From NCBI RefSeq assembly GCF_002902965.1, contig NZ_CP026106.1, positions 2,232,001-2,296,000 on the forward strand: a stretch of 64,000 bases of DNA, written 5' to 3'. The DNA is from Paraburkholderia hospita. GTDB taxonomy: Bacteria; Pseudomonadota; Gammaproteobacteria; Burkholderiales; Burkholderiaceae. The translations under genes and the position numbers were made by a program. Below the pieces are notes generated by a model that did not search any database, was not told the origin of the DNA, and worked only from the letters and a program-made list of their open reading frames with translations. Position 1 is the stretch's first letter, and each line of letters starts with the position of its first letter. Positions 1 through 64,000 of this stretch are shown piece by piece.

Positions 1-490
1 CGTACATGCCGTTATTGGCCGTTTCCCACACTTCGATCAGCGCGTTCGGAACGGGCTTGCCCGACTCGTCGATCAGCCGCCCGCGAAACAGCGCCGGCTC
101 ACCTTCCGTGCGGGCGATGTTCGCGCCGAACGCTTCGTCGTGCGCGCCTTCGCGATAGAACGGCCCGAGCAGACTGTGCTCCGTGGCAGCCGATTCCGTT
201 ACGTCGTGCTGACGATGAATCGCGTCGAGCATGATCGACAGGCCGAGCGTGTCCGACAGCAGAATGAACTCCTGCCGGATGCCGTCGCATTTCTTGCCCG
301 TCTGCGTGAGGAACTCGATGCCGCGCCGCCATTCGTCGCCCGTCAGTTGCACTTCTTCGGCAAACGCGTGCACGTGTTTGATCAACGCCGTCATGATCTC
401 TTTCAGGCGCGCGTCGGCGCAGCCCGAAAGCGTGGCGAGCACGATGTCGGTAGTCGGGTGAACTGCGCTGTTGCTGTTTGTCTCTCTCAT
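1..490 (-). CDS. pnpG: Intradiol ring-cleavage dioxygenase (hydroxyquinol/catechol 1,2-dioxygenase type), 3' part missing
   Basis: The first 163 codons are present; the rest lies beyond position 1. The product begins MRETNSNSAV and contains the N-terminal helical dimerisation region of intradiol dioxygenases (residues about 15-100), then the start of the beta-sandwich catalytic domain (LLGPFYREGAH, about residue 107). The last complete residue, in IEVWETANNGMY, fits the first Fe(III)-ligand tyrosine. Enzymes of this family open hydroxyquinol or catechol between the two hydroxyls. It is the last visible gene of a minus-strand operon, 64 bases after maleylacetate reductase, so hydroxyquinol (giving maleylacetate) is the likely substrate, as for PnpG of para-nitrophenol degraders. 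The substrate assignment is inference from context; the family call is firm. Confidence 0.85.
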   Translation of the reverse strand, partial: MRETNSNSAVHPTTDIVLATLSGCADARLKEIMTALIKHVHAFAEEVQLTGDEWRRGIEFLTQTGKKCDGIRQEFILLSDTLGLSIMLDAIHRQHDVTESAATEHSLLGPFYREGAHDEAFGANIARTEGEPALFRGRLIDESGKPVPNALIEVWETANNGMY

Positions 491-554
491 GATGTCCTCA
501 CGCTCTCTGGGCGCTGGTTGCGTTGTTCATTGCGTCACGGATATAGCGCCTGCG

Positions 555-1613
555 CTATGCGGGCCTGCGTCCTTCGTAAGCATTTTCCAGCAACGCGCGA
601 AGCGGCTCGCGCTCCACCGCGCGCGGATTCCAATAAGGGCTCTTCAACGCGAGATCGAGCGCGACATCGATATCGCCTTCCTTCATGCCGATGTCCTTCA
701 GCGCAATCGGTGCGCCGTTGTCGCGCGCGAGATCGTACACGGCTTGCGCGGCATCGTCCGCATGCAGGGCGCGCGCGATACGCTGCATCGCGTGCGGCGC
801 CGCCGCGCGGTTGTACGCGAGCGCGTGCGGCAAAACGATCGTGTGCGTCTCGGCATGCGGCAGATTGAACGTGCCGCCAAGCGTATGACACAGCTTGTGA
901 TGCAGCGACATGCCTACACTGCCCAGCACCGCGCCGCACAGCCATGCGCCATAAAGACACGCGGCGCGCGCATCGAGATCGTCAGGCGTCTTCATCACGT
1001 GCGGCAAGCCTTCGCCCAACGCGCGTATGCCCTCTTCCGCCATCAGGCTCATGATGGGATTCGCGTCCTGCGCATAGAGACCTTCGGCGGCATGCGCAAT
1101 CGCGTTGATGCCGCTCGTCAAAGAAAGCGCGGGCGGCAGCGATACGGTCAAAGACGGATCGTAGATGACCGTCTTCGGCAACACGCGCAAGTCACGGCCC
1201 GTCTTCTTCACGCCGCTTTCCGTGAGGCCGTAGATCGGCGTCATTTCCGAGCCGGCGTAAGTAGTCGGAATCGCAATGATGGGCAGCGACGTTTCGAGCG
1301 CGATTGCCTTGCCGAGGCCCGTCGTCGAACCGCCACCGATGGCAATCGCACAATCGGCGCCGACATGCGCCGCGTAATCGCGTGCTGCACGCGCCGTTTC
1401 GGCGGGTACGTGCATCACGGCTTCCGCATACACGCCCGCCGCGCGCGGCCCGATGCGTTCCGCGAGTTGCTCGGCCTGTGCGCGCTGCTGCGGCGTCGAC
1501 AGCACGATGGCGCGTTGCGCGCCGAGCAATTCGATCTCGCGGCCTAGGTGATCCAGACTGCCGACGCCGAATACGACGCGCGAAGGCAAGCCCTGATAGA
1601 CGAACGGTTCCAT
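555..1613 (-). CDS. pnpF: Maleylacetate reductase (iron-containing alcohol dehydrogenase family)
   Basis: 352 residues from the ATG at 1613. Maleylacetate reductases reduce maleylacetate to 3-oxoadipate with NAD(P)H in the cytoplasm. The nucleotide-binding glycine stretch AIGGGSTTGLGKA (about residues 90-102), PTTYAGSEMT and the histidine-rich segment SLHHKLCHTLGG are typical of this branch of the Fe-ADH fold. A GTG at 1643 would add ten residues (MLKPCWNANS), but the family normally starts near MEPFVYQG, so the inner ATG is preferred. It lies 33 bases after the aldehyde dehydrogenase and before the intradiol dioxygenase. Both hydroquinone and hydroxyquinol branches converge on maleylacetate, which explains its place in the operon. 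Confidence 0.9.
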   Translation of the reverse strand: MEPFVYQGLPSRVVFGVGSLDHLGREIELLGAQRAIVLSTPQQRAQAEQLAERIGPRAAGVYAEAVMHVPAETARAARDYAAHVGADCAIAIGGGSTTGLGKAIALETSLPIIAIPTTYAGSEMTPIYGLTESGVKKTGRDLRVLPKTVIYDPSLTVSLPPALSLTSGINAIAHAAEGLYAQDANPIMSLMAEEGIRALGEGLPHVMKTPDDLDARAACLYGAWLCGAVLGSVGMSLHHKLCHTLGGTFNLPHAETHTIVLPHALAYNRAAAPHAMQRIARALHADDAAQAVYDLARDNGAPIALKDIGMKEGDIDVALDLALKSPYWNPRAVEREPLRALLENAYEGRRPA

Positions 1614-1646
1614 GGAGTTAGCGTTCCAGCACGGTTTTAGCACAAT

Positions 1647-3110
1647 TCAGCGCGGATAATAAGGCGGGATCTGCGCATCGACATTGATCCACACCGACTT
1701 GGCCTGAGTGTACTCGCGCATCGCTTCGAAGCCCATTTCGCGCCCATAGCCGCTCGCGCCGACGCCGCCGAACGGCGAACCCGGGCTCACGCGCTTGTAG
1801 CAGTTGACCCACACCATGCCGCTATGAATCTCGCGTGCAATGAGGTGCGCGCGTTGCAGATCGCGCGTCCACAGGCCCGCGCCGAGGCCGTATTCCGTGC
1901 CGTTCGCAATGGCGAGCGCTTCTTCGTCGGTGCGGAAGGTCGTCACGCTCATGAACGGGCCGAACACTTCTTCCTGCGATACACGATCAGTCGGCTTCGC
2001 TTCGACGATGGTCGGCTCGACATAGCAGCCGTTCGCAAGCGCCGCATTGTCCGGCGACTTGCCGCCCGACAGCACGCGTCCGCCCTGCTCGCGCGCGATA
2101 TCGACATACGACAGCACGCGGTCCCGATGCTGCCGCGAAGTCAGCGGGCCCATTTCCGTCGACGGGTCGAGCGGATCGCCGATACGGATTGAACGCGCGA
2201 GCGCAACGAACTTCTCCAGCACTTCGTCCGCGACCGACTCATGCACGATCATCCGCGACGCGGCGATGCACGCCTGCCCCTGGTTATGGAAGATGCCGAA
2301 CGCGGAGCCTTGCACGACGGCATCGATATTCGCGTCGCCGAACACGACGTTCGCGCCCTTGCCGCCCAGTTCGAGCTGCACCTTCTTCAGATTGCCGCTC
2401 GACGCCTGCACGATCTTGCGCCCCACAGCCGTCGAGCCGGTGAACGCGACCTTGCCGATCTCCGGATGTTCGGCGATGTACTGGCCCGTCACGTGCCCAA
2501 GCCCCGGCAGAATATTGACGACGCCCGGCGGAAAACCGACCTCGGCCATCAGCTCGGCAATCGCGAGACTGGAAAGCGGCGTGAGTTCGGCGGGCTTCAT
2601 GATCACGCAGTTACCCGCTGCGAGCGCGGGCGCCATCTTCCAGCTGGTGAACATCAGCGGAAAATTCCACGGCACCACCTGCCCGACGATGCCCACCGGC
2701 TCGCGCGTCAGGTAGTTCAGAAAACCCTGCTCGACGGGAATCACCGAGCCTTCGAACTTGTCGGCCATGCCGCCGAAATAGCGGAACGTCGCCGCCGTGC
2801 GCGGCACGTCGAGATTGCGCGTGTCGCGGATCGGATGACCCGTGTCGATCGATTCGAGGCGTGCGAGCCGGTCTGCATTCGCTTCGATCGCATCGGCGAG
2901 CTTCAGCAGCAGACGCCCGCGCTCGGCGCCCGCCATGTTGCTCCACTTCGGGAACGCCGCTTTCGCCGCAGCGACGGCACGATCGACGTCGGCGTGATTC
3001 GCCATCGAGACTTCGGCGATCACCGAGTTGTCGTGAGGATTGAGCGTGGCGAGTGTTTCGCCCGAGAGCGATGGCACGAAGCGGCCGTCGATGAAGAGTT
3101 GCGTTTGCAT
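1647..3110 (-). CDS. pnpE: NAD-dependent aldehyde dehydrogenase, probable 4-hydroxymuconic semialdehyde dehydrogenase
   Basis: 487 residues, the usual ALDH length. VPWNFPL holds the catalytic asparagine, FTGSTAVGR the NAD-binding turn, LELGGKG the general-base glutamate and GQACIA the nucleophilic cysteine. The family alone does not fix the substrate. Its position directly after the two hydroquinone dioxygenase subunits and before maleylacetate reductase implies oxidation of 4-hydroxymuconic semialdehyde to maleylacetate, the step assigned to PnpE in para-nitrophenol degraders. The protein also resembles betaine aldehyde dehydrogenases in general sequence, so an automatic annotation may say so; the operon argues against that role. 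Confidence 0.85.
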   Translation of the reverse strand: MQTQLFIDGRFVPSLSGETLATLNPHDNSVIAEVSMANHADVDRAVAAAKAAFPKWSNMAGAERGRLLLKLADAIEANADRLARLESIDTGHPIRDTRNLDVPRTAATFRYFGGMADKFEGSVIPVEQGFLNYLTREPVGIVGQVVPWNFPLMFTSWKMAPALAAGNCVIMKPAELTPLSSLAIAELMAEVGFPPGVVNILPGLGHVTGQYIAEHPEIGKVAFTGSTAVGRKIVQASSGNLKKVQLELGGKGANVVFGDANIDAVVQGSAFGIFHNQGQACIAASRMIVHESVADEVLEKFVALARSIRIGDPLDPSTEMGPLTSRQHRDRVLSYVDIAREQGGRVLSGGKSPDNAALANGCYVEPTIVEAKPTDRVSQEEVFGPFMSVTTFRTDEEALAIANGTEYGLGAGLWTRDLQRAHLIAREIHSGMVWVNCYKRVSPGSPFGGVGASGYGREMGFEAMREYTQAKSVWINVDAQIPPYYPR

Positions 3111-3201
3111 GTCAGTCCTGCTCGATGAGGCGTTTGGGCGTGAGCGTCCCCGCGGCGCCGGCTAGCCAGCGCCGTGTTTCGGAGACCACCAAAGGAAGTG
3201 C

Positions 3202-4197
3202 TTAGAGCTGAATCGGATACGGCGGCAGTTCACCGCTCTCGTATCGCTTCGGTAAATCGGGCGTCGCGTTCTCCCACACCAGCAGCATCGAACGCTTCTG
3301 CGAATAGCCCTTGTGGCGGATATCGGCGGGCATCGCGGCAATGTCGCCCGCGTTCATCGTGATGCGCGCACGCGGCTCGCCCGTGTCCTTGTCGGCGACA
3401 TCCCAGATGATCTGATCCGACAGTTGCAGGAACCACTCGACGCGATCGTTGCCATGAAACACGGGCAGCACGAATTCTTCCGTCGTCGGGCAAAACAGGC
3501 TTTGCTTGCACACCGACGTCACCGACGGATTCCACGTCACATCCGAGCGCGACAAATACTTGAACAGGCTGAACGCGTGCAACTCGTTCTCGAAACCGGG
3601 CGCGGCGTGAATTTCCGGCTCGTCCTGCGCGACATCGGCGAATTGTCGATTAATGGGGAAATCGTCGCGCAGCGGCGAATCGCCCTCCAGTCCCGGCATG
3701 CGCTTTGTGGCAATGCGCGTGCGTTCGATCGCCGCGATGTTGTCGCCATGCTTCGCGCCGAATGCGGAACCCGTCTCTTCGGGCGCGGCGAACGGGTCGA
3801 AGCCTTCGTTGACCCAGTCCCGCAGAATCGCCTTGAAGGTCGCCATGATGACGGGCGTGTCGAACTGCTGCGTATGATCGACGGCGGCGTCGCGGAAGCT
3901 CGCGTTATACGCGCCCGCATACATGTCGACCTTGCCGTAGTGATTGCGCGTGCCGATCACTTCGTCGAAATTGACCCAGCCGTAGAAGAAGCCCCACGCG
4001 ACGTCGCGCATCATCGCGCGAAGGAAGTCGTCGGCGTGCATCTGATGCGAGCGCTGCTGGCCTTTCGCGGGCCACTTGATGGTGACGAAGTAGGCGTCGC
4101 GTGAAAACTCGAAATCGCCGAGGCGGAACGTGCGATAACCCGTGGCGGCATCCGGCTCGCCTGCGCTGACGTTTTGCAGCGTATTGACTGTGCTCAT
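3202..4197 (-). CDS. pnpD: Hydroquinone 1,2-dioxygenase, large subunit
   Basis: 331 residues starting MSTVNTLQNV at the ATG at 4197. An open frame continues upstream into the small-subunit gene, but that part is out of register with any known start. The size (about 38 kDa) and pairing with a downstream-oriented 163-residue partner match the alpha2beta2 hydroquinone dioxygenases HapCD/PnpCD, Fe(II) enzymes that cleave hydroquinone next to one hydroxyl to give 4-hydroxymuconic semialdehyde. Recognisable stretches are FVTIKWPAKGQQRSHQMHAD near the N-terminus and a cupin-like C-terminal segment (FHGNDRVEWFLQLSDQIIW, about residues 235-255). The gap to the small-subunit gene is 26 bases, so the two are almost certainly co-translated. 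The call rests on remembered family resemblance plus the full pathway context. Confidence 0.82.
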   Translation of the reverse strand: MSTVNTLQNVSAGEPDAATGYRTFRLGDFEFSRDAYFVTIKWPAKGQQRSHQMHADDFLRAMMRDVAWGFFYGWVNFDEVIGTRNHYGKVDMYAGAYNASFRDAAVDHTQQFDTPVIMATFKAILRDWVNEGFDPFAAPEETGSAFGAKHGDNIAAIERTRIATKRMPGLEGDSPLRDDFPINRQFADVAQDEPEIHAAPGFENELHAFSLFKYLSRSDVTWNPSVTSVCKQSLFCPTTEEFVLPVFHGNDRVEWFLQLSDQIIWDVADKDTGEPRARITMNAGDIAAMPADIRHKGYSQKRSMLLVWENATPDLPKRYESGELPPYPIQL

Positions 4198-4223
4198 GAC
4201 CGACTCCAGAAAAAGGTTGTGCG

Positions 4224-4715
4224 TTACTGAATGCAGATGTCTTTCCACTTCTCGACCGAATAGCGGCCCAGAATGGTCTGCACGAGCAGCACGCCTTGTC
4301 CTGCCGTCTCGAAGCGATACGCGGCGCCCGCGGGCAACAGCGCCTGATGACCGCGGCGCAACCGCACGAAGCCCATGCTCTTTCCTGAAGGCGTGCCGTC
4401 GAGCCGCACACTGCCCTCGGTTTCTGCATCGACCAGCGGGCCGTCCGAAGGCTTGATGAAATGCACGTCGATCTCGCCATCCATCACGACGCAGAACTCG
4501 TCGTGCGATGCCGTGAACCACGGCGACGCGCCTTCCGCCCGCAGCGTTTCGATCACGTACTTGAGGTTCTTGCCGACCACGATCTTCTCGTACGGCGCGG
4601 CATGGTTCGCAACTTCGAACACATTCGACATCGCGTAGTGCTCGGGCTTGCCCTTGATGATTTCGATGGAGCCTTTACGGTAGTTGTCGAGACTCCCCAA
4701 CCAGGTCTGCTGCAT
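4224..4715 (-). CDS. pnpC: Hydroquinone 1,2-dioxygenase, small subunit
   Basis: 163 residues (about 18 kDa) starting MQQTWLGSLD behind a strong AAGGAGG ribosome site about seven bases upstream. It is the first structural gene of the operon. It contains a cupin-like core (DEFCVVMDGEIDVHF, then LRRGHQALLPAGAAYRFE, about residues 75-150), as expected for the small partner of the two-component hydroquinone dioxygenases (HapC/PnpC). Small and large subunits together form the Fe(II) enzyme that opens hydroquinone. The promoter region between it and the LysR gene carries a GTT-N11-AAC box at 4826-4842. Confidence in the pair is higher than for either gene alone. Confidence 0.82.
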   Translation of the reverse strand: MQQTWLGSLDNYRKGSIEIIKGKPEHYAMSNVFEVANHAAPYEKIVVGKNLKYVIETLRAEGASPWFTASHDEFCVVMDGEIDVHFIKPSDGPLVDAETEGSVRLDGTPSGKSMGFVRLRRGHQALLPAGAAYRFETAGQGVLLVQTILGRYSVEKWKDICIQ

Positions 4716-4825
4716 GTCTGCCTCCTTGAATCTGCGTTGATTCTGTCGGCCACGTCTTGCGTGGTCTTGCGTGATTCCATGGACGCAAGAGTAAGTGCCG
4801 GGAGGCGCAACAGCAATGATCCGAG

Positions 4826-4842
4826 GTTCGGCAAATCAGAAC
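4826..4842. promoter_or_regulatory. Predicted LysR-type operator (GTT-N11-AAC) of the hydroquinone operon
   Basis: The sequence GTTCGGCAAATCAGAAC reads GTT-N11-AAC on either strand and lies 110 bases upstream of the pnpC start, in the spacer between the LysR gene and the operon. From memory, PnpR of Pseudomonas WBC-3 is reported to bind a GTT-N11-AAC palindrome at its target promoters. The general LysR consensus T-N11-A is also satisfied. Binding by the adjacent regulator is inference. Confidence 0.6.
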
Positions 4843-4945
4843 GCTGGGTGCGGGCAGAAGACCCCAGGGAAATTACCTGGCGTCCTCGTTCAGGCCTGCG
4901 GGGCGGGCAGAGCGGGACGTGTGGCCCGCGTGGCCCGCGCGGCGC

Positions 4946-5911
4946 TCACTGGTCGGCGAGTTCTTCGCCGACGCTCTTCGTATCTTCATCGTCGGGCGCG
5001 ATGCCGAGCGCCTTGTCCCATTGCGGCTCGCGCAGATAGCGCCCGCGCAGGAAGTCGACGAACGCCTTCACCTTCGCCGTCGAGCGATGCGAGGCGGGGT
5101 ACACGGCCGACAGCCACAGCGGCGGCGCCGCGTAATCGGGCAGCACGCGCTCCAGCCGGCGTTCGAGCAGATCGGCGGCGGCGACCATTGTCGGCAGATA
5201 GACGACGCCCGCGCCCGCCCGCGCGAATTCGAGCAGCAAGTGCACGCTGTTGGTCTTCAGCACCGGATTCAGCGCGATTTCGAAGCATTCGTTGCCCTTC
5301 ATCAGCGGCCACTTGTCGCCCCACGGGTAGTACGAGTAACGCGCGAAATCATGCCGCAGCAGATCGAGCGGCGTTTCGATCACGGGCTCTTCCTTCAGGT
5401 AGCCGGGCGCCGCGCACAGCACGCCGCGCACGGGAAAGAGCCGCCGCTCGACGAGCAGGTTCGACGCGGGCGGATAGATCTGCAACGCGAGATCGAAGCC
5501 TTCCTGCACGGGATCGATCACGCGGTCGTTGACCGTCACGACGAACTCGATGCGCGGATGTGCCTCGCGAAACTCGATCAGCGCACGCGAAAAATGACCG
5601 AGCGCGAAACCTGGCAATACATGGACATTGAGCGTGCCCGACAGCGACTCGTGCTGCGCGGCCGAGCGGCCGGACAGATCGTGGACCTTGTTGACGAGTT
5701 CGGCGCATTCCCGGTAATAGGTCTCGCCGATCTCCGACAGACGCACCGCGCGCGTCGAACGATGAAAGAGCGGCACGCCGAAGTGCTCTTCGAGCTGCTT
5801 CACGCGCGACGTGACGACGGATTTCGCCACGCCCAGCTGGCGTGCGGCGCTCGCGAAGCTCTGGGCCTCGGCGGCCCGCACGAACGCTTCCATCGACATG
5901 AACAGATCCAT
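4946..5911 (-). CDS. LysR-family transcriptional regulator of the hydroquinone operon (PnpR-like)
   Basis: 321 residues. An N-terminal winged helix-turn-helix (about residues 14-60, SFASAARQLGVAKSVVTSRV) is followed by a substrate-binding domain of the LysR type (about 90-295). It lies on the same strand as, and 230 bases upstream of, the dioxygenase genes, not divergent as is more common for LysR activators. The likely effector is an aromatic intermediate or substrate such as hydroquinone or p-nitrophenol, acting through the GTT-N11-AAC box in the downstream spacer. The C-terminus is acidic (APDDEDTKSVGEELADQ). Family certain; role inferred from neighbourhood. Confidence 0.88.
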   Translation of the reverse strand: MDLFMSMEAFVRAAEAQSFASAARQLGVAKSVVTSRVKQLEEHFGVPLFHRSTRAVRLSEIGETYYRECAELVNKVHDLSGRSAAQHESLSGTLNVHVLPGFALGHFSRALIEFREAHPRIEFVVTVNDRVIDPVQEGFDLALQIYPPASNLLVERRLFPVRGVLCAAPGYLKEEPVIETPLDLLRHDFARYSYYPWGDKWPLMKGNECFEIALNPVLKTNSVHLLLEFARAGAGVVYLPTMVAAADLLERRLERVLPDYAAPPLWLSAVYPASHRSTAKVKAFVDFLRGRYLREPQWDKALGIAPDDEDTKSVGEELADQ

Positions 5912-6244
5912 GCTGTCTCCTGTGCAACGCCTGCTGAATGACGGACCGTTCTCTGCTGCATGGCATGAAGAAGGCCGTTTCCGCTAATACGGTGAGTGTA
6001 CGTTTTTTCGCGCGCGGCATCGCGATGCGCGGCGAATCAGGATGCCGCGTAAAAACGGCAATGCCGCCGTGCAGTTTGTACAGAACACTGTGCGGCGCAA
6101 CAGCGCGCATCCTGTCGGCCGGCCTTGCCGCACCGCGAACGCGAGCAAATCCCAGAACCTGGAACAGCCGTTGCTTTACAAGGCGAAAGCCATTGCCCTG
6201 CCGCGAGGTCCGGGCGGCTGCAATCTTGCGGACATGGAGGGTTC
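5912..6244. other. Intergenic region between the LysR gene and a hypothetical gene
   Basis: This 333-base spacer separates divergent genes and must hold both promoters. I see no convincing coding sequence, hairpin or repeated motif. The only notable element is the GGAGGG just before 6245, which serves the plus-strand gene. Confidence 0.5.
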
Positions 6245-6592
6245 ATGCGTCTGTCGATTCTGATCAATACATCCGACCCGACCGTCAATCACGACTACGC
6301 GGTGTTGTGGCTCGACACGATCAACCACGCGTGGACGTCGCAGGATCGACGCGGCGTCGAGTTGCCGTCGTCGGGTGAGGTGCGCGAGGATGGGCACGTC
6401 ATGTCGCTGTGCGCGCGCGGCAGCGAAGCGCCGCTCGTCGCGCTGTACGGCGTGCGCCTCGACCGGCATGGCAACATGACGTCGGCACAAGGCCAGGCGA
6501 CGTGGATCTCGCACTCGCGGCCCGACGCCGTCGCGGGCTTCTGGCGCTTGCAGGCCGTCGAGCGTGAAGGCTCGCTTTCGATGCGCCGTTAG
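6245..6592 (+). CDS. Hypothetical protein, 115 residues
   Basis: Starts MRLSILINTS behind GGAGGG, which ends three bases before the ATG. This is a short spacing, but no other good start is in frame. No signal peptide or membrane segment is visible. The composition (many W, H and D, conserved-looking AVLWLDTINHAWTSQDRRG and WISHSRPDAVAGFWRL) suggests a soluble folded protein. I do not recognise the family. A bidirectional terminator follows at 6615, so it is probably monocistronic. Confidence 0.65.
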   Translation: MRLSILINTSDPTVNHDYAVLWLDTINHAWTSQDRRGVELPSSGEVREDGHVMSLCARGSEAPLVALYGVRLDRHGNMTSAQGQATWISHSRPDAVAGFWRLQAVEREGSLSMRR

Positions 6593-6614
6593 CCGCTTTC
6601 CCCCGCTCGATAAA

Positions 6615-6650
6615 AAACGCCGTTGCTGCACGATGGCAGCAACGGCGTTT
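6615..6650. terminator. Bidirectional Rho-independent terminator
   Basis: A perfect 15-base stem (AAACGCCGTTGCTGC and its complement) closes a six-base loop. A runs precede and Ts follow it. It sits between the hypothetical gene at 6245 (+) and the convergent katE gene (-), so it can end both transcripts. Confidence 0.85.
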
Positions 6651-6676
6651 CTACGCCTGAGCGCACGTCGCTTGCT

Positions 6677-8779
6677 TCACGCGGGCACGGTCTCGGCCAT
6701 CTGCCGACGCGCCCACACGCGATGCTGCCCCACCGCTTCGATGAACGGCTTCAACACCGCCTCGACTTTGCCGTCGTCACCGAGGAACACGCCATCGCCT
6801 TTCTCGGGCAGATGCGACGCGCTCAACACGTCCTTGCCCGCGCCCGTTGCCGCGATGGCCTTCAGATGCCGGAAAGCTTCGAGCACGAAGTGGCGCGCGT
6901 CGCCCGATTGCGCGAGCGCCTTTGTGCCCTGCGCGCCGCCCACGACCACCACGCCATCGAACATGATCGACGGCATGCCGGAGATCGTCGCGTCGGGGTT
7001 CATGCCGTCGATGGGCGCGAGTGTCGGCGCGACCAGCAACGGCGTCGCGCCCTGCGACTTCAGCGCCACCTGCACGCTCTTGATGGCCGCGCCATCGCTG
7101 CCCGGCGCGGCGAGCACCGCGATCTTACGTGTCTTGATGCCGGGCACGCCGCGGTTCAGCAGGCTCAATGCTGGCGAAGGCTTTTGCTTGCCCGCTGGCC
7201 GCGCGCCCTTGCCGGGCTTAGGCAAGCCGAGACCTTCAGCCACCGTCGCCGCGAGGCCCGCGTCGAAGTTCGCGAGAATCTCGTTGACCACGCGCGCGCG
7301 AATCTCCGGCTTTGTCACCTTGCCCAGCTCGAACTGATACGCGAGCGCGATATGTTCTTTCTCGACGTCGCTCATGCTCTGATAGAACAGCGCGGCCTGC
7401 GAGAAATGATCGGCAAACGATTCGCTGCGCACGCGGATCTTCGTGCCTTCCATCGGCTCGGCGTAGCTCTCGAAACCGCCATCCTTTGCAGCGGGATCGG
7501 TTTCCTTCGGCCATGCGTCGCTGACTGAATTCGGCTCGTACGAAGCCTGACCAACGTTGATCGTCTGCCGGTGCATGCCGTCGCGCTGGTTGTTGATGTT
7601 CGGGCTGACGGGACGATTGATGGGGATCTCATGGAAGTTCGGGCCGCCAAGCCGGCTGATCTGCGTATCCGTGTACGAGAACAGCCGCCCTTGCAGCAGC
7701 GGGTCGTTGCTGAAATCGATACCCGGCACGACGTGACCCGGATGGAAAGCGACCTGCTCGGTTTCGGCGAAGAAGTTGTCCGGATTGCGGTTCAACGTCA
7801 TCTTGCCGATGATCTTCACAGGCACGATCTCCTCGGGCACGAGCTTGGTCGGATCTAGCAGATCGAAGCCGAACGAATCCTGATCTTTCTCTTCGATGAT
7901 CTGCACGCCCAGCTCGAACTCCGGATAGTCGCCGCGCTCGATCGCTTCCCACAGATCGCGCCGGTGAAAGTCCGGGTCCTTGCCCGCGAGCTTTTGCGCT
8001 TCGTCCCACAGCAACGAATACGAGCCGAGCACGGGCCGCCAGTGCAGCTTCACGAAGCGCGACACGCCCTTCGCGTTGACGAAGCGGAACGTGTGCACGC
8101 CGAAGCCTTCCATCGTGCGCAGGCTGCGCGGGATCGCACGGTCCGACATCGTCCACAGCACCATGTGCGTAGCCTCGGGCACGAGCGACACGAAGTCCCA
8201 GAAGGTGTCGTGCGCCGAGCCGCCTGTCGGCATTTCGTTCGGCGCTTCGGGTTTCACGGCATGCACGAAGTCGGGAAACTTGATCGCATCCTGAATGAAG
8301 AATACGGGCATGTTGTTGCCGACCAGGTCGTAATTGCCTTCCGACGTGTAGAACTTCGTCGCGAAGCCGCGCACGTCGCGTACGGTATCGGCGGAACCGC
8401 GCGGGCCCTGCACGGTGGAAAAGCGCACGTACACGGGCGTTTGCACTGACGGGTCCTGTAAAAAGGCTGCCTTCGTGTATTCGGTCATCGGTTCGTAGAC
8501 CTGAAACACGCCGTGCGCCGCCGAGCCGCGCGCATGCACGATGCGCTCCGGAATGCGCTCATGGTCGAAGTGCGTGATCTTTTCACGCATGATGAAATCT
8601 TCCAGCAACGACGGACCGCGCGGACCCGCGCGCAACGTATTCTGGTTATCCGCGATCTTCACGCCCTGGTTCGTGCGCAGCGCTTCGTTTTGCGGACGCG
8701 CGCGAGAGCGTTCGAGATCCTTCGACTTGAGATCTTCCGCCGGCGCGGAAGGCTGCTGGTTACGCTGCTTGTTTGCCAT
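6677..8779 (-). CDS. katE: Large-subunit monofunctional catalase (HPII/KatE type)
   Basis: 700 residues from the ATG at 8779, which has AAAGGAG eight to ten bases upstream; an upstream in-frame ATG at 8842 lacks this. The enzyme dismutates hydrogen peroxide in the cytoplasm. The catalase core holds the distal histidine in [10 protein letters not shown] (about residue 82), the distal asparagine in [10 protein letters not shown] and the haem-ligand tyrosine in [15 protein letters not shown]. The last 170 or so residues (from about [15 protein letters not shown]) form the DJ-1/class I amidotransferase-like domain that marks large-subunit catalases. KatE enzymes are usually stationary-phase or stress induced. 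No operon partner is evident. Confidence 0.95.
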
Positions 8780-8990
8780 CTGTGGGGCTCCTTTGCCTGA
8801 AAAACCGCGCGACGCACGGGGCGTCTGCGCCTGCATCGTCAAAGGGTCTCCGCAAGCACCGTTCCAGACGCAAGTGACTCACGACGAGTCGGTCGTGCAG
8901 ATTGCGCGGCACGGGGTTTGCGCTAATGAATCCACGGGCGGGTCAACAACACCGACTCGTGACAATCAAATCATCCTGGGAGGTTCGACC

Positions 8991-9395
8991 ATGAAACGCA
9001 CGATGAAGAAGGTACTTGCTACTGCCCTGGTCATGGCTTTGTCCGGCGGCGTCTATGCTCAAGCGGCAGGCGGCGCGGGCGGCGGCGGTGCTGCTGGCGG
9101 CGGTAACGGCGCAGGCGGCAGTTCATCCGGCAACGGCGTGGGCGCGGGCGGTGGCAACGCGGGTGGCGCAGGCGGTGTGGCAACGCCCGGCGCAGGCGTG
9201 AACCGCGTGCAGCGCGGCAGCACGAACGACAGCGGCTACGGTACGCCGGGCACAACCGCGACAGGCGGCGGCGCGGGAACAGGCACGGGCTCGACGCCGA
9301 ATAGCGCGGGCATGAACCGTTCGAACAACGGCACGATGCAGCAGAACGGCAAGATGCAACCGGGCACGAACGGCACGAACCAAGGCGGCCAGTGA
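8991..9395 (+). CDS. Exported glycine/asparagine-rich low-complexity protein
   Basis: 134 residues with a clear signal peptide (MKRTMKKVLATALVMALSGG, cleavage likely after VYAQA). The mature part is almost entirely Gly, Ala, Ser, Asn and Thr, with GGAGG-type runs in the first half and an NGTMQQNGKMQPGTNGTNQ tail. The ribosome site GGGAGG precedes the ATG. The protein is therefore secreted or periplasmic and probably disordered. It lies divergent to katE and ends at a strong terminator. No enzymatic domain is visible and I do not recognise a named family. Confidence 0.75.
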   Translation: MKRTMKKVLATALVMALSGGVYAQAAGGAGGGGAAGGGNGAGGSSSGNGVGAGGGNAGGAGGVATPGAGVNRVQRGSTNDSGYGTPGTTATGGGAGTGTGSTPNSAGMNRSNNGTMQQNGKMQPGTNGTNQGGQ

Positions 9396-9426
9396 TGCCC
9401 TTCGAATCGTAGGAACCGCTGTTCAC

Positions 9427-9460
9427 GCGCCCCGGCGTCATATCGACGCCGGGGCGCTTT
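9427..9460 (+). terminator. Rho-independent terminator after the glycine-rich protein gene
   Basis: A perfect 13-base G+C-rich stem (9427-9439 with 9445-9457) and a five-base loop are followed by TTT. It lies 31 bases after the stop codon. Confidence 0.8.
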
Positions 9461-9579
9461 GCGTTTCCTGCGGCCCGCTTCGGTCGACGCGCGCGATGAA
9501 CTTCCGCCGACTCGCGCGAGTCCATTGATGCACAGGCACACGCCTGCAGACACCGCCCGGCTATTCGCGGAGACAAGCT

Positions 9580-10656
9580 TTGAGCCAACAGACAGACCTG
9601 ATCGTCGCGCGTCCCGAAGGCCTGTACTGCCCGCCAGGCGACTTCCATATCGATCCGTGGCGGCCAGTCGAGCGCGCGGTCATCACGCATGCCCACGCCG
9701 ATCACGCACGCTTCGGGCATCGCCGCTATCTCGCCGCGGAACCCGGCTCGCTCGTGCTGCAGTCGCGGCTGCCGGGCATCGCGTTGCAAACGCTCGCGTA
9801 TGGCGAGCGCATCACGATCAACGGCGTCGACGTGTCGCTGCATCCGGCGGGACATGTGCTGGGCTCGGCGCAGGTGCGCGTCGAATATCGCGGCGAAGTG
9901 TGGGTCGCATCCGGCGACTACAAGCTCGACGCCGATCCCACTTGCGCGCCGTTCGAGCCCGTGCGCTGCGATACCTTCATCACCGAGTCCACCTTCGGCC
10001 TGCCCATCTACCGCTGGGACGCGCCGCAAACAGTGTTCGACGGCATCGACAGCTGGTGGCGCCACAACGCGGCCACGGGTCGCGCTTCTGTGCTGTTCTG
10101 CTATTCGTTCGGCAAGGCACAGCATATTCTCGCAGGCATCGATGCGGGCATCGGCCCGATCTTCTGTCACGGCGCCGTCGATCCGTTGAATCGCGCGTAT
10201 CGCGCAGCGGGTGTCGCGCTGCCGCCCGTGCGCCTCGTCAGCGAGATTCCCGCGAAGAACAAAGAGGCCTTCCGACAGGCGCTCGTGATCGCGCCGCCGT
10301 CCGCGCAAGGCAGCGCTTGGCTGCGGCGCTTCGGCGAATACAGCGACGCGTTCGCGTCGGGCTGGATGCGTCTGCGCGGCACGCGCCGGCGGCGCGGCGT
10401 CGATCACGGCTTCGTGTTGTCCGATCATGCCGACTGGCCCGGCCTGCAAACGGCCATCGCCGCGACGGGTGCACAGCGCGTGATCGTCACCCATGGACAG
10501 GTCGAGCCGATAGTGCGCTGGCTGCGCGAGCAAGGTCTCGAAGCGGGCGCGTTCGCAACCGAGTATGGCGACGATGCAATCGAAGCAGACGCAGCGGCGG
10601 CCAGCGAAAGCGAGCCCGCAATGAGCGCCGACGCATCGACGCCCGACGCATCATGA
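9580..10656 (+). CDS. Ligase-associated DNA exonuclease (metallo-beta-lactamase/beta-CASP fold)
   Basis: 358 residues, starting at TTG with GGAGA upstream. The metal-binding HAHADHA motif (about residue 37), the later HPAGHVLGS and SGDYK, and the C-terminal LSDHADWPGL and VTHGQ motifs identify a metallo-beta-lactamase fold related to mRNA 3'-end processing nucleases. In many bacteria this protein is encoded next to an ATP-dependent DNA ligase and is thought to trim DNA ends in repair. Here it overlaps the ligase gene by four bases (ATGA), showing translational coupling. The C-terminal 30 residues (EADAAAASESEPAMSADA) are low complexity. Confidence 0.88.
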   Translation: MSQQTDLIVARPEGLYCPPGDFHIDPWRPVERAVITHAHADHARFGHRRYLAAEPGSLVLQSRLPGIALQTLAYGERITINGVDVSLHPAGHVLGSAQVRVEYRGEVWVASGDYKLDADPTCAPFEPVRCDTFITESTFGLPIYRWDAPQTVFDGIDSWWRHNAATGRASVLFCYSFGKAQHILAGIDAGIGPIFCHGAVDPLNRAYRAAGVALPPVRLVSEIPAKNKEAFRQALVIAPPSAQGSAWLRRFGEYSDAFASGWMRLRGTRRRRGVDHGFVLSDHADWPGLQTAIAATGAQRVIVTHGQVEPIVRWLREQGLEAGAFATEYGDDAIEADAAAASESEPAMSADASTPDAS

Positions 10657-12332
10657 AGCACTTCGCCACGCTCTATACCGCGCTCGACGCCACGACGTCG
10701 ACGCGCGACAAGCTCGATGCGCTGATCACCTATTTCCACGCCGCGCCGCCCGAAGACGCCGCGTGGGCGTCGTATTTTCTCGCGGGCGGCAAGCCGCGCC
10801 AGTCGGTGCCGACGCGTCTGCTGACCGACATCGCGCGCACCCGCGCCGGCCTGCCCGAGTGGCTGTTCGAAGAGTCGTATCAGGCCGTCGGCGATCTCGC
10901 GGAGACCATCGCGCATGTCTTGCCGCCCGCCGCGCGCACGTCGGAGCTTGGACTCACGCAGTGGATCGAGGAACGCATCCTGACGCTGCGTGGTGCTTCG
11001 CCGGAAGCGCTGCGCGAGCGGCTCGTCGCGTACTGGGACGAACTCGACTGGAGCGGCCGCTTTCTGTTGACGAAGCTGATCGGCGGCGGCTTTCGTGTCG
11101 GCGTGGCGCGGCAACTCGTGGTGCGCGCGCTCGCCGATGTGGCGGGCGTCGATCACAAGCTGATCGCGCAGCGCATGGTCGGCTGGACGGATTCGAGCCA
11201 GCCGCCCGACGCCGCGCGCTATCTTCGCCTGATCGCGCCCGCGCCTTCCGGCGACGCAAGCGCTGATGCGCAAACCGCGCATAGCCGCCATGAAAGCGAA
11301 CTCGGCCTGCCCTATCCGTTCTTTCTTGCGCATCCGTTGCAGGTCGATCCCGCGACGCTCGGCGATCCGTCGTCGTGGTTCGCCGAATGGAAGTGGGACG
11401 GCATCCGCGCGCAAGTGGTGAGACGCGATGGCCGCGTGTGGGTATGGTCGCGCGGCGAAGACCTCATCACGGACCGCTTTCCCGAAGTCGTCGCCCTGGG
11501 TGAGACGCTGCCCGACGGCACCGTGCTCGACGGCGAAATACTCGCGTGGGAACCCGGCGCGCTCGCGCCGCTTCCGTTCGCGCGGCTGCAACCGCGCATC
11601 ACACGCAAGTCGCTGACGAAGCGCGTGCTCGCCGAATCGCCCGCGACGTTTCTCGCCTACGACCTGCTCGAAGCGAACGGGGACGATCTGCGTATGCAAC
11701 CGCTGCACGAGCGGCGCGCGCGGCTCGATGCACTGGGCGCGACGCTCGCGAAAGACCCTCTGCGCGTATCGCCGCTCGTCGACGCGCGCGACTGGAACAC
11801 GCTTGCCACGACGCGCGACGAGAGCCGCGCGCGCGGCGTCGAAGGTCTGATGCTGAAGGAGCGCACGTCGATGTATGGCGTGGGACGAACCAAGGCGTCG
11901 GGCACCTGGTGGAAGTGGAAGATCGACCCGTATGCCGTCGATGCCGTGCTGATCTACGCGCAACGCGGCCACGGCCGGCGCGCGAGCCTCTATACGGATT
12001 TCACGTTCGCCGTGTGGGACGAGGCCGACGGCGTGCGCACGCTCGTGCCCTTCGCGAAGGCGTACTCGGGCCTCACCGACGAGGAGATGCGCGAGGTCGA
12101 TGCCATTGTGCGCAAGACCACCGTCGAAAAGTTCGGCCCCGTACGCAGCGTCACGCCGACGCTCGTGTTCGAGCTCGGCTTCGAAGGCATTCAGGCGAGT
12201 CCACGCCACAAGTCGGGCGTGGCCGTGCGCTTTCCCCGCATGCTGCGCTGGCGCACCGACAAACACATCGACGACGCCGACACGCTGGCGACGCTCAAAG
12301 GTTTCATCGACGAACGCGAACGCGCGCGTTGA
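10653..12332 (+). CDS. ATP-dependent DNA ligase
   Basis: 559 residues. An N-terminal ligase-associated DNA-binding region (about 1-210) is followed by the adenylation domain, with the nucleotidyl lysine in EWKWDGIR (about residue 247), then DGEILAW, EGLMLK and WWKWK motifs and an OB-fold domain. It seals nicks using ATP. Bacterial ATP ligases of this type accompany the beta-CASP-like nuclease encoded just upstream, as seen here with an ATGA overlap, and act as an accessory repair set beside the NAD-dependent replicative LigA. No Ku or polymerase domain is present, so this is not the LigD end-joining system. Confidence 0.92.
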   Translation: MKHFATLYTALDATTSTRDKLDALITYFHAAPPEDAAWASYFLAGGKPRQSVPTRLLTDIARTRAGLPEWLFEESYQAVGDLAETIAHVLPPAARTSELGLTQWIEERILTLRGASPEALRERLVAYWDELDWSGRFLLTKLIGGGFRVGVARQLVVRALADVAGVDHKLIAQRMVGWTDSSQPPDAARYLRLIAPAPSGDASADAQTAHSRHESELGLPYPFFLAHPLQVDPATLGDPSSWFAEWKWDGIRAQVVRRDGRVWVWSRGEDLITDRFPEVVALGETLPDGTVLDGEILAWEPGALAPLPFARLQPRITRKSLTKRVLAESPATFLAYDLLEANGDDLRMQPLHERRARLDALGATLAKDPLRVSPLVDARDWNTLATTRDESRARGVEGLMLKERTSMYGVGRTKASGTWWKWKIDPYAVDAVLIYAQRGHGRRASLYTDFTFAVWDEADGVRTLVPFAKAYSGLTDEEMREVDAIVRKTTVEKFGPVRSVTPTLVFELGFEGIQASPRHKSGVAVRFPRMLRWRTDKHIDDADTLATLKGFIDERERAR

Positions 12333-12406
12333 TGTCCGCATTTTTGTGCATGCTAGCCAATGGTGTCAAAATACGGTTTTGGGCATTTCCAGGACCGAGG
12401 CAAACC

Positions 12407-12988
12407 ATGGCAGGAGTTCGTCAGTTCAATGAAGACGACGCCTTCGCGCACGCGCTGGACGTCTTCTGGCGCAAAGGCTTTCGCGCCACGTCGATGCTGG
12501 ACCTCGCCGAAGCGACGGGCGTGCAGCGCGGCTCGCTGTATAACGCATACGGCGACAAGGAAGAGATCTTCATGCGCGTGTTCGAACGCTATGCGCAACG
12601 TTTCGTCGCGGACGCGCGCAAGGCACTCGACAAGCCCGATCTGCATGACGCGCTGACGTCGTTCTTCACCTTCGCGATCCGCTCGATCTCGCAGGGCACG
12701 CCCACGCGCGGCTGCCTGTCGACGAAAACGGCCGTCGAGATCGAACCCGACTCGCCGCGTCCGCGCGAAGCGTTGCAGGCCATGCTCGATGCGCTCGAAG
12801 CGGCCCTCCTGAGCGTGCTCGACACGAAAGAAGCACGCGCGCAATTGACGCTACCGCCGCAGCAGGCAGCGAACCTGATCGTGACGACGACGCGCGGAAT
12901 CGCGGTGATGGAACGCGTCTACGGCGATCCGAAGAAGCTCAGGCAGACGGCGTTCGCACTGGTCGATGCGCTGGTGCGCAAGCACTAA
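12407..12988 (+). CDS. TetR/AcrR-family transcriptional regulator
   Basis: 193 residues starting MAGVRQFNED. The N-terminal helix-turn-helix spans about residues 22-46 (FRATSMLDLAEATGVQRGSLYNAYGDKEE), in the pattern of the AcrR branch. The ligand domain contains TPTRGCLSTKTAVE, resembling TetR members with a C-terminal TetR_C-type region. Targets are unknown: the gene overlaps tail to tail by four bases with a methyltransferase gene and follows the DNA ligase, neither an obvious target. Confidence 0.88.
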   Translation: MAGVRQFNEDDAFAHALDVFWRKGFRATSMLDLAEATGVQRGSLYNAYGDKEEIFMRVFERYAQRFVADARKALDKPDLHDALTSFFTFAIRSISQGTPTRGCLSTKTAVEIEPDSPRPREALQAMLDALEAALLSVLDTKEARAQLTLPPQQAANLIVTTTRGIAVMERVYGDPKKLRQTAFALVDALVRKH

Positions 12989-13797
12989 CCCACTCGCTTC
13001 AGCCGATACGCGTACGTGACGTAAGGCACCGTCACCGTATCGTGCGCGGCCAGCGCCGGTTCCGACGCGATCAGCGCGCGCACCTCGCGCTCAACTTGCG
13101 CCCACTCTTCGGGCGGCAACGCGAGAATGAAGCTCGTCGAGTGCACGCGCGTCACGATCACATCTTCGACGGGTCCCGTGTGCCCGTGCGGCATGTGCCG
13201 CTCTTCCAGATCACCGAAGCCCTCGAACGGGAACACATTGCGCCATTCGCCCGTGTGATAGCGCGGCGCATCGCCTTCGCGCGCGTTGACGATCGCGTCG
13301 AGCCGCTCGACCCACGGCACGCGCGCATCGCGCACGTTCCACACGAGCCCGAGATGTCCGCCCGGTTTCAGCACGCGGCGAATCTCGGCAAGCGCAGCGG
13401 GCGTCGCGAACCAGTGAAACGACTGCGCGCACAGCACGGCATCGACGGATGCGTCGTTGAGCGGCAAGCGCTGCGCAGTGCCCTCGCGCACATCGACTTG
13501 CGGCAGTGCAGCGGCGATTTTTTCGCGCATCTGCGCAACAGGTTCGACGGCGATTACGCTCGCGCCCGTTTCGACGAGACGCGGCGTGAACTTGCCCGTG
13601 CCCGCGCCGAGATCGACGGCCGTCTTGCCCGGCCCGAGCGCCAGATCGCCTTTCAGCCAGCCTGCCAGTTCCGGCGGATAGTCCGGGCGGCCCTTCGCAT
13701 AGGTATTCGCGCCCTTCGTGTAGCCTTCCGACGCGGCGTGATGAACATGTGGCGTGGGGTCGGTCATATCGGTAATCTCAGTATCGAAGCTCTTCAT
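12985..13797 (-). CDS. SAM-dependent methyltransferase (class I, type 11)
   Basis: 270 residues from the ATG at 13797; an in-frame ATG at 13767 (MTDPTPHVHH) is an equally plausible start, as neither has a strong ribosome site. Motif I is VDLGAGTGKFT (about residue 61), followed by VIAVEPVAQM and the DAVLCAQSFHWF block typical of Methyltransf_11 proteins. The substrate cannot be read from the sequence. It lies convergent to the TetR gene with a four-base overlap of the 3' ends. Confidence 0.85.
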   Translation of the reverse strand: MKSFDTEITDMTDPTPHVHHAASEGYTKGANTYAKGRPDYPPELAGWLKGDLALGPGKTAVDLGAGTGKFTPRLVETGASVIAVEPVAQMREKIAAALPQVDVREGTAQRLPLNDASVDAVLCAQSFHWFATPAALAEIRRVLKPGGHLGLVWNVRDARVPWVERLDAIVNAREGDAPRYHTGEWRNVFPFEGFGDLEERHMPHGHTGPVEDVIVTRVHSTSFILALPPEEWAQVEREVRALIASEPALAAHDTVTVPYVTYAYRLKRVG

Positions 13798-13990
13798 TGT
13801 GAACGATCCATTTACGCGCGAGCAAATGATCGCGCTTATGACGCACTGCCGCATCGATCAGCGGTCGCCTCGTGCCGTAATCATGACCATTCGCAAGGCA
13901 AACGGGCATCGCTCTTGCGAGACTGTCGCGCGCGCGTTCACCGCGCGATAATGGTTCTCGCACGACAGCGCACAGCGAATGGAGGTCGGC

Positions 13991-14317
13991 ATGCAAGGCA
14001 GCCAGCTCACCGTGTTCGCGGCCACGACCGGCCCGCGCAAGCACCATCTGACGACGGTCGGCTGGATACTCGACGAAGCGCGGCAAGCGGGCATCCATGG
14101 CGCGACGGTCGTCGATGTCAGCGAATGCGTGGACGTGCACGGCAAATATCACGCGGCGCGCTTTGTCGAACTCGCCGATCAGCCTGTCGCCATCACGCTC
14201 GCGGGAGAAAGCGAGCGCGTCGATGCGCTGCTCGACCGCCTGCGGCACGGCAGCGTGCCGCTCTTCTATACGCGCTGCGCCGTCGATTACGAGGTGCTCG
14301 GCAGCGGTGTCCCGTGA
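13991..14317 (+). CDS. DUF190 family protein
   Basis: 108 residues. The start is set at 13991 because GGAGGT ends only five bases before it; an upstream in-frame ATG at 13979 would overlap that ribosome site. The QLTVFAATTGPRKHHLTTVGWIL opening and the GATVVDVSE segment are typical of DUF190, a PII-like small fold. The members' function is not established; some lie beside fluoride or potassium transport genes. A second DUF190 gene follows at 14841. Confidence 0.8.
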   Translation: MQGSQLTVFAATTGPRKHHLTTVGWILDEARQAGIHGATVVDVSECVDVHGKYHAARFVELADQPVAITLAGESERVDALLDRLRHGSVPLFYTRCAVDYEVLGSGVP

Positions 14318-14419
14318 AAGCGCGTAATCTGCTTCACGTCTGACGCACACAGCGACGCACACGCTGACCGATCCACGCGCTAGCGGTGCAACGCGAATCC
14401 GGGCGACAGGAGAAACGCG

Positions 14420-14809
14420 ATGAAAACAGAGCCAAGACTCTTGCATGATGTCGGACTGTTCGATGCGGTGTTCGCTTACGTTCAGGACAAGGACCCTACG
14501 GTGCACGCGGGCGCGATGTTCGGCTGCCCGGCTGCGTTCGTCGGCTCGAATCTCGCGTTTTGCGTGTACGGCAGCGGCATCGGCATCAAGCTGCCCGCCG
14601 AACGCGCGGCGCAGCTGGTGGACACGGGCCGCGCGTTCGCTTTCCAGCCGTATGGCCGCTCGGCGATGCGCGAATGGGTCGAGATCCGAATACCGCGCGA
14701 GCGCGTCGGCGAAATCGCCTCCGTGCTGATTGAAGCGGTCGAATATGCGCGGCATCACGTGAGCCATGCGGGCGCCAGGGCGCCGTCGGCTTCGGCGTCA
14801 CGGGCCTAG
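14420..14809 (+). CDS. Small protein resembling the TfoX N-terminal/YjbR-like fold
   Basis: 129 residues with AGGAGAAA before the ATG. The pattern MFGCPAAFVGSNLAFCVYGSGIGIKL followed by GRAFAFQPYGRSAMREWVEI resembles TfoX-N domain proteins (MFGG, lifecycle of beta strands, then a G...F...M motif). The C-terminal tail (SHAGARAPSASASRA) is low complexity. It lies between two DUF190 genes in the same direction, which may be one transcription unit. The fold call is a resemblance only. Confidence 0.65.
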   Translation: MKTEPRLLHDVGLFDAVFAYVQDKDPTVHAGAMFGCPAAFVGSNLAFCVYGSGIGIKLPAERAAQLVDTGRAFAFQPYGRSAMREWVEIRIPRERVGEIASVLIEAVEYARHHVSHAGARAPSASASRA

Positions 14810-14840
14810 CGGAGTTGGCATCCAGCGTGCGAGCGCCACG

Positions 14841-15209
14841 ATGAACGGCTGTCAATTGACTTTCTTCACTGAGCGCAACCGGCGGCACGGTCATCAGACC
14901 GTGTGCGAATGGCTGCTGCACGAGGCGCGCGGGCTTGGGATTCGCGGCGCGACGGTGGTTAGTTGCGCGCAAGGCGTTGGGCATGCGGGTGCTCTTCATG
15001 CTGCGCATGCGCTTTCGCTCGGCGACCAGCCGCAGCAAGTGATCCTCGCGACCACGGACGCTGAAGCGGATCGTCTGCTCGAGATCGTGCGTGCGGCGAA
15101 TGTTCATGTGTTTTTTACTCGCATGCCGGTGGAGTTTGGCTGGATCGGCGGTGATGAGGCGGCCGGGCCGGAGGGGCATCATCGGTTGTTCTGTCGTCAC
15201 GGGAGCTGA
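14841..15209 (+). CDS. Second DUF190 family protein
   Basis: 122 residues, clearly related to the protein at 13991: QLTFFTERNRRHGHQTVCEWLLHEAR matches QLTVFAATTGPRKHHLTTVGWILDEAR, and GIRGATVVS matches GIHGATVVD. The ribosome site is weak (GAGCG). The last third has T- and G-rich codons (GTTCATGTGTTTTTTACT), unlike its own first half, as it approaches inverted-repeat element A. Pairing of two divergent DUF190 copies around a third small gene suggests functional partners, but no role can be named. Confidence 0.75.
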   Translation: MNGCQLTFFTERNRRHGHQTVCEWLLHEARGLGIRGATVVSCAQGVGHAGALHAAHALSLGDQPQQVILATTDAEADRLLEIVRAANVHVFFTRMPVEFGWIGGDEAAGPEGHHRLFCRHGS

Positions 15210-15224
15210 CCGGCGGCTGTGCAT

Positions 15225-16160
15225 GCGTTGCCCCTGTGCGGGGCGGCAGTTGCTTTGTCTGTGACGACTGCTTGGTTTGCTTCGGGTTTGCGCTGGCATC
15301 CGCGCTATGCCTTCGTGCTTCATGCGTCGCCCCTGTGCGGGGCGGCACCTACTTTTCTTTGCCGCCGCAAAGAAAAGTAGGCAAAAGAAAGCGGCTAACA
15401 CCGCCAGTTCTTCTTCCTGCCTGAGGGCCCCCAACCGGTCTTACGCTACACACGGCAACCACGTGACTCATGTTTGCTGCCAACGCTTCGAATGAACGCC
15501 TCACCCGCTTCGAATACCCGTACTCGGGCAAGCGGCAGCGAATGGTACGTGCCGCCCAGGTGGCAAACTGTGTGTAGGCTGTCGCGTCGTATAGCTTGGT
15601 GCTCTTACATCGCAGCACGCGTGCGCTATCGGTTCGAAGTGAGGCGTGTGTGGCTCTACGGCCTACACACAGTTTGCCACCTGGGCGGCGGTGGAATATC
15701 TGGCACGGCGTGCCGCATTGCAGGTGCGTGAAGCGGGTGAGGCGTCAATTAAGAGCGTTGGCAACAAGCATGAGTCACGTGGTTGCCGTGTGAAGCGAGG
15801 GACCGGTTGGGGGCCCTCAGGCAAGAAGAAATGTTGGCGGTGTGAGCCGCTTTCTTTTGCCTACTTTTCTTTGCGGCGGCAAAGAAAAGTAGGTGCCGCC
15901 CCGCACAGGGGCGACGCGTGAACGGCAAACACCGTAACGCGGATGCCAGCGCAAACCCGAAGCAAACCAACCAGCCGTCGCAGACAAAGCAGGCGCCGCC
16001 CCGCACAGGGGCAACGCTTGAAGCACGAAGGCAAAGCGCGGATGCCAGCGAAAACCCGAAGCAAACCAACCAGCCGTCGCAGACAAAGCATCTGCCGCCC
16101 CGCACAGGGAGCAACGCTTGCACCGCGCAAGCGCCACGCGGATGCCAGCGCAAAGGCAAA
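15225..16160. repeat. Large inverted-repeat element, copy A (subtype 1)
   Basis: Two arms of roughly 250-285 bases face each other around a core at 15580-15660. Each arm holds a perfect hairpin CCTACTTTTCTTTG / CAAAGAAAAGTAGG (15348-15381 and 15860-15893), a CGCCCC-TGTGC-GGGGCG hairpin, and next to the core a perfect 29-base inverted repeat (15551-15579 with 15661-15689, containing CAAACTGTGTGTAGGC). The box GCTGGCATCCGCG lies on the left and its complement three times on the right (15938, 16037, 16137). Open frames across it (for example [15 protein letters not shown]) come from the hairpins and are not treated as genes. It fills the gap between a DUF190 gene and an MFS gene. Confidence 0.85.
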
Positions 16161-16193
16161 ACCCCAGATCGCTTACCCCACACCGCTCGTTAC
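15895..16193. repeat. Three tandem units of about 100 bases on the right flank of element A
   Basis: GCCGCCCCGCACAGG recurs at 15895, 15995 and 16094, a period of 100 and 99 bases. Each unit contains one CGCGGATGCCAGC box, and the first two end with a CGTCGCAGACAAAGCA segment related to the outer boundary of copies B and D. Whether this arose by tandem duplication of the element's right end is inference. Confidence 0.8.
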
Positions 16194-16319
16194 GGGCAGA
16201 TCATGCATGCCGACGGCGACTAGCTCCCCGTACTGAAAATCCAGTTGTAACCACAACGTCATGGCATTTGCCGGACTGGCTATGCAATAATCAACATTCA
16301 CTTACATCGCTCGCCGCCC

Positions 16320-17729
16320 GTGCTGCTTGCCATCAAGGCTTTTATCGCTCCCGTCATCGTCGCCTGCGCGATGTTCATGGAGAGCGTCGATGCGAATGTC
16401 ATCGTCACTGCGCTGCCTGAAATGGCGCGCGCCTTCGGCCGGGACCCCGTCACGCTGAAAATCGCCGTCACCAGCTACGTGCTCGGGCTCGGCGTGTTCA
16501 TTCCCGTCTGCGGATGGCTGGCCGACCGTTTCGGCGCGCGCTCGGTGTTCCGCACGGCAATCGGCATCTTCGTGGTCGGCTCGCTGGCGTGCGCGGCGTC
16601 GACATCACTCGCGACATTCACGGTTGCGCGCTTCATACAGGGCGTGGGCGGCGCAATGATGGTGCCTGTCGGGCGGATCATCATCTTCCGCGTGGTGGAG
16701 CGTTCCGAGTACATACGCGCGATGAACTACCTGAGCGTGCCCGCGATGCTCGGACCCGCGGCGGGGCCGCTGCTCGGCGGCTTCATCACGACGTATCTGC
16801 ATTGGCGGCTGATTTTCTTCATCAACATTCCCGTCGGCATTCTGGGCATCTGGCTCACCAACAAGTACATCAAGAACACGCGCGAGCCGCATCCGGGTCC
16901 GCTCGACTGGTTGGGTTTCGTTTTGTCGGCGGGCGGCGCGTCGCTGTTTCTGCTTGGGCTTTCGCTCACCGACGGCGAACTGGTGACTGGCACGACGGCC
17001 GTCGTGATGACGGTGATCGGAGCTGTGATGCTCGGCATCTATGTGCTGTATGCGCGGCGTGTCGAGCGTCCGTTGCTCGATTTGCGGTTTTTTCGCGTGC
17101 CGACGTTTCAGGCTAGCGTGCTGGGTGGATCGCTGTTTCGTATCGGGCTTGGTGCTGTGCCGTTTTTGCTGCCGCTTGTGCTGCAGGAAGGGCTTGGGAT
17201 GAGCGCATTCGAATCGGGGTTGATTACGTGTGCCTCGGCGTTTGGTGGCATGTTCATGCGGACGCTTGCCGCCACTGTCTTGCGACGCTGGGGGTTTCGC
17301 ACAGTGCTGATGTATAACGCGGCGTATTCGGGTATCGCCATTGCCGCGTGCGGTGCGTTTTTCCCTGGGACGCCGACGTGGTTGATCTGGGTCATTGTGC
17401 TGCTTGGTGGGTTCTTTCCTGCTTTGCAGTTTACGAGTTTGAACTCGATGACTTATGCGGAGATTGAAAGCCGTGATGTGGGTCGGGCGACTAGCCTCGG
17501 CAGTGTTGTGCAGCAGATTTCTCTTGGACTTGGGGTTACCGTTGCGGGGATCGTGCTGTCGATTACTCGTGCTGTGCATGGGCATGCTGCTCTGCAATGG
17601 TCGGATTTCTGGCCCGCGTTTGTTGTGGTTGGGCTTTGTTCGTTTGCTTCGATTCTTGTTACCAGGAAGTTGTCGGCTAATGCTGGGGATGAGATTGTGA
17701 GGGGGAAGAGAGAGGTCACCACAAAGTAG
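16320..17729 (+). CDS. MFS drug/solute exporter, DHA2-type (EmrB/QacA-like)
   Basis: 469 residues from a GTG start. About 14 hydrophobic segments are visible, as in the DHA2 group. Helix 1 carries SVDANVIVTALPEMA, the usual DHA2 motif D1 region, and the loop between helices 2 and 3 has GWLADRFGARSVFR (motif A). It would export a small molecule using the proton gradient across the inner membrane. Codon use changes along the gene: from about 17060 on, codons increasingly end in T or G (GTTGTGGTTGGGCTTTGTTCG) as it nears inverted-repeat element B, whose boundary begins 12 bases after the stop codon. Substrate unknown. Confidence 0.9.
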   Translation: MLLAIKAFIAPVIVACAMFMESVDANVIVTALPEMARAFGRDPVTLKIAVTSYVLGLGVFIPVCGWLADRFGARSVFRTAIGIFVVGSLACAASTSLATFTVARFIQGVGGAMMVPVGRIIIFRVVERSEYIRAMNYLSVPAMLGPAAGPLLGGFITTYLHWRLIFFINIPVGILGIWLTNKYIKNTREPHPGPLDWLGFVLSAGGASLFLLGLSLTDGELVTGTTAVVMTVIGAVMLGIYVLYARRVERPLLDLRFFRVPTFQASVLGGSLFRIGLGAVPFLLPLVLQEGLGMSAFESGLITCASAFGGMFMRTLAATVLRRWGFRTVLMYNAAYSGIAIAACGAFFPGTPTWLIWVIVLLGGFFPALQFTSLNSMTYAEIESRDVGRATSLGSVVQQISLGLGVTVAGIVLSITRAVHGHAALQWSDFWPAFVVVGLCSFASILVTRKLSANAGDEIVRGKREVTTK

Positions 17730-17740
17730 GTTTTTTTTGT

Positions 17741-18809
17741 TGTCTGCGACGCTGGTCGGTGTTTTTGTGTTTGCGCTGGCATCCGCGTTTGCGTTTTCTC
17801 GGCGCGGGCGGGTTGGGTGTGCTGGTCTTTTCGCTGGCATCCGCGTTTTGCCTTCGTGCTTCATGCGTCGCCTTCCGGTTTTTGCCGTTGCGCCAGCATC
17901 CGCGTTTTGCCTTCGTGCTTCAGGCGTCGCCTTCAGGTTTTAGCCGTTGCGCCAGCATTCGCGTTTTGCATTCGTGCTTCAGGCGTTGCCTTCCGGCTTT
18001 AGCCCTTGCGCTGGCATCCGCGTCATGCCTTCGCACTTCAAGCGTCGCCCCTGTGCGGGGCGGCACCTACTTTTCTTTGCCGCCGCAAAGAAAAGTAGGC
18101 AAAAGAAAGCGGCTAACACCGCCAATCCTTCTTCTTGCATGCGGGCCCCCAACGGCCCCATGCTTCACGCGGCAACGTCCTGACTCATGTTCGTTGCCAA
18201 CGCTTTGAATAAACGCCTCACCTACTTCAAACGCCCGCACTATGGATTGATGTTGGCGAACGTTTCCGGCCGCATTGCGGCAAACTGTGTGTAGGTTGTG
18301 CCGTCGTACAGAGCAGCGCTTCTACATGGAGGCACATCGTGCGCTATCGGGTCCGAAGTGATACGCGTGTGGCGCGAAGGCCTACACACAGTTCGCCGCT
18401 AAAGAACGTGGGAAATTCGATATCGCGCGCGGCGACGCGGGAGCATGAAGCGGGTGAGGCGTACAGAGAGAGCGTTGGCAACGCGCGTGAACAAGAGCGT
18501 TACCATGTGAAGGACGGGGCCGTTGGGGGCCCGCAGGCAAGAAGAAGAGTTGGCGGTGTTAGCCGCTTTCTTTTGCCTACTTTTCTTTGCGGCGGCAAAG
18601 AAAAGTAGGTGCCGCCCCGCACAGGGGCGACGCTTGAAGTGCGAAGGCGTAACGCGGATGCCAGCGAAAACCCCAACAAACCAAACCGGCCGCGCCACAA
18701 AGGCAAATCGCGGATGCCAGCGCAAAGACGAGCACACCCAACCCGCCGACACCAAACACAACCGCGGATGCGAGAGAAAAAACCAAAACCCCGCCCAGCG
18801 TCGCAGACA
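17741..18809. repeat. Large inverted-repeat element, copy B (subtype 2)
   Basis: The best-bounded copy. It starts with TGTCTGCGACGCTGG (17741-17755), 12 bases after the MFS stop codon and a run of eight Ts, and ends with the exact complement (18795-18809), 21 bases before the next start codon. Hairpins CCTACTTTTCTTTG / CAAAGAAAAGTAGG lie at 18066-18099 and 18576-18609. The core-proximal inverted repeat is 18277-18295 with 18381-18399 (one mismatch), around an 85-base core. Five GCTGGCATCCGCG-like boxes stand on the left at 58-59-base spacing and two complete plus one degenerate on the right. Total length is 1069 bases. Confidence 0.88.
17775..18065. repeat. Tandem 58-59-base units on the left flank of element B
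   Basis: GCTGGCATCCGCG or a one- to two-base variant starts at 17775, 17833, 17892, 17951 and 18010, that is at intervals of 58, 59, 59 and 59. The sequence between boxes (CGTTTTGCCTTCGTGCTTCA and a following GCGTCGCCTTC) is also repeated. The other copies carry one or two of these units on the same side. Confidence 0.88.
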
Positions 18810-18830
18810 TAGAGAAAAGGAGACACTGCA

Positions 18831-19412
18831 ATGCCAGAAACAACGATCAGCCGATACCCAGTCCCGACCCCGGGCGAATGGCCCGACGACATCCGCGCCC
18901 GGATACTGGAAGTCCAAGCCAAAGCGGGCTTCGTCCCAAACGTCTTCCTGACACTGGCCCACCGCCCGGACGAATTCCGTGCCTTCTTCGCCTACCACGA
19001 TGCCCTGATGTTAAAAGAGGGCGGCCTCACCAAAGGCGAGCGCGAAATGATCGTAGTCGCAACGAGCGCCGTCAACAACTGCCTCTACTGCGTAGTAGCG
19101 CACGGCGCAATCCTGCGCATCTACGAAAAGCAACCGTTGCTAGCGGATCAACTAGCCGTGAATCACCGCAAAGCCGACATCACGCCACGCCAAAAAGCGA
19201 TGCTAGATTTCGCGCTAAAGGTATGCCGCGACTCGGCATCCACCAACGACGAAGATTTCAACACACTGCGCACGCACGGCTTCAGCGACGCCGACATCTG
19301 GGACATCGCCGCCATCACCGCATTCTTCGGCCTGTCGAACCGCATGGCAAACGTCATCTCAATGCGCCCCAACGACGAGTTCTACCTGATGGGCCGCATC
19401 CCACGCGAATAA
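18831..19412 (+). CDS. Peroxidase-related protein with carboxymuconolactone decarboxylase (AhpD-like) domain
   Basis: 193 residues starting MPETTISRYP, with AAAGGAGA upstream. The AhpD-type redox motif NNCLYCVVAH (C-x-x-C plus a histidine three residues on, about residues 82-91) is intact, so thiol peroxidase-like chemistry is possible; the family is named uncharacterised peroxidase-related enzymes. The 5' half uses unusually many A- and C-ending codons, including CTA and GTA that are rare elsewhere in the window, and this matches the composition bias on the right side of inverted-repeat elements. Its promoter must lie within or at the edge of element B. Confidence 0.87.
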   Translation: MPETTISRYPVPTPGEWPDDIRARILEVQAKAGFVPNVFLTLAHRPDEFRAFFAYHDALMLKEGGLTKGEREMIVVATSAVNNCLYCVVAHGAILRIYEKQPLLADQLAVNHRKADITPRQKAMLDFALKVCRDSASTNDEDFNTLRTHGFSDADIWDIAAITAFFGLSNRMANVISMRPNDEFYLMGRIPRE

Positions 19413-19428
19413 GAGTCAAACAGGAGCA

Positions 19429-22263
19429 CTACTGCTCCATCGCCCGCGAGCGCGGCGCCAGCGGCGACGACATCAGCGCGTCCAGCGACATCGGCCGCGC
19501 CAGGTGATACCCCTGCCCGTGCGCCGCGCCGATCGTGCGCAACAGTTCGAGCGTCGGCTGATCCTCGATGCCCTCGGCGACCACCGTCAGCTCCAGCGAT
19601 TCCGCCATCCGCACGATCGCGCGCACAATCGCGCGGCTGCGCGCGCTCTGCGTCAATTCGAGCACAAACGACTTGTCGATCTTCAAACCGCTGAATCGAT
19701 ACTGGTGCACATAGCTCAATGAAGAAAACCCCGTGCCGAAATCGTCGAGCACGACGCACATGCCGTTATCCGCGAGGCTTTGCATCGTCGTGCGCGCAAG
19801 GTCCGGCTCGGCAACGAGTGCGCCCTCCGTCAGTTCGAGCGAAATGCGCGAAGGATGCACGCCATAGCGCTTCAACAGTTCGAGCAGTTCGTCCGCGAAC
19901 TCAGGGCGCGTGATGCTATAGCTCGACAGATTCACCTGCACGGGCGGCCAGTCGACATGCTCCGGCTGCGCGAGAATCTCCGCCACGCGCGTGAGCATAT
20001 ACATGTCCAGACGCCCGATCAGCTTCAGCCCGTCCACCGCGGGCAGGAAACGCCCCGGCGCCCAGACCTCGCCGTTCGGCTGCTGCCAGCGGATCAACGC
20101 CTCCAGCGCGACGAGCTGGCCGCTGCCGATATCGACGATAGGCTGGAAATACGGCACCAGCTCGTCATCGCGCTTGAGCGCATTGCGCAGCGCGCCCTCC
20201 GTTTCGATCTGATCCGACAGCTCACGGCGCATCTGGTGGTTGAACACCGCGAAGCTGTCGCGGCCGCGATTCTTCACGCGGTACATCGCGGCATCGGCGT
20301 CGCGCAGCAGGTCGGCGGGCTCGCGGTGATGCGCGCTGTCCGCGCTCACCACACCGACGCTGCATGACGTGAACACCGTCTGCTCGCCGATGTTGAACGG
20401 CGTATCGAAAGCCGCAAGAATGCGCTCCGCAAGCGACAACACCGTTTGCAGGTTCGCGCCCGGCACGACGACGGCGAACTCGTCGCCGCCCAGACGCGCG
20501 AGCAGATCGTCGCGCCGCAAGCATTCGCGCAGACGCCCGGCCACGTCGACGAGCAATGCATCGCCGAACAGATGGCCGAGACTGTCGTTGACGACCTTGA
20601 AGCGGTCGAGGTCGATGAACAGCACCGACAACGGATCGCCGCGCTTGCTGTAGCCATGCCACGCCGCTTCGAGCCGCTCGTACAGATGCGAGCGGTTCGG
20701 CAGGCCCGTCAGCGCGTCGTGATAGTTCTCGTGCAACAGCCGCGCATTGGCCGCGTCGAGTTCCTGCGTGCGCGCCAGCACGCGCGCTTCGAGTTCGAGA
20801 TTCGCCGCATGCTGCGCTTCCGCGACGCGCCGTCGCGACAGCGCTGTATCGATGTGGCGCGACACGAAGGTCAGCAGTTCCTGATCGCGCCTGTCGTAAC
20901 GCACGCTCGACGAATAGCTCTGCACGACAAGCACGCCGCGCACCACGCTGCCGTCGAAGAGCGGCACGCCAAGCCACGAGCGCAAGCGGATGTTCTCGGT
21001 GTCCAGCATGATCTCGCCCGCCTCGACGAGACGCACGGCGTCGCTGGTGTCGAGCAGGCAAGGCACGCGTTGGCGGATCACATACTCGGTCAGCCCGCGC
21101 TCGCGACGGCGCGGTACAGGCACATCGTGCTGCGTTTCGTCGATGTAATACGGAAACGACACTTCCGCCGTCGCGGGTTCGAACAACGCGATATAGAAGT
21201 TCTTCGCATACAGCAGCCCGCCGACGATCGCATGCAGGCTGCGAAAGAACTTGCCGATATCGACGGATTGGCTCGACAGCTCGGCGATCTCAAACAACGC
21301 TGCCTGCAGGTGTTGCGCGCGCTCGCGCTCGGCGATTTCCGCGCGCAGCGTGTCGTTCAGCCGCGACAGCTCGGCCGTGCGGCGCGCCACTTCGGCTTCG
21401 AGGCCGACGCGGTGCAGAATGCGGTCGAGCGCCATCGCCACGTGCCGCGCGACAACGAGAAACAGCGCGCGGTCCTCGGCGCTATAGATGCGCGACGCAT
21501 CGTAGACCTGCATCGTCACCATGCCGAACACTTCGTCCGAGGCGTTTTTCAGCGGCGCGCCCATCCAGAACTTCGGACGGTGCCCGACGCAGTAAAAGCG
21601 CCCCGTCGCGGCCGCGTCGATGATGCCCTTCTCGTCGATCAGCAACGGCTGGCCCGTGGTCAGGACGTAACCCGTGAGCGACAGGCGTTCGGGGTCGACC
21701 ATGTCCATGTGATTCGTATCGACGGCTTCGGTGTCGATCAGGTCGATGTAATACGGATACGTGACGGCGCCCGTTTCGCCGTCGTAGAGCGCGAGATAGA
21801 AGTTCTCCGCGTCGATCAGCGTGCCGAGACGCTCGTGAATGGCCTGCAGGAACTCGCCGCGCTCGCTGATCGAACTCGCGAGATACGCGATGTCGTACAG
21901 CACGCGCTGCACGTTTTGCGCGCGCACCAGCGCATCGGCCTGCATCTGTTCGCCGATCGCGCGCGCGAGCGCGGTAAAGGCGGGATCCGATGCGAACGAC
22001 GCGGGCGCGAGCAGCCAGCCGAGCGCGAGGTCGCTGCGGCCCGTCGGCCACGCGAACCAGCCGCGCTCCACGCAGGCGTCGTGCAGCATCGCGGGCACGA
22101 TCGCGCGCGGCCAGTCGAAGCGCGTTGCGCCTTCGCGCACCAGTTCGAGATGCTGTCCCGCGCGATACCACGCCCACGGCACGCCGCGCGCCTCCACCGC
22201 GCGCGCCGCCTCGTCGATCGATTGCGACCTCGTCCCGCCTGCCGACAGATCGGCATTCCACAT
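19429..22263 (-). CDS. GAF-GAF-GGDEF-EAL cyclic-di-GMP signalling protein
   Basis: 944 residues, cytoplasmic by lack of membrane segments. Two GAF-type sensor regions occupy about residues 110-270 and 310-470, joined by a coiled-coil-like stretch (EVARRTAELSRLNDTLRAEI). A GGDEF domain follows with the intact signature RLGGDEF (about residue 590), then an EAL domain with EALIRW (about 720) and the conserved LDDFGTGFSSLSYV and KIDKSFV. Both catalytic signatures look complete, so the protein could both make and degrade c-di-GMP; which dominates cannot be told. It lies convergent to the CMD-domain gene and divergent from a cupin gene. Confidence 0.93.
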   Translation of the reverse strand: MWNADLSAGGTRSQSIDEAARAVEARGVPWAWYRAGQHLELVREGATRFDWPRAIVPAMLHDACVERGWFAWPTGRSDLALGWLLAPASFASDPAFTALARAIGEQMQADALVRAQNVQRVLYDIAYLASSISERGEFLQAIHERLGTLIDAENFYLALYDGETGAVTYPYYIDLIDTEAVDTNHMDMVDPERLSLTGYVLTTGQPLLIDEKGIIDAAATGRFYCVGHRPKFWMGAPLKNASDEVFGMVTMQVYDASRIYSAEDRALFLVVARHVAMALDRILHRVGLEAEVARRTAELSRLNDTLRAEIAERERAQHLQAALFEIAELSSQSVDIGKFFRSLHAIVGGLLYAKNFYIALFEPATAEVSFPYYIDETQHDVPVPRRRERGLTEYVIRQRVPCLLDTSDAVRLVEAGEIMLDTENIRLRSWLGVPLFDGSVVRGVLVVQSYSSSVRYDRRDQELLTFVSRHIDTALSRRRVAEAQHAANLELEARVLARTQELDAANARLLHENYHDALTGLPNRSHLYERLEAAWHGYSKRGDPLSVLFIDLDRFKVVNDSLGHLFGDALLVDVAGRLRECLRRDDLLARLGGDEFAVVVPGANLQTVLSLAERILAAFDTPFNIGEQTVFTSCSVGVVSADSAHHREPADLLRDADAAMYRVKNRGRDSFAVFNHQMRRELSDQIETEGALRNALKRDDELVPYFQPIVDIGSGQLVALEALIRWQQPNGEVWAPGRFLPAVDGLKLIGRLDMYMLTRVAEILAQPEHVDWPPVQVNLSSYSITRPEFADELLELLKRYGVHPSRISLELTEGALVAEPDLARTTMQSLADNGMCVVLDDFGTGFSSLSYVHQYRFSGLKIDKSFVLELTQSARSRAIVRAIVRMAESLELTVVAEGIEDQPTLELLRTIGAAHGQGYHLARPMSLDALMSSPLAPRSRAMEQ

Positions 22264-22525
22264 AAATCAGCCCTCGTGCCGTCCCGTGATTGTGTTGCGC
22301 CTTGAACCGTTATATCGACGTAAGCAACAGCAAACTTAATGTATCTGGCCCGCAAAAAAAATGCCTCAAGCACACGAAAACGTTTGCTTGAAGATTTTTC
22401 GGATGCGGTTTTGCCCTGATTGCCGCGGGATGGGATTTGCTGTTTAGCTGACGTCCGCGCCGCCCACGCGAGGCGATCTTTCGATTCGCATGCACGGCGC
22501 ATCAGCATCAGTTCGAGGAGCAGAC

Positions 22526-23068
22526 ATGCAAGCACATACGAGGGGCGCGGTGCACGCGGACGTTTTCCGGCTCGGCCCGCGCGACTGGGTGCCGAACAAT
22601 GCGCATCTCCCCGTCATCCTGTATCGGGACGTGCTGGACGGCGACGGCTCAGGCGACGGAGAGCGGCTCGCCGACGCGTTCGAAGCGATGTTCCAGCGCA
22701 ACGGCTGGCCGCCGAAATGGCGCAACGGCATCTTCGACTATCACCACTTCCATTCGTCGGCGCATGAAGTGCTCGGCATCGCCGGGGGCGCGGCGGATGT
22801 GATACTGGGCGGTCCGGGCGGCCGCGTCGTGCATCTGGAAGCGGGCGACGTGATCCTGTTGCCGGCGGGCACCGGGCATTGCCTCGAATCGTCGAGCGGG
22901 CCGCTCAATGTAATCGGCGCGTATCCGCCGGGCCAGCAATGGGACATCCGCCGCGACGCATTGACGGGTAAGGAACGCGCCGCGATGGAAGCCCTGCCGT
23001 TTCCGCACAGCGACCCTGTGCGCGGCGCACAGGGTCCGTTGATCGAGCACTGGCTGAACGAGGCGTGA
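22526..23068 (+). CDS. Cupin-domain protein (YjlB-like)
   Basis: 180 residues from the ATG at 22526, preceded by CGAGGAG at a good distance. A single cupin barrel is visible: HHFHSSAHEVLGIAGG (first metal-binding motif, about residues 72-87) and LEAGDVILLPAGTGH (second motif, about 103-117). The histidines needed for a metal are present. Its catalytic role, if any, is unknown. The gene is divergent from the GGDEF-EAL gene and convergent with an ABC permease gene. Confidence 0.82.
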   Translation: MQAHTRGAVHADVFRLGPRDWVPNNAHLPVILYRDVLDGDGSGDGERLADAFEAMFQRNGWPPKWRNGIFDYHHFHSSAHEVLGIAGGAADVILGGPGGRVVHLEAGDVILLPAGTGHCLESSSGPLNVIGAYPPGQQWDIRRDALTGKERAAMEALPFPHSDPVRGAQGPLIEHWLNEA

Positions 23069-23107
23069 GCGTTGTCAGCGCCGGCGTTGCATCGTCATGG
23101 TGCAGCG

Positions 23108-23986
23108 TCAGTGCTGCACGCCCCAGCGGCGCACGGTCACGCGCTCCAGCGTGTCGAACACCAGATGCTCGACGAGCAGGCCGATCGCGATGACGGCGGC
23201 GAGTCCCGCGAACACGCGGTCGGTGTAGAGCTCGTTGCGGTTCTGGAAGATGTACCAGCCAAGTCCGCCGTTGCCGCTGCTCGCGCCGAACACGAGTTCG
23301 GCGGCGATCAGCGTGCGCCATGCGAAGGCCCAGCCGACCCGCAGGCCTGCGAGGATAGACGGCAGCGCCGCGGGCACGAGGATCAGCACGACATGGCGCA
23401 AGCCCGTCAGCCCATAGTTGCGGCCCGCCATCCGCAAGGTCGCGGGCACGGCGCGAAAACCCGAATATGTGTTCAGCGCGAGCGGCCACAGCACGGCATG
23501 CACGAGCACGAACAACAGGCTGCCCGTACCGAGACCGAACCACAGCAGCGCGAGCGGCAGCAAGGCGATCGACGGCAACGGATTGAACATCGCGGTGAGC
23601 ATCGACAGCAGATCGCGGCCGATGCGCGTCGACACGGCGAGCGATGTCAGCACGAACGCGAGTGCGACGCCGAGCAGGTAGCCGCGCAACAGCACAGACA
23701 TCGACACGGCTGTTTTCTGCAGCAGTTCGCCCGACGCGATGCCTTGCACGAACGCCAGGAACGTCGCGCCGAAGGTCGGCAGCAGCAGGTCGTTGTCGAT
23801 TGCGCGCGCAGCGATTTCCCAGATGGCGATCAGCACGATCGCGATGATCGTCTTGCTCAGCCACGACTGGTTCGCAAGGCGCCGCGCGAGCGGCAACGGC
23901 GCTTCGACGGCGAGATCACCGACGGGTTCGAGCGGCCGCTCGTATTCGGCCCGCACGGGCGGCAACAAGGTGGAAGGCGTGCTCAT
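23108..23986 (-). CDS. ABC transporter permease of the nitrate/sulfonate/taurine type (SsuC/TauC-like)
   Basis: 292 residues with about six membrane helices and the BPD_transp_1 signature (RHVVLILVPAALPSILAGLRVGWAFAW, near residue 195). The cytoplasmic N-terminal 50 residues are polar. It is the last gene of the cluster, overlapping the ATPase gene by four bases (ATGA), and forms the membrane channel with the ATPase at 23983 and the binding protein at 25079. The TauD-type dioxygenase at the head of the cluster makes an organosulfur substrate most likely. Confidence 0.9.
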   Translation of the reverse strand: MSTPSTLLPPVRAEYERPLEPVGDLAVEAPLPLARRLANQSWLSKTIIAIVLIAIWEIAARAIDNDLLLPTFGATFLAFVQGIASGELLQKTAVSMSVLLRGYLLGVALAFVLTSLAVSTRIGRDLLSMLTAMFNPLPSIALLPLALLWFGLGTGSLLFVLVHAVLWPLALNTYSGFRAVPATLRMAGRNYGLTGLRHVVLILVPAALPSILAGLRVGWAFAWRTLIAAELVFGASSGNGGLGWYIFQNRNELYTDRVFAGLAAVIAIGLLVEHLVFDTLERVTVRRWGVQH

Positions 23987-24819
23987 CGGGCGGACTCCGT
24001 CTCTTCGAACAGCAGCCGATGGATCTGCGCGACGCGGTGCTGGAAGTCGCTGCGGCCCAAGCTGTCCTGCGTGTACTGGTGGCTGTTGAGTTCGGCGCGC
24101 ACGCGTCCCGGATGCGGCGACAGCAGCAGAATCCGGCTACCGACAATCAGCGCTTCCTCGATCGAATGCGTGACGAACAGCAGCGTGAAGCGCACTTCTT
24201 CCCACAGGCGCAACAACTCTTCCTGCATCTTGCGGCGCGTGAGCGCATCGAGCGCAGCAAACGGCTCGTCCATCAGCAGCACGCGCGGCTGCATCGCGAG
24301 CGCGCGCGCAATCGCGACGCGCTGCTTCATGCCGCCTGACAGCGTGTGCGGATACGCATCGGCGAACTGCGCAAGGCCGACCTTGTCGAGATAATGCTGC
24401 GCGCGTTCTTTCGCTTCGGCGCGGCTCAGCTTCTTTGCCGCGCGCAACGGGAATGCAATGTTCTCTAGCACCGTCTTCCAGGGCGGCAGTTGATCGAACT
24501 CCTGGAACACGACGATGCGATCCGCGCCTGGTTCGCGCACCGTTTCGCCGTCGAGCGTGATCGTGCCCGAGGCCGGCTTGATGAATCCGCCGACGGCTTT
24601 CAGCAAGGTCGACTTGCCGCAGCCCGACGGGCCCAGCAGCACGAAACGGTCGCCGCCATACACGTCGAAGCTGACGTCGTGCGTAGCGCGCACCACGCGT
24701 TCGCGCGTGCGGTATTCGAGGCTCACGCGATCGACGGCAAGCAGGCGGCTCGAATGCGCCGGCTCGCTTGCCTGCGTGGCGGAAGTTTCAGGGAAAAGCA
24801 CGGAAGGATTCGCGACCAT
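23983..24819 (-). CDS. ABC transporter ATP-binding protein (SsuB/TauB-like)
   Basis: 278 residues from the ATG at 24819, which has AAAGGAGCGC upstream; the open frame extends further upstream without a supported start. Walker A is GPSGCGKST (about residue 63), the Q-loop lies in VFQEFDQLPPW, the signature is LSGGMKQR, Walker B LLMDEPFAALD and the switch histidine VTHS. It powers sulfonate or related anion import with the permease encoded immediately downstream. The 259-base gap to the binding-protein gene contains a terminator hairpin at 25032, so ATPase and permease may be expressed at a lower level than the binding protein. Confidence 0.92.
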   Translation of the reverse strand: MVANPSVLFPETSATQASEPAHSSRLLAVDRVSLEYRTRERVVRATHDVSFDVYGGDRFVLLGPSGCGKSTLLKAVGGFIKPASGTITLDGETVREPGADRIVVFQEFDQLPPWKTVLENIAFPLRAAKKLSRAEAKERAQHYLDKVGLAQFADAYPHTLSGGMKQRVAIARALAMQPRVLLMDEPFAALDALTRRKMQEELLRLWEEVRFTLLFVTHSIEEALIVGSRILLLSPHPGRVRAELNSHQYTQDSLGRSDFQHRVAQIHRLLFEETESAR

Positions 24820-25031
24820 TAGCGCGCTCCTTTGAGTTGAACTGCGTGCGAAATGACTCTCACGATGACGACACCGCATAAGCAAAACGACAACATACGG
24901 TGAGCCTTCGCAAAGACCAACCAATGAATGTAGATATTCAATGCGCTCTGATGCATAAGCGACGTAAATCGCGCTATGACCGCCGTCGCGTCTTGTTTAG
25001 CAGCGTGATTTCACTCGCGCCAGAAACAGAA

Positions 25032-25057
25032 AAACCCGCTGGGATAGCGGGTTTTTT
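25032..25057. terminator. Hairpin terminator or attenuator between binding-protein and ATPase genes
   Basis: A nine-base stem (AAACCCGCT / AGCGGGTTT) with a five-base loop is flanked by A and T runs on both sides, so it can work in either direction. It lies 22 bases after the stop of the minus-strand binding-protein gene and probably ends most of its transcripts while allowing some readthrough. Confidence 0.75.
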
Positions 25058-25078
25058 GCGTATCGAACGTGGCAGCGG

Positions 25079-26131
25079 TCAGCTTCCGGCCGCCGTCGCC
25101 GGATCGTCGAAGAAGTAGTCTTTCCACGACTTCGGTTCGTTGCGAATCGCGCCGACGCGATACATGAACTGCGCAAGCGCGAACGTGTTTTGCGGTGCGA
25201 CCTTGAATTGCACCTGCGGATTGCGGATCACCGAGAGCAGCAGATTGCGATCCGTCTTCGCCTGATTCACACGAATGTAGATATCGGCGGCGGCTTCCGG
25301 ATTCGCCGTGATGAATTGCGCAGCATCGGCAAGCCCGTTGACGAACGCGCGATACGTCTTCGGGTTCTCGCTACGGAATTTCTCCGTCGCATAGAGCACG
25401 GTCGCCGAACTCGGTCCGCCCAGCACATCGTATGAATTCAGCACGATGTGCGCTTTCGGATTCGCGGCCAGTTCCTGCTCCTGAAACGGCGGATTGCCGA
25501 AGTGCCCTGTGATTTCCGTGCCGCCCGCGATGATCGCAGCCGCTGCATCGGGATGCGGCACGGCCTGCGTGAGCTTGTCGAGACGGTTGTACTCCTTGTC
25601 GCCCCACCGCTTCGCGGCCGCGAACTGCAACACGCGCGATTGCACCGACACCGTAACGGCCGGCAGCGCGATGCGGTCCTTGTCGGTGAAGTCGGCAATC
25701 GTCTTCACGTTCGGGTTATTCGACACGAGGTAATACGGCAGATTGCCGAGCGACGCGACGCCCTTCACATTCTGCTTGCCATGCGTGCGATCCCAGATCG
25801 TGAGCAGCGGACCGACACCTGCGCCCGCGACGTCGACCGAGCCCGACAGCAGCGCGTCGTTCACGGCCGAACCGCCCGACAGCTTCACCCAGTCGACCTT
25901 GATGTCGAGCCCTTCCTTGTGCCCTTCTTTCTCGATGAACTTCTGGTCGCGCGCGACGTTCAGCAACAGATAGACAATGCCGAACTGTTCGGCAACACGG
26001 ATCTGGCCTTCAGCGTGCGCGTCGAGCGACACGCCCAGACTGGCTGCGCCGAGCGACACAGCAAGCAACGTCGAAACGAAACGGCGAGCGAAAGACGGCC
26101 GCGCTGCGGCCGGTCGAAATGAAAACGGCAT
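25079..26131 (-). CDS. ABC transporter periplasmic binding protein (NitT/TauT, sulfonate-type)
   Basis: 350 residues with an N-terminal export signal (basic start, LLAVSLGAASLGVSLDAHA, cleavage near residue 40). The mature protein has the two-lobed SsuA/TauA-like pattern: VAEQFGIVYLLLNVA, LSGGSAVNDALLSGSVDVAGAGVGP and GHFGNPPFQEQEL. It captures the substrate in the periplasm for the permease/ATPase pair. It lies 43 bases after the TauD-type dioxygenase gene and is followed by a hairpin, which would favour high expression, as expected for a binding protein. Confidence 0.9.
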   Translation of the reverse strand: MPFSFRPAAARPSFARRFVSTLLAVSLGAASLGVSLDAHAEGQIRVAEQFGIVYLLLNVARDQKFIEKEGHKEGLDIKVDWVKLSGGSAVNDALLSGSVDVAGAGVGPLLTIWDRTHGKQNVKGVASLGNLPYYLVSNNPNVKTIADFTDKDRIALPAVTVSVQSRVLQFAAAKRWGDKEYNRLDKLTQAVPHPDAAAAIIAGGTEITGHFGNPPFQEQELAANPKAHIVLNSYDVLGGPSSATVLYATEKFRSENPKTYRAFVNGLADAAQFITANPEAAADIYIRVNQAKTDRNLLLSVIRNPQVQFKVAPQNTFALAQFMYRVGAIRNEPKSWKDYFFDDPATAAGS

Positions 26132-26174
26132 CGGAACTCCGAGTGTCGGAAAACGGAAATGAGGACTGCGCGGA

Positions 26175-27089
26175 TCAGAACGGCGCGTTGCCTTCGATCG
26201 TCGTGCGGTACAGCTTGCGGCGCAGATGATCGGGCGTGCCTGCGGCGAGATGCATCAGCGAGCGGTTGTCCCAGAACACGAGATCGTGCTCCGACCACTG
26301 ATGACGATAGATATGCTCGTCACGCACGCTATGCGCAAACAGTGCCTCGAGCAACTCGCGGCTTTCGTCCTCGGGCAGGCCGACGATATGCGTCGTGAAA
26401 TGCTCGCTGACGAACAGCGCCTTGCGGCCCGTTTCCGGATGCGTACGCACGATGGGATGCACGACGGGCTTCACTTCGGCGACCTGCTCGGCCGACAGAT
26501 TCGGCCGCCACGGGCTGCGCTTTTGCAGTTCCGCGTATTTGGCGAGGTACGTGTGCTCGGCCGTGCGTCCCTCGACGGCCTTGCGCAAATGCTCGGGCAG
26601 CGTGTCCCACGCCAGATGCATGTTCGCGAACAGCGTGTCGCCGCCTTCCGAAGGCAGTTCCTGCGCGTGCAGCAGCGAGCCGAGACTCGGCTTTTCCTTG
26701 TACGACAGGTCCGAATGCCAGAAGTGGCCGGCGTCGCCGAGTCCGATCGGCTGGCCGTTCTCGCGAATGTTCGACACGATCAGCACTTCAGGATGACCGG
26801 GCAACTGAAACTGGTGCAGCACATGAATCTGCAGCGGCCCAAAACGGCGGCTGAAGTCGATGTGCTGCGCGGGCGTGATCTGCTGATCGCGAAACACCAG
26901 CACGTGATGGTCGAGATGCGCGCGGTGAATGCGCGCGAAATCTTCGGCGGAAAGCGGCTGGTTCAGATCGAGGCCGAGCACTTCGGCGCCGACGGGCGCA
27001 TTGAACGGAACGATTTCGAGCGGCCGGCGCGCGCCAGCCGATTGCACGCGCGGCGCGGCGTGTAGAGAGGACGAAACAGTGGTTGTCAC
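26175..27089 (-). CDS. TauD/TfdA-family Fe(II)/2-oxoglutarate dioxygenase
   Basis: 304 residues from a GTG start. The metal-binding HxD is in GHFWHSD (His125, Asp127) and the distal histidine is in SLMHLAAG (about residue 277), followed by the conserved arginine region RRKLYRTT that binds 2-oxoglutarate. Such enzymes hydroxylate the carbon next to sulfonate or sulfate groups, releasing sulfite or sulfate. It is the first gene of a cluster with a sulfonate-type ABC importer, so taurine, an alkyl sulfonate or an alkyl sulfate ester is the probable substrate. It could instead act on a phenoxy acid, but the transporter argues for sulfur. Confidence 0.9.
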   Translation of the reverse strand: MTTTVSSSLHAAPRVQSAGARRPLEIVPFNAPVGAEVLGLDLNQPLSAEDFARIHRAHLDHHVLVFRDQQITPAQHIDFSRRFGPLQIHVLHQFQLPGHPEVLIVSNIRENGQPIGLGDAGHFWHSDLSYKEKPSLGSLLHAQELPSEGGDTLFANMHLAWDTLPEHLRKAVEGRTAEHTYLAKYAELQKRSPWRPNLSAEQVAEVKPVVHPIVRTHPETGRKALFVSEHFTTHIVGLPEDESRELLEALFAHSVRDEHIYRHQWSEHDLVFWDNRSLMHLAAGTPDHLRRKLYRTTIEGNAPF

Positions 27090-27404
27090 GCTGAATATTC
27101 TTTGTAGGGTTGCAACGATGGAGTCAATCTACGGCCAGCGTACGGGTGCGTCAACGAAGCAAATCCCATACTCATATCTGCTTTAGCGATAAACGGCTGG
27201 CTAGCCTGGAGAACCGCACGTTTTGATTTCGCGCAAGTTTGTACAGCCGCTTCGGCGTGCGCGCGCAACGTTCAGAGACCGTTGTGCCGCTTGGCCGCGC
27301 GGCGGCATCGCTCGCTAGCGTACAGACGTTCGCTGACGCGCGTGACAAGTTCGGGCTACCATCAGGGACCGGCCATTGCCGGCTCAGGGTCTCGCGCCAG
27401 TTCC
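27090..27404. other. Intergenic region between divergent dioxygenase and hypothetical genes
   Basis: The 315 bases hold two divergent promoters by position. I see no strong inverted repeat, coding region or repeated motif. An open frame extends upstream of the 27405 start but has no supported start codon. Confidence 0.45.
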
Positions 27405-27851
27405 ATGACAAAGGATTGCATCCACTCGATTGCCGTGCTGGCCGCCCTGGGAGCGGGACTCTGTTGCACACCCGCGTGTGCGCTCGAACTCGACGAGCAA
27501 CTCGTCTGCAAGTCCGACGCGCACACCTTCATTCAGCCGCTGCTCGACGATGAATACATCGACCCGAATCCGATGCGGGTCGAATCCAATTCGGTCAACG
27601 CATTCCGCCCGAAGCACGGCCGCGATCTCACAGCGTTCGGCTTTCACGTCTACGCCGTGCTCGGCTATCAGCGCGACGACGCGATCTTCCGGCAAGGCAC
27701 CGGCAAGGCAGAAGCCGATTCGATCTATGGCGTGGTCGTGTCCGGTCCTTCGGAGTCGGTGCGCGTGCGTGTGCAACAGTCGGGCAGCGAAGCGACCGTC
27801 AAACAGGTGTTGCCTTTCATCCTGACAGCGATCGTGTGCAGCGCCGGCTGA
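27405..27851 (+). CDS. Hypothetical exported protein, 148 residues
   Basis: Starts MTKDCIHSIAVLAALGAGLC with a signal-peptide-like hydrophobic stretch and possible cleavage after ACALE. The mature part begins LDEQLVCKSDAHTFIQPLLD and has a C-terminal hydrophobic end (LPFILTAIVCSAG). Cysteines at the mature N-terminus and C-terminus could pair in the periplasm. No recognised domain. It stands alone between the sulfonate cluster and a porin gene. Confidence 0.7.
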   Translation: MTKDCIHSIAVLAALGAGLCCTPACALELDEQLVCKSDAHTFIQPLLDDEYIDPNPMRVESNSVNAFRPKHGRDLTAFGFHVYAVLGYQRDDAIFRQGTGKAEADSIYGVVVSGPSESVRVRVQQSGSEATVKQVLPFILTAIVCSAG

Positions 27852-28117
27852 GACTGTTGTAATTCGCCCAAACGGTGCACGCTGCCATCAAACGGAAATC
27901 CCCTTCCAGCTAATCTCATCCGCGCAATTCATGCGTAGCGGGTTGGTCGCGCGCCGCTTCACGGCGAACTTTCCAGCGATTGTTTCGATTTGATGACTCA
28001 TTCATGCGATGTGACGCAAGAGTCTGCTGCAGCAACACGGCGTTAAATCGGACCCCGCGTTTTCCTATACTCGCCAGGCTGTTTTCACTCATTGTCTGGA
28101 ATAGCTGGAGCTCAACC

Positions 28118-29269
28118 ATGAAAAGAATTCCCGCCGCAGTTGCGGTGCTCGGCGCATTGGCCGCAACGGGCGCGCACGCGCAAAGCTCGGTCACGCTGTA
28201 CGGCATCATCGACGCGGGCCTGATGTACACCAACAACGTGCAAAAGAGCGGCACGAGCGGCGCGCTGTTTCAGGCGACGAGCGGCACCATCAACGGCAGC
28301 CGCTTCGGCCTGCGCGGCGCTGAAGATCTGGGCGGCGGCTACAAGGCGATCTTCGTGCTCGAAAACGGCTTCAACGTGCAGAACGGCACGCTCGGCCAGC
28401 ACAGCCGTCTGTTCGGCCGCCAGGCGTATGTGGGCCTCGCCAGCGCCAACTACGGCCAGATCACACTGGGCCGCCAGTATGACTCGCTGGTCGACTTCGT
28501 CGCGCCGCTGTCGGGCACAGCAGGCACGTTCGGCGACACGGGCTTCGCTCACCCGTTCGACAACGACAACCTCAACCATTCGATCCGGATGAGCAACGCC
28601 GTCAAGTACACGAGCAGCAACTACGCGGGCTTCAAGTTCGGCGCGTTGTACGCGTTCTCGAACAGCACGGACTTCGCGATGAACCGCGCGTACAGCGCGG
28701 GCGCGAGCTACCAGTGGGGTCCGTTGAACGTCGCGGCCGGCTATTTGCAGATCAACGGCTCGAACAGCACGACGAACACGGGCGGCGCGGTCGATACGGC
28801 TGAATCGGCGGCAAATGGGGTTGGCGGCTTCCAGGTCGGCGCGGGCGTCGAGCGCGTGTTCGGCGCGGGCATCAACTACGCGTTCGGCCCCGCGACGGTC
28901 GGCTTCGTCTACACGAACAGCCACTATCAGCAAACCAACGCGTTCGCCATGACGAACGGCTCGATGCACTTCGACAACTACGAACTGAACGCCAAGTATC
29001 AGTTCACACCCGCCATCACGTTCGGTATCACCGACACCTACACCGACGGCCACATCAGCGGCTCGCCGACGTTCGGTTCCGATCCGAAGTTCAACCAGGT
29101 CAATGCGCAGGCCATCTACGCATTCTCGAAGCGCACGGACGTGTACGCCGAAGCGATGTATCAGCACGCCATCGGACAGAACTATGTCGCGTTCATCAAC
29201 ACGTCGGGCGGCGCGTCGACGACGGCCAACCAGGTTGTCGCGACAATCGGCATGCGTCACCGCTTCTAA
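28118..29269 (+). CDS. Outer-membrane porin (OmpC family, beta-proteobacterial type)
   Basis: 383 residues starting MKRIPAAVAVLG behind CTGGAG. The signal peptide is cut after GAHA, leaving QSSVTLYGIIDAGL, the classic first strand of Burkholderia porins. The sequence alternates polar and aromatic residues across the barrel, includes RLFGRQAYVGLASANYGQITLGRQYD (strand plus constriction loop region) and ends with a terminal phenylalanine (MRHRF), needed for BAM assembly. It lets small hydrophilic solutes cross the outer membrane. A strong terminator follows at 29308. Confidence 0.95.
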   Translation: MKRIPAAVAVLGALAATGAHAQSSVTLYGIIDAGLMYTNNVQKSGTSGALFQATSGTINGSRFGLRGAEDLGGGYKAIFVLENGFNVQNGTLGQHSRLFGRQAYVGLASANYGQITLGRQYDSLVDFVAPLSGTAGTFGDTGFAHPFDNDNLNHSIRMSNAVKYTSSNYAGFKFGALYAFSNSTDFAMNRAYSAGASYQWGPLNVAAGYLQINGSNSTTNTGGAVDTAESAANGVGGFQVGAGVERVFGAGINYAFGPATVGFVYTNSHYQQTNAFAMTNGSMHFDNYELNAKYQFTPAITFGITDTYTDGHISGSPTFGSDPKFNQVNAQAIYAFSKRTDVYAEAMYQHAIGQNYVAFINTSGGASTTANQVVATIGMRHRF

Positions 29270-29307
29270 AGCGTCACGGCTTCAACTATCCGGGATTTGC
29301 GTTGCGA

Positions 29308-29340
29308 AGCCCGCCGCGTTCTGCGCGGCGGGCTTTTTTT
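29308..29340 (+). terminator. Rho-independent terminator after the porin gene
   Basis: An 11-base perfect G+C-rich stem (AGCCCGCCGCG / CGCGGCGGGCT) with a five-base loop is followed by seven Ts. Confidence 0.9.
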
Positions 29341-29485
29341 GCGTGCGCGTCGCGCCGTATCGTTCTGCGAGACGGAAGGCTGCCTTACAGATCCGGCCGT
29401 TTTTCTCTGCGCGGGCGATCCGTAGACTTGTTTTGCCGGCTCATGCAACACGGCCGGCATCCTCGGATCGCTATTGGAGAACGTC

Positions 29486-29785
29486 TTGAAGTCCACAGTT
29501 GCCGCCGCTGTCGCCATGTTGACCGCGGCCTTGCTCGCCGCCGCGCCCGCCCTCACGCAGGCCCAGGAATCCAGCACCCGCGTCACGCGCGCGCAGGTCC
29601 GCCAGGAACTCGCCGATCTCGCGTCCGTCGGCTACCAGGCTGGAGGCGGCGAAGACCCGACCTATCCGTCGAAGGTGCAGGACGCGATGCAGCGGCTCGC
29701 CGCCAAACGCGCCGCCCAATCCGAGTATGGCGCGGGCACGTCGGGTTCGTCGCAGACGGGCGCGGGGCATCCTGCCGCGCAGTGA
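29486..29785 (+). CDS. DUF4148 exported protein (first copy)
   Basis: 99 residues from a TTG start at 29486; TTGGAGA upstream serves as ribosome site, which makes the earlier TTG at 29474 (inside that site) unlikely. The signal peptide KSTVAAAVAMLTAALLAAAP is cut near TQAQ. The mature part has the DUF4148 pattern VTRAQVRQELADLASVGYQ followed by YPSKVQDAMQRL. These are small periplasmic proteins of unknown function that are common in Burkholderiaceae. A second copy lies at 58870. Confidence 0.85.
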   Translation: MKSTVAAAVAMLTAALLAAAPALTQAQESSTRVTRAQVRQELADLASVGYQAGGGEDPTYPSKVQDAMQRLAAKRAAQSEYGAGTSGSSQTGAGHPAAQ

Positions 29786-29802
29786 CGTTTCGATTAGCGC
29801 AG

Positions 29803-29826
29803 TGCCGCGTGATTGCGCGGCATTTT
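29803..29826 (+). terminator. Rho-independent terminator after the DUF4148 gene
   Basis: A seven-base stem TGCCGCG / CGCGGCA with a six-base loop is followed by TTTT, 18 bases after the stop codon. Confidence 0.7.
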
Positions 29827-30207
29827 CACGCGTTGCGGGCGCTGCATGACGTGCGCGCCCCGGCATCCTTATTGTACGAACGACCGTGCGCCAATATCGA
29901 AGCCGCACGGTCGCCGCTCGCAAGTTCAGCGAAATCTCACTATTTAGCGCGAAATCGCGCACTTCTTCTCGCTTTCGTCTAGCGCTTAACCACGCCACCG
30001 CCAACGGATTGACTCGAAAAACAACGATTAGACCGCAAACTCAATCCGGTTTTGTGCATCGCACCATAATTTTGTCTATAGTGGTGGGTGGAGATGTCTT
30101 TCGCATCCGCGAAAGCGCTGATTATTGACGGATTAGTCCGCCCGAAGCGGACACCAGCCCGCCGCGGCCCATCGGGCTCGCGGCCGCTCAGGCGAGGAGA
30201 AATCACG
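29827..30207. other. Intergenic region with a 10-base inverted repeat
   Basis: About 380 bases without a supported gene. CGACCGTGCG at 29881-29890 and its perfect complement at 29904-29913 are separated by 13 bases and have no T run, so this looks more like an operator or RNA hairpin than a terminator. The stretch after it is unusually A+T-rich for the window (29930-30080) and likely holds the promoter of the gene at 30208. Confidence 0.5.
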
Positions 30208-30546
30208 ATGTTCGATGCCGAAATCGCCGCAAAACTGCTGAACCGGTGGACGGTCAGGCCGCCGGCCGCGCATTGCGACAGCTATCTGGATCTGCTTCGC
30301 GAGGGGAATCTCAACTTCACCCATCAACTGGGCCGCGCGACGCCGGGCGGCGTCGCTTCAGAGAGTCTCTTCGATCTCGAATCGCTCGTATTCGTCGACG
30401 GCTCGCGCGCACTTCGCCTGAAAGCGCCTGGCGCGACGCCCGACTGGACGCAGTGGGCCGCGTTCGAGCCGCCGCTGCGCCCTGTGGCAAGCGTGGCCGC
30501 GCCGATTGCCGACGAGTCCTACACGCTTGAGGCGCCCGAACGCTGA
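30208..30546 (+). CDS. Hypothetical protein, 112 residues
   Basis: Starts MFDAEIAAKLLNRW, with GAGGAGA nine bases upstream; an open frame extends further but has no such site. No signal peptide, membrane segment or known motif. The protein is acidic with many hydrophobic residues and looks soluble. It ends 17 bases before the end of the convergent DUF72 gene. Function unknown. Confidence 0.65.
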   Translation: MFDAEIAAKLLNRWTVRPPAAHCDSYLDLLREGNLNFTHQLGRATPGGVASESLFDLESLVFVDGSRALRLKAPGATPDWTQWAAFEPPLRPVASVAAPIADESYTLEAPER

Positions 30547-30563
30547 GTCATGCCTGTGCGCCG

Positions 30564-31388
30564 TTACTGCTCCGCCTTGATCCGCTCGATGAGCGCCATC
30601 GCGGCGGCGGGATTGTGCGCCTTGTGCCCGCTGATCACGAACAGGTAGACATCGCGCGCCTTCTTCGGCGCTGCGCGGGCATAGGTGTCGAGATCGTCGG
30701 GCGCGCCGCCCGCGGCCCAGGTCTGCGCGCGCTCGGTCCACTTGTCGAGCGCCTTCTTTGCGTAGCCGTGCGGATTCGCCTCTTCCGTGCCCATGATGCG
30801 CGCGTAGACGAACGACGCCGTCGGATCGGCGATCTGCGGATACTTCGAATCGCCCGCTACGACAATCGCGACATCATGCTTGCGCGCAAGCGCGACGAAC
30901 GCCTCGTCGCAGAAACTCTCGTGACGCACTTCGACGGCATGGCGCAACGTCTGCCCATCGACCTTCGCAGGCAATAATTCGAGGAAGCTGCCGAAGTCAT
31001 CGGCATCGAACTGTTTGGTTGGCGGGAATTGCCAGTTGATCGGGCCGAGCTTGTTCTTGAGTTCGAGCACGCCGCTCGCGACAAACCGCTCGACGGAATC
31101 GCGTGCTTCCGCCAGCACGCGCCGATGCGTCGCGAAACGCGGCGCCTTCAGCGCGAACACGAAGTCGTCGGGCGTTTCGTCGTGCCACTTCGCGAACGTC
31201 GCAGGCTTTTGCGAGCCGTAGAAGGTGCCGTTGATCTCGATCGCCGTGAGCTGGCGGCTTGCGTATTCCAGCTCGCGTTTCTGCGCGAGCCCTTTCGGAT
31301 AGAACACGCCGCGCCACGGTTCGAAAGTCCAGCCGCCAATGCCGATATGAATCCGCGTTGCCTTCGCCGTCGTTTTTCGAGTCGTCAT
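30564..31388 (-). CDS. DUF72 family protein (YecE-like)
   Basis: 274 residues. The opening RIHIGIGGWTFEPWRGVFYP, the AIEINGTFYG segment and WQFPPTKQFDADDF are diagnostic of DUF72, a TIM-barrel-like family of unknown biochemical role. AVEVRHESFCDEAF and the final DVYLFVISGHKAHNPAAA complete the domain. It shows no clear operon partner: the upstream SDR gene is 159 bases away on the same strand. Confidence 0.9.
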   Translation of the reverse strand: MTTRKTTAKATRIHIGIGGWTFEPWRGVFYPKGLAQKRELEYASRQLTAIEINGTFYGSQKPATFAKWHDETPDDFVFALKAPRFATHRRVLAEARDSVERFVASGVLELKNKLGPINWQFPPTKQFDADDFGSFLELLPAKVDGQTLRHAVEVRHESFCDEAFVALARKHDVAIVVAGDSKYPQIADPTASFVYARIMGTEEANPHGYAKKALDKWTERAQTWAAGGAPDDLDTYARAAPKKARDVYLFVISGHKAHNPAAAMALIERIKAEQ

Positions 31389-31547
31389 GGTTCACGCCTT
31401 GGCGCATGCCGCGCGAGAGCAATGATGCACAGAATAGACGATGCAAGCCGGCATTTGCGCAACGGCACATCGTCGCATCACGCCAATCGAAGGCGGAGAA
31501 GGCACGGCGCGCCCGTTCCTTTGCGCGCCGCGTGAACGAACAGAAGA

Positions 31548-32336
31548 TCAGAACACCGCGCGCACCACGCCGCCATCCGCGCGCAACGCCGCGCCATTGG
31601 TCGCCGACGACAGTTCCGAGCACACGAATACGACCATGTTCGCGATTTCCTCGGGCGTCGTGAAGCGCTTGAGGATCGAGCTGGGCCGCGCCTGTTCGAA
31701 GAACTGCTTTTCGAATGCCTCGAAGGTCTGTCCGCCCGAGAGCTTGTCGATGAATTCCTCGACGCCATCCGAACTGGTCGGCCCTGGCAACACCGAGTTG
31801 ACCGTTACGGCCGTGCCCGTGCATGTTTCGGCAAGACCGCGTGCGAGCGCAAGCTGCGCGGTTTTGGTCAAGCCGTAGTGAATCATTTCGGTTGGAATCT
31901 GGATGCCGCTTTCGCTGCTGATGAACACGACGCGCCCCCAGTCCTTCTGCTTCATACCGGGTAAATACGCGCGCGACAGCTGCACGCCGGACATCACGTT
32001 CACGTTGAAGAAGCGCAGCCACTCTTCATTGGAGATTTCTTCGAACGGCTTCGGATCGAAGATGCCCATGTTGTTGACGAGAATGTCGACCTGCGGAAAA
32101 CGCTCGACGAGCTGCGCGACTTGCGCTGCGTCCGACACATCGCCGGCGAATCCTTGCACGGTCGCGTCGGGCACTTGCGCGCGCAGCGTCTCGATGGCGT
32201 GATCGACCGATTGCTGCGAGCGGCCGTTGACGATCACGTTCACGCCTTCGCGCGCGAGCCCGACGGCGATCGCATGACCGATGCCTTTGGTGGAGCCCGT
32301 TACGAGCGCAAGCTTGTTTCTGATCTTGAGATCCAT
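31548..32336 (-). CDS. Short-chain dehydrogenase/reductase
   Basis: 262 residues from the ATG at 32336, with AAAGGAAA upstream. The Rossmann motif TGSTKGIGHA (about residue 13), NNMG (about 88), the serine in FISSESG and the catalytic pair in HYGLTKTA (Tyr and Lys four apart) are intact, so it is an active NAD(P)-dependent oxidoreductase. A C-terminal insertion (SGGQTFEAFEKQFFEQ) is typical of the 3-oxoacyl-reductase-like branch. Substrate unknown. It is divergent from a porin gene with which it may share a control region. Confidence 0.9.
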   Translation of the reverse strand: MDLKIRNKLALVTGSTKGIGHAIAVGLAREGVNVIVNGRSQQSVDHAIETLRAQVPDATVQGFAGDVSDAAQVAQLVERFPQVDILVNNMGIFDPKPFEEISNEEWLRFFNVNVMSGVQLSRAYLPGMKQKDWGRVVFISSESGIQIPTEMIHYGLTKTAQLALARGLAETCTGTAVTVNSVLPGPTSSDGVEEFIDKLSGGQTFEAFEKQFFEQARPSSILKRFTTPEEIANMVVFVCSELSSATNGAALRADGGVVRAVF

Positions 32337-32657
32337 CGTGTTTCCTTTCAATCGTGCGATAAACGGATCGCGGACAAGACGCGCGCAACGCGCTATCGTC
32401 CCGCATCGTGACGCTGCATTCGCGAGTGTAGGACCGGGATAAAAATATTGCAGCCGGCGGGACGGATGCCGCGCGGCGCCCGCAATCACTGAGAAGTCGG
32501 CGTCTCGGGCGATTGCGAGCACGATTCTTCAAACAGTACTAGCATCCGACTGACATTCGCCGGGCGCACGAGAACACATTCATGCATAACGCGTGACCAT
32601 CCGGCGCAATGTCCAGATAACGAGTTATCCACGCATCGAGGATACGAAGAGACGCCC
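32337..32657. other. Divergent promoter region between SDR and porin genes
   Basis: The 321 bases contain no convincing gene. The right half (32570-32650) is relatively A+T-rich with GATAACGAGTTATCC, an inverted repeat (ATAACGAGTTAT) 28 bases upstream of the porin start that may be an operator. Confidence 0.45.
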
Positions 32658-33770
32658 ATGAGATTACGCACCCGGCTCGCCGCGCTGCTCGCGCTCGCCT
32701 CTCCCGTCGCGTTCGCGCAGAACAGCGTGACGCTCTATGGCCGCATCGATGGCGGTGTCCAGTATCTGAATCACATCGCGACGCCTTCGGGCGGCAGCAC
32801 CTCCAGCTGGACGGCCGAAGGCGGCGACTGGGGCACCAGCATGCTGGGCTTCAAGGGATCGGAAGATCTTGGCGGCGGCATGTCGTCGGTGTTCGATCTG
32901 GAAACGGGACTGCAGGTGATGAACGGCACGACGAGCGGCGGCCGGCTGTTCTCGCGCCGCGCGTATGTCGGACTCGCTGACAAACGCTACGGTCAGATTC
33001 AGGCGGGCCGAAACCTGTTCATCGATAGCGACGGCGTATGGGAATTCGATCCCTTCGTGCAGCAGGCTTTCTCGTCGGCATCGCTCGTGCGTGGGCGCAA
33101 CTGGCAACAGACGAGCAATAACATCGAGTATCACAGCCCCGTTTTTTACGGCTTCGATGTGCAAGGGCAATACGCGTTGGGCAATCAGGCGGACGGCTTC
33201 AATCGCGGCGCGCCCGGCGAGTTCGGACGATCGGACGGCATCATGCTCACGTATCACTCGACACTGTTCGACGTGCGCGGCATCTACGACGAACTGCGCG
33301 ACGTGAATGGACGCATGACCAACGTCTTCACGAGTTCGCGCGAATACTTTGTCGGCGCGAATGTGCGTGTATCGAAGGTAAAGATTCAGGGCGCCTATAC
33401 GCACCTCGCCGCGCCCGATACGCCAGCGGGCCTCGCCGACAGCGCCGACTACTACTGGCTCGGCGCGACGTGGGAAGCCACGCATCAATTCGCCATGGCG
33501 GCGGCTGCCTTCTACGTCCATCTGAGCGAAGGCTCGGGCGACGCGACGCACGATCCCGCCGGACACGCGACGATGTTCGTGCTCGGGTCCACCTACAACC
33601 TGAGCCAGCGCACTTTCCTCTACGGCACGGTCGCCTACATGCGCAACAGCAGCCACGCGAACTTCTCGCTGCTCGCGACCTCGCGCGATGCGACGGGCAG
33701 CGCGAACACGAACCCGTTGCCCGGCGAATCGCAAACGGGCGCCTACGTCGGCGTGATGCATGTCTTCTGA
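32658..33770 (+). CDS. Outer-membrane porin (second, OmpC family)
   Basis: 370 residues. The signal peptide (MRLRTRLAALLALASPVAFA) precedes QNSVTLYGRIDGGVQYL, the standard first strand. The SRRAYVGLADKRYGQIQAGRN segment and the final phenylalanine (MHVF) confirm a trimeric general porin. It is diverged from the porin at 28118 in its loops, so it probably differs in selectivity. It lies upstream of the oxalate island and divergent from the SDR; a role in substrate entry for either is only a guess. Confidence 0.93.
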   Translation: MRLRTRLAALLALASPVAFAQNSVTLYGRIDGGVQYLNHIATPSGGSTSSWTAEGGDWGTSMLGFKGSEDLGGGMSSVFDLETGLQVMNGTTSGGRLFSRRAYVGLADKRYGQIQAGRNLFIDSDGVWEFDPFVQQAFSSASLVRGRNWQQTSNNIEYHSPVFYGFDVQGQYALGNQADGFNRGAPGEFGRSDGIMLTYHSTLFDVRGIYDELRDVNGRMTNVFTSSREYFVGANVRVSKVKIQGAYTHLAAPDTPAGLADSADYYWLGATWEATHQFAMAAAAFYVHLSEGSGDATHDPAGHATMFVLGSTYNLSQRTFLYGTVAYMRNSSHANFSLLATSRDATGSANTNPLPGESQTGAYVGVMHVF

Positions 33771-34152
33771 CCGACGGCGTCAATCGTACGAAGAATAGCG
33801 GACCATTCCACTTTGGCATCGACCCCATGCCAATACCGGAATACCTGCCGCTGTCACGCGATTCGAGTAGTACTTCGATATGCGGCGCTTGACCACGCGC
33901 AAGGCAACCCGCATTTGCCTACTATTGAATCGCACACTGATTCAACCTGAGACGGAAGCCAGAGATCAATACGCGCATTCGCGCTCACCGCATCTCTCCA
34001 GGTCGATTTCGATCGCAGCAACCGCGCTCCTGCCGCTGACGGGCTTGCTTCCGGCCCACGTTCAGTTTCGACAACGGCAATGAGAAAAACCGTGTCTTGC
34101 GCGACACGCCAGCGAATGCTGCCGCAGCGATTTCAACCTTGAAGGAGGTGCC
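33771..34152. other. Intergenic region between the porin and a small gene
   Basis: About 380 bases. A frame of 67 residues (33880-34083) is open but has no ribosome site or familiar sequence and is not called. The region ends with the very strong AAGGAGGTG that precedes the 59-residue gene at 34153. Confidence 0.45.
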
Positions 34153-34332
34153 ATGAAAAGCCCCATCTATGAAGAGCGTCTCGAACTGCTTGGCTTGATC
34201 GCGCGCGAAGCGCTCGGCATCGAGGAACTGAACGAGCATCCGGACGTGCTCGCCGCGCTCGAAGCGGCCTACGACGCCGGGCTGTGGGTCGGCCATAGTG
34301 TCGGGCGGGGTGAGGAAGTCTGCGTCGGCTGA
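34153..34332 (+). CDS. Small protein, 59 residues
   Basis: A short gene with a near-perfect ribosome site, AAGGAGGTG, ending two bases before the ATG. The product starts MKSPIYEERLELLGLIA and is mostly helical and acidic (REALGIEELNEHPDVLAALEAAYDAGLW), ending GRGEEVCVG. No signal peptide. The codon use is typical of the window. A 13-base hairpin follows its stop. I do not recognise the family; the strong translation signal is the best evidence that it is real. Confidence 0.7.
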   Translation: MKSPIYEERLELLGLIAREALGIEELNEHPDVLAALEAAYDAGLWVGHSVGRGEEVCVG

Positions 34333-34342
34333 TGGGAAAGTG

Positions 34343-34371
34343 GCACGCGGGCCGTGTGACGGCCCGCGTGC
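34343..34371. terminator. Strong hairpin between convergent genes
   Basis: A perfect 13-base G+C-rich stem (GCACGCGGGCCGT and complement) with a three-base loop lies between the small gene (+) and the PanE-like gene (-). There is no T run, so it may act with Rho or simply as a transcript 3' end structure. Confidence 0.6.
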
Positions 34372-34401
34372 GCTTAACTCCTCAATACGAAACCGCGCTA
34401 C

Positions 34402-35430
34402 TTATGCAGCCTTCGCGCTCGGCGCAGCGTGTTCCGGCTTCGCCGCTGGCGCGCCATCCTTCTGCTGCGCAATCTGCTCGCGCAGCTTGATCAACGCGAG
34501 AACGGTATCGACGGTCGGCGTTTCATGCCCGACCAGCCGGCCCATTTCCTGCACGACGGTCAGCAGCGGATCGATTTCCATCGGACGTCCCGCCTCGAGA
34601 TCCTGCAGCATCGAGGTCTTGTGCGCGCCCACCGCGCCCGCGCCATCGATACGCCGCTCGACATCCACCCGGAAATGCACGCCGAAACGATCCGCCACGG
34701 ATTTCGCTTCGAGCATCATCGTCTTCGCGACGGCGCGCGTGCCGACGTGACTTGTGATGACATCGAGCGTCGCGTGCGTCAATGCGCTGATCGGGTTAAA
34801 GCACAGATTGCCCCACAGTTTCAGCCAGATTTCATCGCGGATGTTGTCACGAATGGGCGCGTCGAGTCCCGCTGCGACCATGATCTGCGACAGCGCTTCG
34901 ACGCGCGGAGAACGCGTGCCGTCCGGCTCGCCGATCGGAAACTTCTTGCCGTACACATGCTTGATCACGCCCGGCTCGACGATCTCCGCGGCGGGATAGA
35001 CGACACAGCCGATCGCGCGCTCGGGTCCAAGCTTCTGCCATTGCGTGCCACCCGGGTCGATGCTTTCGAGCGTCGTGTTCGCGAACTCGCCGCCATGCTT
35101 GTAGAAATACCAGTACGGAATGCCGTTGACGGCCGTCACGATGGCCGTCTCGGGCCCGAGCAGCGGCTGCATCGCGTCGACGACGCCCGGCACCGAATGC
35201 GCCTTCAGCGCGATGATCACGTAGTCCTGCGGCCCCAGCTCGCGCGGGTCCGACGAACAACGTACGTTGACGACACGCTCGGTATCGTCGATCAGCAGAC
35301 GCACGCCGTTGCGTTGCATCGCGGCAAGATGCGGGCCGCGTGCGACGAAACTGACATCCGCGCCCGCAAGCGCCAGTTCCGCGCCTACATAGGCGCCAAT
35401 CGCGCCGGCTCCATAAACACAGATCTTCAT
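34402..35430 (-). CDS. 2-dehydropantoate 2-reductase family protein (PanE/ApbA)
   Basis: 342 residues. The N-terminal NADP-binding motif YGAGAIGAYVG starts at residue 5. The substrate domain has the conserved lysine and asparagine in EIWLKLWGNLCFNPISALT (about residue 205) and the ending MEIDPLLTVVQEMGRLVGHETP. Family members reduce ketopantoate or other 2-oxo acids. Its place downstream of the FAH-like and CoA-transferase genes on the same strand (gaps 144 and 68 bases) suggests a catabolic role on a 2-oxo acid, not pantothenate synthesis. The C-terminal 20 residues are low complexity. Confidence 0.85.
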   Translation of the reverse strand: MKICVYGAGAIGAYVGAELALAGADVSFVARGPHLAAMQRNGVRLLIDDTERVVNVRCSSDPRELGPQDYVIIALKAHSVPGVVDAMQPLLGPETAIVTAVNGIPYWYFYKHGGEFANTTLESIDPGGTQWQKLGPERAIGCVVYPAAEIVEPGVIKHVYGKKFPIGEPDGTRSPRVEALSQIMVAAGLDAPIRDNIRDEIWLKLWGNLCFNPISALTHATLDVITSHVGTRAVAKTMMLEAKSVADRFGVHFRVDVERRIDGAGAVGAHKTSMLQDLEAGRPMEIDPLLTVVQEMGRLVGHETPTVDTVLALIKLREQIAQQKDGAPAAKPEHAAPSAKAA

Positions 35431-35574
35431 CTATCTGCTCCCATTCCAAGAAGTGATCAGTGAGATCGAGCCGGGCGTCTCGCGACGCAGCGCGCGATCG
35501 TCATTGTCGATTCATGGTCGACTCATTGGCGATGACGCGTCCGGCTCTCATTGCATGCTCAGTGCGTGTTCGTT

Positions 35575-36372
35575 TCAGGCCGCCGTCTCGAGCTGCCTTG
35601 CGGCCGCGAGCTGGTTCGGCAGCGCGCCGATGCCGTCGATCGATACGACGACCGTCGAGCCGTCCTTGATCGAGCCGACGCCGATCGACGTCCCGCATGC
35701 GATCACGTCGCCGGGCATCAGCGTCATGTCGTGCGAGATCATGCTGACCTGTTCCGCCGGCGTGAAGATCATGTCGGAGATCGGATAGTTCTGCCGCTCG
35801 ACATCGTCGAGGCGCGTGACGACATTCGCATTGCGCCAATCGAACTGTGTCTTGATCACGGGCCCGATGCAGCTGAACGTATCGAAGCCTTTCGAGCGGC
35901 ACCATTGCGCGAAATTCGGGTCTTCGTTCAGCAGGTCGACGGCCGTGACGTCGTTGATGCAGGTGTAGCCGAAGATGTAGCCGTCCGCTTCTTCGGGCGA
36001 GACATTGGTGCAGCGCTTGCCGATCACGATGCCGAGTTCGCCTTCATAGGCGATCTTGCCGCTATAGCCTTTGGGGCGGCGAATGGGCGCGCCGGGGCCG
36101 ATCACCGACATCGGCGGCTTGATCAGAAAGAGCGGATGCGACGGCGCCGCCTTGCCGAGCTTCTGCGACAGCGCATGAAAGTTGTTCCAGAGCGCGACGA
36201 CCTTGGTCGGCAGGCAGGGGCTCAGCAACTCGACGTCGTCCTGTTGCCACTGCTTTCCCGTCGCTGTTGCGTCGCCGAACATGTCGCCTTCGAATTCGGC
36301 GATGTTGCCGTTGTCCAGCACGCCGAAACCGATATGACCTTGCGGCTGCCGGAAGCGTATCCACGATGTCAT
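35575..36372 (-). CDS. Fumarylacetoacetate hydrolase family protein
   Basis: 265 residues from MTSWIRFRQPQ at 36372, with GTGGAGACAG upstream; a GTG at 36408 would add twelve residues. The metal-binding pattern of the family is present: YEGELGIVIGKRC (two glutamates, about residue 109) and GYTCINDVTAVDLL (aspartate), then the GDVIACGTSIGVG motif near the C-terminus. These enzymes hydrolyse or decarboxylate beta-diketone or 2-oxo acids with Mg2+. The gene is 68 bases downstream of the CoA-transferase and probably co-transcribed. The real substrate in this oxalate-linked operon is unknown. Confidence 0.87.
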   Translation of the reverse strand: MTSWIRFRQPQGHIGFGVLDNGNIAEFEGDMFGDATATGKQWQQDDVELLSPCLPTKVVALWNNFHALSQKLGKAAPSHPLFLIKPPMSVIGPGAPIRRPKGYSGKIAYEGELGIVIGKRCTNVSPEEADGYIFGYTCINDVTAVDLLNEDPNFAQWCRSKGFDTFSCIGPVIKTQFDWRNANVVTRLDDVERQNYPISDMIFTPAEQVSMISHDMTLMPGDVIACGTSIGVGSIKDGSTVVVSIDGIGALPNQLAAARQLETAA

Positions 36373-36440
36373 CGAAACTGTCTCCACAAATTTTTTGTCG
36401 ACCGACACGGTGAATACGCCCGCGTCACGAGTTTGAATCT

Positions 36441-37688
36441 TCAGATAGCGCCGACTGTCCGCAGCGCTTCGATCTGTTCACGCGAATAGCCGAGTTCGGC
36501 CATCACTTCGTCCGTGTGCTCGCCGAGCAGCGGCGAACGTGTCACGTCCGTCGGGCTGTCCGACAGCTTGATCGGGTTGCCCACCGTCAGATACTTGCCG
36601 CGCACCGGGTGATCGACCTCGACGATCGTCCCCGTCTTGCGCAGCGAGTCGTCTTCCGCGATCTCTTTCATCGACAGGATCGGCCCGCACGGAATGTCGT
36701 ACTTGTTCAGGATCTCCATCGCCTCGAACTTGGTCTTCGTCATCGTCCAGCGTTCGATCTCCGCGAAGATGTCCTTCAGGCGCGGCAGGCGTGCGCTCGG
36801 TGTCGCGTATTCGGGATCGGTGGCCCACTCTTCCTTGCCGATCACGTTGCAGATCTTCACCCACACGGGTGCCTGCGTTATGAAGTAGATGTAGGCGTTC
36901 GGATCGTGCTCCCAGCCCTTGCACTTCAAAATCCAGCCCGGCTGCCCACCGCCCGATGCATTGCCCGCGCGTGGCACCGCCTCGCCGAACGTGCCGTTCG
37001 GGTACTGCGGATACTCTTTCATCACGCCCGTGCGTTCCAGCCGCTGCTGGTCGCGCAGCTTCACGCGGCACAGGTTCAGCACGCCGTCCTGCATCGCTGC
37101 GAGCACCTTCTGGCCGCGGCCCGTCATCGTGCGCTGATAGAGCGCCGTCACGATGCCCAGCGCCAGATGCAGGCCCGTGCCGCTGTCGCCGATCTGCGCG
37201 CCCGTCACGACGGGCGGGCCGTCATCGAAACCCGTCGTCGAGGCCGCACCGCCCACGCACTGCGCCACGTTCTCGTAGACCTTGCAGTCTTCGTACGGCC
37301 CGGGACCGAAGCCCTTGACCGACGCGACGATCATCTTCGGGTTCAGCTCCTGGATGCGCTCCCACGTGAAGCCCATGCGGTCCAGCGCGCCCGGCGCGAA
37401 GTTCTCCACCAGCACGTCGCACTTCTGGATCAGCGCCTCGAGCACGAGCTTGCCTTCGGGATTCTTCGTGTCGATGGTGACCGAGCGCTTGTTGTGGTTG
37501 AGCATCGTGAAGTACAGGCTGTCCGCGTCGGGGATATCGCGCAGCTGTTCGCGCGTGATGTCGCCTGCGCCCGCGCGCTCTACCTTGATCACGTCTGCGC
37601 CGAACCATGCGAGCAACTGCGTGCAGGTCGGGCCTGATTGCACGTGGGTGAAATCGAGAATGCGCACACCGTCGAGTGCCTTGCCCAT
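36441..37688 (-). CDS. CaiB/BaiF CoA-transferase, formyl-CoA:oxalate CoA-transferase paralogue
   Basis: 415 residues from the ATG at 37688 with GGGAGAC upstream; the open frame extends into repeat element C but that part is not genic. It matches formyl-CoA transferase throughout: [44 protein letters not shown] and the catalytic aspartate in [10 protein letters not shown]. The glycine loop that closes over the active site reads SGGGQPGW, where the paralogue at 39575 and, from memory, the Oxalobacter enzyme have GGGGQPGW. It heads a likely operon with the FAH-like and PanE-like genes, so it may use a different acid from oxalate. An operator-like site lies 82 bases upstream. Confidence 0.85.
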
Positions 37689-37769
37689 GCTACGTCTCCC
37701 ATCATTGTTGAATGTGTTGCTTGTGCATGTCGGGGGGTTTTTGCCCGGGATTTGAACACGCCTGATATG

Positions 37770-37783
37770 TGATATATCGTATT
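37770..37783. promoter_or_regulatory. Predicted GntR operator upstream of the CoA-transferase paralogue
   Basis: TGATATATCGTATT differs at three positions from the site upstream of oxc (TGATATACAATATT) and at two from the one upstream of the GntR gene at 42823. It stands 82 bases before the start codon, in an A+T-rich patch unlike the surroundings. Confidence 0.5.
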
Positions 37784-37890
37784 TACAGCCTGATGTTTGA
37801 GCAAGCTTTTTTGCCAGGTTTTTAGTGGGGATAAACCCCAAGGTCGTGGTTGTCGCTGGCGCTGGGTGATTTTTGTTCGTGGTCCGTGGT

Positions 37891-38648
37891 TTTTTTGCGT
37901 CTGCGGCGCGGGCTTTTTTGGCTGGCATCCGCGTGGCGCCTACGCGGCGCAGGCGTTGCCCCTGTGCGGGGCGGCACCTACTTTTCTTTGCTGCCGCAAA
38001 GAAAAGTAGGCAAAAGAAAGCGGCTAACACCGCTAATTCTTGTTATTACCCACGGGCCCCCAACGTCCCGACGCTTCACACGGCAACGAAATAGCCAACG
38101 CACGTTGCCAACGTACTTATCAAGCGTCTCCCCCGTTTCACGCACCGACGTCATGACCCACGATATGGAATATCCACGGCCCCGTAGCGGCAAACTGTGT
38201 GTAGGTCGTGCCTTCGTACAAGGCAGCGCTCCTACATGGAGGTATGCGTGCGCTTTCGGTCCGAAGTAAGGCATATGCGGCGCGATGGCCTACACACCGT
38301 TTGCCGCTATAGAACGTGGGAAATTTGGTCACGCGCGTGGCGACGCGGGAGCGTGAAGCGGGTGATGCGTATGGAGAGAGCGTTGGCAACTCACGCGAAC
38401 AGAAATGCTGCCGCGTGAAGTGTGGGGACGTTGGGGGCCCGTGGATAAGAACATGGGCTGGCGGTGTTAGCCGCTTTCTTTTGCCTACTTTTCTTTGCGG
38501 CGGCAAAGAAAAGTAGGTGCCGCCCCGCACAGGGGCGACGCTTGAAGCACGAAGGCATAGCGCGGATGCCAGCACCGAGGCAAAAGAACCAACCGCTTGC
38601 GCAGCAAACACCGTAACGCGGATGCCAGCGCAAAGGCAAAAAAACCAA
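37891..38648. repeat. Large inverted-repeat element, copy C (subtype 2)
   Basis: Hairpins CCTACTTTTCTTTG / CAAAGAAAAGTAGG lie at 37977-38010 (loop CTGCCG, one change from the others) and 38484-38517. The core-proximal repeat is about 38186-38205 with 38289-38307, around an 83-base core that matches copy B best (CTACATGGAGG shared). One GCTGGCATCCGCG box stands on the left (37921) and two complements on the right (38561, 38617). The outer boundary is degenerate (TTTTTTGCGTCTGCGGCGCGGG). Flanking genes are on the minus strand, yet the core has the same orientation as in the other copies. Confidence 0.85.
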
Positions 38649-38693
38649 ACCTCAGGCGCCAACAAAAATCCCCCGCGCCGCACGGCAAAAAGC

Positions 38694-38930
38694 CTATACG
38701 GCCTGCGGCCCAATAACTGCAACAGCTACACCGCGCGCAGCGGCAATAGCAGCCGCCTCAGTTGCGAACACAGTGTGATCAACAACATGTTGGAAAGGCA
38801 AAACATGAACGGGCACATCAGCCCCATCATCCAGTTTGCGCACGGCGGCAAACGCCGCCCACCCACCGTTATGAATAAACTGCATAGCAGACAACTCGAC
38901 CTGATAAGGTCCAAAAATTTCCACACGCAT
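38694..38930 (-). CDS. Small hypothetical protein, 78 residues
   Basis: Starts MRVEIFGPYQVELSAMQFIH. The sequence is balanced, with a beta-like first half and an alanine-rich helix near the C-terminus (FATEAAAIAAARGVAVAVIG). The ribosome site is weak. Its coding strand is G/T-rich, which follows the general base bias on the right side of element C. No domain recognised. It lies 92 bases downstream of the PAS gene on the same strand. Confidence 0.6.
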   Translation of the reverse strand: MRVEIFGPYQVELSAMQFIHNGGWAAFAAVRKLDDGADVPVHVLPFQHVVDHTVFATEAAAIAAARGVAVAVIGPQAV

Positions 38931-39022
38931 CGATGTTCTCCGTACTGAATCGCCGCAACGACGATCGACGTTGATATTGACTGCGCGAGTGCAAGGCGGC
39001 GCACACCGCCTTCGAGAACACC

Positions 39023-39454
39023 TCAGGCGCCAACGCGCGCCTCAAGTTCCGCGATGCGCTTGCGCAGATTGCGGTCTTCCTGGAAGCGCGCGGTTTCATC
39101 GCGGATCACCGCGACAATGCCCGTCAATTCGCGCTCGGGTGAATACAACAGTGCAACCGTAAAAGCAATCGACAACGCACGCCCGTCCTTATGAATCGCA
39201 GGCACGCGAAGAAGATCGTTGCCATAGCGCGTCTGTCCCGTCGCCATGGTCTTTTCATAGCCTTCCCAGTGACGCCCGCGCAAACGCTCGGGAATAATCA
39301 GATCGAGCGACTGACCCAGCGCGTCTTCCTGCGTAAAACCAAAGATGCGCTCCGCCGCGGGATTCCACAGCGTGATCGCGCCGTGGTGGTCCGAAATCAC
39401 GACGGCATCGCCGATCGCGTGCACCAGTTGTTCAAAATCGATGGCTGCTTGCAT
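39023..39454 (-). CDS. Single PAS-domain protein
   Basis: 143 residues consisting of one PAS fold (FEQLVHAIGDAVVISDHHGAITLWNPAAERIFGF, about residues 7-40) with its C-terminal PAC part (HKDGRALSIAFTVALLY), then a short helix (NLRKRIAELEARV) suited to dimerisation. No output domain is attached, so it may act as a separate sensor or partner subunit. It follows frc by 120 bases on the same strand and could be part of the oxalate transcript. Ligand unknown. Confidence 0.85.
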   Translation of the reverse strand: MQAAIDFEQLVHAIGDAVVISDHHGAITLWNPAAERIFGFTQEDALGQSLDLIIPERLRGRHWEGYEKTMATGQTRYGNDLLRVPAIHKDGRALSIAFTVALLYSPERELTGIVAVIRDETARFQEDRNLRKRIAELEARVGA

Positions 39455-39574
39455 ATAGGGGCTCGTGTGTTATGGGCTCGCTGCCGCTCAGTAAAAACAG
39501 CGCCACGCGGGCGCTGTTCGTGTGGGCTCCGTCTCTCCTGTCCAACCCGGAGCCCATTGATACGCCGGTGACAA

Positions 39575-40825
39575 TTACACCACTTTCGCTTCCCGCAAGT
39601 TCGCGATCTGATCGAAGCTGTAGCCGAGGTCCTTCAGCACTTCTTCCGTGTGCTCGCCGAGCAGCGGCGAACCCGTGATCTCGGGCTTCATGTCCGAGAA
39701 CTTGATCGGGCTGCCAACCGTCAGGTACTTGCCGCGCGCCTTGTGGTCCACTTCGACGATCGTGCCGCTCGCACGCAGCGACTCGTCGTTGGCGATTTCC
39801 TTCATCGACAGAACAGGCGAGCACGGAATGTCGAACTTGCGCAGGATGTCGACAGCTTCGAACTTCGTCTTGTCGGCGAGCCACGCTTCGATCGTGTTGA
39901 AGATATCGAAGATGTGCGGCTGACGTGCCTGCGCCGTCTTGTATGCCGGGTCGTCGATCCATTCCGGCTTGCCGATCGCGCGGCAGATCGGGTCCCACGC
40001 GTGGCCCTGAATCGTGAAGTAGATGTACGCGTTCGGGTCCGTTTCCCAGCCCTTGCACTTGAGCACCCAGCCCGGCTGGCCGCCGCCGCCCGCATTGCCG
40101 CCGCGCGGCACGACATCGGTGAATTCGCCGTGCGGATACTGCGGATACTCTTCGAGGTAACCGACGCGGTCCAGACGCTGCTGGTCGCGCAGCTTCACGC
40201 GGCACAGGTTGATCACGCTGTCCTGCATCGACACGGCCACCTTCTGCCCCTTGCCCGTCTTGTCGCGGCCGATCAGCGCCGTGAGAATGCCGATGGCGAG
40301 ATGCATGCCCGTGTTGCTGTCGCCGAGCGCCGCTGCGCTGACCGTCGGCGGGCCGTCCCAGAAGCCCGTCGTCGAAGCCGCGCCGCCCGCGCATTGCGCG
40401 ACGTTTTCATAGACCTTCAGGTCGTCGTAGTGGTGGCCGTCGCTGAAGCCCTTCACGGAAGCCACGATCATCTTCGGGTTCAGTTCGTTGATGCGCTCCC
40501 ACGTGAAGCCCATGCGGTCCAGCGCGCCCGGTGCGAAGTTTTCGACCAGCACGTCCGATTCCTGAATCAGCTTCTCGAGCACTTCCTTGCCGTCCTGCGT
40601 CTTCGTGTCGAGTGTCAGCGAACGCTTGTTGCTGTTGAGCATCGTGAAGTACAGCGCGTCGGCTTCGGGAATGTCGCGCAGCTGGTTGCGCGTCACGTCG
40701 CCCGAACCCGGGCGCTCGACCTTGATCACATCCGCGCCGAACCAGGCAAGCAACTGGGTGCACGCAGGACCGGCCTGGACGTGCGTGAAGTCAATGATCT
40801 TGACGCCTTCGAGTGGTTTGCTCAC
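39575..40825 (-). CDS. frc: Formyl-CoA:oxalate CoA-transferase
   Basis: 416 residues from the GTG at 40825, with GGAGA upstream, which fits the family length; the frame runs on to 40855 without a better site. It moves CoA from formyl-CoA to oxalate. Key parts are [30 protein letters not shown], the catalytic aspartate in [12 protein letters not shown] and the complete glycine loop GGGGQPGW. It lies 26 bases downstream of oxalyl-CoA decarboxylase in one operon, so the pair forms the standard oxalate decarboxylation cycle. It is strongly similar to the paralogue at 36441. Confidence 0.93.
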
Positions 40826-40851
40826 TTTTGTATCTCCGTGGTTGGCTGATG

Positions 40852-42591
40852 TCACTTTTTCATTGCCGCGCTTTGCGGGTTCAGATTGGTCAAGCGTCCG
40901 CTTTCGGTGCCGGCCGCTTCGTCGATCACTGCGTTGATGAGCGTCGGCTTGCCGGATGCGATCGCTTCCTTCACCGCTTTATCCAGTTCTTCCGGCGTCG
41001 TCACGTTGTAGCCGATGCCGCCGAATGCCTCGATCATCTTGTCGTAGCGCGCGTCCTTGACGAACACCGTCGGCGCAACGTCCTTGCCGCCCGTGGGATT
41101 CACGTCGGTGCCGCGATACACACCGTTGTTGTTGAAGATGATCGTGCACACGGGCAGGTCGTAACGGCAGATCGTTTCGAGTTCCATACCGCTGAAGCCG
41201 AACGCGCTATCGCCTTCGATCGCGAGCACCGGCTTGCCGCTCGTCACGGCTGCACCGATGGCGAAGCCCATGCCGATGCCCATCACGCCCCACGTACCCG
41301 AGTCAAAACGCTTGCGCGGCTGATACATGTCGATGATGGCGCGCGCATAGTCGAGCGTGTTCGCGCCTTCGTTGACGACGTTGATGTCCGGGTTCGCCTT
41401 GACGATGTCGCGCAGCACGCGCAGCGCGCTGTGGAAGTTCATCGGCGACGGATTCTTCGCGAGCGTCGCGGCCATCTTCTGGAGGTTCGTGTTCTTCTTC
41501 TCGCTGACGGCGTCGAGCCATTCCTTCGGCGGCTGCGGGAAGTTATCGCCAACCTGATCGAGGAGCGACGCGACGCACGAACCGATATCGCCAACGATAG
41601 GCGCCGCGATCGCGACGTTGCTATCCATTTCCTGCGCGGAAATATCGATCTGCACGAACTGCTTCGGCTTGCCCCACGTCTTGCCCTTACCGTGCGACAG
41701 CAGCCAGTTCAGACGCGCGCCGATCAGCACGACGACGTCCGACTCGGCCAGCACGAACGAACGCGCAGCCGAAGCCGATTGCTCATGCGTGTCGGGCAGC
41801 AGGCCCTTGGCCATCGACATCGGCAGATACGGAATGCCCGTCTTTTCGATGAACGCGCGGATCTCCTTGTCGGCCTGCGAGTACGCTGCGCCCTTGCCGA
41901 GCAGCACCAGCGGACGCTTTGCGCCCTTCAGCAGATCGATCGCGCGCTTGACGGAATCGGGCGCGGGCAACTGGCGCGGCGCGGCGTCGATCACACGGAT
42001 GATCGACTGCTTCGCTTTCACGGCGTCGATGGTCTGCGACAGCAGCTTCGCCGGCAGATCCAGATACACGCCGCCCGGACGGCCCGACACGGCAGCGCGA
42101 ATCGCACGCGCGAGGCCGACGCCGATGTCTTCCGCGTGCAGCACGCGATACGCAGCCTTCGCGTACGGCTTCGCCGCGTTCAACTGGTCCATCTCTTCGT
42201 AGTCGCCTTGCTGCAGGTCGACGATTTCGCGTTCGCTCGATCCGCTGATCAGGATCATCGGGAAGCAGTTCGTCGTGGCGTTGGCGAGCGCCGTGAGGCC
42301 GTTCAGGAAGCCCGGTGCGGACACTGTGAGACAGATGCCGGGCTTTTGCGTCATGTAGCCCGCGATAGCGGCTGCATGACCTGCGTGCTGCTCGTGACGA
42401 AAACCGATAAAGCGCATTCCTTCGGCTTGCGCGAGGCGCGCGAGGTCGGTGATAGGAATGCCGACCAGACCAAAAATCGTGTCGATGTCGTTCGCTTTAA
42501 GTGCATCAATGACGAGGTGGAAACCGTCCGTCGTTTGTTGTGCGTTCTCTTCAGCGGATTCTTGCGGTCTGATCTCAAGTACATCTGCCAT
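40852..42591 (-). CDS. oxc: Oxalyl-CoA decarboxylase (thiamine diphosphate-dependent)
   Basis: 579 residues from [10 protein letters not shown] at 42591, behind GGAGGAGACG. The TPP enzyme fold is clear: the activating glutamate in [17 protein letters not shown] (about residue 56), the central [11 protein letters not shown] segment, and the TPP/Mg motif [13 protein letters not shown] ending in NNNGVYRG. It converts oxalyl-CoA to formyl-CoA and CO2 in the cytoplasm and feeds the CoA-transferase encoded next. Motif and length match oxalyl-CoA decarboxylase, not acetolactate synthase. An operator-like site lies 39 bases upstream of the start. Confidence 0.95.
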
Positions 42592-42629
42592 GACGTCTCC
42601 TCCTTGGCCGGGTGTTGTGTGGCGTCTCG

Positions 42630-42643
42630 TGATATACAATATT
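42630..42643. promoter_or_regulatory. Predicted GntR operator upstream of oxc-frc
   Basis: TGATATACAATATT in an A+T-rich patch 39 bases before the oxc start. It shares the TGATATAC core with sites upstream of both GntR genes. Its closeness to the start suggests repression by overlap with the promoter or leader, which is inference. Confidence 0.55.
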
Positions 42644-42822
42644 CCAAACACAATATTAGTCAACGGATTTTTGCAGGTGCTTCAGGTTTCATCCGGTGTT
42701 GCTGCACTGCAAAAGTTGGCTAGCGCTTTGTGTCTGAAGGGTCTGGGCGCCTGAATCGTGCATCGCATCAAGTGCCCGTTCGGGATAGTCCTGGGGTCGC
42801 TTTATGTCAGTGACGGCGGCCC

Positions 42823-43542
42823 TCAGTCCAGAAAATCGCAATGTGCTTCGACATACAGCGCGAGATCGAGCGAGTGCTGACGCACCAATGTCTCGACGCG
42901 TTCGGTGTCGCGTGCTTCCAGCGCTTCGATGATGCGCATGTGGTCTTCGATCGAACGCGACGCGCGGTCGCTCTGCGCGATCGTCATGCGCCGTATCGCG
43001 CGCACGTGCATAAAGATGTTCTTGATCGTGTCGAGGATGATCTGCGAGCCGGATAGCTCGACGAGCGCCTGGTGAAACGCGATGTTCACCTCGGAGTACT
43101 CCTCGATGTGATCGGTTGGCGTGGTCGAATGGAAGTCGTCGAACATCGCGCGCAGCCCGGCAATGTCCTCGTTCGAAGCGCGCTGTGTCGCCAGACGCGC
43201 CGCCACGCTTTCGAGCGCGGCCCACATGCAGATCATCTCGACGATCTCTTTCTTGGTCTTGCGCAGGATGTACACGCCGCGGCGCGGCACGGTGCGCAGA
43301 AAGCCTTCCTGTTCGAGCAGCGTCATGGCCTCGCGCACTGGCGTGCGGCTCACGCCGAGCGCCTCGGTCAACTCCTTTTCATCCAGCCGCACTTCGGTGC
43401 GCGAGTGATAGATGTCGGTGTTCGCGATCGCGTGCTTGAGTCGCGCGTACGCCTGATCCCGCAGCGAAGCTGTCGCGCTGATCGGCGTGAGATTCAGGCT
43501 CAACGGGATCGTGCGGACATTTTCTTGCGTGTCGGTGGACAT
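42823..43542 (-). CDS. GntR-family (FadR/FCD type) transcriptional regulator, copy 1
   Basis: 239 residues from MSTDTQENVR at 43542, with GAGGAGAC upstream. The winged helix spans about residues 28-95 (TEALGVSRTPVREAMTLLEQEGFL), followed by an all-helical FCD ligand domain (about 105-230) with histidines able to bind metal (EVNIAFHQALVE, HMRIIEALEARD). It lies upstream of oxc on the same strand and is almost identical in plan to the regulator at 46180. The likely effector is oxalate, oxalyl-CoA or a related acid. A TGATATAC-type site 116 bases upstream suggests autoregulation. Confidence 0.92.
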   Translation of the reverse strand: MSTDTQENVRTIPLSLNLTPISATASLRDQAYARLKHAIANTDIYHSRTEVRLDEKELTEALGVSRTPVREAMTLLEQEGFLRTVPRRGVYILRKTKKEIVEMICMWAALESVAARLATQRASNEDIAGLRAMFDDFHSTTPTDHIEEYSEVNIAFHQALVELSGSQIILDTIKNIFMHVRAIRRMTIAQSDRASRSIEDHMRIIEALEARDTERVETLVRQHSLDLALYVEAHCDFLD

Positions 43543-43657
43543 GGTCGACGTGTCTCCTCGGTGTCGAAAACGGTGGTGGCCCGCTCGACGGAAGCGCCGG
43601 ATCAGGCGCGGTCGTTCGGCCTTTCTGCATGTCTGAAATACCGCCTTGCATATGTGC

Positions 43658-43671
43658 AATACTGTATATCA
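43658..43671. promoter_or_regulatory. Predicted GntR operator upstream of regulator copy 1
   Basis: The minus strand reads TGATATACAGTATT, with the short palindrome ATAC-A-GTAT inside. It is 116 bases before the start codon, nearly the same distance as the matching site ahead of the second regulator (118 bases). Confidence 0.55.
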
Positions 43672-43820
43672 CATATCTAGTCGCCACCAATTCTCCTGCA
43701 CCCTAGGTCTGTAGCAGGCCATCCATAAACGTTAGCAAATAGTTTTCAAAGAAAACTTTAACTATCGTGAATCTATCGACGCGCCTAAGCTGTCTTCACG
43801 CAATCGATGAACTGGAGAGC

Positions 43821-44201
43821 ATGATGCGCAACGCACACGATCAACACCGGACTCACTACGAGCGCGCAATCGAGGCGCAGCTGTGCGCGTTCAACAGCGC
43901 ATTCGCCGACCTCGGTTTGCGCTTCCGCTGGGACGCACAGACGCTGACGTCGCTTGCGACGATCGACGGCGAGCATGCCCGCGTCGTCGCTTATCTGGAG
44001 GCGCATCAGGCGCATTTGCTCAATGCGTACAGCGCTGAGTTCCTGAGCTCGGCGATTCTCGCGAAGAAGAGCGCGCATACGCCCGAGGTGCTGCCGACGC
44101 GCATCGAGGCGTCGAGCGATGCGCATCGTTCGAATCGTTCGGGCTTTTCGTTTTCGCAGTACTTTGCCGATGACGGTGTGCCTGCTCTTGCAGGCGCCTG
44201 A
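43821..44201 (+). CDS. Hypothetical protein, 126 residues
   Basis: The start is placed at ATG 43821 (a second ATG follows directly) because CTGGAGAGC precedes it and the codons further upstream are atypical; a GTG at 43767 would give 144 residues. The product begins MMRNAHDQHRTHYERAIEAQL and looks helical, with a serine- and phenylalanine-rich end (SGFSFSQYFADDG). No signal peptide or domain. It is the only plus-strand gene within the oxalate island and has its own terminator. Confidence 0.6.
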   Translation: MMRNAHDQHRTHYERAIEAQLCAFNSAFADLGLRFRWDAQTLTSLATIDGEHARVVAYLEAHQAHLLNAYSAEFLSSAILAKKSAHTPEVLPTRIEASSDAHRSNRSGFSFSQYFADDGVPALAGA

Positions 44202-44236
44202 AGAACGGCAAGCCGCACACGAAGCAGGACGCAAGC

Positions 44237-44272
44237 AATCTCCCGCGCTGATGAAGCGCGGGAGATTTTTTA
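44237..44272 (+). terminator. Rho-independent terminator after the hypothetical gene
   Basis: A perfect 13-base stem (AATCTCCCGCGCT and complement) with a five-base loop is followed by a T run. Confidence 0.88.
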
Positions 44273-44340
44273 TTGGCTCGTCGATTGTTGAGTTGTTGAG
44301 AGAGCGGGGTCGGCGCAAACCCGCGAGATTCAGGCGGACA

Positions 44341-44384
44341 AAAAAACAAAGCGGCGCGCCGCCCCTTCAGGCCGCGCACCGCTT
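44341..44384 (-). terminator. Rho-independent terminator after the oxalate antiporter gene
   Basis: On the minus strand a 15-base stem with one mismatch and one G-U pair (about 44370-44384 with 44349-44363) runs into a T-rich tract on the left (TTTGTTTTTTT). It lies 46 bases after the MFS stop codon. Confidence 0.7.
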
Positions 44385-44429
44385 CAAGATTTCAATGATG
44401 AACCCGCAGCGCCGGAACGGCGCCCTGCC

Positions 44430-45749
44430 TCACTCGCCCGAGCTTGCGCTTAATCGCGACGCGTTGGCCGACGAAGAGGACGCAGACGTCCCCGACTCGA
44501 TCAACCGTGCGCGCATCGGTGCGAGCACGAACTTGGCCGACACGCCCGCCGCTATCGTAACGACGGCCGAGACGATGAACACCAGGTTCCAGCCGCCCGT
44601 GGCCGACAACACCGACGCGAGCGGCACCAGCAGCGCCGCCGTGCCCTTCGCCGTATAGAGCGTGCCAGCATTCGACGCAGCGAACTTGCTGCCGAACGTA
44701 TCCGCGCAGATGGCCGGGAAGATCGAGAAGATCTCGCCCCAGAACAGGAAGATCAGTGCGGCGAACGTCATGAACGCGTACGGGTTTTGACCGTAGTGCA
44801 TCATGCCGAGCAACGCGAGCCCTTCGCCGATGAAGATCGCGAACATCGTGTTCTCACGGCCGATCTTGTCGGAGATGAAGCCGCACAGCGGACGCGTGAA
44901 GCCGTTGCAGATGTTGTCGATGGACAGCGTCATCGTGAGAAGCGGCAGCGTCATGCCGAACATCGTCATCGGCAGTTTCGCGAGTCCCCAGTCCTTCGCG
45001 ATCGGGCCGAGCTGGGCCGTCGCCATCAGGCCGCCCGCCGCGACCGCGACGAACGCTGCATAGATCACCCAGAACACGGGCGTCCTGATCATCTGCCCCG
45101 GCGTGTAGTCGATCTTGCTCACCGCGAACTTGCGCTTGATGTTCGATACGGCGCGCGTCGACGGCTTGTGCAGCAGCAGCGCCAGCACGAAGATCGCCGC
45201 GCCTTGCAGGATGCCGAAGAACAGGAACGTATGCTCGTAACCTGAGCGCGTAATCATGTTTGCAATCGGGATCACGGTCACGGCCGCGCCCGCGCCGAAA
45301 CCCGCTGCCGTCAGGCCCGCCGCGAGACCGCGCTTGTCCGGGAACCACTTCAGCGCATTGCCGACGCACGTGCCGTACACGCCGCCCGCGCCGATGCCGG
45401 CGACGACGGAGCCGATATAAAGCTCAGGCAGCGTCGTCGCATGCGCGAACAGCATCCACGCGAGGCCCGCGCAGATCGCGCCGACCGCGACGACGGGACG
45501 CGGACCGAAACGGTCGACGAGCCATCCTTCTACAGGTACGAGCCACGTCTCCGTGACAATGAAGATCGAGAACGCAAGCTGAATCGATGCTTCGCCCCAG
45601 TGGTGCCGCGCGTTCATCGGCGCGACGAAGAGCGTCCAGGCATATTGAAGGTTGGCGACCAGTGCCATGCACAGCATGCCGATCACCAATTGACACCAAC
45701 GGTTCGAAAATAGACCGCTTCCCGTCGCCTGTCGGGTGTTTCCATTCAT
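44430..45749 (-). CDS. oxlT: Oxalate/formate antiporter (MFS, OxlT type)
   Basis: 439 residues from MNGNTRQATG at 45749; GGAG lies nine bases upstream of it, while an ATG two codons earlier is too close. Twelve hydrophobic segments are visible. The two charged residues that define OxlT transporters are in place: an arginine in GFTRPLCGFISDKIGR (helix 8 region) and a lysine in LYTAKGTAAL (helix 11). It would exchange oxalate for formate across the inner membrane, completing the oxc-frc cycle with net proton consumption. It stands between the two GntR genes. The serine-rich C-terminus is probably disordered. Confidence 0.88.
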   Translation of the reverse strand: MNGNTRQATGSGLFSNRWCQLVIGMLCMALVANLQYAWTLFVAPMNARHHWGEASIQLAFSIFIVTETWLVPVEGWLVDRFGPRPVVAVGAICAGLAWMLFAHATTLPELYIGSVVAGIGAGGVYGTCVGNALKWFPDKRGLAAGLTAAGFGAGAAVTVIPIANMITRSGYEHTFLFFGILQGAAIFVLALLLHKPSTRAVSNIKRKFAVSKIDYTPGQMIRTPVFWVIYAAFVAVAAGGLMATAQLGPIAKDWGLAKLPMTMFGMTLPLLTMTLSIDNICNGFTRPLCGFISDKIGRENTMFAIFIGEGLALLGMMHYGQNPYAFMTFAALIFLFWGEIFSIFPAICADTFGSKFAASNAGTLYTAKGTAALLVPLASVLSATGGWNLVFIVSAVVTIAAGVSAKFVLAPMRARLIESGTSASSSSANASRLSASSGE

Positions 45750-46179
45750 GAGCATCGTCTCCGCATTTCTAGTGTTTTCGATGCAAGCGGCGCGATTCGT
45801 GATCGCGCTGCCCGCATCCGCCTTGCTGTTCTCTTCTACCCGGCGCTGGGGACTTTCGACAGACCTGCGTAGTTAACCATTCAAACAGGTTTCAGTCTTT
45901 ACATTTTTATTCCAGCGGCCTGCGGATTTTCCCCAATGCGTTGCGCTTAAAAACGGTCATTGCACGCGTTAACCCTTAAAACGGAACGCATCTGGGAGAA
46001 CCCATCGTAAGAGCGCACAGGGGATTGGGAATAATTAAAGAAACTTATCGAATGCATTCGCGATCGTTTATGGATGCAATGGCACGGGGCGCGCAGAGAA
46101 GCTCGCCGGTTGGCAATGAGGGAAGATGCGGACATCCGGGAACGGATGTCCGCGGTAGATCAGAGAGAAGCGACTGCCT
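45750..46179. other. Intergenic region upstream of the antiporter gene
   Basis: About 430 bases with no supported gene. It is A+T-rich at 45870-46080 and holds a 12-base palindrome CGAATGCATTCG at 46049-46060. No TGATATAC-type site is seen here, unlike the other oxalate promoters. Confidence 0.5.
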
Positions 46180-46899
46180 TCAATCGAGAAAGTCGCAATT
46201 TGCCTCGATGAAGGCGGCGAGGTCGAGCGAGTGCTGGCGCACCAGACGCTCGGCGAGTTCGGTATCGCGCTTTTCCAGTGCCTCGATGATGCGCAGATGA
46301 TCGACGATCGAACGCGACGCGCGGTCGCTTTGCGAAATCGTCATGCGACGGATCGCGCGCACGTGGATAAAGATGTTCTTGATCGTGTCGAGGATGATCT
46401 GCGACTTCGACAACTCGACGATGGCCTGATGGAACGCAATGTTCGCATCCGAGTACTCGGCGATATGTTCGGCCGGCGTCGAATCGCGGAACTGGTCGAA
46501 CATGTGACGCAGCCGCGCGATTTCTTCGTCCGTTGCGTGCAGCGTGGCGAGACGCGCGGCCATGCTTTCCAGCGCGGCCCACATCTGGATCATCTCGACG
46601 ATCTCGCGCTTGCTCTTGCGCACGATGTAGATGCCCCGGCGTGGGATCGTGCGTACGAAGCCTTCCTGTTCGAGCAGCGTCATCGCCTCGCGCACTGGCG
46701 TACGGCTCACGCCCAGCGATTCGCTCAGCGCGCGGTCGTCGAGGCGTATTTCGTCGCGCGACGCATAGATATCGGCATCGGCGATTGCCGCGCGCAGCAT
46801 CGCGTATGCGCGATCACGCAGACTGGCGCTCGTCCCGATAGGTTGCAGTGACAGGGTGAACGGCGTAGCCGCTGGCTGACTGTCAAGTTCTGACGACAT
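46180..46899 (-). CDS. GntR-family (FadR/FCD type) transcriptional regulator, copy 2
   Basis: 239 residues, the same length as the regulator at 42823 and alike along its whole length (for example SLGVSRTPVREAMTLLEQEGF, IILDTIKNIF, HVRAIRRMTI and the shared ending ANCDFLD/AHCDFLD). The winged helix and FCD domain are complete. The two genes flank the oxalate antiporter and a small gene, which suggests duplication of the regulator with the island, or two regulators sensing different ligands through the same DNA motif. A matching site lies 118 bases upstream. Confidence 0.92.
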   Translation of the reverse strand: MSSELDSQPAATPFTLSLQPIGTSASLRDRAYAMLRAAIADADIYASRDEIRLDDRALSESLGVSRTPVREAMTLLEQEGFVRTIPRRGIYIVRKSKREIVEMIQMWAALESMAARLATLHATDEEIARLRHMFDQFRDSTPAEHIAEYSDANIAFHQAIVELSKSQIILDTIKNIFIHVRAIRRMTISQSDRASRSIVDHLRIIEALEKRDTELAERLVRQHSLDLAAFIEANCDFLD

Positions 46900-47016
46900 G
46901 CATCGCCTCTGATCCGGTCGGTGCGAATGAGCACCGTAGTTGGCTCGAGCGGCGCACTGCGCCGCTCCCGTACCCGCGCCCGTCTACTGCCCTCATCGTC
47001 ACGCGGACTGTGAACG

Positions 47017-47030
47017 TATTTAGTATATCA
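47017..47030. promoter_or_regulatory. Predicted GntR operator upstream of regulator copy 2
   Basis: The minus strand reads TGATATACTAAATA, sharing TGATATAC with the other sites and diverging after that. It lies 118 bases before the start codon. Confidence 0.45.
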
Positions 47031-47125
47031 GCGCGTGAGGTATTGTCGATGAAAGCCGCATCGGTGCTGGCTGCGCAGCTTCGCCACGCGCGTCGCGCAG
47101 TGTAGCGTGTGCCCGGCAAAAGAGC

Positions 47126-47425
47126 CTAAGGATTAGGAACTGTCGATGCGGCGCTCGTCGCGGCTGCCGTCAAAGCCTCGGGCGCCGAGGACGCTTCGCG
47201 CGGCGCTTCATGCGCAATCGTGCCGCATTGCAGCTGGCCGGCGTCGCTGGATTCGAGCTCGGCGGCGTTCAGGTTTGCGCAGGCGGCTTCGACGATCGTG
47301 CCGATGTCGTGCCGGTTGCGCTCACGCGCGGCGTGCTTCATTTCGCTCTGGAGCCAGCCGCTGAAACTGACGACGGCGAACACGGCAACGGTGAGCAGTA
47401 CGGACTCGGTCTTGGACAAACGCAT
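47126..47425 (-). CDS. Small membrane-anchored hypothetical protein
   Basis: 99 residues from MRLSKTESVLLTVAVFAVVSF at 47425; a GTG at 47461 would add MSGCPSCKALSK, and neither start has a clear ribosome site. One hydrophobic helix (about residues 8-25) is followed by a mostly polar, alanine-rich region with two cysteines, ending in a low-complexity tail (EALTAAATSAASTVPNP). This suggests an inner-membrane protein with its bulk in the periplasm. No domain recognised. Confidence 0.5.
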   Translation of the reverse strand: MRLSKTESVLLTVAVFAVVSFSGWLQSEMKHAARERNRHDIGTIVEAACANLNAAELESSDAGQLQCGTIAHEAPREASSAPEALTAAATSAASTVPNP

Positions 47426-47461
47426 CTTGGATAGGGCTTTGCAGGAGGGACAGCCAGACAC

Positions 47462-48070
47462 GTTATCGGCAGCGGCGCGGAAAGCTTGAATGGTTTGAGC
47501 GGCTCGAGTGAATCAGCAGGCGCGATAGAAGCCGTCGAACCCGGCGATGGATGCATCGACGGCGAGCAATCGAGCGATTCAGCATTGGAGAAATCGCCCG
47601 CATTTGAATAGGAAAAGCATCCAGAAGTCGCAAGCAATGAGCGCGGCGGCACAAGCTCGCGGGTGAGAAAGAACCGCCAGGCCCAGTCCGCCGGCTCAAC
47701 CGCATTTGTCAAACCGTCGATATAAATCCAGCATACAGCATGGTTAACGTCGAATTCGCGACCGAGTCGAAAGCGGATATAGAAATTCGTGTAATGCCGC
47801 TGCGCCTGCTCGTGCAGCATGCCCGACATAGCGGCAACGTTCGGCAAATCGCCATTGCAGTTCGAAAATTGCCCGGCTATATCGGATCACGCATTGCCCT
47901 TCATGCAAATTGTGTTGAGCCAATCGTCTTGGTGTTAGCTGAATTGATCCACTAGCCTGTCGCCTGCTTCAAGCTTCAATACCGCGAACATTACTCCCGG
48001 CTTTCGCATTCAATTCGAAAAGCCGCAATATGCAATACGGATTTTGCCAATCCAATCAATGGAGACCGCC
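47462..48070. other. Gene-poor stretch before the metallophosphatase gene
   Basis: About 600 bases of somewhat lower GC. Frames are open on both strands (minus 47463-47847 and plus 47740-47955), but neither has a ribosome site or recognisable sequence, and they overlap each other. The last 60 bases hold the leader of the gene at 48071, with GGAGACC as ribosome site. Confidence 0.45.
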
Positions 48071-49417
48071 ATGGCCGTCGAACCCGAGAGCTTCCGCGAT
48101 CAATTCGTCTCGCTGTTCCAGTCAGCCGTCGATCAGGTCGTGCGCAGTACGACGCCTTCCACGACGCTCGCCTCGCGGCCTGGAGCGAACAACGCGCTCG
48201 TCAATGCGGCAGCGACGATTGCGTCGCTGAAGTCGCAAGGCGAATCGGCCTTGCCCGACGTCGCACCGGACGAAGTCGCGCAGGACGCCTGGACCTGCGC
48301 GAAGATGGGCTTCGCGCTGATGGAAGCCCGCGCCCGCGGCGACGCGGCCGGCGCCGACAGCATCGAGAACGACCTGCGGTTCAACGTCTGCGATCCGGCG
48401 TGGATCAAGGTCATCGAGAGCTACATGCAGTACTTCGGCCCGGACGGCAAGCGCGCGTCGATTCCTTACCGGCGCGCGGCCGCGATCGGCCCAGTGACGG
48501 TTCCACTGAAAGCAGGCGCAACAGTCGCGCTGATCGCCGACTGGGGCACCGGGACGGACGTCGCTGTGGATCTGCTGAAGCAGGCCGCGCTGCAAAACCC
48601 CGACGTCGTGATTCATCTCGGCGACATCTACTATTCGGGCACCCCGCAGGAATGCGATGCGAACTTCAGGAACATCGTCGACAGCGTGCTTTCGCGCAGC
48701 ACGAAGGACGTGCCCGTCTACACGCTTTCGGGCAACCACGACATGTACTCGGGCGGCGCCGGCTATTACGGGCTGATCGACACGCTCAACGATCACGCGC
48801 GCCTTCAGCCTGCCAGCTTCTTCTGCCTGCGCAACGACGACTGGCAGTTCATCGCGCTGGACACAGGGCTGCACGACTACAACCCGTTCGACGGAACGGA
48901 AGTCCTCACGTTTATCGAGCAGGACGAAGAGGACTGGATCGTCGAGCGCATCGCCGAATTCAGCGGCAAGACGATCCTGCTGTCGCATCACCAGCTGTTT
49001 TCCGCGCTGTCGCAGATTGGACCGTTGCAGACGGGCGGCAAGCTCGTCGCGCACAACCCGAAGCTGCTCGCGAGCTTCCAGCGTTTCGCACAAGCCGCGA
49101 AGCAACCGGTTAGCGCATGGTTCTGGGGCCACGAGCACAACCTGAGCATCTATCAGCCGTACCTCGGATTGAACCGCGGACGCTGCATCGGCCATGGCGC
49201 GGTGCCCGTGATCGTCGACGGACCGGAGAACGCGCCGGACACACGTATCGTCAATCCGCCCGCGCTGCAGAACGTGCTGCTGAAAGAGGCGGACAAGATC
49301 TATATGCACGGCTTCACGATCATCCGGCTCGGGCAAGGCGCGCAGAGTGGGCAGGCGTCGGCGGAGTACTACGAAAGCAGCGACGGCACGACGCCCATGT
49401 TCACGGAAACGCTCTAG
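48071..49417 (+). CDS. Calcineurin-like metallophosphatase with an unassigned N-terminal region
   Basis: 448 residues from MAVEPESFRD at 48071. Residues from about 155 to 400 form a metallophosphatase: LIADWGTG (first metal motif, tryptophan where many have histidine), GDIYYSG, GNHDMYSG, SHHQLF and WGHEH. The first 140 residues are helical and unlike known domains, with DEVAQDAWTCAKMGFALMEARARGD. No signal peptide, so it acts in the cytoplasm. Substrate unknown. It ends 16 bases before the convergent DUF1428 gene. Confidence 0.87.
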   Translation: MAVEPESFRDQFVSLFQSAVDQVVRSTTPSTTLASRPGANNALVNAAATIASLKSQGESALPDVAPDEVAQDAWTCAKMGFALMEARARGDAAGADSIENDLRFNVCDPAWIKVIESYMQYFGPDGKRASIPYRRAAAIGPVTVPLKAGATVALIADWGTGTDVAVDLLKQAALQNPDVVIHLGDIYYSGTPQECDANFRNIVDSVLSRSTKDVPVYTLSGNHDMYSGGAGYYGLIDTLNDHARLQPASFFCLRNDDWQFIALDTGLHDYNPFDGTEVLTFIEQDEEDWIVERIAEFSGKTILLSHHQLFSALSQIGPLQTGGKLVAHNPKLLASFQRFAQAAKQPVSAWFWGHEHNLSIYQPYLGLNRGRCIGHGAVPVIVDGPENAPDTRIVNPPALQNVLLKEADKIYMHGFTIIRLGQGAQSGQASAEYYESSDGTTPMFTETL

Positions 49418-49433
49418 CGCCCGCTGAACGCCG

Positions 49434-49787
49434 TCACACGTCGACGATCACTTCGAAGCCGCCGTAGATCAGCCGCTTGCCGTCGAACGGCATCGTCATC
49501 ACATCCGGTTGAAGACGCGGATCGGCCATCACCTTGCTCATGCCTTCGTCGCGCTTCGCGCGCGAAGGCCAGACGACCCACGAGAATACGACTACTTCGT
49601 CCGGCTCGCGCTTGACGGCCAGCGGGAACGACGTGAGCTTGCCTTCAGGCACGTCGTCACCCCAGCATTCGACGACGTTCAGCGCGCCGTACTCCTTGAA
49701 CACGCCCGCCGCCGTCTCGGCGTGCTTGCGGTAAACCTCGCGATTCTCGGCCTTCACTGCCACCACGAATCCATCCACGTAGTTCAT
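49434..49787 (-). CDS. DUF1428 family protein
   Basis: 117 residues starting MNYVDGFVVAVKAENREVYR behind AGGAGG. The pattern VECWGDDVPEGKLTSFPLAVK and VVFSWVVWPSRAKRD and the final FGGF-like RLIYGGFEVIVDV are typical of DUF1428, a dimeric alpha/beta-barrel family with no established function. It is monocistronic by position. Confidence 0.9.
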   Translation of the reverse strand: MNYVDGFVVAVKAENREVYRKHAETAAGVFKEYGALNVVECWGDDVPEGKLTSFPLAVKREPDEVVVFSWVVWPSRAKRDEGMSKVMADPRLQPDVMTMPFDGKRLIYGGFEVIVDV

Positions 49788-49978
49788 TGCCGCCTCCTGT
49801 GCAAAGTCGTCAGATGCCGGGCATAAAAAGCACCGCTGCCCGGTTCTACACAGACGACGATCGACGCGACAGCAAATCGACAGCTTCGCGAAGATTTTCC
49901 TGTCCGAATGCGCGGCGGGCATGCACCGTATGCCGCGCCAATGTCATAATCCGCGCAGCATCTACACACGTTTTCAAC

Positions 49979-50365
49979 ATGGCGAGCCGGTTCCATCGGA
50001 AGATTGGCTGCATTCTCGGATTGCTTGCGATCCTGATGGCGGCGCTCGCACCTACCGTCTCGCAGGCCATTGCGGCGAGCCGCGGCGCGTACGATCCCGC
50101 CGCCGCGCTCTGCTCCGCCCAAACGGCCAGTCCCGCCGACACCCAAGAGGACGACACCGGCAATACGCACACGCTCGCCTCGCACTGGCACGCGTGCGGC
50201 TATTGCAGCCTGCTCGCGCATATTCCCGTGCTGCCCGCGTCGCCGTCGACGTTCGCGCTGACGGTCGCCGCGATCACGCAGCGCGTGGCGGTTCGGTTCG
50301 AAAGCGTCGCGCTCGTCACACCGTTCGAAAGCGCGCAGCCGCGCGCGCCGCCCGTGCATCTCTGA
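49979..50365 (+). CDS. DUF2946 protein
   Basis: 128 residues starting MASRFHRKIGCILGLLAILM, with an N-terminal membrane helix or signal segment. The central LASHWHACGYCSLLAHIP (about residues 67-84) holds clustered histidines and a C-x-x-C, able to bind a metal, and is characteristic of the family. DUF2946 genes often sit with copper or TonB-receptor genes, and here the next genes encode an outer-membrane protein and a CopC homologue in the same direction. The role is unknown. Confidence 0.82.
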   Translation: MASRFHRKIGCILGLLAILMAALAPTVSQAIAASRGAYDPAAALCSAQTASPADTQEDDTGNTHTLASHWHACGYCSLLAHIPVLPASPSTFALTVAAITQRVAVRFESVALVTPFESAQPRAPPVHL

Positions 50366-50478
50366 GTCGAACCCGCGTACCCGCAACGCCGTCACGGCGT
50401 TGCTGTTTTCGCGCATGCCGCGTTGCCGCTTTCCGGCGCGTACGCGGCCGGCGCGCGCTCTCACTCAGGATCACCTAC

Positions 50479-51360
50479 ATGAATACCCGACACGCCAGGC
50501 GCGGCACGCTGCCGTTCGCCGGCTGCATCCTTGCAGCCCTGCTCGTTCCGTCCATTTCTCATGCGCACGCCATTGCAGGCGACCGCGTCTTCCCCGCCAC
50601 GATGGCCGTCGACGATCCGGGCGTCAGCGACGAACTCAATCTGGAATATGGCCACCAGCGCGTGCGCGGCGACGATGGCGACCAGAGCGTCAACAGCTTC
50701 AGCTTCGAATACGACAAGCTGATTACGCCGCGCCTCGCGGTGTCGATCGGAGGCGCCTATGTCGGGCAGAACAATCCGACCGCGCATGGCTTCGACAACT
50801 TCAGCGTCGGGCTCAAGTACCTGCTGTATGTGAACGAGGCGCACGAGTTCATGACGTCGGTCGGTGTGGACGCGGACCTGGGCGGCACGGGCAGCCACGC
50901 GATCGGCGAGAGCTTCTCGACCATCTCGCCGACGATCTTCGCCGGCAAGGGCTTCGGCGACCTGCCCGATTCGCTCGCGTATCTGCGCCCCATCGCGATC
51001 ACAGGCGAAGCAGGACCCGCGTTGACGACGGGCGCGGGCCAGCCGAACGCGTTCAACTACGGCGTGACCGTGCAATACAGCCTGCCCTATTTGCAGCAGC
51101 ACGTGCGCGACGTCGGCTTGCCGCAGCCGCTTGCGAACCTGATACCGATCGTTGAAATTCCGCTGTCGCGCAGCCAGGGGCAAACCACGGGCACGATCAA
51201 CCCCGGCGTCATCTGGATCAACCGTTATGGGCAATTCGGCATCGAGGCGCAAATCCCCGTGAATCACGCAAGCGGTTCGCATGTCGGCGTGCTGGTGCAG
51301 GCGCATCTGTTCTTCGACGACATCGCGCCCACGACCATCGGCAAACCGCTTTTCCCGTAA
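50479..51360 (+). CDS. Outer-membrane beta-barrel protein of a copper-type cluster
   Basis: 293 residues with a signal peptide (MNTRHARRGTLPFAGCILAA, cleavage near SHAHA). The mature protein alternates hydrophobic and polar residues in barrel fashion (LNLEYGHQRVRGDDGDQSVNSFSFEYDKL, FDNFSVGLKYLLY) but lacks a terminal phenylalanine, ending GKPLFP. It looks like a small transporter or outer-membrane protein of unknown specificity. The CopC gene starts 13 bases after its stop, so the two are co-translated. Confidence 0.75.
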   Translation: MNTRHARRGTLPFAGCILAALLVPSISHAHAIAGDRVFPATMAVDDPGVSDELNLEYGHQRVRGDDGDQSVNSFSFEYDKLITPRLAVSIGGAYVGQNNPTAHGFDNFSVGLKYLLYVNEAHEFMTSVGVDADLGGTGSHAIGESFSTISPTIFAGKGFGDLPDSLAYLRPIAITGEAGPALTTGAGQPNAFNYGVTVQYSLPYLQQHVRDVGLPQPLANLIPIVEIPLSRSQGQTTGTINPGVIWINRYGQFGIEAQIPVNHASGSHVGVLVQAHLFFDDIAPTTIGKPLFP

Positions 51361-51373
51361 CGAGGACACCATC

Positions 51374-51733
51374 ATGAACACGACACGACTCGTGGCGGCG
51401 CTCGCGCTGTCACTCATGCTGACGCCGCTCGCGGCGCTGGCCCATGTGTTTCCGCAGAAGCAGGAGCCCGGCGCGGGCGCGACCGTCGAAGCGCCTGCCA
51501 GGGTGACCATCACCTTCGATGGCCCGCTCGAGCCCGCCTTCAGTTCCTTGACCGTCACGGATGCGGCGGGCAAGCAGGTGAGCACCGCGAAATCGGCGGT
51601 CGATGCGCAGCAGCCGAGCGTCGCGTCCGTCGCGCTGCCCGCGCTGGCCGCAGGGAAATACACGGTGCATTGGGTCGCGGTGGCATCGGACGGTCATCGC
51701 ACGCACGGCGACTACTCGTTCAATGTGAAGTGA
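51374..51733 (+). CDS. CopC-domain copper-resistance protein
   Basis: 119 residues with a signal peptide ending LAALA, then HVFPQKQEPGAG. The mature N-terminal histidine, the beta-sandwich pattern (VTITFDGPLEPAFSSLTV) and the C-terminal histidine-rich WVAVASDGHRTHGDYSFNV match the Cu(II)-binding CopC/YobA fold. It would carry copper in the periplasm. It is shorter than fused CopCD proteins and no CopD membrane partner is nearby, unless the DUF2946 or outer-membrane gene plays that part. Confidence 0.88.
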   Translation: MNTTRLVAALALSLMLTPLAALAHVFPQKQEPGAGATVEAPARVTITFDGPLEPAFSSLTVTDAAGKQVSTAKSAVDAQQPSVASVALPALAAGKYTVHWVAVASDGHRTHGDYSFNVK

Positions 51734-51971
51734 CGCGTGCAGTAACAGCGGGTGCCGAACCCCACGTCCGCTCTGCTGCATCGCGATTAAAAATGTCGTA
51801 AAAAATGGGCCGAATGCGCGACGCGCGGCGTCATGGAACTGGACATGACGCCGCGTTGCACGAGGCCGTGCTACTGTCGCAAACAGCCGTTGCAAACGAC
51901 CATTGAAACAACGATTGCAAGCGGCTGGCCTGCACGTCGCTTTGACCGTTCAACCCCGCTATGGAGTGTGC

Positions 51972-53441
51972 GTGAACAATCCGCTGATTTTTGGCTTTGC
52001 GCTCGTCGCAGTCGATGTCGTGATCTGGCGTTGCACCACACCCAAAAACGAAGTGGCGCGGCTGCTGGTGCGCCTGTGCATTTACGCGGCGTTCAGCGCG
52101 CTGCTATTCGGCTCGGGCCTGAGTCCGTTCTCGCAAGCGCCCTACGAGGACTCGAAGCCGTTGCACGTGCTTGGCCAGGTGCTGGAAATCATCTGGTGGC
52201 TGATGGGTGCGCGCTTGCTGAGCCTGGCGCTCGACACGCTGCTGTTGCCGCAGACCTGGCGCCGTCAACGGCTCTTCTCCGACGTGTTCGGCGCGGTGGT
52301 GTTTCTCGCGGCGGTCGTCGCGGCGCTCGGCTTCGTGCTCGAGCTGCCGGTGCGCGGGCTGGTGGCGACATCGGGCGCGCTTGCCATCGTGCTTGGCCTC
52401 GCGATCCAGAGCACGCTCAGCGACGTGTTCGCCGGCATCGTGATCAACACGACCGAGCCGTATCACATCGGCAACTGGGTGATCATCGACGGCGTCGAGG
52501 GCAAGGTGCTGGAGATGAACTGGCGCGCGACGCATCTGCTGACCTCGCAAGGCAATATCGTGATCGTGCCGAATGCTGTCGCGGCGAAGGCGAAGATCAC
52601 GAACAACAGCCGCCCGTCGGCGCTGCACGGCGTGACCCTGATGCTGGAAATCACGCCCGAAGCACGCCCGAGCGTGGTGCTGGCTGCGCTCGAACGTGCG
52701 CTGGCGGGCGTGCGGGCGGTGATCGCCGATCCGGCGCCGTATGCGATCGTGAAGCGGACCAGCATCATGTCCGTCACGTACGAGGCGACTGCGTATGTCG
52801 ACGACATGGGCAAGAAACTCGCCGTCACGAATGAGCTTTTTGACTTGTGTTACCGGCAGCTGCAGGCGGCGGGTGTCGAGTTGAAGCCGCTCGGGGTTGG
52901 GTATTCGCCTTCTTCGCCTTCGCTGGCGCAGCAGACCGATCCGCGCGTTGCGCTGCTGAGGCGCGTGGAGATATTCGCCGCGTTGACGGCGGAGGAGTTG
53001 CAGCGTCTCGCGCCTATGCTTTCACGTCGCTCGTATGAGCGCGGCGATACGGTGGTCACGCCGGACAAGGTGCTCGGCCATTTGACCATTGTCGATTCGG
53101 GTGTGCTTTCTGTTGTGGCTGAAGATGCGTCTGGGCCTGTCGAAGTGACTCGTCTTGGTCCTGGTGATGCGTTGGGCGAATTCGGTCTGCTGGCAGGCAT
53201 GCCGGCGCGTGTGACGATCTCGGCGCTTACGTCGGCGACTGTTTATCAGTTGAAGAAGGAGGACTTGACGCCGCTGCTCAAGGATAAGCCCGATGTCGCC
53301 AGGGAGATGTGTCAGATGCTGTCGCGGAGGCAGGATACGTTGGGTAAGCTCGGGACGCCGACGCCTGTTGCTCAGTCGGAGCAGTCGATTTTTCAATGGC
53401 TGCTGGATGGGATGAAGAAGTTGCATGATCTGACGTTTTGA
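51972..53441 (+). CDS. MscS-family channel with C-terminal cyclic-nucleotide-binding domain
   Basis: 489 residues from the GTG at 51972, with TGGAG five bases upstream; the open frame begins at 51903 without such a site. Four hydrophobic helices (to about residue 155) lead to the MscS pore and beta domain (GLAIQSTLSDVFAGIVINTTEPYHIGNWVIIDGVEGKVLE). Residues from about 340 on form a cNMP-binding domain (FAALTAEELQRLAPMLSRRSYERGDTVV, then LGPGDALGEFGLLAG). It belongs to the bacterial cyclic-nucleotide-gated group of MscS-like channels. The last 600 bases are G/T-rich in third positions, next to inverted-repeat element D. Confidence 0.9.
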   Translation: MNNPLIFGFALVAVDVVIWRCTTPKNEVARLLVRLCIYAAFSALLFGSGLSPFSQAPYEDSKPLHVLGQVLEIIWWLMGARLLSLALDTLLLPQTWRRQRLFSDVFGAVVFLAAVVAALGFVLELPVRGLVATSGALAIVLGLAIQSTLSDVFAGIVINTTEPYHIGNWVIIDGVEGKVLEMNWRATHLLTSQGNIVIVPNAVAAKAKITNNSRPSALHGVTLMLEITPEARPSVVLAALERALAGVRAVIADPAPYAIVKRTSIMSVTYEATAYVDDMGKKLAVTNELFDLCYRQLQAAGVELKPLGVGYSPSSPSLAQQTDPRVALLRRVEIFAALTAEELQRLAPMLSRRSYERGDTVVTPDKVLGHLTIVDSGVLSVVAEDASGPVEVTRLGPGDALGEFGLLAGMPARVTISALTSATVYQLKKEDLTPLLKDKPDVAREMCQMLSRRQDTLGKLGTPTPVAQSEQSIFQWLLDGMKKLHDLTF

Positions 53442-53443
53442 GG

Positions 53444-54279
53444 TTTTTTTGTCTGCGACGCTGGATGGTGGTTTGGGCTTTGTGCTGGCATCCGTGTTTG
53501 CGTTTTCTCGGCGCGGGCGGGTTTGGTGTGCCGGTCTTTTCGCTGGCATCCGCGTTTTGTTAGCGTGCTTCAAGCGTCGCCCCTGTGCGGGGCGGCACCT
53601 ACTTTTCTTTGCCGCCGCAAAGAAAAGTAGGCAAAAGAAAGCGGCTCACACCGCCAGCTCGTGCTCTTGTCCACGGGCCCCCAACGGCCCCACGCTTCAC
53701 ACGGCAACATCTTTGTTTGCGTGCGTTGCCAACGCTTCGAATGAGCGCCTCACCCGCTTCGAATACCCGTGCACGGGCAGGCGGCAGCGAATGGTTTGCG
53801 CCGCCCAGGTGGCAAACTGTGTGTAGGTTGTCGCGTCGTATAACCTTGCGCTCTTACAGGGTGGAACGCGTGCGCTATCGGTCCGGAGTGAGGCATGTGA
53901 GGCACTATGGCCTACACACAGTTTGCCACCTGGGCGGCGGTGGACTATCTGGCACGGCAGACTGTAATGCAGGTGCGTGAAGTAGGTGAGACGCACAGCA
54001 AGAGCGCTGGCAACGAACATCAGTCACGTGATTGCCGTGTGAAGCGTAAGACCCTTTGGGGGCCCTCAGGCAGGGAGAAATGTTGGCGGTGTGAGCCGCT
54101 TTCTTTTGCCTACTTTTCTTTGCGGCGGCAAAGAAAAGTAGGTGCCGCCCCGCACAGGGGCGACGCTTGAAGCACGAAGGCATAGCGCGGATGCCAGCGA
54201 AAAGGCTAGAACAACCAAACCGGATGCCAGCACAAAGCACAAAACCCAAACCACCAACCAGCGTCGCAGACAAAAAAAA
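53444..54279. repeat. Large inverted-repeat element, copy D (subtype 1)
   Basis: Bounded by TTTTTTTGTCTGCGACGCTGG (15-base boundary at 53450-53464) and its complement with an A run (54258-54272), so 823 bases between the boundaries. It begins right after the MscS stop codon and ends just before the leader of the ABC ATPase gene. Hairpins lie at 53598-53631 and 54109-54142; the core-proximal perfect 28-base repeat is 53800-53827 with 53911-53938, around an 83-base core. Two GCTGGCATCCG(C/T)G boxes stand on the left (53484, 53542), one complete and one partial on the right. It shares the GCCGCCCAGGTGG arm end with copy A. Confidence 0.88.
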
Positions 54280-54300
54280 GCAAACACCTTAAGGACCCAA

Positions 54301-55011
54301 ATGCCGCCCCCGGCCCCCCGCCCCGCCCTCGAATGCCGCTCACTGAGCAAAGCCTACGCAACAACCCGCGTAGTCCTCGCCAACTTGGACTTCAAACTGG
54401 AGGCAGGCGAATTCATCGCCATCATGGGCGACTCAGGCGTAGGCAAATCAACGCTACTAAACCTGATAGCGGGCCTGGACCGCGCCGACAGCGGTGAGGT
54501 GCTAATCGACGGCACGCCCGTCTCAACGCTGAACGACGACACCGCCACCCGCCTGCGCCGCGAAAAACTCGGCTTCGTCTTCCAGGCGTTCCACGTGCTG
54601 CCACATCTGACGCTCGCGCAAAACGTCGCGCTACCGCTACTGCTGAACGGCATCGCACCACAACGCGCACTCGACATGCTCGCCGCCGTCGGTCTGGACG
54701 GACGCGGAAACGACATGCCACGCCAGCTATCAGGCGGCGAACTGCAGCGCGTCGCCATCGCTCGCGCCCTCGTGCATCGTCCCACGCTGATCCTCGCCGA
54801 CGAGCCCACGGGCAATCTCGACCCCGACACCGCACATGAAGTGCTCGCGCTGCTGCGCGAAGAAACCAAGGCAAACGGCGCAGCGACGATGATGGTCACG
54901 CATTCGCAAGCGGCCGCCGCCGTCGCCGACCGCGTGCTCATCCTGAGCGAAGGCAAACTGCACGCGATGCACACGACATCGCCCCACGCATCGCGCCAAA
55001 ACCATGAATGA
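54301..55011 (+). CDS. ABC transporter ATP-binding protein (LolD/AttE-like)
   Basis: 236 residues with AAGGA upstream. Walker A GDSGVGKST (about residue 43), LSGGELQR signature, Walker B LILADEPTGNLD and VTHS are intact. The close spacing of QVA-type motifs and the small size fit the MacB/LolD-type ATPases that serve FtsX-like permeases. The first 350 bases contain many A- and C-ending codons (CTA, GCA, ACA), in keeping with its place right of element D. It overlaps the permease gene by eight bases. Confidence 0.9.
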   Translation: MPPPAPRPALECRSLSKAYATTRVVLANLDFKLEAGEFIAIMGDSGVGKSTLLNLIAGLDRADSGEVLIDGTPVSTLNDDTATRLRREKLGFVFQAFHVLPHLTLAQNVALPLLLNGIAPQRALDMLAAVGLDGRGNDMPRQLSGGELQRVAIARALVHRPTLILADEPTGNLDPDTAHEVLALLREETKANGAATMMVTHSQAAAAVADRVLILSEGKLHAMHTTSPHASRQNHE

Positions 55012-57601
55012 CACAGCGGTAAACGCAACCGCGCACCGCGCGCCCCCCACCCGCCACGGCCTGCGCACGCTCACGCGCTGGCTGCTCGCCGCCGAATGGC
55101 ACAGCCACAAAGGCCGCGCGCTGATCGCGATTGCGACCATCGCGCTCGGTGTCGCACTCGGCTACGCCGTGCAATTGATCAACAGCGCCGCGTTCAACGA
55201 ATTCTCGGCGGCGACCCGCAGCCTGTCGGGCCAGGCAGACTTGCAGGTGCGCGGCGCGCAGCCCACGTTCGATGAAGGCGCCTATCCACGACTCGCGACT
55301 CAACCCGGCGTCGCGCTCGCCAGCCCCGTGCTCGAACTCGACGTGACCGTGCCGGATCGCACCGCGCCGCTGAAAGTGCTAGGCATCGACATGTTCCGCG
55401 CGAGCCGCATCGCACCCGATCTGACGGGCGTAGCAGACAGCGACAGCCCGCTCGACGCGCTCGCCGGCGACGCCATCTTCCTCTCGCCCGCCGCGCAGCA
55501 GTGGCTCGGCGTGCACGTCGGCGAGACCGTGACGTTGCGCAGCGGCACGTCCGATGTGCATCTGCGCGTGGCAGGCGGTATCGTCAGGGCGCGGCCCGGA
55601 CAACGCATCGCGGTGATGGACATCGCGGCTGCGCAATGGCGCTTCAGTCGCATCGGCAAGCTGTCGCGCGTCGATCTGCAACTCGAACGCGGCGTCGATC
55701 GCGAACGGTTCCGGCGTGCGTTGCAGGACCAACTCGGCAGCCGTTTCGCCGTGGGCGAAACGCGCGATGTCGAAAGCCGCACCGACCGGCTGTCGCGCGC
55801 CTACCGGATCAATATGAACGTGCTCGCGCTCGTCGCGCTGTTCACGGGCGCGTTTCTCGTGTTCTCGACGCAGGCGCTCGGCGTGGTGCGTCGGCGCGCG
55901 CAGTTCGCGATGCTGCGCGTGCTCGGCCTCACGCGTGCGCAGTTGCTGCGGCAGATTCTGCTCGAAGGCGCTTTGCTCGGCACGCTCGGCTCGGTGGCGG
56001 GCATCGCGCTCGGCTTCGCGCTCGCGTATGTCGTGCTGCGCTTTTTCGGCAGCGATCTGGGCGGCGGCTATTTTCCCGGCGTTCAACCGACGGTCGGTTT
56101 CGAGCCCATCGCCAGCGCGATTTTCGTCGTGCTTGGTATCGGCGTGTCGCTGCTCGGCAGTCTCGTGCCCGCGCTCGAAGCGGCGCGCGCGCATCCCGCT
56201 CCCGCCCTGAAGGCAGGCGGCGAGGAAACCGCGCTCGGCAAGCTGTCGACACCGTGGTCTGCGCTCATCTGCATCGCGCTCGGCGTGGCGCTGACGCAGA
56301 CACCACCCGTGTTCGACGTGCCGATTGCGGGCTATCTCGCCGTCGCGCTGCTGCTGATCGGCGGCATTGCACTGATGCCGCGCGTCACGTCGCTGCTGTT
56401 TCGCGCGCTGAGCCGTACGCTCGATGGGAACAAAAAACGGCGGCCCGCCACGCCCGTCATCGCGCTTGCGCTCGCGCGCCTTGCGAACGCGCCGGGTCAG
56501 GCATCGATTGCGATGGGCGGCGTGCTGTCGAGCTTCACGCTGATCGTCGCGATGGCGATCATGGTGTCGAGCTTTCGGGTGTCGGTCGAAGACTGGCTCG
56601 CGCACCTGCTGTCCGCCGACGTCTATGTGCGCGTCGCGCCGAACGGCGACACGGGCGGGCTGAACCCGCAGCAACAGACGATTCTCGCCGCCACGCGCGG
56701 CATCCGGCACGCGGCGTTCGCGCGTACCTCGCAACTGACGCTCGACGCATCGCGGCCGTCCGTCGCCCTGCTCGCGCGCGAAATCGATGCCGCCGATCCC
56801 GGCGCGAACCTGCAGATCACCGGCGAGATCCTACCGCCGTCTGCTATCCGCGCTGGCGAGACGCCCGTGTGGGCATCGGAAGCGATGGTCGATCTGTATG
56901 GCTATCGCGTCGGTCAACGGTTGACGCTGCCGATCGGCGAGCACGGCGCAGTGTTCGTCGTCGCGGGCATTTGGCGCGATTACGTGCGGCAAACGGGCGC
57001 GCTGCAAATCCGTCTCGCCGACTACCGACGCCTCACGGGCGACACAGGCGCCACCGACGCCGCCCTCACGCTCGAACGCGGCGTGAGCGCGGCGCAGGCC
57101 ATCGCCGCGATGCGCGCGTTGCCGTTCGCGAGCGCGCTCGACTTCGCGCAACCCGGAGAGATCCGCGCGCGCACGCTGACCATCTTCGATCGCAGCTTCG
57201 CCGTCACGTATCTGCTGGAAGCCGTCGCAATCGTGATCGGATTGTTCGGCGTCGCGGCGACGTTTTCGGCGCAGACGCTGTCGCGCTCGCGCGAGTTCGG
57301 CATGCTGCGACATGTGGGCGTGACGCGCGGACAGATTCTCGCGCTGCTCGCGACGGAAGGCGGACTGCTCACCGCGCTCGGCATCGCGATGGGCTGCGTG
57401 CTCGGCTTCGCGATCAGCCTGATCCTCGTGTTCGTCGTCAATCCGCAGTCGTTTCACTGGAGCATGTCGCTGCATGTGCCGTGGATGCTGCTATCCGTGC
57501 TGGCGCTCGTGATGCTCGCGTCGTCGTGTACGACGGCCGTCGCGGCGGGCCGCCGCGCGGTCTCCGTCGATGCCGTGCGCGCGGTCAGGGAGGACTGGTG
57601 A
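55004..57601 (+). CDS. FtsX-like ABC permease with two FtsX domains (AttF/AttG-like fusion)
   Basis: 865 residues. The N-terminal helix (ALIAIATIALGVALGYAVQL) and periplasmic domain (about 60-260) precede a three-helix FtsX unit (about 265-390), then a second set (to about 480) and a second periplasmic region, ending with a further FtsX unit (EAVAIVIGLFGVAATFSAQTLSRSREFGMLRHVG). MLRVLGLTRAQLLRQI and MLRHVGVTRGQILALL are the paired coupling motifs. It would move or extract an envelope lipid or lipoprotein with the ATPase. It ends with a TGATG overlap onto the next gene. Confidence 0.88.
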   Translation: MNDTAVNATAHRAPPTRHGLRTLTRWLLAAEWHSHKGRALIAIATIALGVALGYAVQLINSAAFNEFSAATRSLSGQADLQVRGAQPTFDEGAYPRLATQPGVALASPVLELDVTVPDRTAPLKVLGIDMFRASRIAPDLTGVADSDSPLDALAGDAIFLSPAAQQWLGVHVGETVTLRSGTSDVHLRVAGGIVRARPGQRIAVMDIAAAQWRFSRIGKLSRVDLQLERGVDRERFRRALQDQLGSRFAVGETRDVESRTDRLSRAYRINMNVLALVALFTGAFLVFSTQALGVVRRRAQFAMLRVLGLTRAQLLRQILLEGALLGTLGSVAGIALGFALAYVVLRFFGSDLGGGYFPGVQPTVGFEPIASAIFVVLGIGVSLLGSLVPALEAARAHPAPALKAGGEETALGKLSTPWSALICIALGVALTQTPPVFDVPIAGYLAVALLLIGGIALMPRVTSLLFRALSRTLDGNKKRRPATPVIALALARLANAPGQASIAMGGVLSSFTLIVAMAIMVSSFRVSVEDWLAHLLSADVYVRVAPNGDTGGLNPQQQTILAATRGIRHAAFARTSQLTLDASRPSVALLAREIDAADPGANLQITGEILPPSAIRAGETPVWASEAMVDLYGYRVGQRLTLPIGEHGAVFVVAGIWRDYVRQTGALQIRLADYRRLTGDTGATDAALTLERGVSAAQAIAAMRALPFASALDFAQPGEIRARTLTIFDRSFAVTYLLEAVAIVIGLFGVAATFSAQTLSRSREFGMLRHVGVTRGQILALLATEGGLLTALGIAMGCVLGFAISLILVFVVNPQSFHWSMSLHVPWMLLSVLALVMLASSCTTAVAAGRRAVSVDAVRAVREDW

Positions 57602-58713
57602 TGCGTGCCGCCCGTATTCTGTTGCTCATGTTTGCGTGCCTGCTTCGCGCATCGTTTGTGTTCGCGGCCGAACCGCAGTTCGCGGCAGTCTTGCCGGGCA
57701 AGTCGATTGAACTGCCGCGCGATACGGGCGCGCATCCCGCGTTTCGCACCGAATGGTGGTATGCGACGGGCTGGCTGGAGACGCCCGATCATCAGCCGCT
57801 CGGCTTCCAGATCACCTTCTTCCGCTCGGCGACGGGCCATCCGGCCAGCGATCCAAGCGCGTTCGCGCCGACGCAGTTGATCATCGCGCACGCCGCGCTC
57901 AGCGATCCGAAGCTAGGCCGGCTCGTGCACGACCAGAAGATCGCGCGGCAAGGCTTCGGCCTCGCTTACGCGAAGCCCGACAACACCGACGTTCGGCTCG
58001 ATACCTGGCGCATGGTCCGCGCGCCGGACGGCCACTACGACGTGAGCGCCGACGCTGCCGGCCTCGCGCTGCATCTGACGTTCACGCCGACGCAGGCGCC
58101 GCTGCTTCAGGGCGACAACGGCTACTCGCGCAAAGGACCACTGCCGGAACAGGCGAGCTACTACTACAGCGAGCCCCAACTGCGCGTTACGGGTAGCGTC
58201 ACACGCCCATCCGCCGATGGCGCGAGCCACGCGCCGACGCCAACGCCCGTCACGGGCAGCGCGTGGCTCGATCACGAATGGTCGAGCACATTGCTCGCAT
58301 CCGATGCAGTCGGCTGGGACTGGCTCGGCGCGAACCTGACTGACGGCGCCGCGCTGATGGCCTTCAAGGTACGCGCCGCCGATGGGCGCGCGGTCTGGGC
58401 GCACGCCGCGCTGCGCACGGCCGACGGACACGTCACGCAATACGGCCCCGGCGACGTCGACTTTTCGCCGACCCGCCAATGGCGTTCGCCGCGCACGAAC
58501 ACGCAATACCCGGTGGCGACCGTCGTCCGCACGGGCGATATCCGCTGGCAACTGACGCCCTTGCTCGACGATCAGGAACTCGATTCGAGCGAATCGACGG
58601 GCGCGCTCTATTGGGAAGGCGCGGTCACCATCCGCCGTGATGGGCAGCCTGCGGGGCACGGCTACCTCGAACTCACCGGCTATGGAAAAAAGCTGAAGCT
58701 CGAACGGCGCTGA
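57601..58713 (+). CDS. CrtC/AttH-like lipocalin-domain protein
   Basis: 370 residues with a signal peptide (ILLLMFACLLRASFVFA) followed by EPQFAAVLPGKSIELPRDTGAHP. The HPAFRTEWWYATGWL motif (about residue 48), SYYYSEPQLRVTG and GSAWLDHEWSS are typical of the AttH/hydroxyneurosporene synthase (CrtC) family, a double lipocalin-like fold. In attEFGH-type operons such a protein is the periplasmic partner of the ABC permease, as the order and one-base overlap indicate here. No carotenoid genes are visible, so CrtC activity is unlikely. Ligand unknown. Confidence 0.85.
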   Translation: MRAARILLLMFACLLRASFVFAAEPQFAAVLPGKSIELPRDTGAHPAFRTEWWYATGWLETPDHQPLGFQITFFRSATGHPASDPSAFAPTQLIIAHAALSDPKLGRLVHDQKIARQGFGLAYAKPDNTDVRLDTWRMVRAPDGHYDVSADAAGLALHLTFTPTQAPLLQGDNGYSRKGPLPEQASYYYSEPQLRVTGSVTRPSADGASHAPTPTPVTGSAWLDHEWSSTLLASDAVGWDWLGANLTDGAALMAFKVRAADGRAVWAHAALRTADGHVTQYGPGDVDFSPTRQWRSPRTNTQYPVATVVRTGDIRWQLTPLLDDQELDSSESTGALYWEGAVTIRRDGQPAGHGYLELTGYGKKLKLERR

Positions 58714-58732
58714 TGCCCGTCCAGCGGGCATC
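58712..58732 (+). terminator. Hairpin at the end of the Att-like operon
   Basis: An eight-base stem GATGCCCG / CGGGCATC begins inside the stop codon of the AttH-like gene and has a five-base loop. There is no T run, so termination may need Rho. Confidence 0.5.
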
Positions 58733-58820
58733 TAGGGGTAAACCCTGAAATTTGGAAAAGTCACTTCCACTGGATGGTCTTAATCTTAAACGGCTACTTA
58801 CCTACACTTGCTTCAACTGA

Positions 58821-58842
58821 TTGCGAACAGGGCTGTTCGCAA
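58821..58842 (+). promoter_or_regulatory. Perfect inverted repeat in the leader of the DUF4148 gene
   Basis: TTGCGAACA and its exact complement TGTTCGCAA flank a GGGC loop and end 27 bases before the start codon. It could be an operator or a stabilising hairpin in the 5' leader. Confidence 0.55.
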
Positions 58843-58869
58843 AGTCGAAAACAAAGTTGGAGGTTCATC

Positions 58870-59178
58870 ATGAAGTCGCTGATCAAGGCTGTTGCCATCG
58901 CTGCTGTGCTCGCTATCCCCGCTGTGTCGTTCGCTCAGTCGAACCAGCCTGTTACTCGCGCTCAGGTCCGCGCCGAACTGGTTCAGCTGGAAAAGGCCGG
59001 CTATCGCCCGGGCGCAGGCACGGAAGCGCACTACCCCGATGAGATCCAGGCCGCGCAAGCGCGTGTGGACGCGCAGAATGGCGCAGCGAGTGGTTACGGC
59101 GGTGTCGCGAACGCATCGCAGTCGGGCCGTCCTAGCGTGTCGGCTGCGGACTGGAATGCGATGTACAACCGTCCGTAA
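58870..59178 (+). CDS. DUF4148 exported protein (second copy)
   Basis: 102 residues with a signal peptide (MKSLIKAVAIAAVLAIPAVS, cleavage after FAQS). The DUF4148 signature VTRAQVRAELVQLEKAGYRPG is followed by HYPDEIQAAQARVDAQNG and a short polar tail. GTTGGAGG serves as ribosome site. It is the same family as the protein at 29486, and is likely periplasmic with no known function. The codons are the most T-ending-tolerant of the small genes (GCTGTTGCC, GCTGTGCTC), suggesting a highly expressed gene with its own rules. Confidence 0.9.
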   Translation: MKSLIKAVAIAAVLAIPAVSFAQSNQPVTRAQVRAELVQLEKAGYRPGAGTEAHYPDEIQAAQARVDAQNGAASGYGGVANASQSGRPSVSAADWNAMYNRP

Positions 59179-59219
59179 GTCGCTTTGATGCCCGCTTCAG
59201 TCTGACGTCTGTCTAGCGT

Positions 59220-60548
59220 CTACTTCGCGCCCGCCGTGCCTGTCGCGGGCGCGATTCGCCACACCGCGTTACCGACATCGTCGGCAACCAGCAGCGCGCC
59301 GCGCGCATCCAGCGTGACGCCGACGGGCCGCCCAACCGCGTGCCCATCCGGCGTCAGGAATCCCGTCAGAAAATCTTCCGGTCCGCCCGACGGCTTGCCA
59401 TTCTCGAACGGCACGAAGATCACCTTGTAGCCCGCAAACGGCTTTCTGTTCCACGAGCCATGCTGGCCGACGAACGCGCCGCCACGATAACGGTCCGGGA
59501 ACAGCTTGCCGTCATAGAACGCCAACCCGAGCGATGCCGTGTGATTGCCGAGCGCATAGTCCGGCGCGATGGCTCGCGCGACCATGTCCGGGTTCTGCGG
59601 CTTCACGCGCGAATCGACATGTTGTCCGTAGTAGCTGAACGGGAAGCCATAGAACGCGCCGTCCTTCACCGACGTCATGTAGTCGGGCACGAGGTTGTTG
59701 CCCAGTTCGTCGCGTTCGTTCACGGTCGTCCACAGCATGCCCGTTTGAGGTTGCCACGCCATGCCGTTTGGATTGCGCAGACCGGTTGCGTAAGGCCGCA
59801 TCGTGCCGCTCGCGATATCGAGTTCGACAATGCGCGCGCGGTCCGCTTCCGCTTCGACGCCATTCTCCGCTGCATTGCTGTTCGAACCGATCGTGATGTA
59901 GAGCCGCTTGCCGTCGCGGCTCGCAAGGATATTTTTCGTCCAGTGATGGTTGATCGGGCCGGCGGGCAGATCGGCGACCTTCACGCCCTGCGATGCAATC
60001 TTCGTTTCGCCCGTGACGTAATCGAAGCGCAGCAGCGCGTCGGTATCGGCGACATAGAGCTGGTTGCCGATCAGCGCCATGCCGAACGGCGAATGCAGCT
60101 TGTCGATGAACACGCTTTGCGTTTCGGCGCTGCCGTCGCCGTCTGCGTCGCGCAGCAGCACGATCCGGTCGGGGCTCGGCACGCCCGCGCCTGCGCGCTT
60201 CTGAAACTGCTTCGTGATCCACCCGACCACGCCGCCGCCTTCGTCGTGCGGCTGCGGCGTGTTGGTCTCGGCGACCAGCACGTCGCCGTTCGGCAGCGTG
60301 TAGAGCCAGCGCGGATGCTGGAGATTCTCGGCGAACGGCGTCACCGCGAAACCGGGTGGCGCGGTGGGATGCGTGCCGGCGGCACGCGTTTCGACAGGCG
60401 CGATGTGGACTGTCGGCACGAGTGATTTCGTGGGCGCGGGCAATGTCGGCGAAGGGCCGAAACTCAATTCTTCCGGCGTCGTGGATGGCGCCGCGCAAGC
60501 GGCAAGCGGAACGACGACACTCGCGATCAGAAAGGGACGAACGCGCAT
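59220..60548 (-). CDS. Sorbosone/glucose-dehydrogenase-like beta-propeller lipoprotein
   Basis: 442 residues from [10 protein letters not shown] at 60548, behind GGAGG. The signal peptide ends in the lipobox LAAC, so the protein is lipid-anchored to a membrane and faces the periplasm. The remainder is a six-bladed propeller of the sorbosone/soluble glucose dehydrogenase type: [56 protein letters not shown] and [15 protein letters not shown] is the usual cofactor. The exact sugar or aldehyde substrate cannot be read. Confidence 0.87.
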
Positions 60549-60662
60549 GGAACCTCCAGCGTCAGTGCAACCGGGAGCGGCGCAATTGATGACTGCGCAG
60601 CAAATGTCTTGCCCGATGCTGACGATTTGTGGCTGGTGAGGTTTGGAGATGGTAGCTCGGAC

Positions 60663-60956
60663 TTCTCCACAGATTTCGTGCACAAGGCTGTGGGTAACCT
60701 GGGCAAGACTAGCGCAAGTCATTGACGCCATTCAGGTTGCACACGCTGCATCCGCCTCGCGTCACTCGCGCACGCTTCTTCTACGCGTGGACACGCCGCG
60801 AGCTTGTCCACAGTTTCCGTGCACAAGCCTGTGAGTATCCTGCGCAAGACTCACGCAACTCATTGATGCGATTCAGATTGCACGCGATGCATCGGCTATC
60901 GCCCAATACACGGCCTCGAGGTTATCCACAGTTTTTGGTGACAACCCTGTGGACAA
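60663..60956. repeat. Three inverted pairs of DnaA-box-like sequences in direct repeats
   Basis: This lies within a gene-free stretch (60549-61029). Left-facing sites TTCTCCACA (60663), TTGTCCACA (60804) and TTATCCACA (60922, the exact DnaA consensus) are each followed 26 bases later by a reverse site: TTACCCACA (60689), ATACTCACA (60830) and TTGTCCACA (60948), read on the minus strand. The first two units are also similar in the next 90 bases (CAAGACT..CGCAA, GATTGCAC..GATGCATC), so this is a tandem duplication of about 141 bases with a third, shorter unit at 118 bases. Binding of DnaA is a prediction. Confidence 0.7.
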
Positions 60957-61029
60957 CACCCGGACTCGCGCCTTATCCCACTGACGCATCACGGCTTTTC
61001 CTTGCGACGCGCTCACGCAGCACATCCCG

Positions 61030-62388
61030 CTACTGCCGCGCATGCACGCGCTCCCGAACACCTTCCAGCCGCTCCCGCACAAACCGCACATGCTCGCGCA
61101 GCACATAGAACCCATCGGCATAAGCAAGCGGCATCCGCAGCGTATTCAGCGACGCCTCGATGCCATCCAGCTCCGCAAGCAGCTTCGCGCGTTCTTCATC
61201 CGATGAACTGCGCATCGCGTCGCGTTCGATCGCGATCAGCGCGCCGTAGTACCGGTAAATCCGCGAGCGCACGCGCCAGCTAAACAGCGCGGGAATCAGC
61301 CGCAACGCGGGAATCAGCAGCACAGCGATCGGCAGCAGCAACACCAGCAAACGGTCGACCACCGTCGCGAGCCAGAACGGCAGCGTCCGGTACAGAAAGC
61401 TCTTGCCAGACTTGTAGTAGCGCGTCGCATCCTCGCTGATGCGGAATTCGCGCGCGACGGAATTGGGAAACTGCCCAGCCTTCTGCAACAGCCCCGCCGG
61501 ACCATTCACTTCCTGCGCGGCTTCGATCAACAGATCGGATATCGCCGGATGCAGGTTCGAGCGCGCCACCATTTCGACGGTCGGGCTGATCAGATGAAGC
61601 GGCTCGGGCGGAATGCGGCGCCTCAGATCGAGCAGACCAATGGGCAGATCGAGGTTGTCGAGATAAGGAAAGATCCGCGTATAGGCATCCGCTTCGGTGA
61701 AATTCATCACCGACACGCCAGGAATGGTCAGCAGACGCAGGATCATCGCGCGCGTGGTCGAGTCGCCGCTCAGCAGCGCCGCGTCGACCTCGCCAGTCAC
61801 GAGCGCTTTCGCGGCGTCGAGCCCATCGAGCGGCAAGAGTGTCGTATCGCCGTCCGGCACGATGCCGTTCGCCCCGAGCAGTTCGAGCGACAGCATCCGC
61901 GTGCCGCTGCCTTCGCGGCCAATGGCAACCCGCTTGCCTTCCAGATCCGACAATTGCGACAGTCCCTTGCCGCGATACACGACGATCAGCGGCACATATG
62001 ACACCGTGCCGAGCGACATCAGCGACGTCGTGTCCCGGCCAGCCGAGACGCCGCCCTGCACGAGCGCGACATCCACCCTTTGCTTCCGGTCGAGCAGCCG
62101 GTCGAGATTCTGCACGGAGCCATCGGACTCCAGCACGTTGAGCGTCACGCCATTGCGCCCGAGTATCTTTCGATATTCCTGCGCGTACTGCATGAACGAG
62201 CTGTCGTGCGGACCGGCGCTGATCGTAATCGTGCGCGGCGGCGCGGGATCGACCAGCCATATCACGAGCCAGGCGAGCACGGCGAACAGCACCACGAACG
62301 GCAGAAACGACACGGCGAGATCGCGCCACATCGCATGCGTGTGGTCGCGAACGACTCGCGGAGAATGCTGACGAACATTTTTCTTCAT
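61030..62388 (-). CDS. TAXI-family TRAP solute-binding protein with membrane anchors
   Basis: 452 residues. A membrane helix near the N-terminus (about residues 26-48, LPFVVLFAVLAWLVIWLV) is followed by a TAXI binding domain (about 55-330; TITISAGPHDSSFMQYAQEY, VALVQGGVSAGRD, RVAIGREGSGTR) and a second hydrophobic stretch (about 340-370), with a C-terminal helical cytoplasmic tail. The anchor arrangement differs from free periplasmic TAXI proteins. No TRAP permease genes adjoin it, so it may have a sensing or partner role. Confidence 0.85.
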   Translation of the reverse strand: MKKNVRQHSPRVVRDHTHAMWRDLAVSFLPFVVLFAVLAWLVIWLVDPAPPRTITISAGPHDSSFMQYAQEYRKILGRNGVTLNVLESDGSVQNLDRLLDRKQRVDVALVQGGVSAGRDTTSLMSLGTVSYVPLIVVYRGKGLSQLSDLEGKRVAIGREGSGTRMLSLELLGANGIVPDGDTTLLPLDGLDAAKALVTGEVDAALLSGDSTTRAMILRLLTIPGVSVMNFTEADAYTRIFPYLDNLDLPIGLLDLRRRIPPEPLHLISPTVEMVARSNLHPAISDLLIEAAQEVNGPAGLLQKAGQFPNSVAREFRISEDATRYYKSGKSFLYRTLPFWLATVVDRLLVLLLPIAVLLIPALRLIPALFSWRVRSRIYRYYGALIAIERDAMRSSSDEERAKLLAELDGIEASLNTLRMPLAYADGFYVLREHVRFVRERLEGVRERVHARQ

Positions 62389-62579
62389 GGCCCGGCTCGC
62401 CTCCGAGATGCATCATCGCCCATCGTAGCCGTCTCGCGCCGCTCTGTGGAGCACCTTGCGCGCGCCCGTCCAAACCCGTTTCTCCGCACGCGCCAACCGA
62501 CGATTCCGTCATCGACAACAAAATCGCCGCGAGCACTTGCGCGATCGAAAGTGTGTCTCTATAATTCGCGCTCTTCGCT

Positions 62580-62656
62580 AGGCTCGTAGCTCAGCTGGTT
62601 AGAGCACCACCTTGACATGGTGGGGGTCGTTGGTTCGAGTCCAATCGAGCCTACCA
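62580..62656 (+). tRNA. tRNA-Val (anticodon GAC)
   Basis: A 77-base cloverleaf. The acceptor stem AGGCTCG (62580-62586) pairs with CGAGCCT (62646-62652), the CCACC-TTGACAT-GGTGG anticodon arm gives GAC, the T-loop is TTCGAGT, and the 3' CCA is encoded. A terminator follows at 62678. Confidence 0.95.
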
Positions 62657-62677
62657 ACGAATATACGCAGTAAATGG

Positions 62678-62712
62678 AAGCGGCAAGCATCGTATGCTTG
62701 CCGCTTTTTTTT
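62678..62712 (+). terminator. Rho-independent terminator after tRNA-Val
   Basis: A perfect 13-base stem (AAGCGGCAAGCAT and complement) with a three-base loop runs into eight Ts. Confidence 0.92.
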
Positions 62713-62727
62713 GCGTTCCGCGCCAAC

Positions 62728-62762
62728 GAAAAAAGCCGAAGAACAAACCTGTCCTTCGGCTT
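62728..62762 (-). terminator. Rho-independent terminator of the cyo operon
   Basis: On the minus strand a nine-base stem AAGCCGAAG / CTTCGGCTT with a 12-base loop is followed by TTTT. It lies 54 bases after the cyoD stop codon and just beside the tRNA terminator, so the two units are insulated from each other. Confidence 0.8.
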
Positions 62763-62816
62763 CCGTTCACCGGGCATCGCGCTGACGCGCAATGCCCGGA
62801 TGCATGTGCAACGGCT

Positions 62817-63158
62817 TCAGCGCGACATCATGTTCATGCTGACGTTGTGCATCACCCACACCGTCCCGAACACCAGGAACATCGCGGCCAGCACTGTATA
62901 GGCGAGCGCAAGCGTATTCCAGCGCTGCCCGGACGTCGACACGCTCATGTGCAGGAAGAACACCAGGTGCACGACGATCTGCACGACAGCGAGCGCCGCC
63001 AGCGCGAACGGCGCCGAGGCAGCCGGCAGCCAGCCTTGCAGCACGATGCCGAATGCCGCGGCCGTCAACACCACGGCCAGCACGAACCCAATCACATATC
63101 CGCCGATACCGCCATGCCCCGCTTCGCCATGAAGCGCATGAGAATTCGAGTGAGCCAT
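62817..63158 (-). CDS. cyoD: Cytochrome bo quinol oxidase subunit IV
   Basis: 113 residues with three membrane helices (GYVIGFVLAVVLTAAAFGIVL, ALAALAVVQIVVHLVFFLHM, ALAYTVLAAMFLVFGTVWVM), the standard size and topology of CyoD. It stabilises the terminal oxidase complex in the inner membrane. Its ATG directly follows the TAA of cyoC with no spacer, and it is the last gene of the operon. Confidence 0.93.
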   Translation of the reverse strand: MAHSNSHALHGEAGHGGIGGYVIGFVLAVVLTAAAFGIVLQGWLPAASAPFALAALAVVQIVVHLVFFLHMSVSTSGQRWNTLALAYTVLAAMFLVFGTVWVMHNVSMNMMSR

Positions 63159-63773
63159 TTAGATCGCGCTCCCGAGATAGACAAAAGTGAACACGCAAAT
63201 CCACACGACATCGAGGAAGTGCCAGAAAAGACTCAGGCACGTCAGCCGCGTGATTTCACGCTGCGTCAGTTGCGGCGCGCGCGCCACCTGCACGGCGAGC
63301 ACGGCCATCCAGATCAGCCCCATCGCGACGTGCAAACCGTGCGTGCCGACCAGCACGAAGAACGACGACAGGAACGCGCTGCGCGACGGGCCTGCGCCTT
63401 CCGCGAGCAGATGCGAGAACTCGCCCAGTTCGAGCTTCAGGAACACGAGGCCAAGCACGAACGTGACGGCCAGCCAGCCGAGCACGGCACGCGTGTTCTG
63501 CCGGCGTGCGGCGACCATCGCGAAGCCGTACGTGATGCTGCTCAACAGCAGCGCAGCCGTTTCGACGGCGACGCCGGGAATGTCGAACAGATCCTTCCCC
63601 GTCGGCCCGGCGTTGAACTGATGCGCCATCACGGCAAACACCGCGAATAGCGACGCGAACAGCACGCAGTCGGTCATCAGGTACAGCCAGAAGCCGAACA
63701 CCGAATGCGATTCGCCATGATGGCCGTGACCATCGGCCCCGTTCAGGGTTGCGGTATGGACTTTTTGCAACAT
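63159..63773 (-). CDS. cyoC: Cytochrome bo quinol oxidase subunit III
   Basis: 204 residues from the ATG at 63773. Five membrane helices and the haem-copper oxidase subunit III pattern (VFGFWLYLMTDCVLFASLFAVF, GLHVAMGLIWM, RLTCLSLFWHFLDVVWICVFTFVYL) are clear. It is part of the proton-pumping quinol oxidase that reduces oxygen to water. The start overlaps the cyoB stop codon by one base (TGATG). Confidence 0.95.
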   Translation of the reverse strand: MLQKVHTATLNGADGHGHHGESHSVFGFWLYLMTDCVLFASLFAVFAVMAHQFNAGPTGKDLFDIPGVAVETAALLLSSITYGFAMVAARRQNTRAVLGWLAVTFVLGLVFLKLELGEFSHLLAEGAGPSRSAFLSSFFVLVGTHGLHVAMGLIWMAVLAVQVARAPQLTQREITRLTCLSLFWHFLDVVWICVFTFVYLGSAI

Positions 63774-64000
63774 CACTCGACCTCCGCGAGCACCGGCGAC
63801 ACTTCCACATGCTTCGGAAGCGGCGTCCGGCCTTTGTTTTCGATTGCCCGCACGACGTCGGACGGGATGAAATAGCCGTCGTCGCGGCCGAAGCTGCGGC
63901 CGATCACGATCGCCGCAATCGCCACCAGCGAGACGATCGCGAGCCACCAGATGTGCCACACGGCCGCGAAACCGAACGCGAGGCTGAACACGCCGATGAA
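63773..64000 (-). CDS. cyoB: Cytochrome bo quinol oxidase subunit I, C-terminal part
   Basis: Only the last 75 codons are inside the window. The piece has a terminal membrane helix (AAVWHIWWLAIVSLVAIAAIVI) and a cytoplasmic end (GRSFGRDDGYFIPSDVVRAIE...LAEVE), which matches the C-terminus of CyoB, the catalytic subunit that holds the haem-copper centre. The identification rests on this tail and on the cyoC and cyoD genes immediately downstream. Confidence 0.9.
   Translation of the reverse strand, partial: FIGVFSLAFGFAAVWHIWWLAIVSLVAIAAIVIGRSFGRDDGYFIPSDVVRAIENKGRTPLPKHVEVSPVLAEVE

Follow-up and report, generated by a model that had tools for sequence, protein, structure and literature searches.

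Large inverted-repeat elements built from paired two-hairpin units in Paraburkholderia hospita

Four large inverted repeats lie within a 64,000-nucleotide stretch of Paraburkholderia hospita DNA (the window), and a first-pass annotation noted that each, if transcribed, would fold into a hairpin of more than 500 bases. The locus thus raises the question of what these elements are, and of which part of them is maintained. We consider it probable that they belong, as non-coding and non-autonomous repeats of unusually large size, to the REP/BIME/REPIN type, and that they constitute a conversion pool and carry a palindrome read by transposases and at transcript 3′ ends.

Architecture and distribution of the elements

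All four copies are present where the annotation had placed them (about 15.2-16.2, 17.7-18.8, 37.9-38.6 and 53.4-54.3 kb), and they share one plan as members of one family. Each consists of two inverted copies of a conserved 67-base terminal unit, made up of a GC hairpin, a 34-base AT palindrome and an A-rich tail. The two-hairpin units flank a core whose sequence and length vary from species to species, and the element measures ~600 bases, plus outer modules.

15222-16164, unstranded: element 1 including outer modules
15324-15390, + strand: element 1 left terminal unit; GC hairpin 15329-15343, palindrome 15348-15381, A-rich tail
15851-15917, - strand: element 1 right terminal unit; palindrome 15860-15893, GC hairpin 15898-15912
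15551-15689, unstranded: element 1 inner inverted repeat; 15551-15582 and 15658-15689, with an unpaired centre between
17732-18818, unstranded: element 2; occupies the gap between two + strand genes (stop 17729, next start 18831)
18042-18108, + strand: element 2 left terminal unit
18567-18633, - strand: element 2 right terminal unit
37887-38682, unstranded: element 3
37953-38019, + strand: element 3 left terminal unit
38475-38541, - strand: element 3 right terminal unit
53444-54278, unstranded: element 4; core 53598-54142
53574-53640, + strand: element 4 left terminal unit; terminator-like GC hairpin 53576-53596, then ACCTACTTTT
54100-54166, - strand: element 4 right terminal unit; mirror terminator-like hairpin 54164-54144, - strand
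53799-53939, unstranded: element 4 inner inverted repeat; 29 bases, 100% complementary (53799-53827 and 53911-53939)

The perfect hairpin that had been described in each arm is indeed there: a search of both strands for CCTACTTTTCTTTG, allowing at most one mismatch, returns 16 matches, all exact, which form eight perfect palindromes, two per element, and 100 shuffles of the sequence return none. The window also holds 10 matches to GCCCCTGTGCGGGGC, against 0.01 expected, and 15 CGCGGATGCCAGC modules (one with a mismatch), against 0.81 expected. The facing arms reported earlier are borne out by ungapped blocks whose longest stretch per element is 165-233 bases, with 81-87% complementarity. The core-proximal repeat containing CAAACTGTGTGTAGG forms a near-perfect inverted repeat of 29-32 bases in elements 1 and 4, and a shorter variant, read by eye, in elements 2 and 3. 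The core of element 4 is nearly identical to a second copy in the same genome (G000:C2:844150-844694); the outer flanks of the two differ.

The surmise that the family is widespread holds within the Burkholderiaceae. Exact palindromes number 296 in the genome under study (G000), 337 in G001, 114 in G020 and 95 in G018, and a genome of another order, G584, has 36 copies of a matching motif. A 91-base query gave no match at an E value of 0.01 among 50,697 phage records; a similar dyad is seen on four IMG/VR contigs. For comparisons within the genome we assembled 60 distinct copies, defined by two palindromes with at most three mismatches each and 300-700 bases apart; four of the 60 are of ambiguous orientation and were kept. 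The two palindromes of a copy are spaced 507-514 bases apart, with a mode of 512. A coding function was rejected because variation among these copies lacks three-base periodicity and three of the open reading frames lying across elements lack a Pfam match at an E value of 0.001.

Proposed recombination among the cores

Element positions are largely common to G000 and a relative. For the seven orthologous cores of G000 and G001 (those that could be matched in 800 kb with both palindromes present), identity is 0.78-0.90, with a mean of 0.84, compared with 0.81-0.83 on average for non-orthologous cores across the two genomes, 0.84 for paralogous cores within G000, and ~94% for the aligned surroundings of the orthologous cores. 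Some orthology signal remains, in that the ortholog exceeds the average of the remaining cores in five of seven cases and is the best match in two of seven. G020 is not collinear with the compared stretch.

Within the genome, linkage between polymorphic sites (r2) is 0.225 at distances of 1-3 bases, 0.040 at 41-80 bases and 0.02-0.03 beyond, against an expectation of 0.017. Complementary alleles occur at the mirror site for 36 of the 75 polymorphic left-arm sites, against 7-13 when the arms are slid by 1-5 bases. Nonetheless, pairing inside copies shows no excess (11,539 compared with a mean of 11,581 in 200 whole-arm permutations of the 60 copies). The two arms thus assort independently and do not covary within copies, an outcome that the annotation had itself listed, together with simple satellite sequence, as counting against its description, and the giant hairpin is not supported as the selected unit in this genome. 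Because the cores are reshuffled, linkage decays within ~80 bases, and mirror-image polymorphisms are found without within-copy covariation of the arms, we infer short-tract ectopic gene conversion, rather than selection for a duplex of more than 500 bases. The copies would constitute a pool that trades short tracts in both orientations. Conserved positions with recombining interiors would make the family a natural system in which to measure ectopic gene conversion in bacteria. Core indels are rare, at 1.87 events per pair against 85.6 substitutions, a scarcity not obviously explained by conversion alone, and a founding insertion of the family was never seen.

At some sites precisely the core is missing and a single GC hairpin remains; such loss is probably slippage between 5-base repeats, GCCCC or GGGGC, that lie at the hairpin base. 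For the gene that separates elements 1 and 2, 15 of 29 other loci taken from 117 genomes were compared; they include one core-less site (in G391) and several element-free sites.

The palindrome as a probable signal for transposases and transcripts

Paired changes between species or genera are confined to the short local AT palindrome. In an alignment of 46 distinct units that fit one regular expression and come from chosen loci, its outer pairs are CG in 27 and GC in 19 units, and UA in 24 and CG in 22, such that, as aligned, these outer pairs change together between genera. The covariation score of the palindrome is 0.120, compared with 0.079 for shuffles, which ignore relatedness, and at most 0.067 when the sides are slid. 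The three pairs altered on both sides are equalled in 150 of 500 shuffles, the six further pair types are equalled in all 500, and one position of the stem fails to pair in 17 of the 46 units. No two-sided change is seen in the GC hairpin in this alignment. What is kept is the local palindrome.

Two unrelated insertion sequences each occupy one exact place in the palindrome in every copy examined. An IS481-like element does so in 22 of 22 copies, counted as those with exact 18-base ends, and an IS110-like element in eight of eight, these being the copies of one element among 40 matches to PF02371. Transposases probably recognize the palindrome as DNA. Passages of two sources (PMC11208160, PMC1525189) describe bridge-RNA-guided insertion of IS110 members at one constant position within a genomic palindrome, and the same fixed placement links the elements found here to the REP-targeting IS621, IS1397, ISPpu9 and others described there; the difference is that the target in the present case is the palindrome of a giant element. 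A 6-mer scan of the IS110-like ends for a bridge-RNA guide yielded short matches only and no clear guide. The family provides two insertion sequences, one of the RNA-guided IS110 family, with exact and abundant natural targets.

The elements sit at the 3′ ends of genes and, in our sample, never between divergent genes. Among 57 classified elements (those that have three or more half-palindromes and a callable neighbour on either side, with duplicates dropped by distance signature), 33 lie in convergent gaps, 24 in co-directional gaps and none in divergent gaps. The background is 38 convergent, 159 co-directional and 81 divergent among the 278 gaps of 150 bases or more in 800 kb, a set that also counts those with elements (chi-square p 3e-14); genes were called with a crude codon-usage caller that labels 78% of the 800 kb as coding. 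In the 1.1 kb around element 4, seven hairpins match a terminator-like consensus, compared with 2.1 (sd 1.5) expected, and these include two mirrored pairs. When the hairpin is read inward, the T-rich run begins some bases past the GC stem, unlike in a classic intrinsic terminator. Elements 2 and 4 each fill a co-directional gap almost up to the start of the next gene; because of this, and because a search around element 4 revealed no sigma-70-like promoter, a strong terminator there is disfavoured. The most likely effect would be two-way ending of transcripts or protection of their 3′ ends, with the palindrome, as RNA in 3′ untranslated regions, ending or protecting transcripts that come in from either side.

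Placement behind genes is also what would survive selection for any insert, and the cores can disappear from a site. Purely selfish or neutral repeats, maintained by conversion and by insertion at harmless places with no effect on transcripts, would account for both observations. However, the changes in the AT palindrome are paired across genera and the motif recurs in the 36 copies of G584, a genome of another order; together these suggest sequence-specific recognition, and we regard the neutral account as rather unlikely. More tentatively, the AT palindrome, its TTTCTTTTG flank and the adjoining GC hairpin might form a deeply conserved, sequence-specific signal that extends beyond the Burkholderiaceae and is read by a widely distributed putative factor. 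In Paraburkholderia this signal could have built a population of giant hairpins, independent of any RAYT (REP-associated tyrosine transposase), whose arms recombine freely across the genome in direct and inverted orientation. If true, this would be a non-coding repeat that evolves like a sexual population within one chromosome set.

Relation to REPs, transposons and RNA families

The preferred reading, of enlarged REP-type repeats, draws on several shared traits. REP and BIME sequences are abundant, extragenic and palindromic, often lie between convergent genes, and are targets of several IS families including IS110, according to passages of PMC1525189; here, likewise, 296 palindromes are found, mostly at gene 3′ ends (0 of 57 in divergent gaps). 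The present repeats differ in having a 67-base unit with two hairpins within a ~600-base element that carries outer modules. REPINs, as portions of PMC3116915 describe them, also pair two inverted palindromes across a spacer whose length matters and form hairpins, but the spacing of palindromes here is ~370-660 bases.

More specifically, the elements could be giant REPINs whose units act as REPs, with an IS200/IS605-type transposase, the RAYT, copying the doublet in trans. Parts of PMC2817692 and PMC3116915 characterize REPs and REPINs as inverted palindrome doublets that form hairpins, reach high copy number, are extragenic and fall into species-specific families, all of which matches our elements, and tie the well-studied REP families to RAYT transposases. 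Read from the inside out, Paraburkholderia-type units present GTAGG, then a TGCC-free four-base spacing, then the GC hairpin, an order that recalls the GT(A/G)G head of REPs. That head directly precedes a GC-rich palindrome in REPs, whereas GTAGG stands four bases off and is limited to the Paraburkholderia-type units; Burkholderia-type units carry GTAACC or GTGACC, so that GTAA or GTGA replaces GTAG. A weak match to Pfam Y1_Tnp, 237 aa long in G000, recurs in 24 of 24 genomes searched in the genus. Nonetheless, G001, G018 and G020 (337, 95 and 114 palindromes) have just this common weak match, plus one below the cut-off in G001, and the two stronger matches in G000 contain stop codons. The 1,601 bases around the weakly matching gene in G000 include no terminal unit, and among the Y1_Tnp matches no RAYT flanked by units was found in the gene surroundings in G000. 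Across 40 genomes, copy number shows no correlation by eye with Y1_Tnp matches. In REPINs, a change on one side of the hairpin is typically compensated on the other; the 60 copies of the one genome show no such compensation. Mobilization by a RAYT is therefore improbable, and the family, several times larger than REP repeats, appears to lack a RAYT association; no other mobilizing enzyme was found for it either.

A MITE-like origin, in which a non-autonomous transposon with long inverted ends is moved by a putative DDE transposase, is quite improbable. It would fit the conserved ends and variable interior, and the presence or absence of the whole element at the element 1 site in different species. 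In Burkholderia-like genomes, moreover, the stretch between the two inverted units of one locus measures either 567-662 bases or 2.1-3.9 kb, and type VI secretion genes lie within it in the two loci tested. However, the change at the element 1 site accompanies loss of a gene, and where G000 and G001 can be compared they differ by core loss and IS insertion (several loci at 0.59-0.71 Mb coincide with alignment breaks). Neither a clean empty site nor a clean target duplication was found at element-free or core-less sites, either in the 15 loci compared or between G000 and G001.

Least probable is a large structural RNA, made and selected as a hairpin of more than 500 bases, such as an RNase III substrate or a regulatory duplex. 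The folding energy of element 4 as RNA is extreme, −422.3 kcal/mol next to −243.2 (sd 5.1) in 20 shuffles, and core length is nearly constant, but the arms do not covary across the 60 copies, core-less hairpin sites exist (32 by pattern in G391), and the sequence and length of the core differ between species. G-U cells in the arms outnumber A-C cells (1,237 to 927), an excess in the direction expected of such an RNA that we judge uninformative because it comes mainly from a handful of columns and transcription may cover either strand.

The annotation knew of no described role for the family, and we likewise found none in the literature searched. At the gathering threshold of Rfam, only a tRNA matches in the window. 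Below it, one named family aligns with both ends of element 4:

53517-53608, - strand: sub-threshold match to Rfam RF02421 Bp1_684, 39.3 bits against a gathering threshold of 44
54132-54220, + strand: sub-threshold match to Rfam RF02421 Bp1_684, 35.7 bits against a gathering threshold of 44

A named match, which the annotation had proposed to look for together with a known function, is thus obtained for the outer half of the unit; a function does not come with it. The RF02421 model spans part of the AT stem, the GC hairpin and the outer flank of the terminal unit. Between lpdA and aceF of Burkholderia cepacia it scores 118.8 bits, and the four other Burkholderia-like loci searched give 44.6-60.7 bits. 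Scores of at least 44 are reached in three of six further loci of the same genus as the window (L018, L045 and L265, with L007, L269 and L281 below) and in two of two further Burkholderia-like loci (L309, L320). In the two loci taken for Caballeronia, L313 scores below 44 and L317 gives no match. According to passages of Khoo et al. 2012 (PMC3521395), the Burkholderia sRNA Bp1_Cand684_SIPHT neighbours pdhB and lpdA, in agreement with the neighbours of our match. What was described as an sRNA candidate detected by RT-PCR is here one end of a dispersed inverted-repeat element, and the published candidate Bp1_684 is recast accordingly as the end of a dispersed repeat.

Build of the elements and relation to known families

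The first-pass annotation placed four elements in the window, at about 15.2, 17.7, 37.9 and 53.4 kb (elements 1 to 4), and all four are present there. They share one order of layers, in which outer modules around GCTGGCATCCGCG are followed by a terminal unit, the core and an inner repeat. The 67-base terminal unit comprises the GC hairpin GCCCC-TGTGC-GGGGC, a 34-base palindrome and the tail CAAAAGAAA, and the core consists of facing arms with the short inner repeat flanking an unpaired centre. Half-palindromes (16) and GC hairpins (10) occur in the window far above chance, and the RNA fold of element 4 lies 35 standard deviations below shuffles (n = 20). Among 60 distinct copies from the P. 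hospita genome, the palindrome-to-palindrome distance is 507–514 bases and core variation has no codon periodicity; spacing in other species is ∼370–660 bases, with slightly different anchors. Copy pairs differ on average by 85.6 substitutions versus only 1.87 indel events.

Among the papers listed for the palindrome sequence and for Burkholderia and Paraburkholderia repeats, we found no description of the element, and none of the names Burkholderia, Paraburkholderia and Ralstonia occurs in the main text of RepRanger 2025 (PMC12306157). The element works like REP and BIME repeats and in build is a giant version of a REPIN. However, tests for association with a RAYT and for compensation between arms, both defining REPIN features, found neither, and the GTAG head of REPs is only partly present. 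We therefore do not file the element as a REPIN.

A match to the Rfam family RF02421, the sRNA candidate Bp1_684, spans part of the AT stem, the GC hairpin and the outer flank. It scores 118.8 bits in Burkholderia cepacia, but 39.3 and 35.7 bits around element 4, under the gathering score of 44, which is attained at three of six further loci from the genus of P. hospita. Khoo et al. (2012, PMC3521395) list Bp1_684 among RT-PCR-validated sRNAs, with pdhB and lpdA as neighbours, a possible trans-acting role and matches in other phyla. The sole Rfam match of the window at gathering score is a tRNA gene (62580–62653).

Spread and conservation of the terminal unit

The P. hospita genome (11.53 Mb, six contigs) carries 296 exact palindromes. 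Counts range from 0 to 337 per genome, with at least one in 14 of 40 genomes; in a family-wide draw, 13 of 299 genomes have an exact palindrome, all within one of 25 genera. Of 150 genomes from the family, 53, spread over 8 of 25 genera, contain a looser dyad, TTTCTTTG-loop-CAAAGAAA; the control gave one match, in one genome. Matching plasmid records number 20 (Paraburkholderia 10, Burkholderia 7, Caballeronia 3), and a scan of named genomes gave at least 80 loci, with all of the matches listed being Paraburkholderia or Burkholderia by name.

Outside the genus, B. cepacia carries just one unit, located between aceF and lpdA. Other Burkholderia-like genomes have an inverted pair between what read, from their proteins, as regulator and aminotransferase genes, spaced by 567–662 bases in seven and by 2.1–3.9 kb in five of those listed; one genome (G121) has two units far apart. 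Of two long-spaced pairs tested, L303 encloses Tae4 amidase effector and PAAR domains and L304 a Tae4 domain; type VI secretion genes lie here between inverted units, at a locus where other genomes have the 567–662-base spacing. The AT hairpin with a TTTCTTTTG flank occurs in 6 of 219 genomes of the phylum, P. hospita among them, with no control matches. Two of the six, G584 (36 sites) and G606 (2 sites), are labelled as the same class but a different order, and at four of their loci, read by eye, the motif seems to be followed, on the same side, by a GC-rich hairpin. The motif repeated in G584, a gammaproteobacterium, is almost identical to this AT hairpin (L468, L470). IMG/VR holds four contigs with a similar dyad.

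Across 46 distinct aligned units, two-sided changes affect the two pairs at the outer end of the AT stem (CG 27, GC 19; UA 24, CG 22); 17 units have the third pair open, and 11 of 15 pairs are invariant. The covariation score and percentage paired exceed those of all 500 shuffles, but 150 of 500 attain the observed count of three pairs with two-sided changes; the shuffles ignore relatedness. No two-sided change occurs in the GC hairpin of these units. The alignment is thus evidence that symmetry is kept at the base of the AT stem, and that the inner stem is kept letter for letter.

Probable exchange between cores, core loss and insertion sequences

Within the first 400 kb, the five P. hospita elements have a counterpart at the corresponding place in a relative (G001); beyond that interval, several loci coincide with alignment breaks. 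Some counterparts are split by insertion sequences, and one has just a single recognisable palindrome. The aligned surroundings are ∼94% identical, but seven orthologous cores have identities of only 0.78–0.90 (mean 0.84). Mean identity is 0.81–0.83 for non-orthologous cores across the two genomes and 0.84 for P. hospita paralogues. The ortholog is the best match for two of seven cores, and thus a weak orthology signal is still there. Linkage between common variants decays within ∼80 bases. Of 75 variable sites in the left arm, 36 have the complementary allele pair at their mirror position, versus 7–13 in slid controls, yet arms within single copies match no better than permuted arms. Element 4 and the copy at G000:C2:844150 have nearly identical cores throughout, with different sequence outside. 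This combination points to short-tract ectopic gene conversion in both orientations, a process we infer from sequence, with occasional whole-core replacement.

Some sites have also lost their core. A core-less pattern, in which outer flank adjoins the GC hairpin directly at either end (at most one mismatch), occurs in 5 of 17 genomes (P. hospita 13, G001 1, G338 4, G391 32, G345 2), mostly as pattern matches. At three loci that were read, a core present in P. hospita is absent from G391 or G001 and the outer arms are kept. The ends are consistent with slippage between direct repeats of 5 bases at the hairpin foot; alternatively, an enzyme may be the agent.

The palindrome is itself invaded by insertion sequences, named here from Pfam and NCBIfam. 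An IS481-like element with exact ends has 10 copies in P. hospita and 12 in G001; all 22 have at least one junction read in the palindrome loop at CGGCGG/CCGCCG, and 8 have both ends read with a 6-base duplication. All eight copies of an IS110-like element (319-amino-acid frame from ATG; L173–L180) lie in the core-side half at the same site, TTGCCTACTT^TTCTTTG, a candidate natural bridge-RNA target. An IS66-like element occupies the loop in two cases, its transposase having been tested in one. REP elements are known insertion-sequence targets, with IS110 members among the inserters (PMC1525189). One IS481-like copy (G000:C1:3429810-3431088; L325, L340) has sequence on both sides that reads as outer flank, as if it had replaced the core.

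Gene context

By neighbouring genes, 33 of 57 classified elements are convergent, 24 co-directional and none divergent, compared with 38, 159 and 81 of 278 baseline gaps of at least 150 bases (p = 3e-14). The 14 elements classified in G001, many orthologous to the first set, divide into 6, 8 and 0. In 28 printed copies the outer part is G- and T-rich, often starting right behind a stop codon. We hypothesize a role for the element in transcripts; some evidence speaks against this, including co-directional copies that extend to the start of the next gene.

At the site of element 1 (window 15209–16236), two loci from other species (L190, L189) have a gene read as an SDR-type dehydrogenase, and what seems to be a remnant of the 3′ end of such a gene lies behind element 1.
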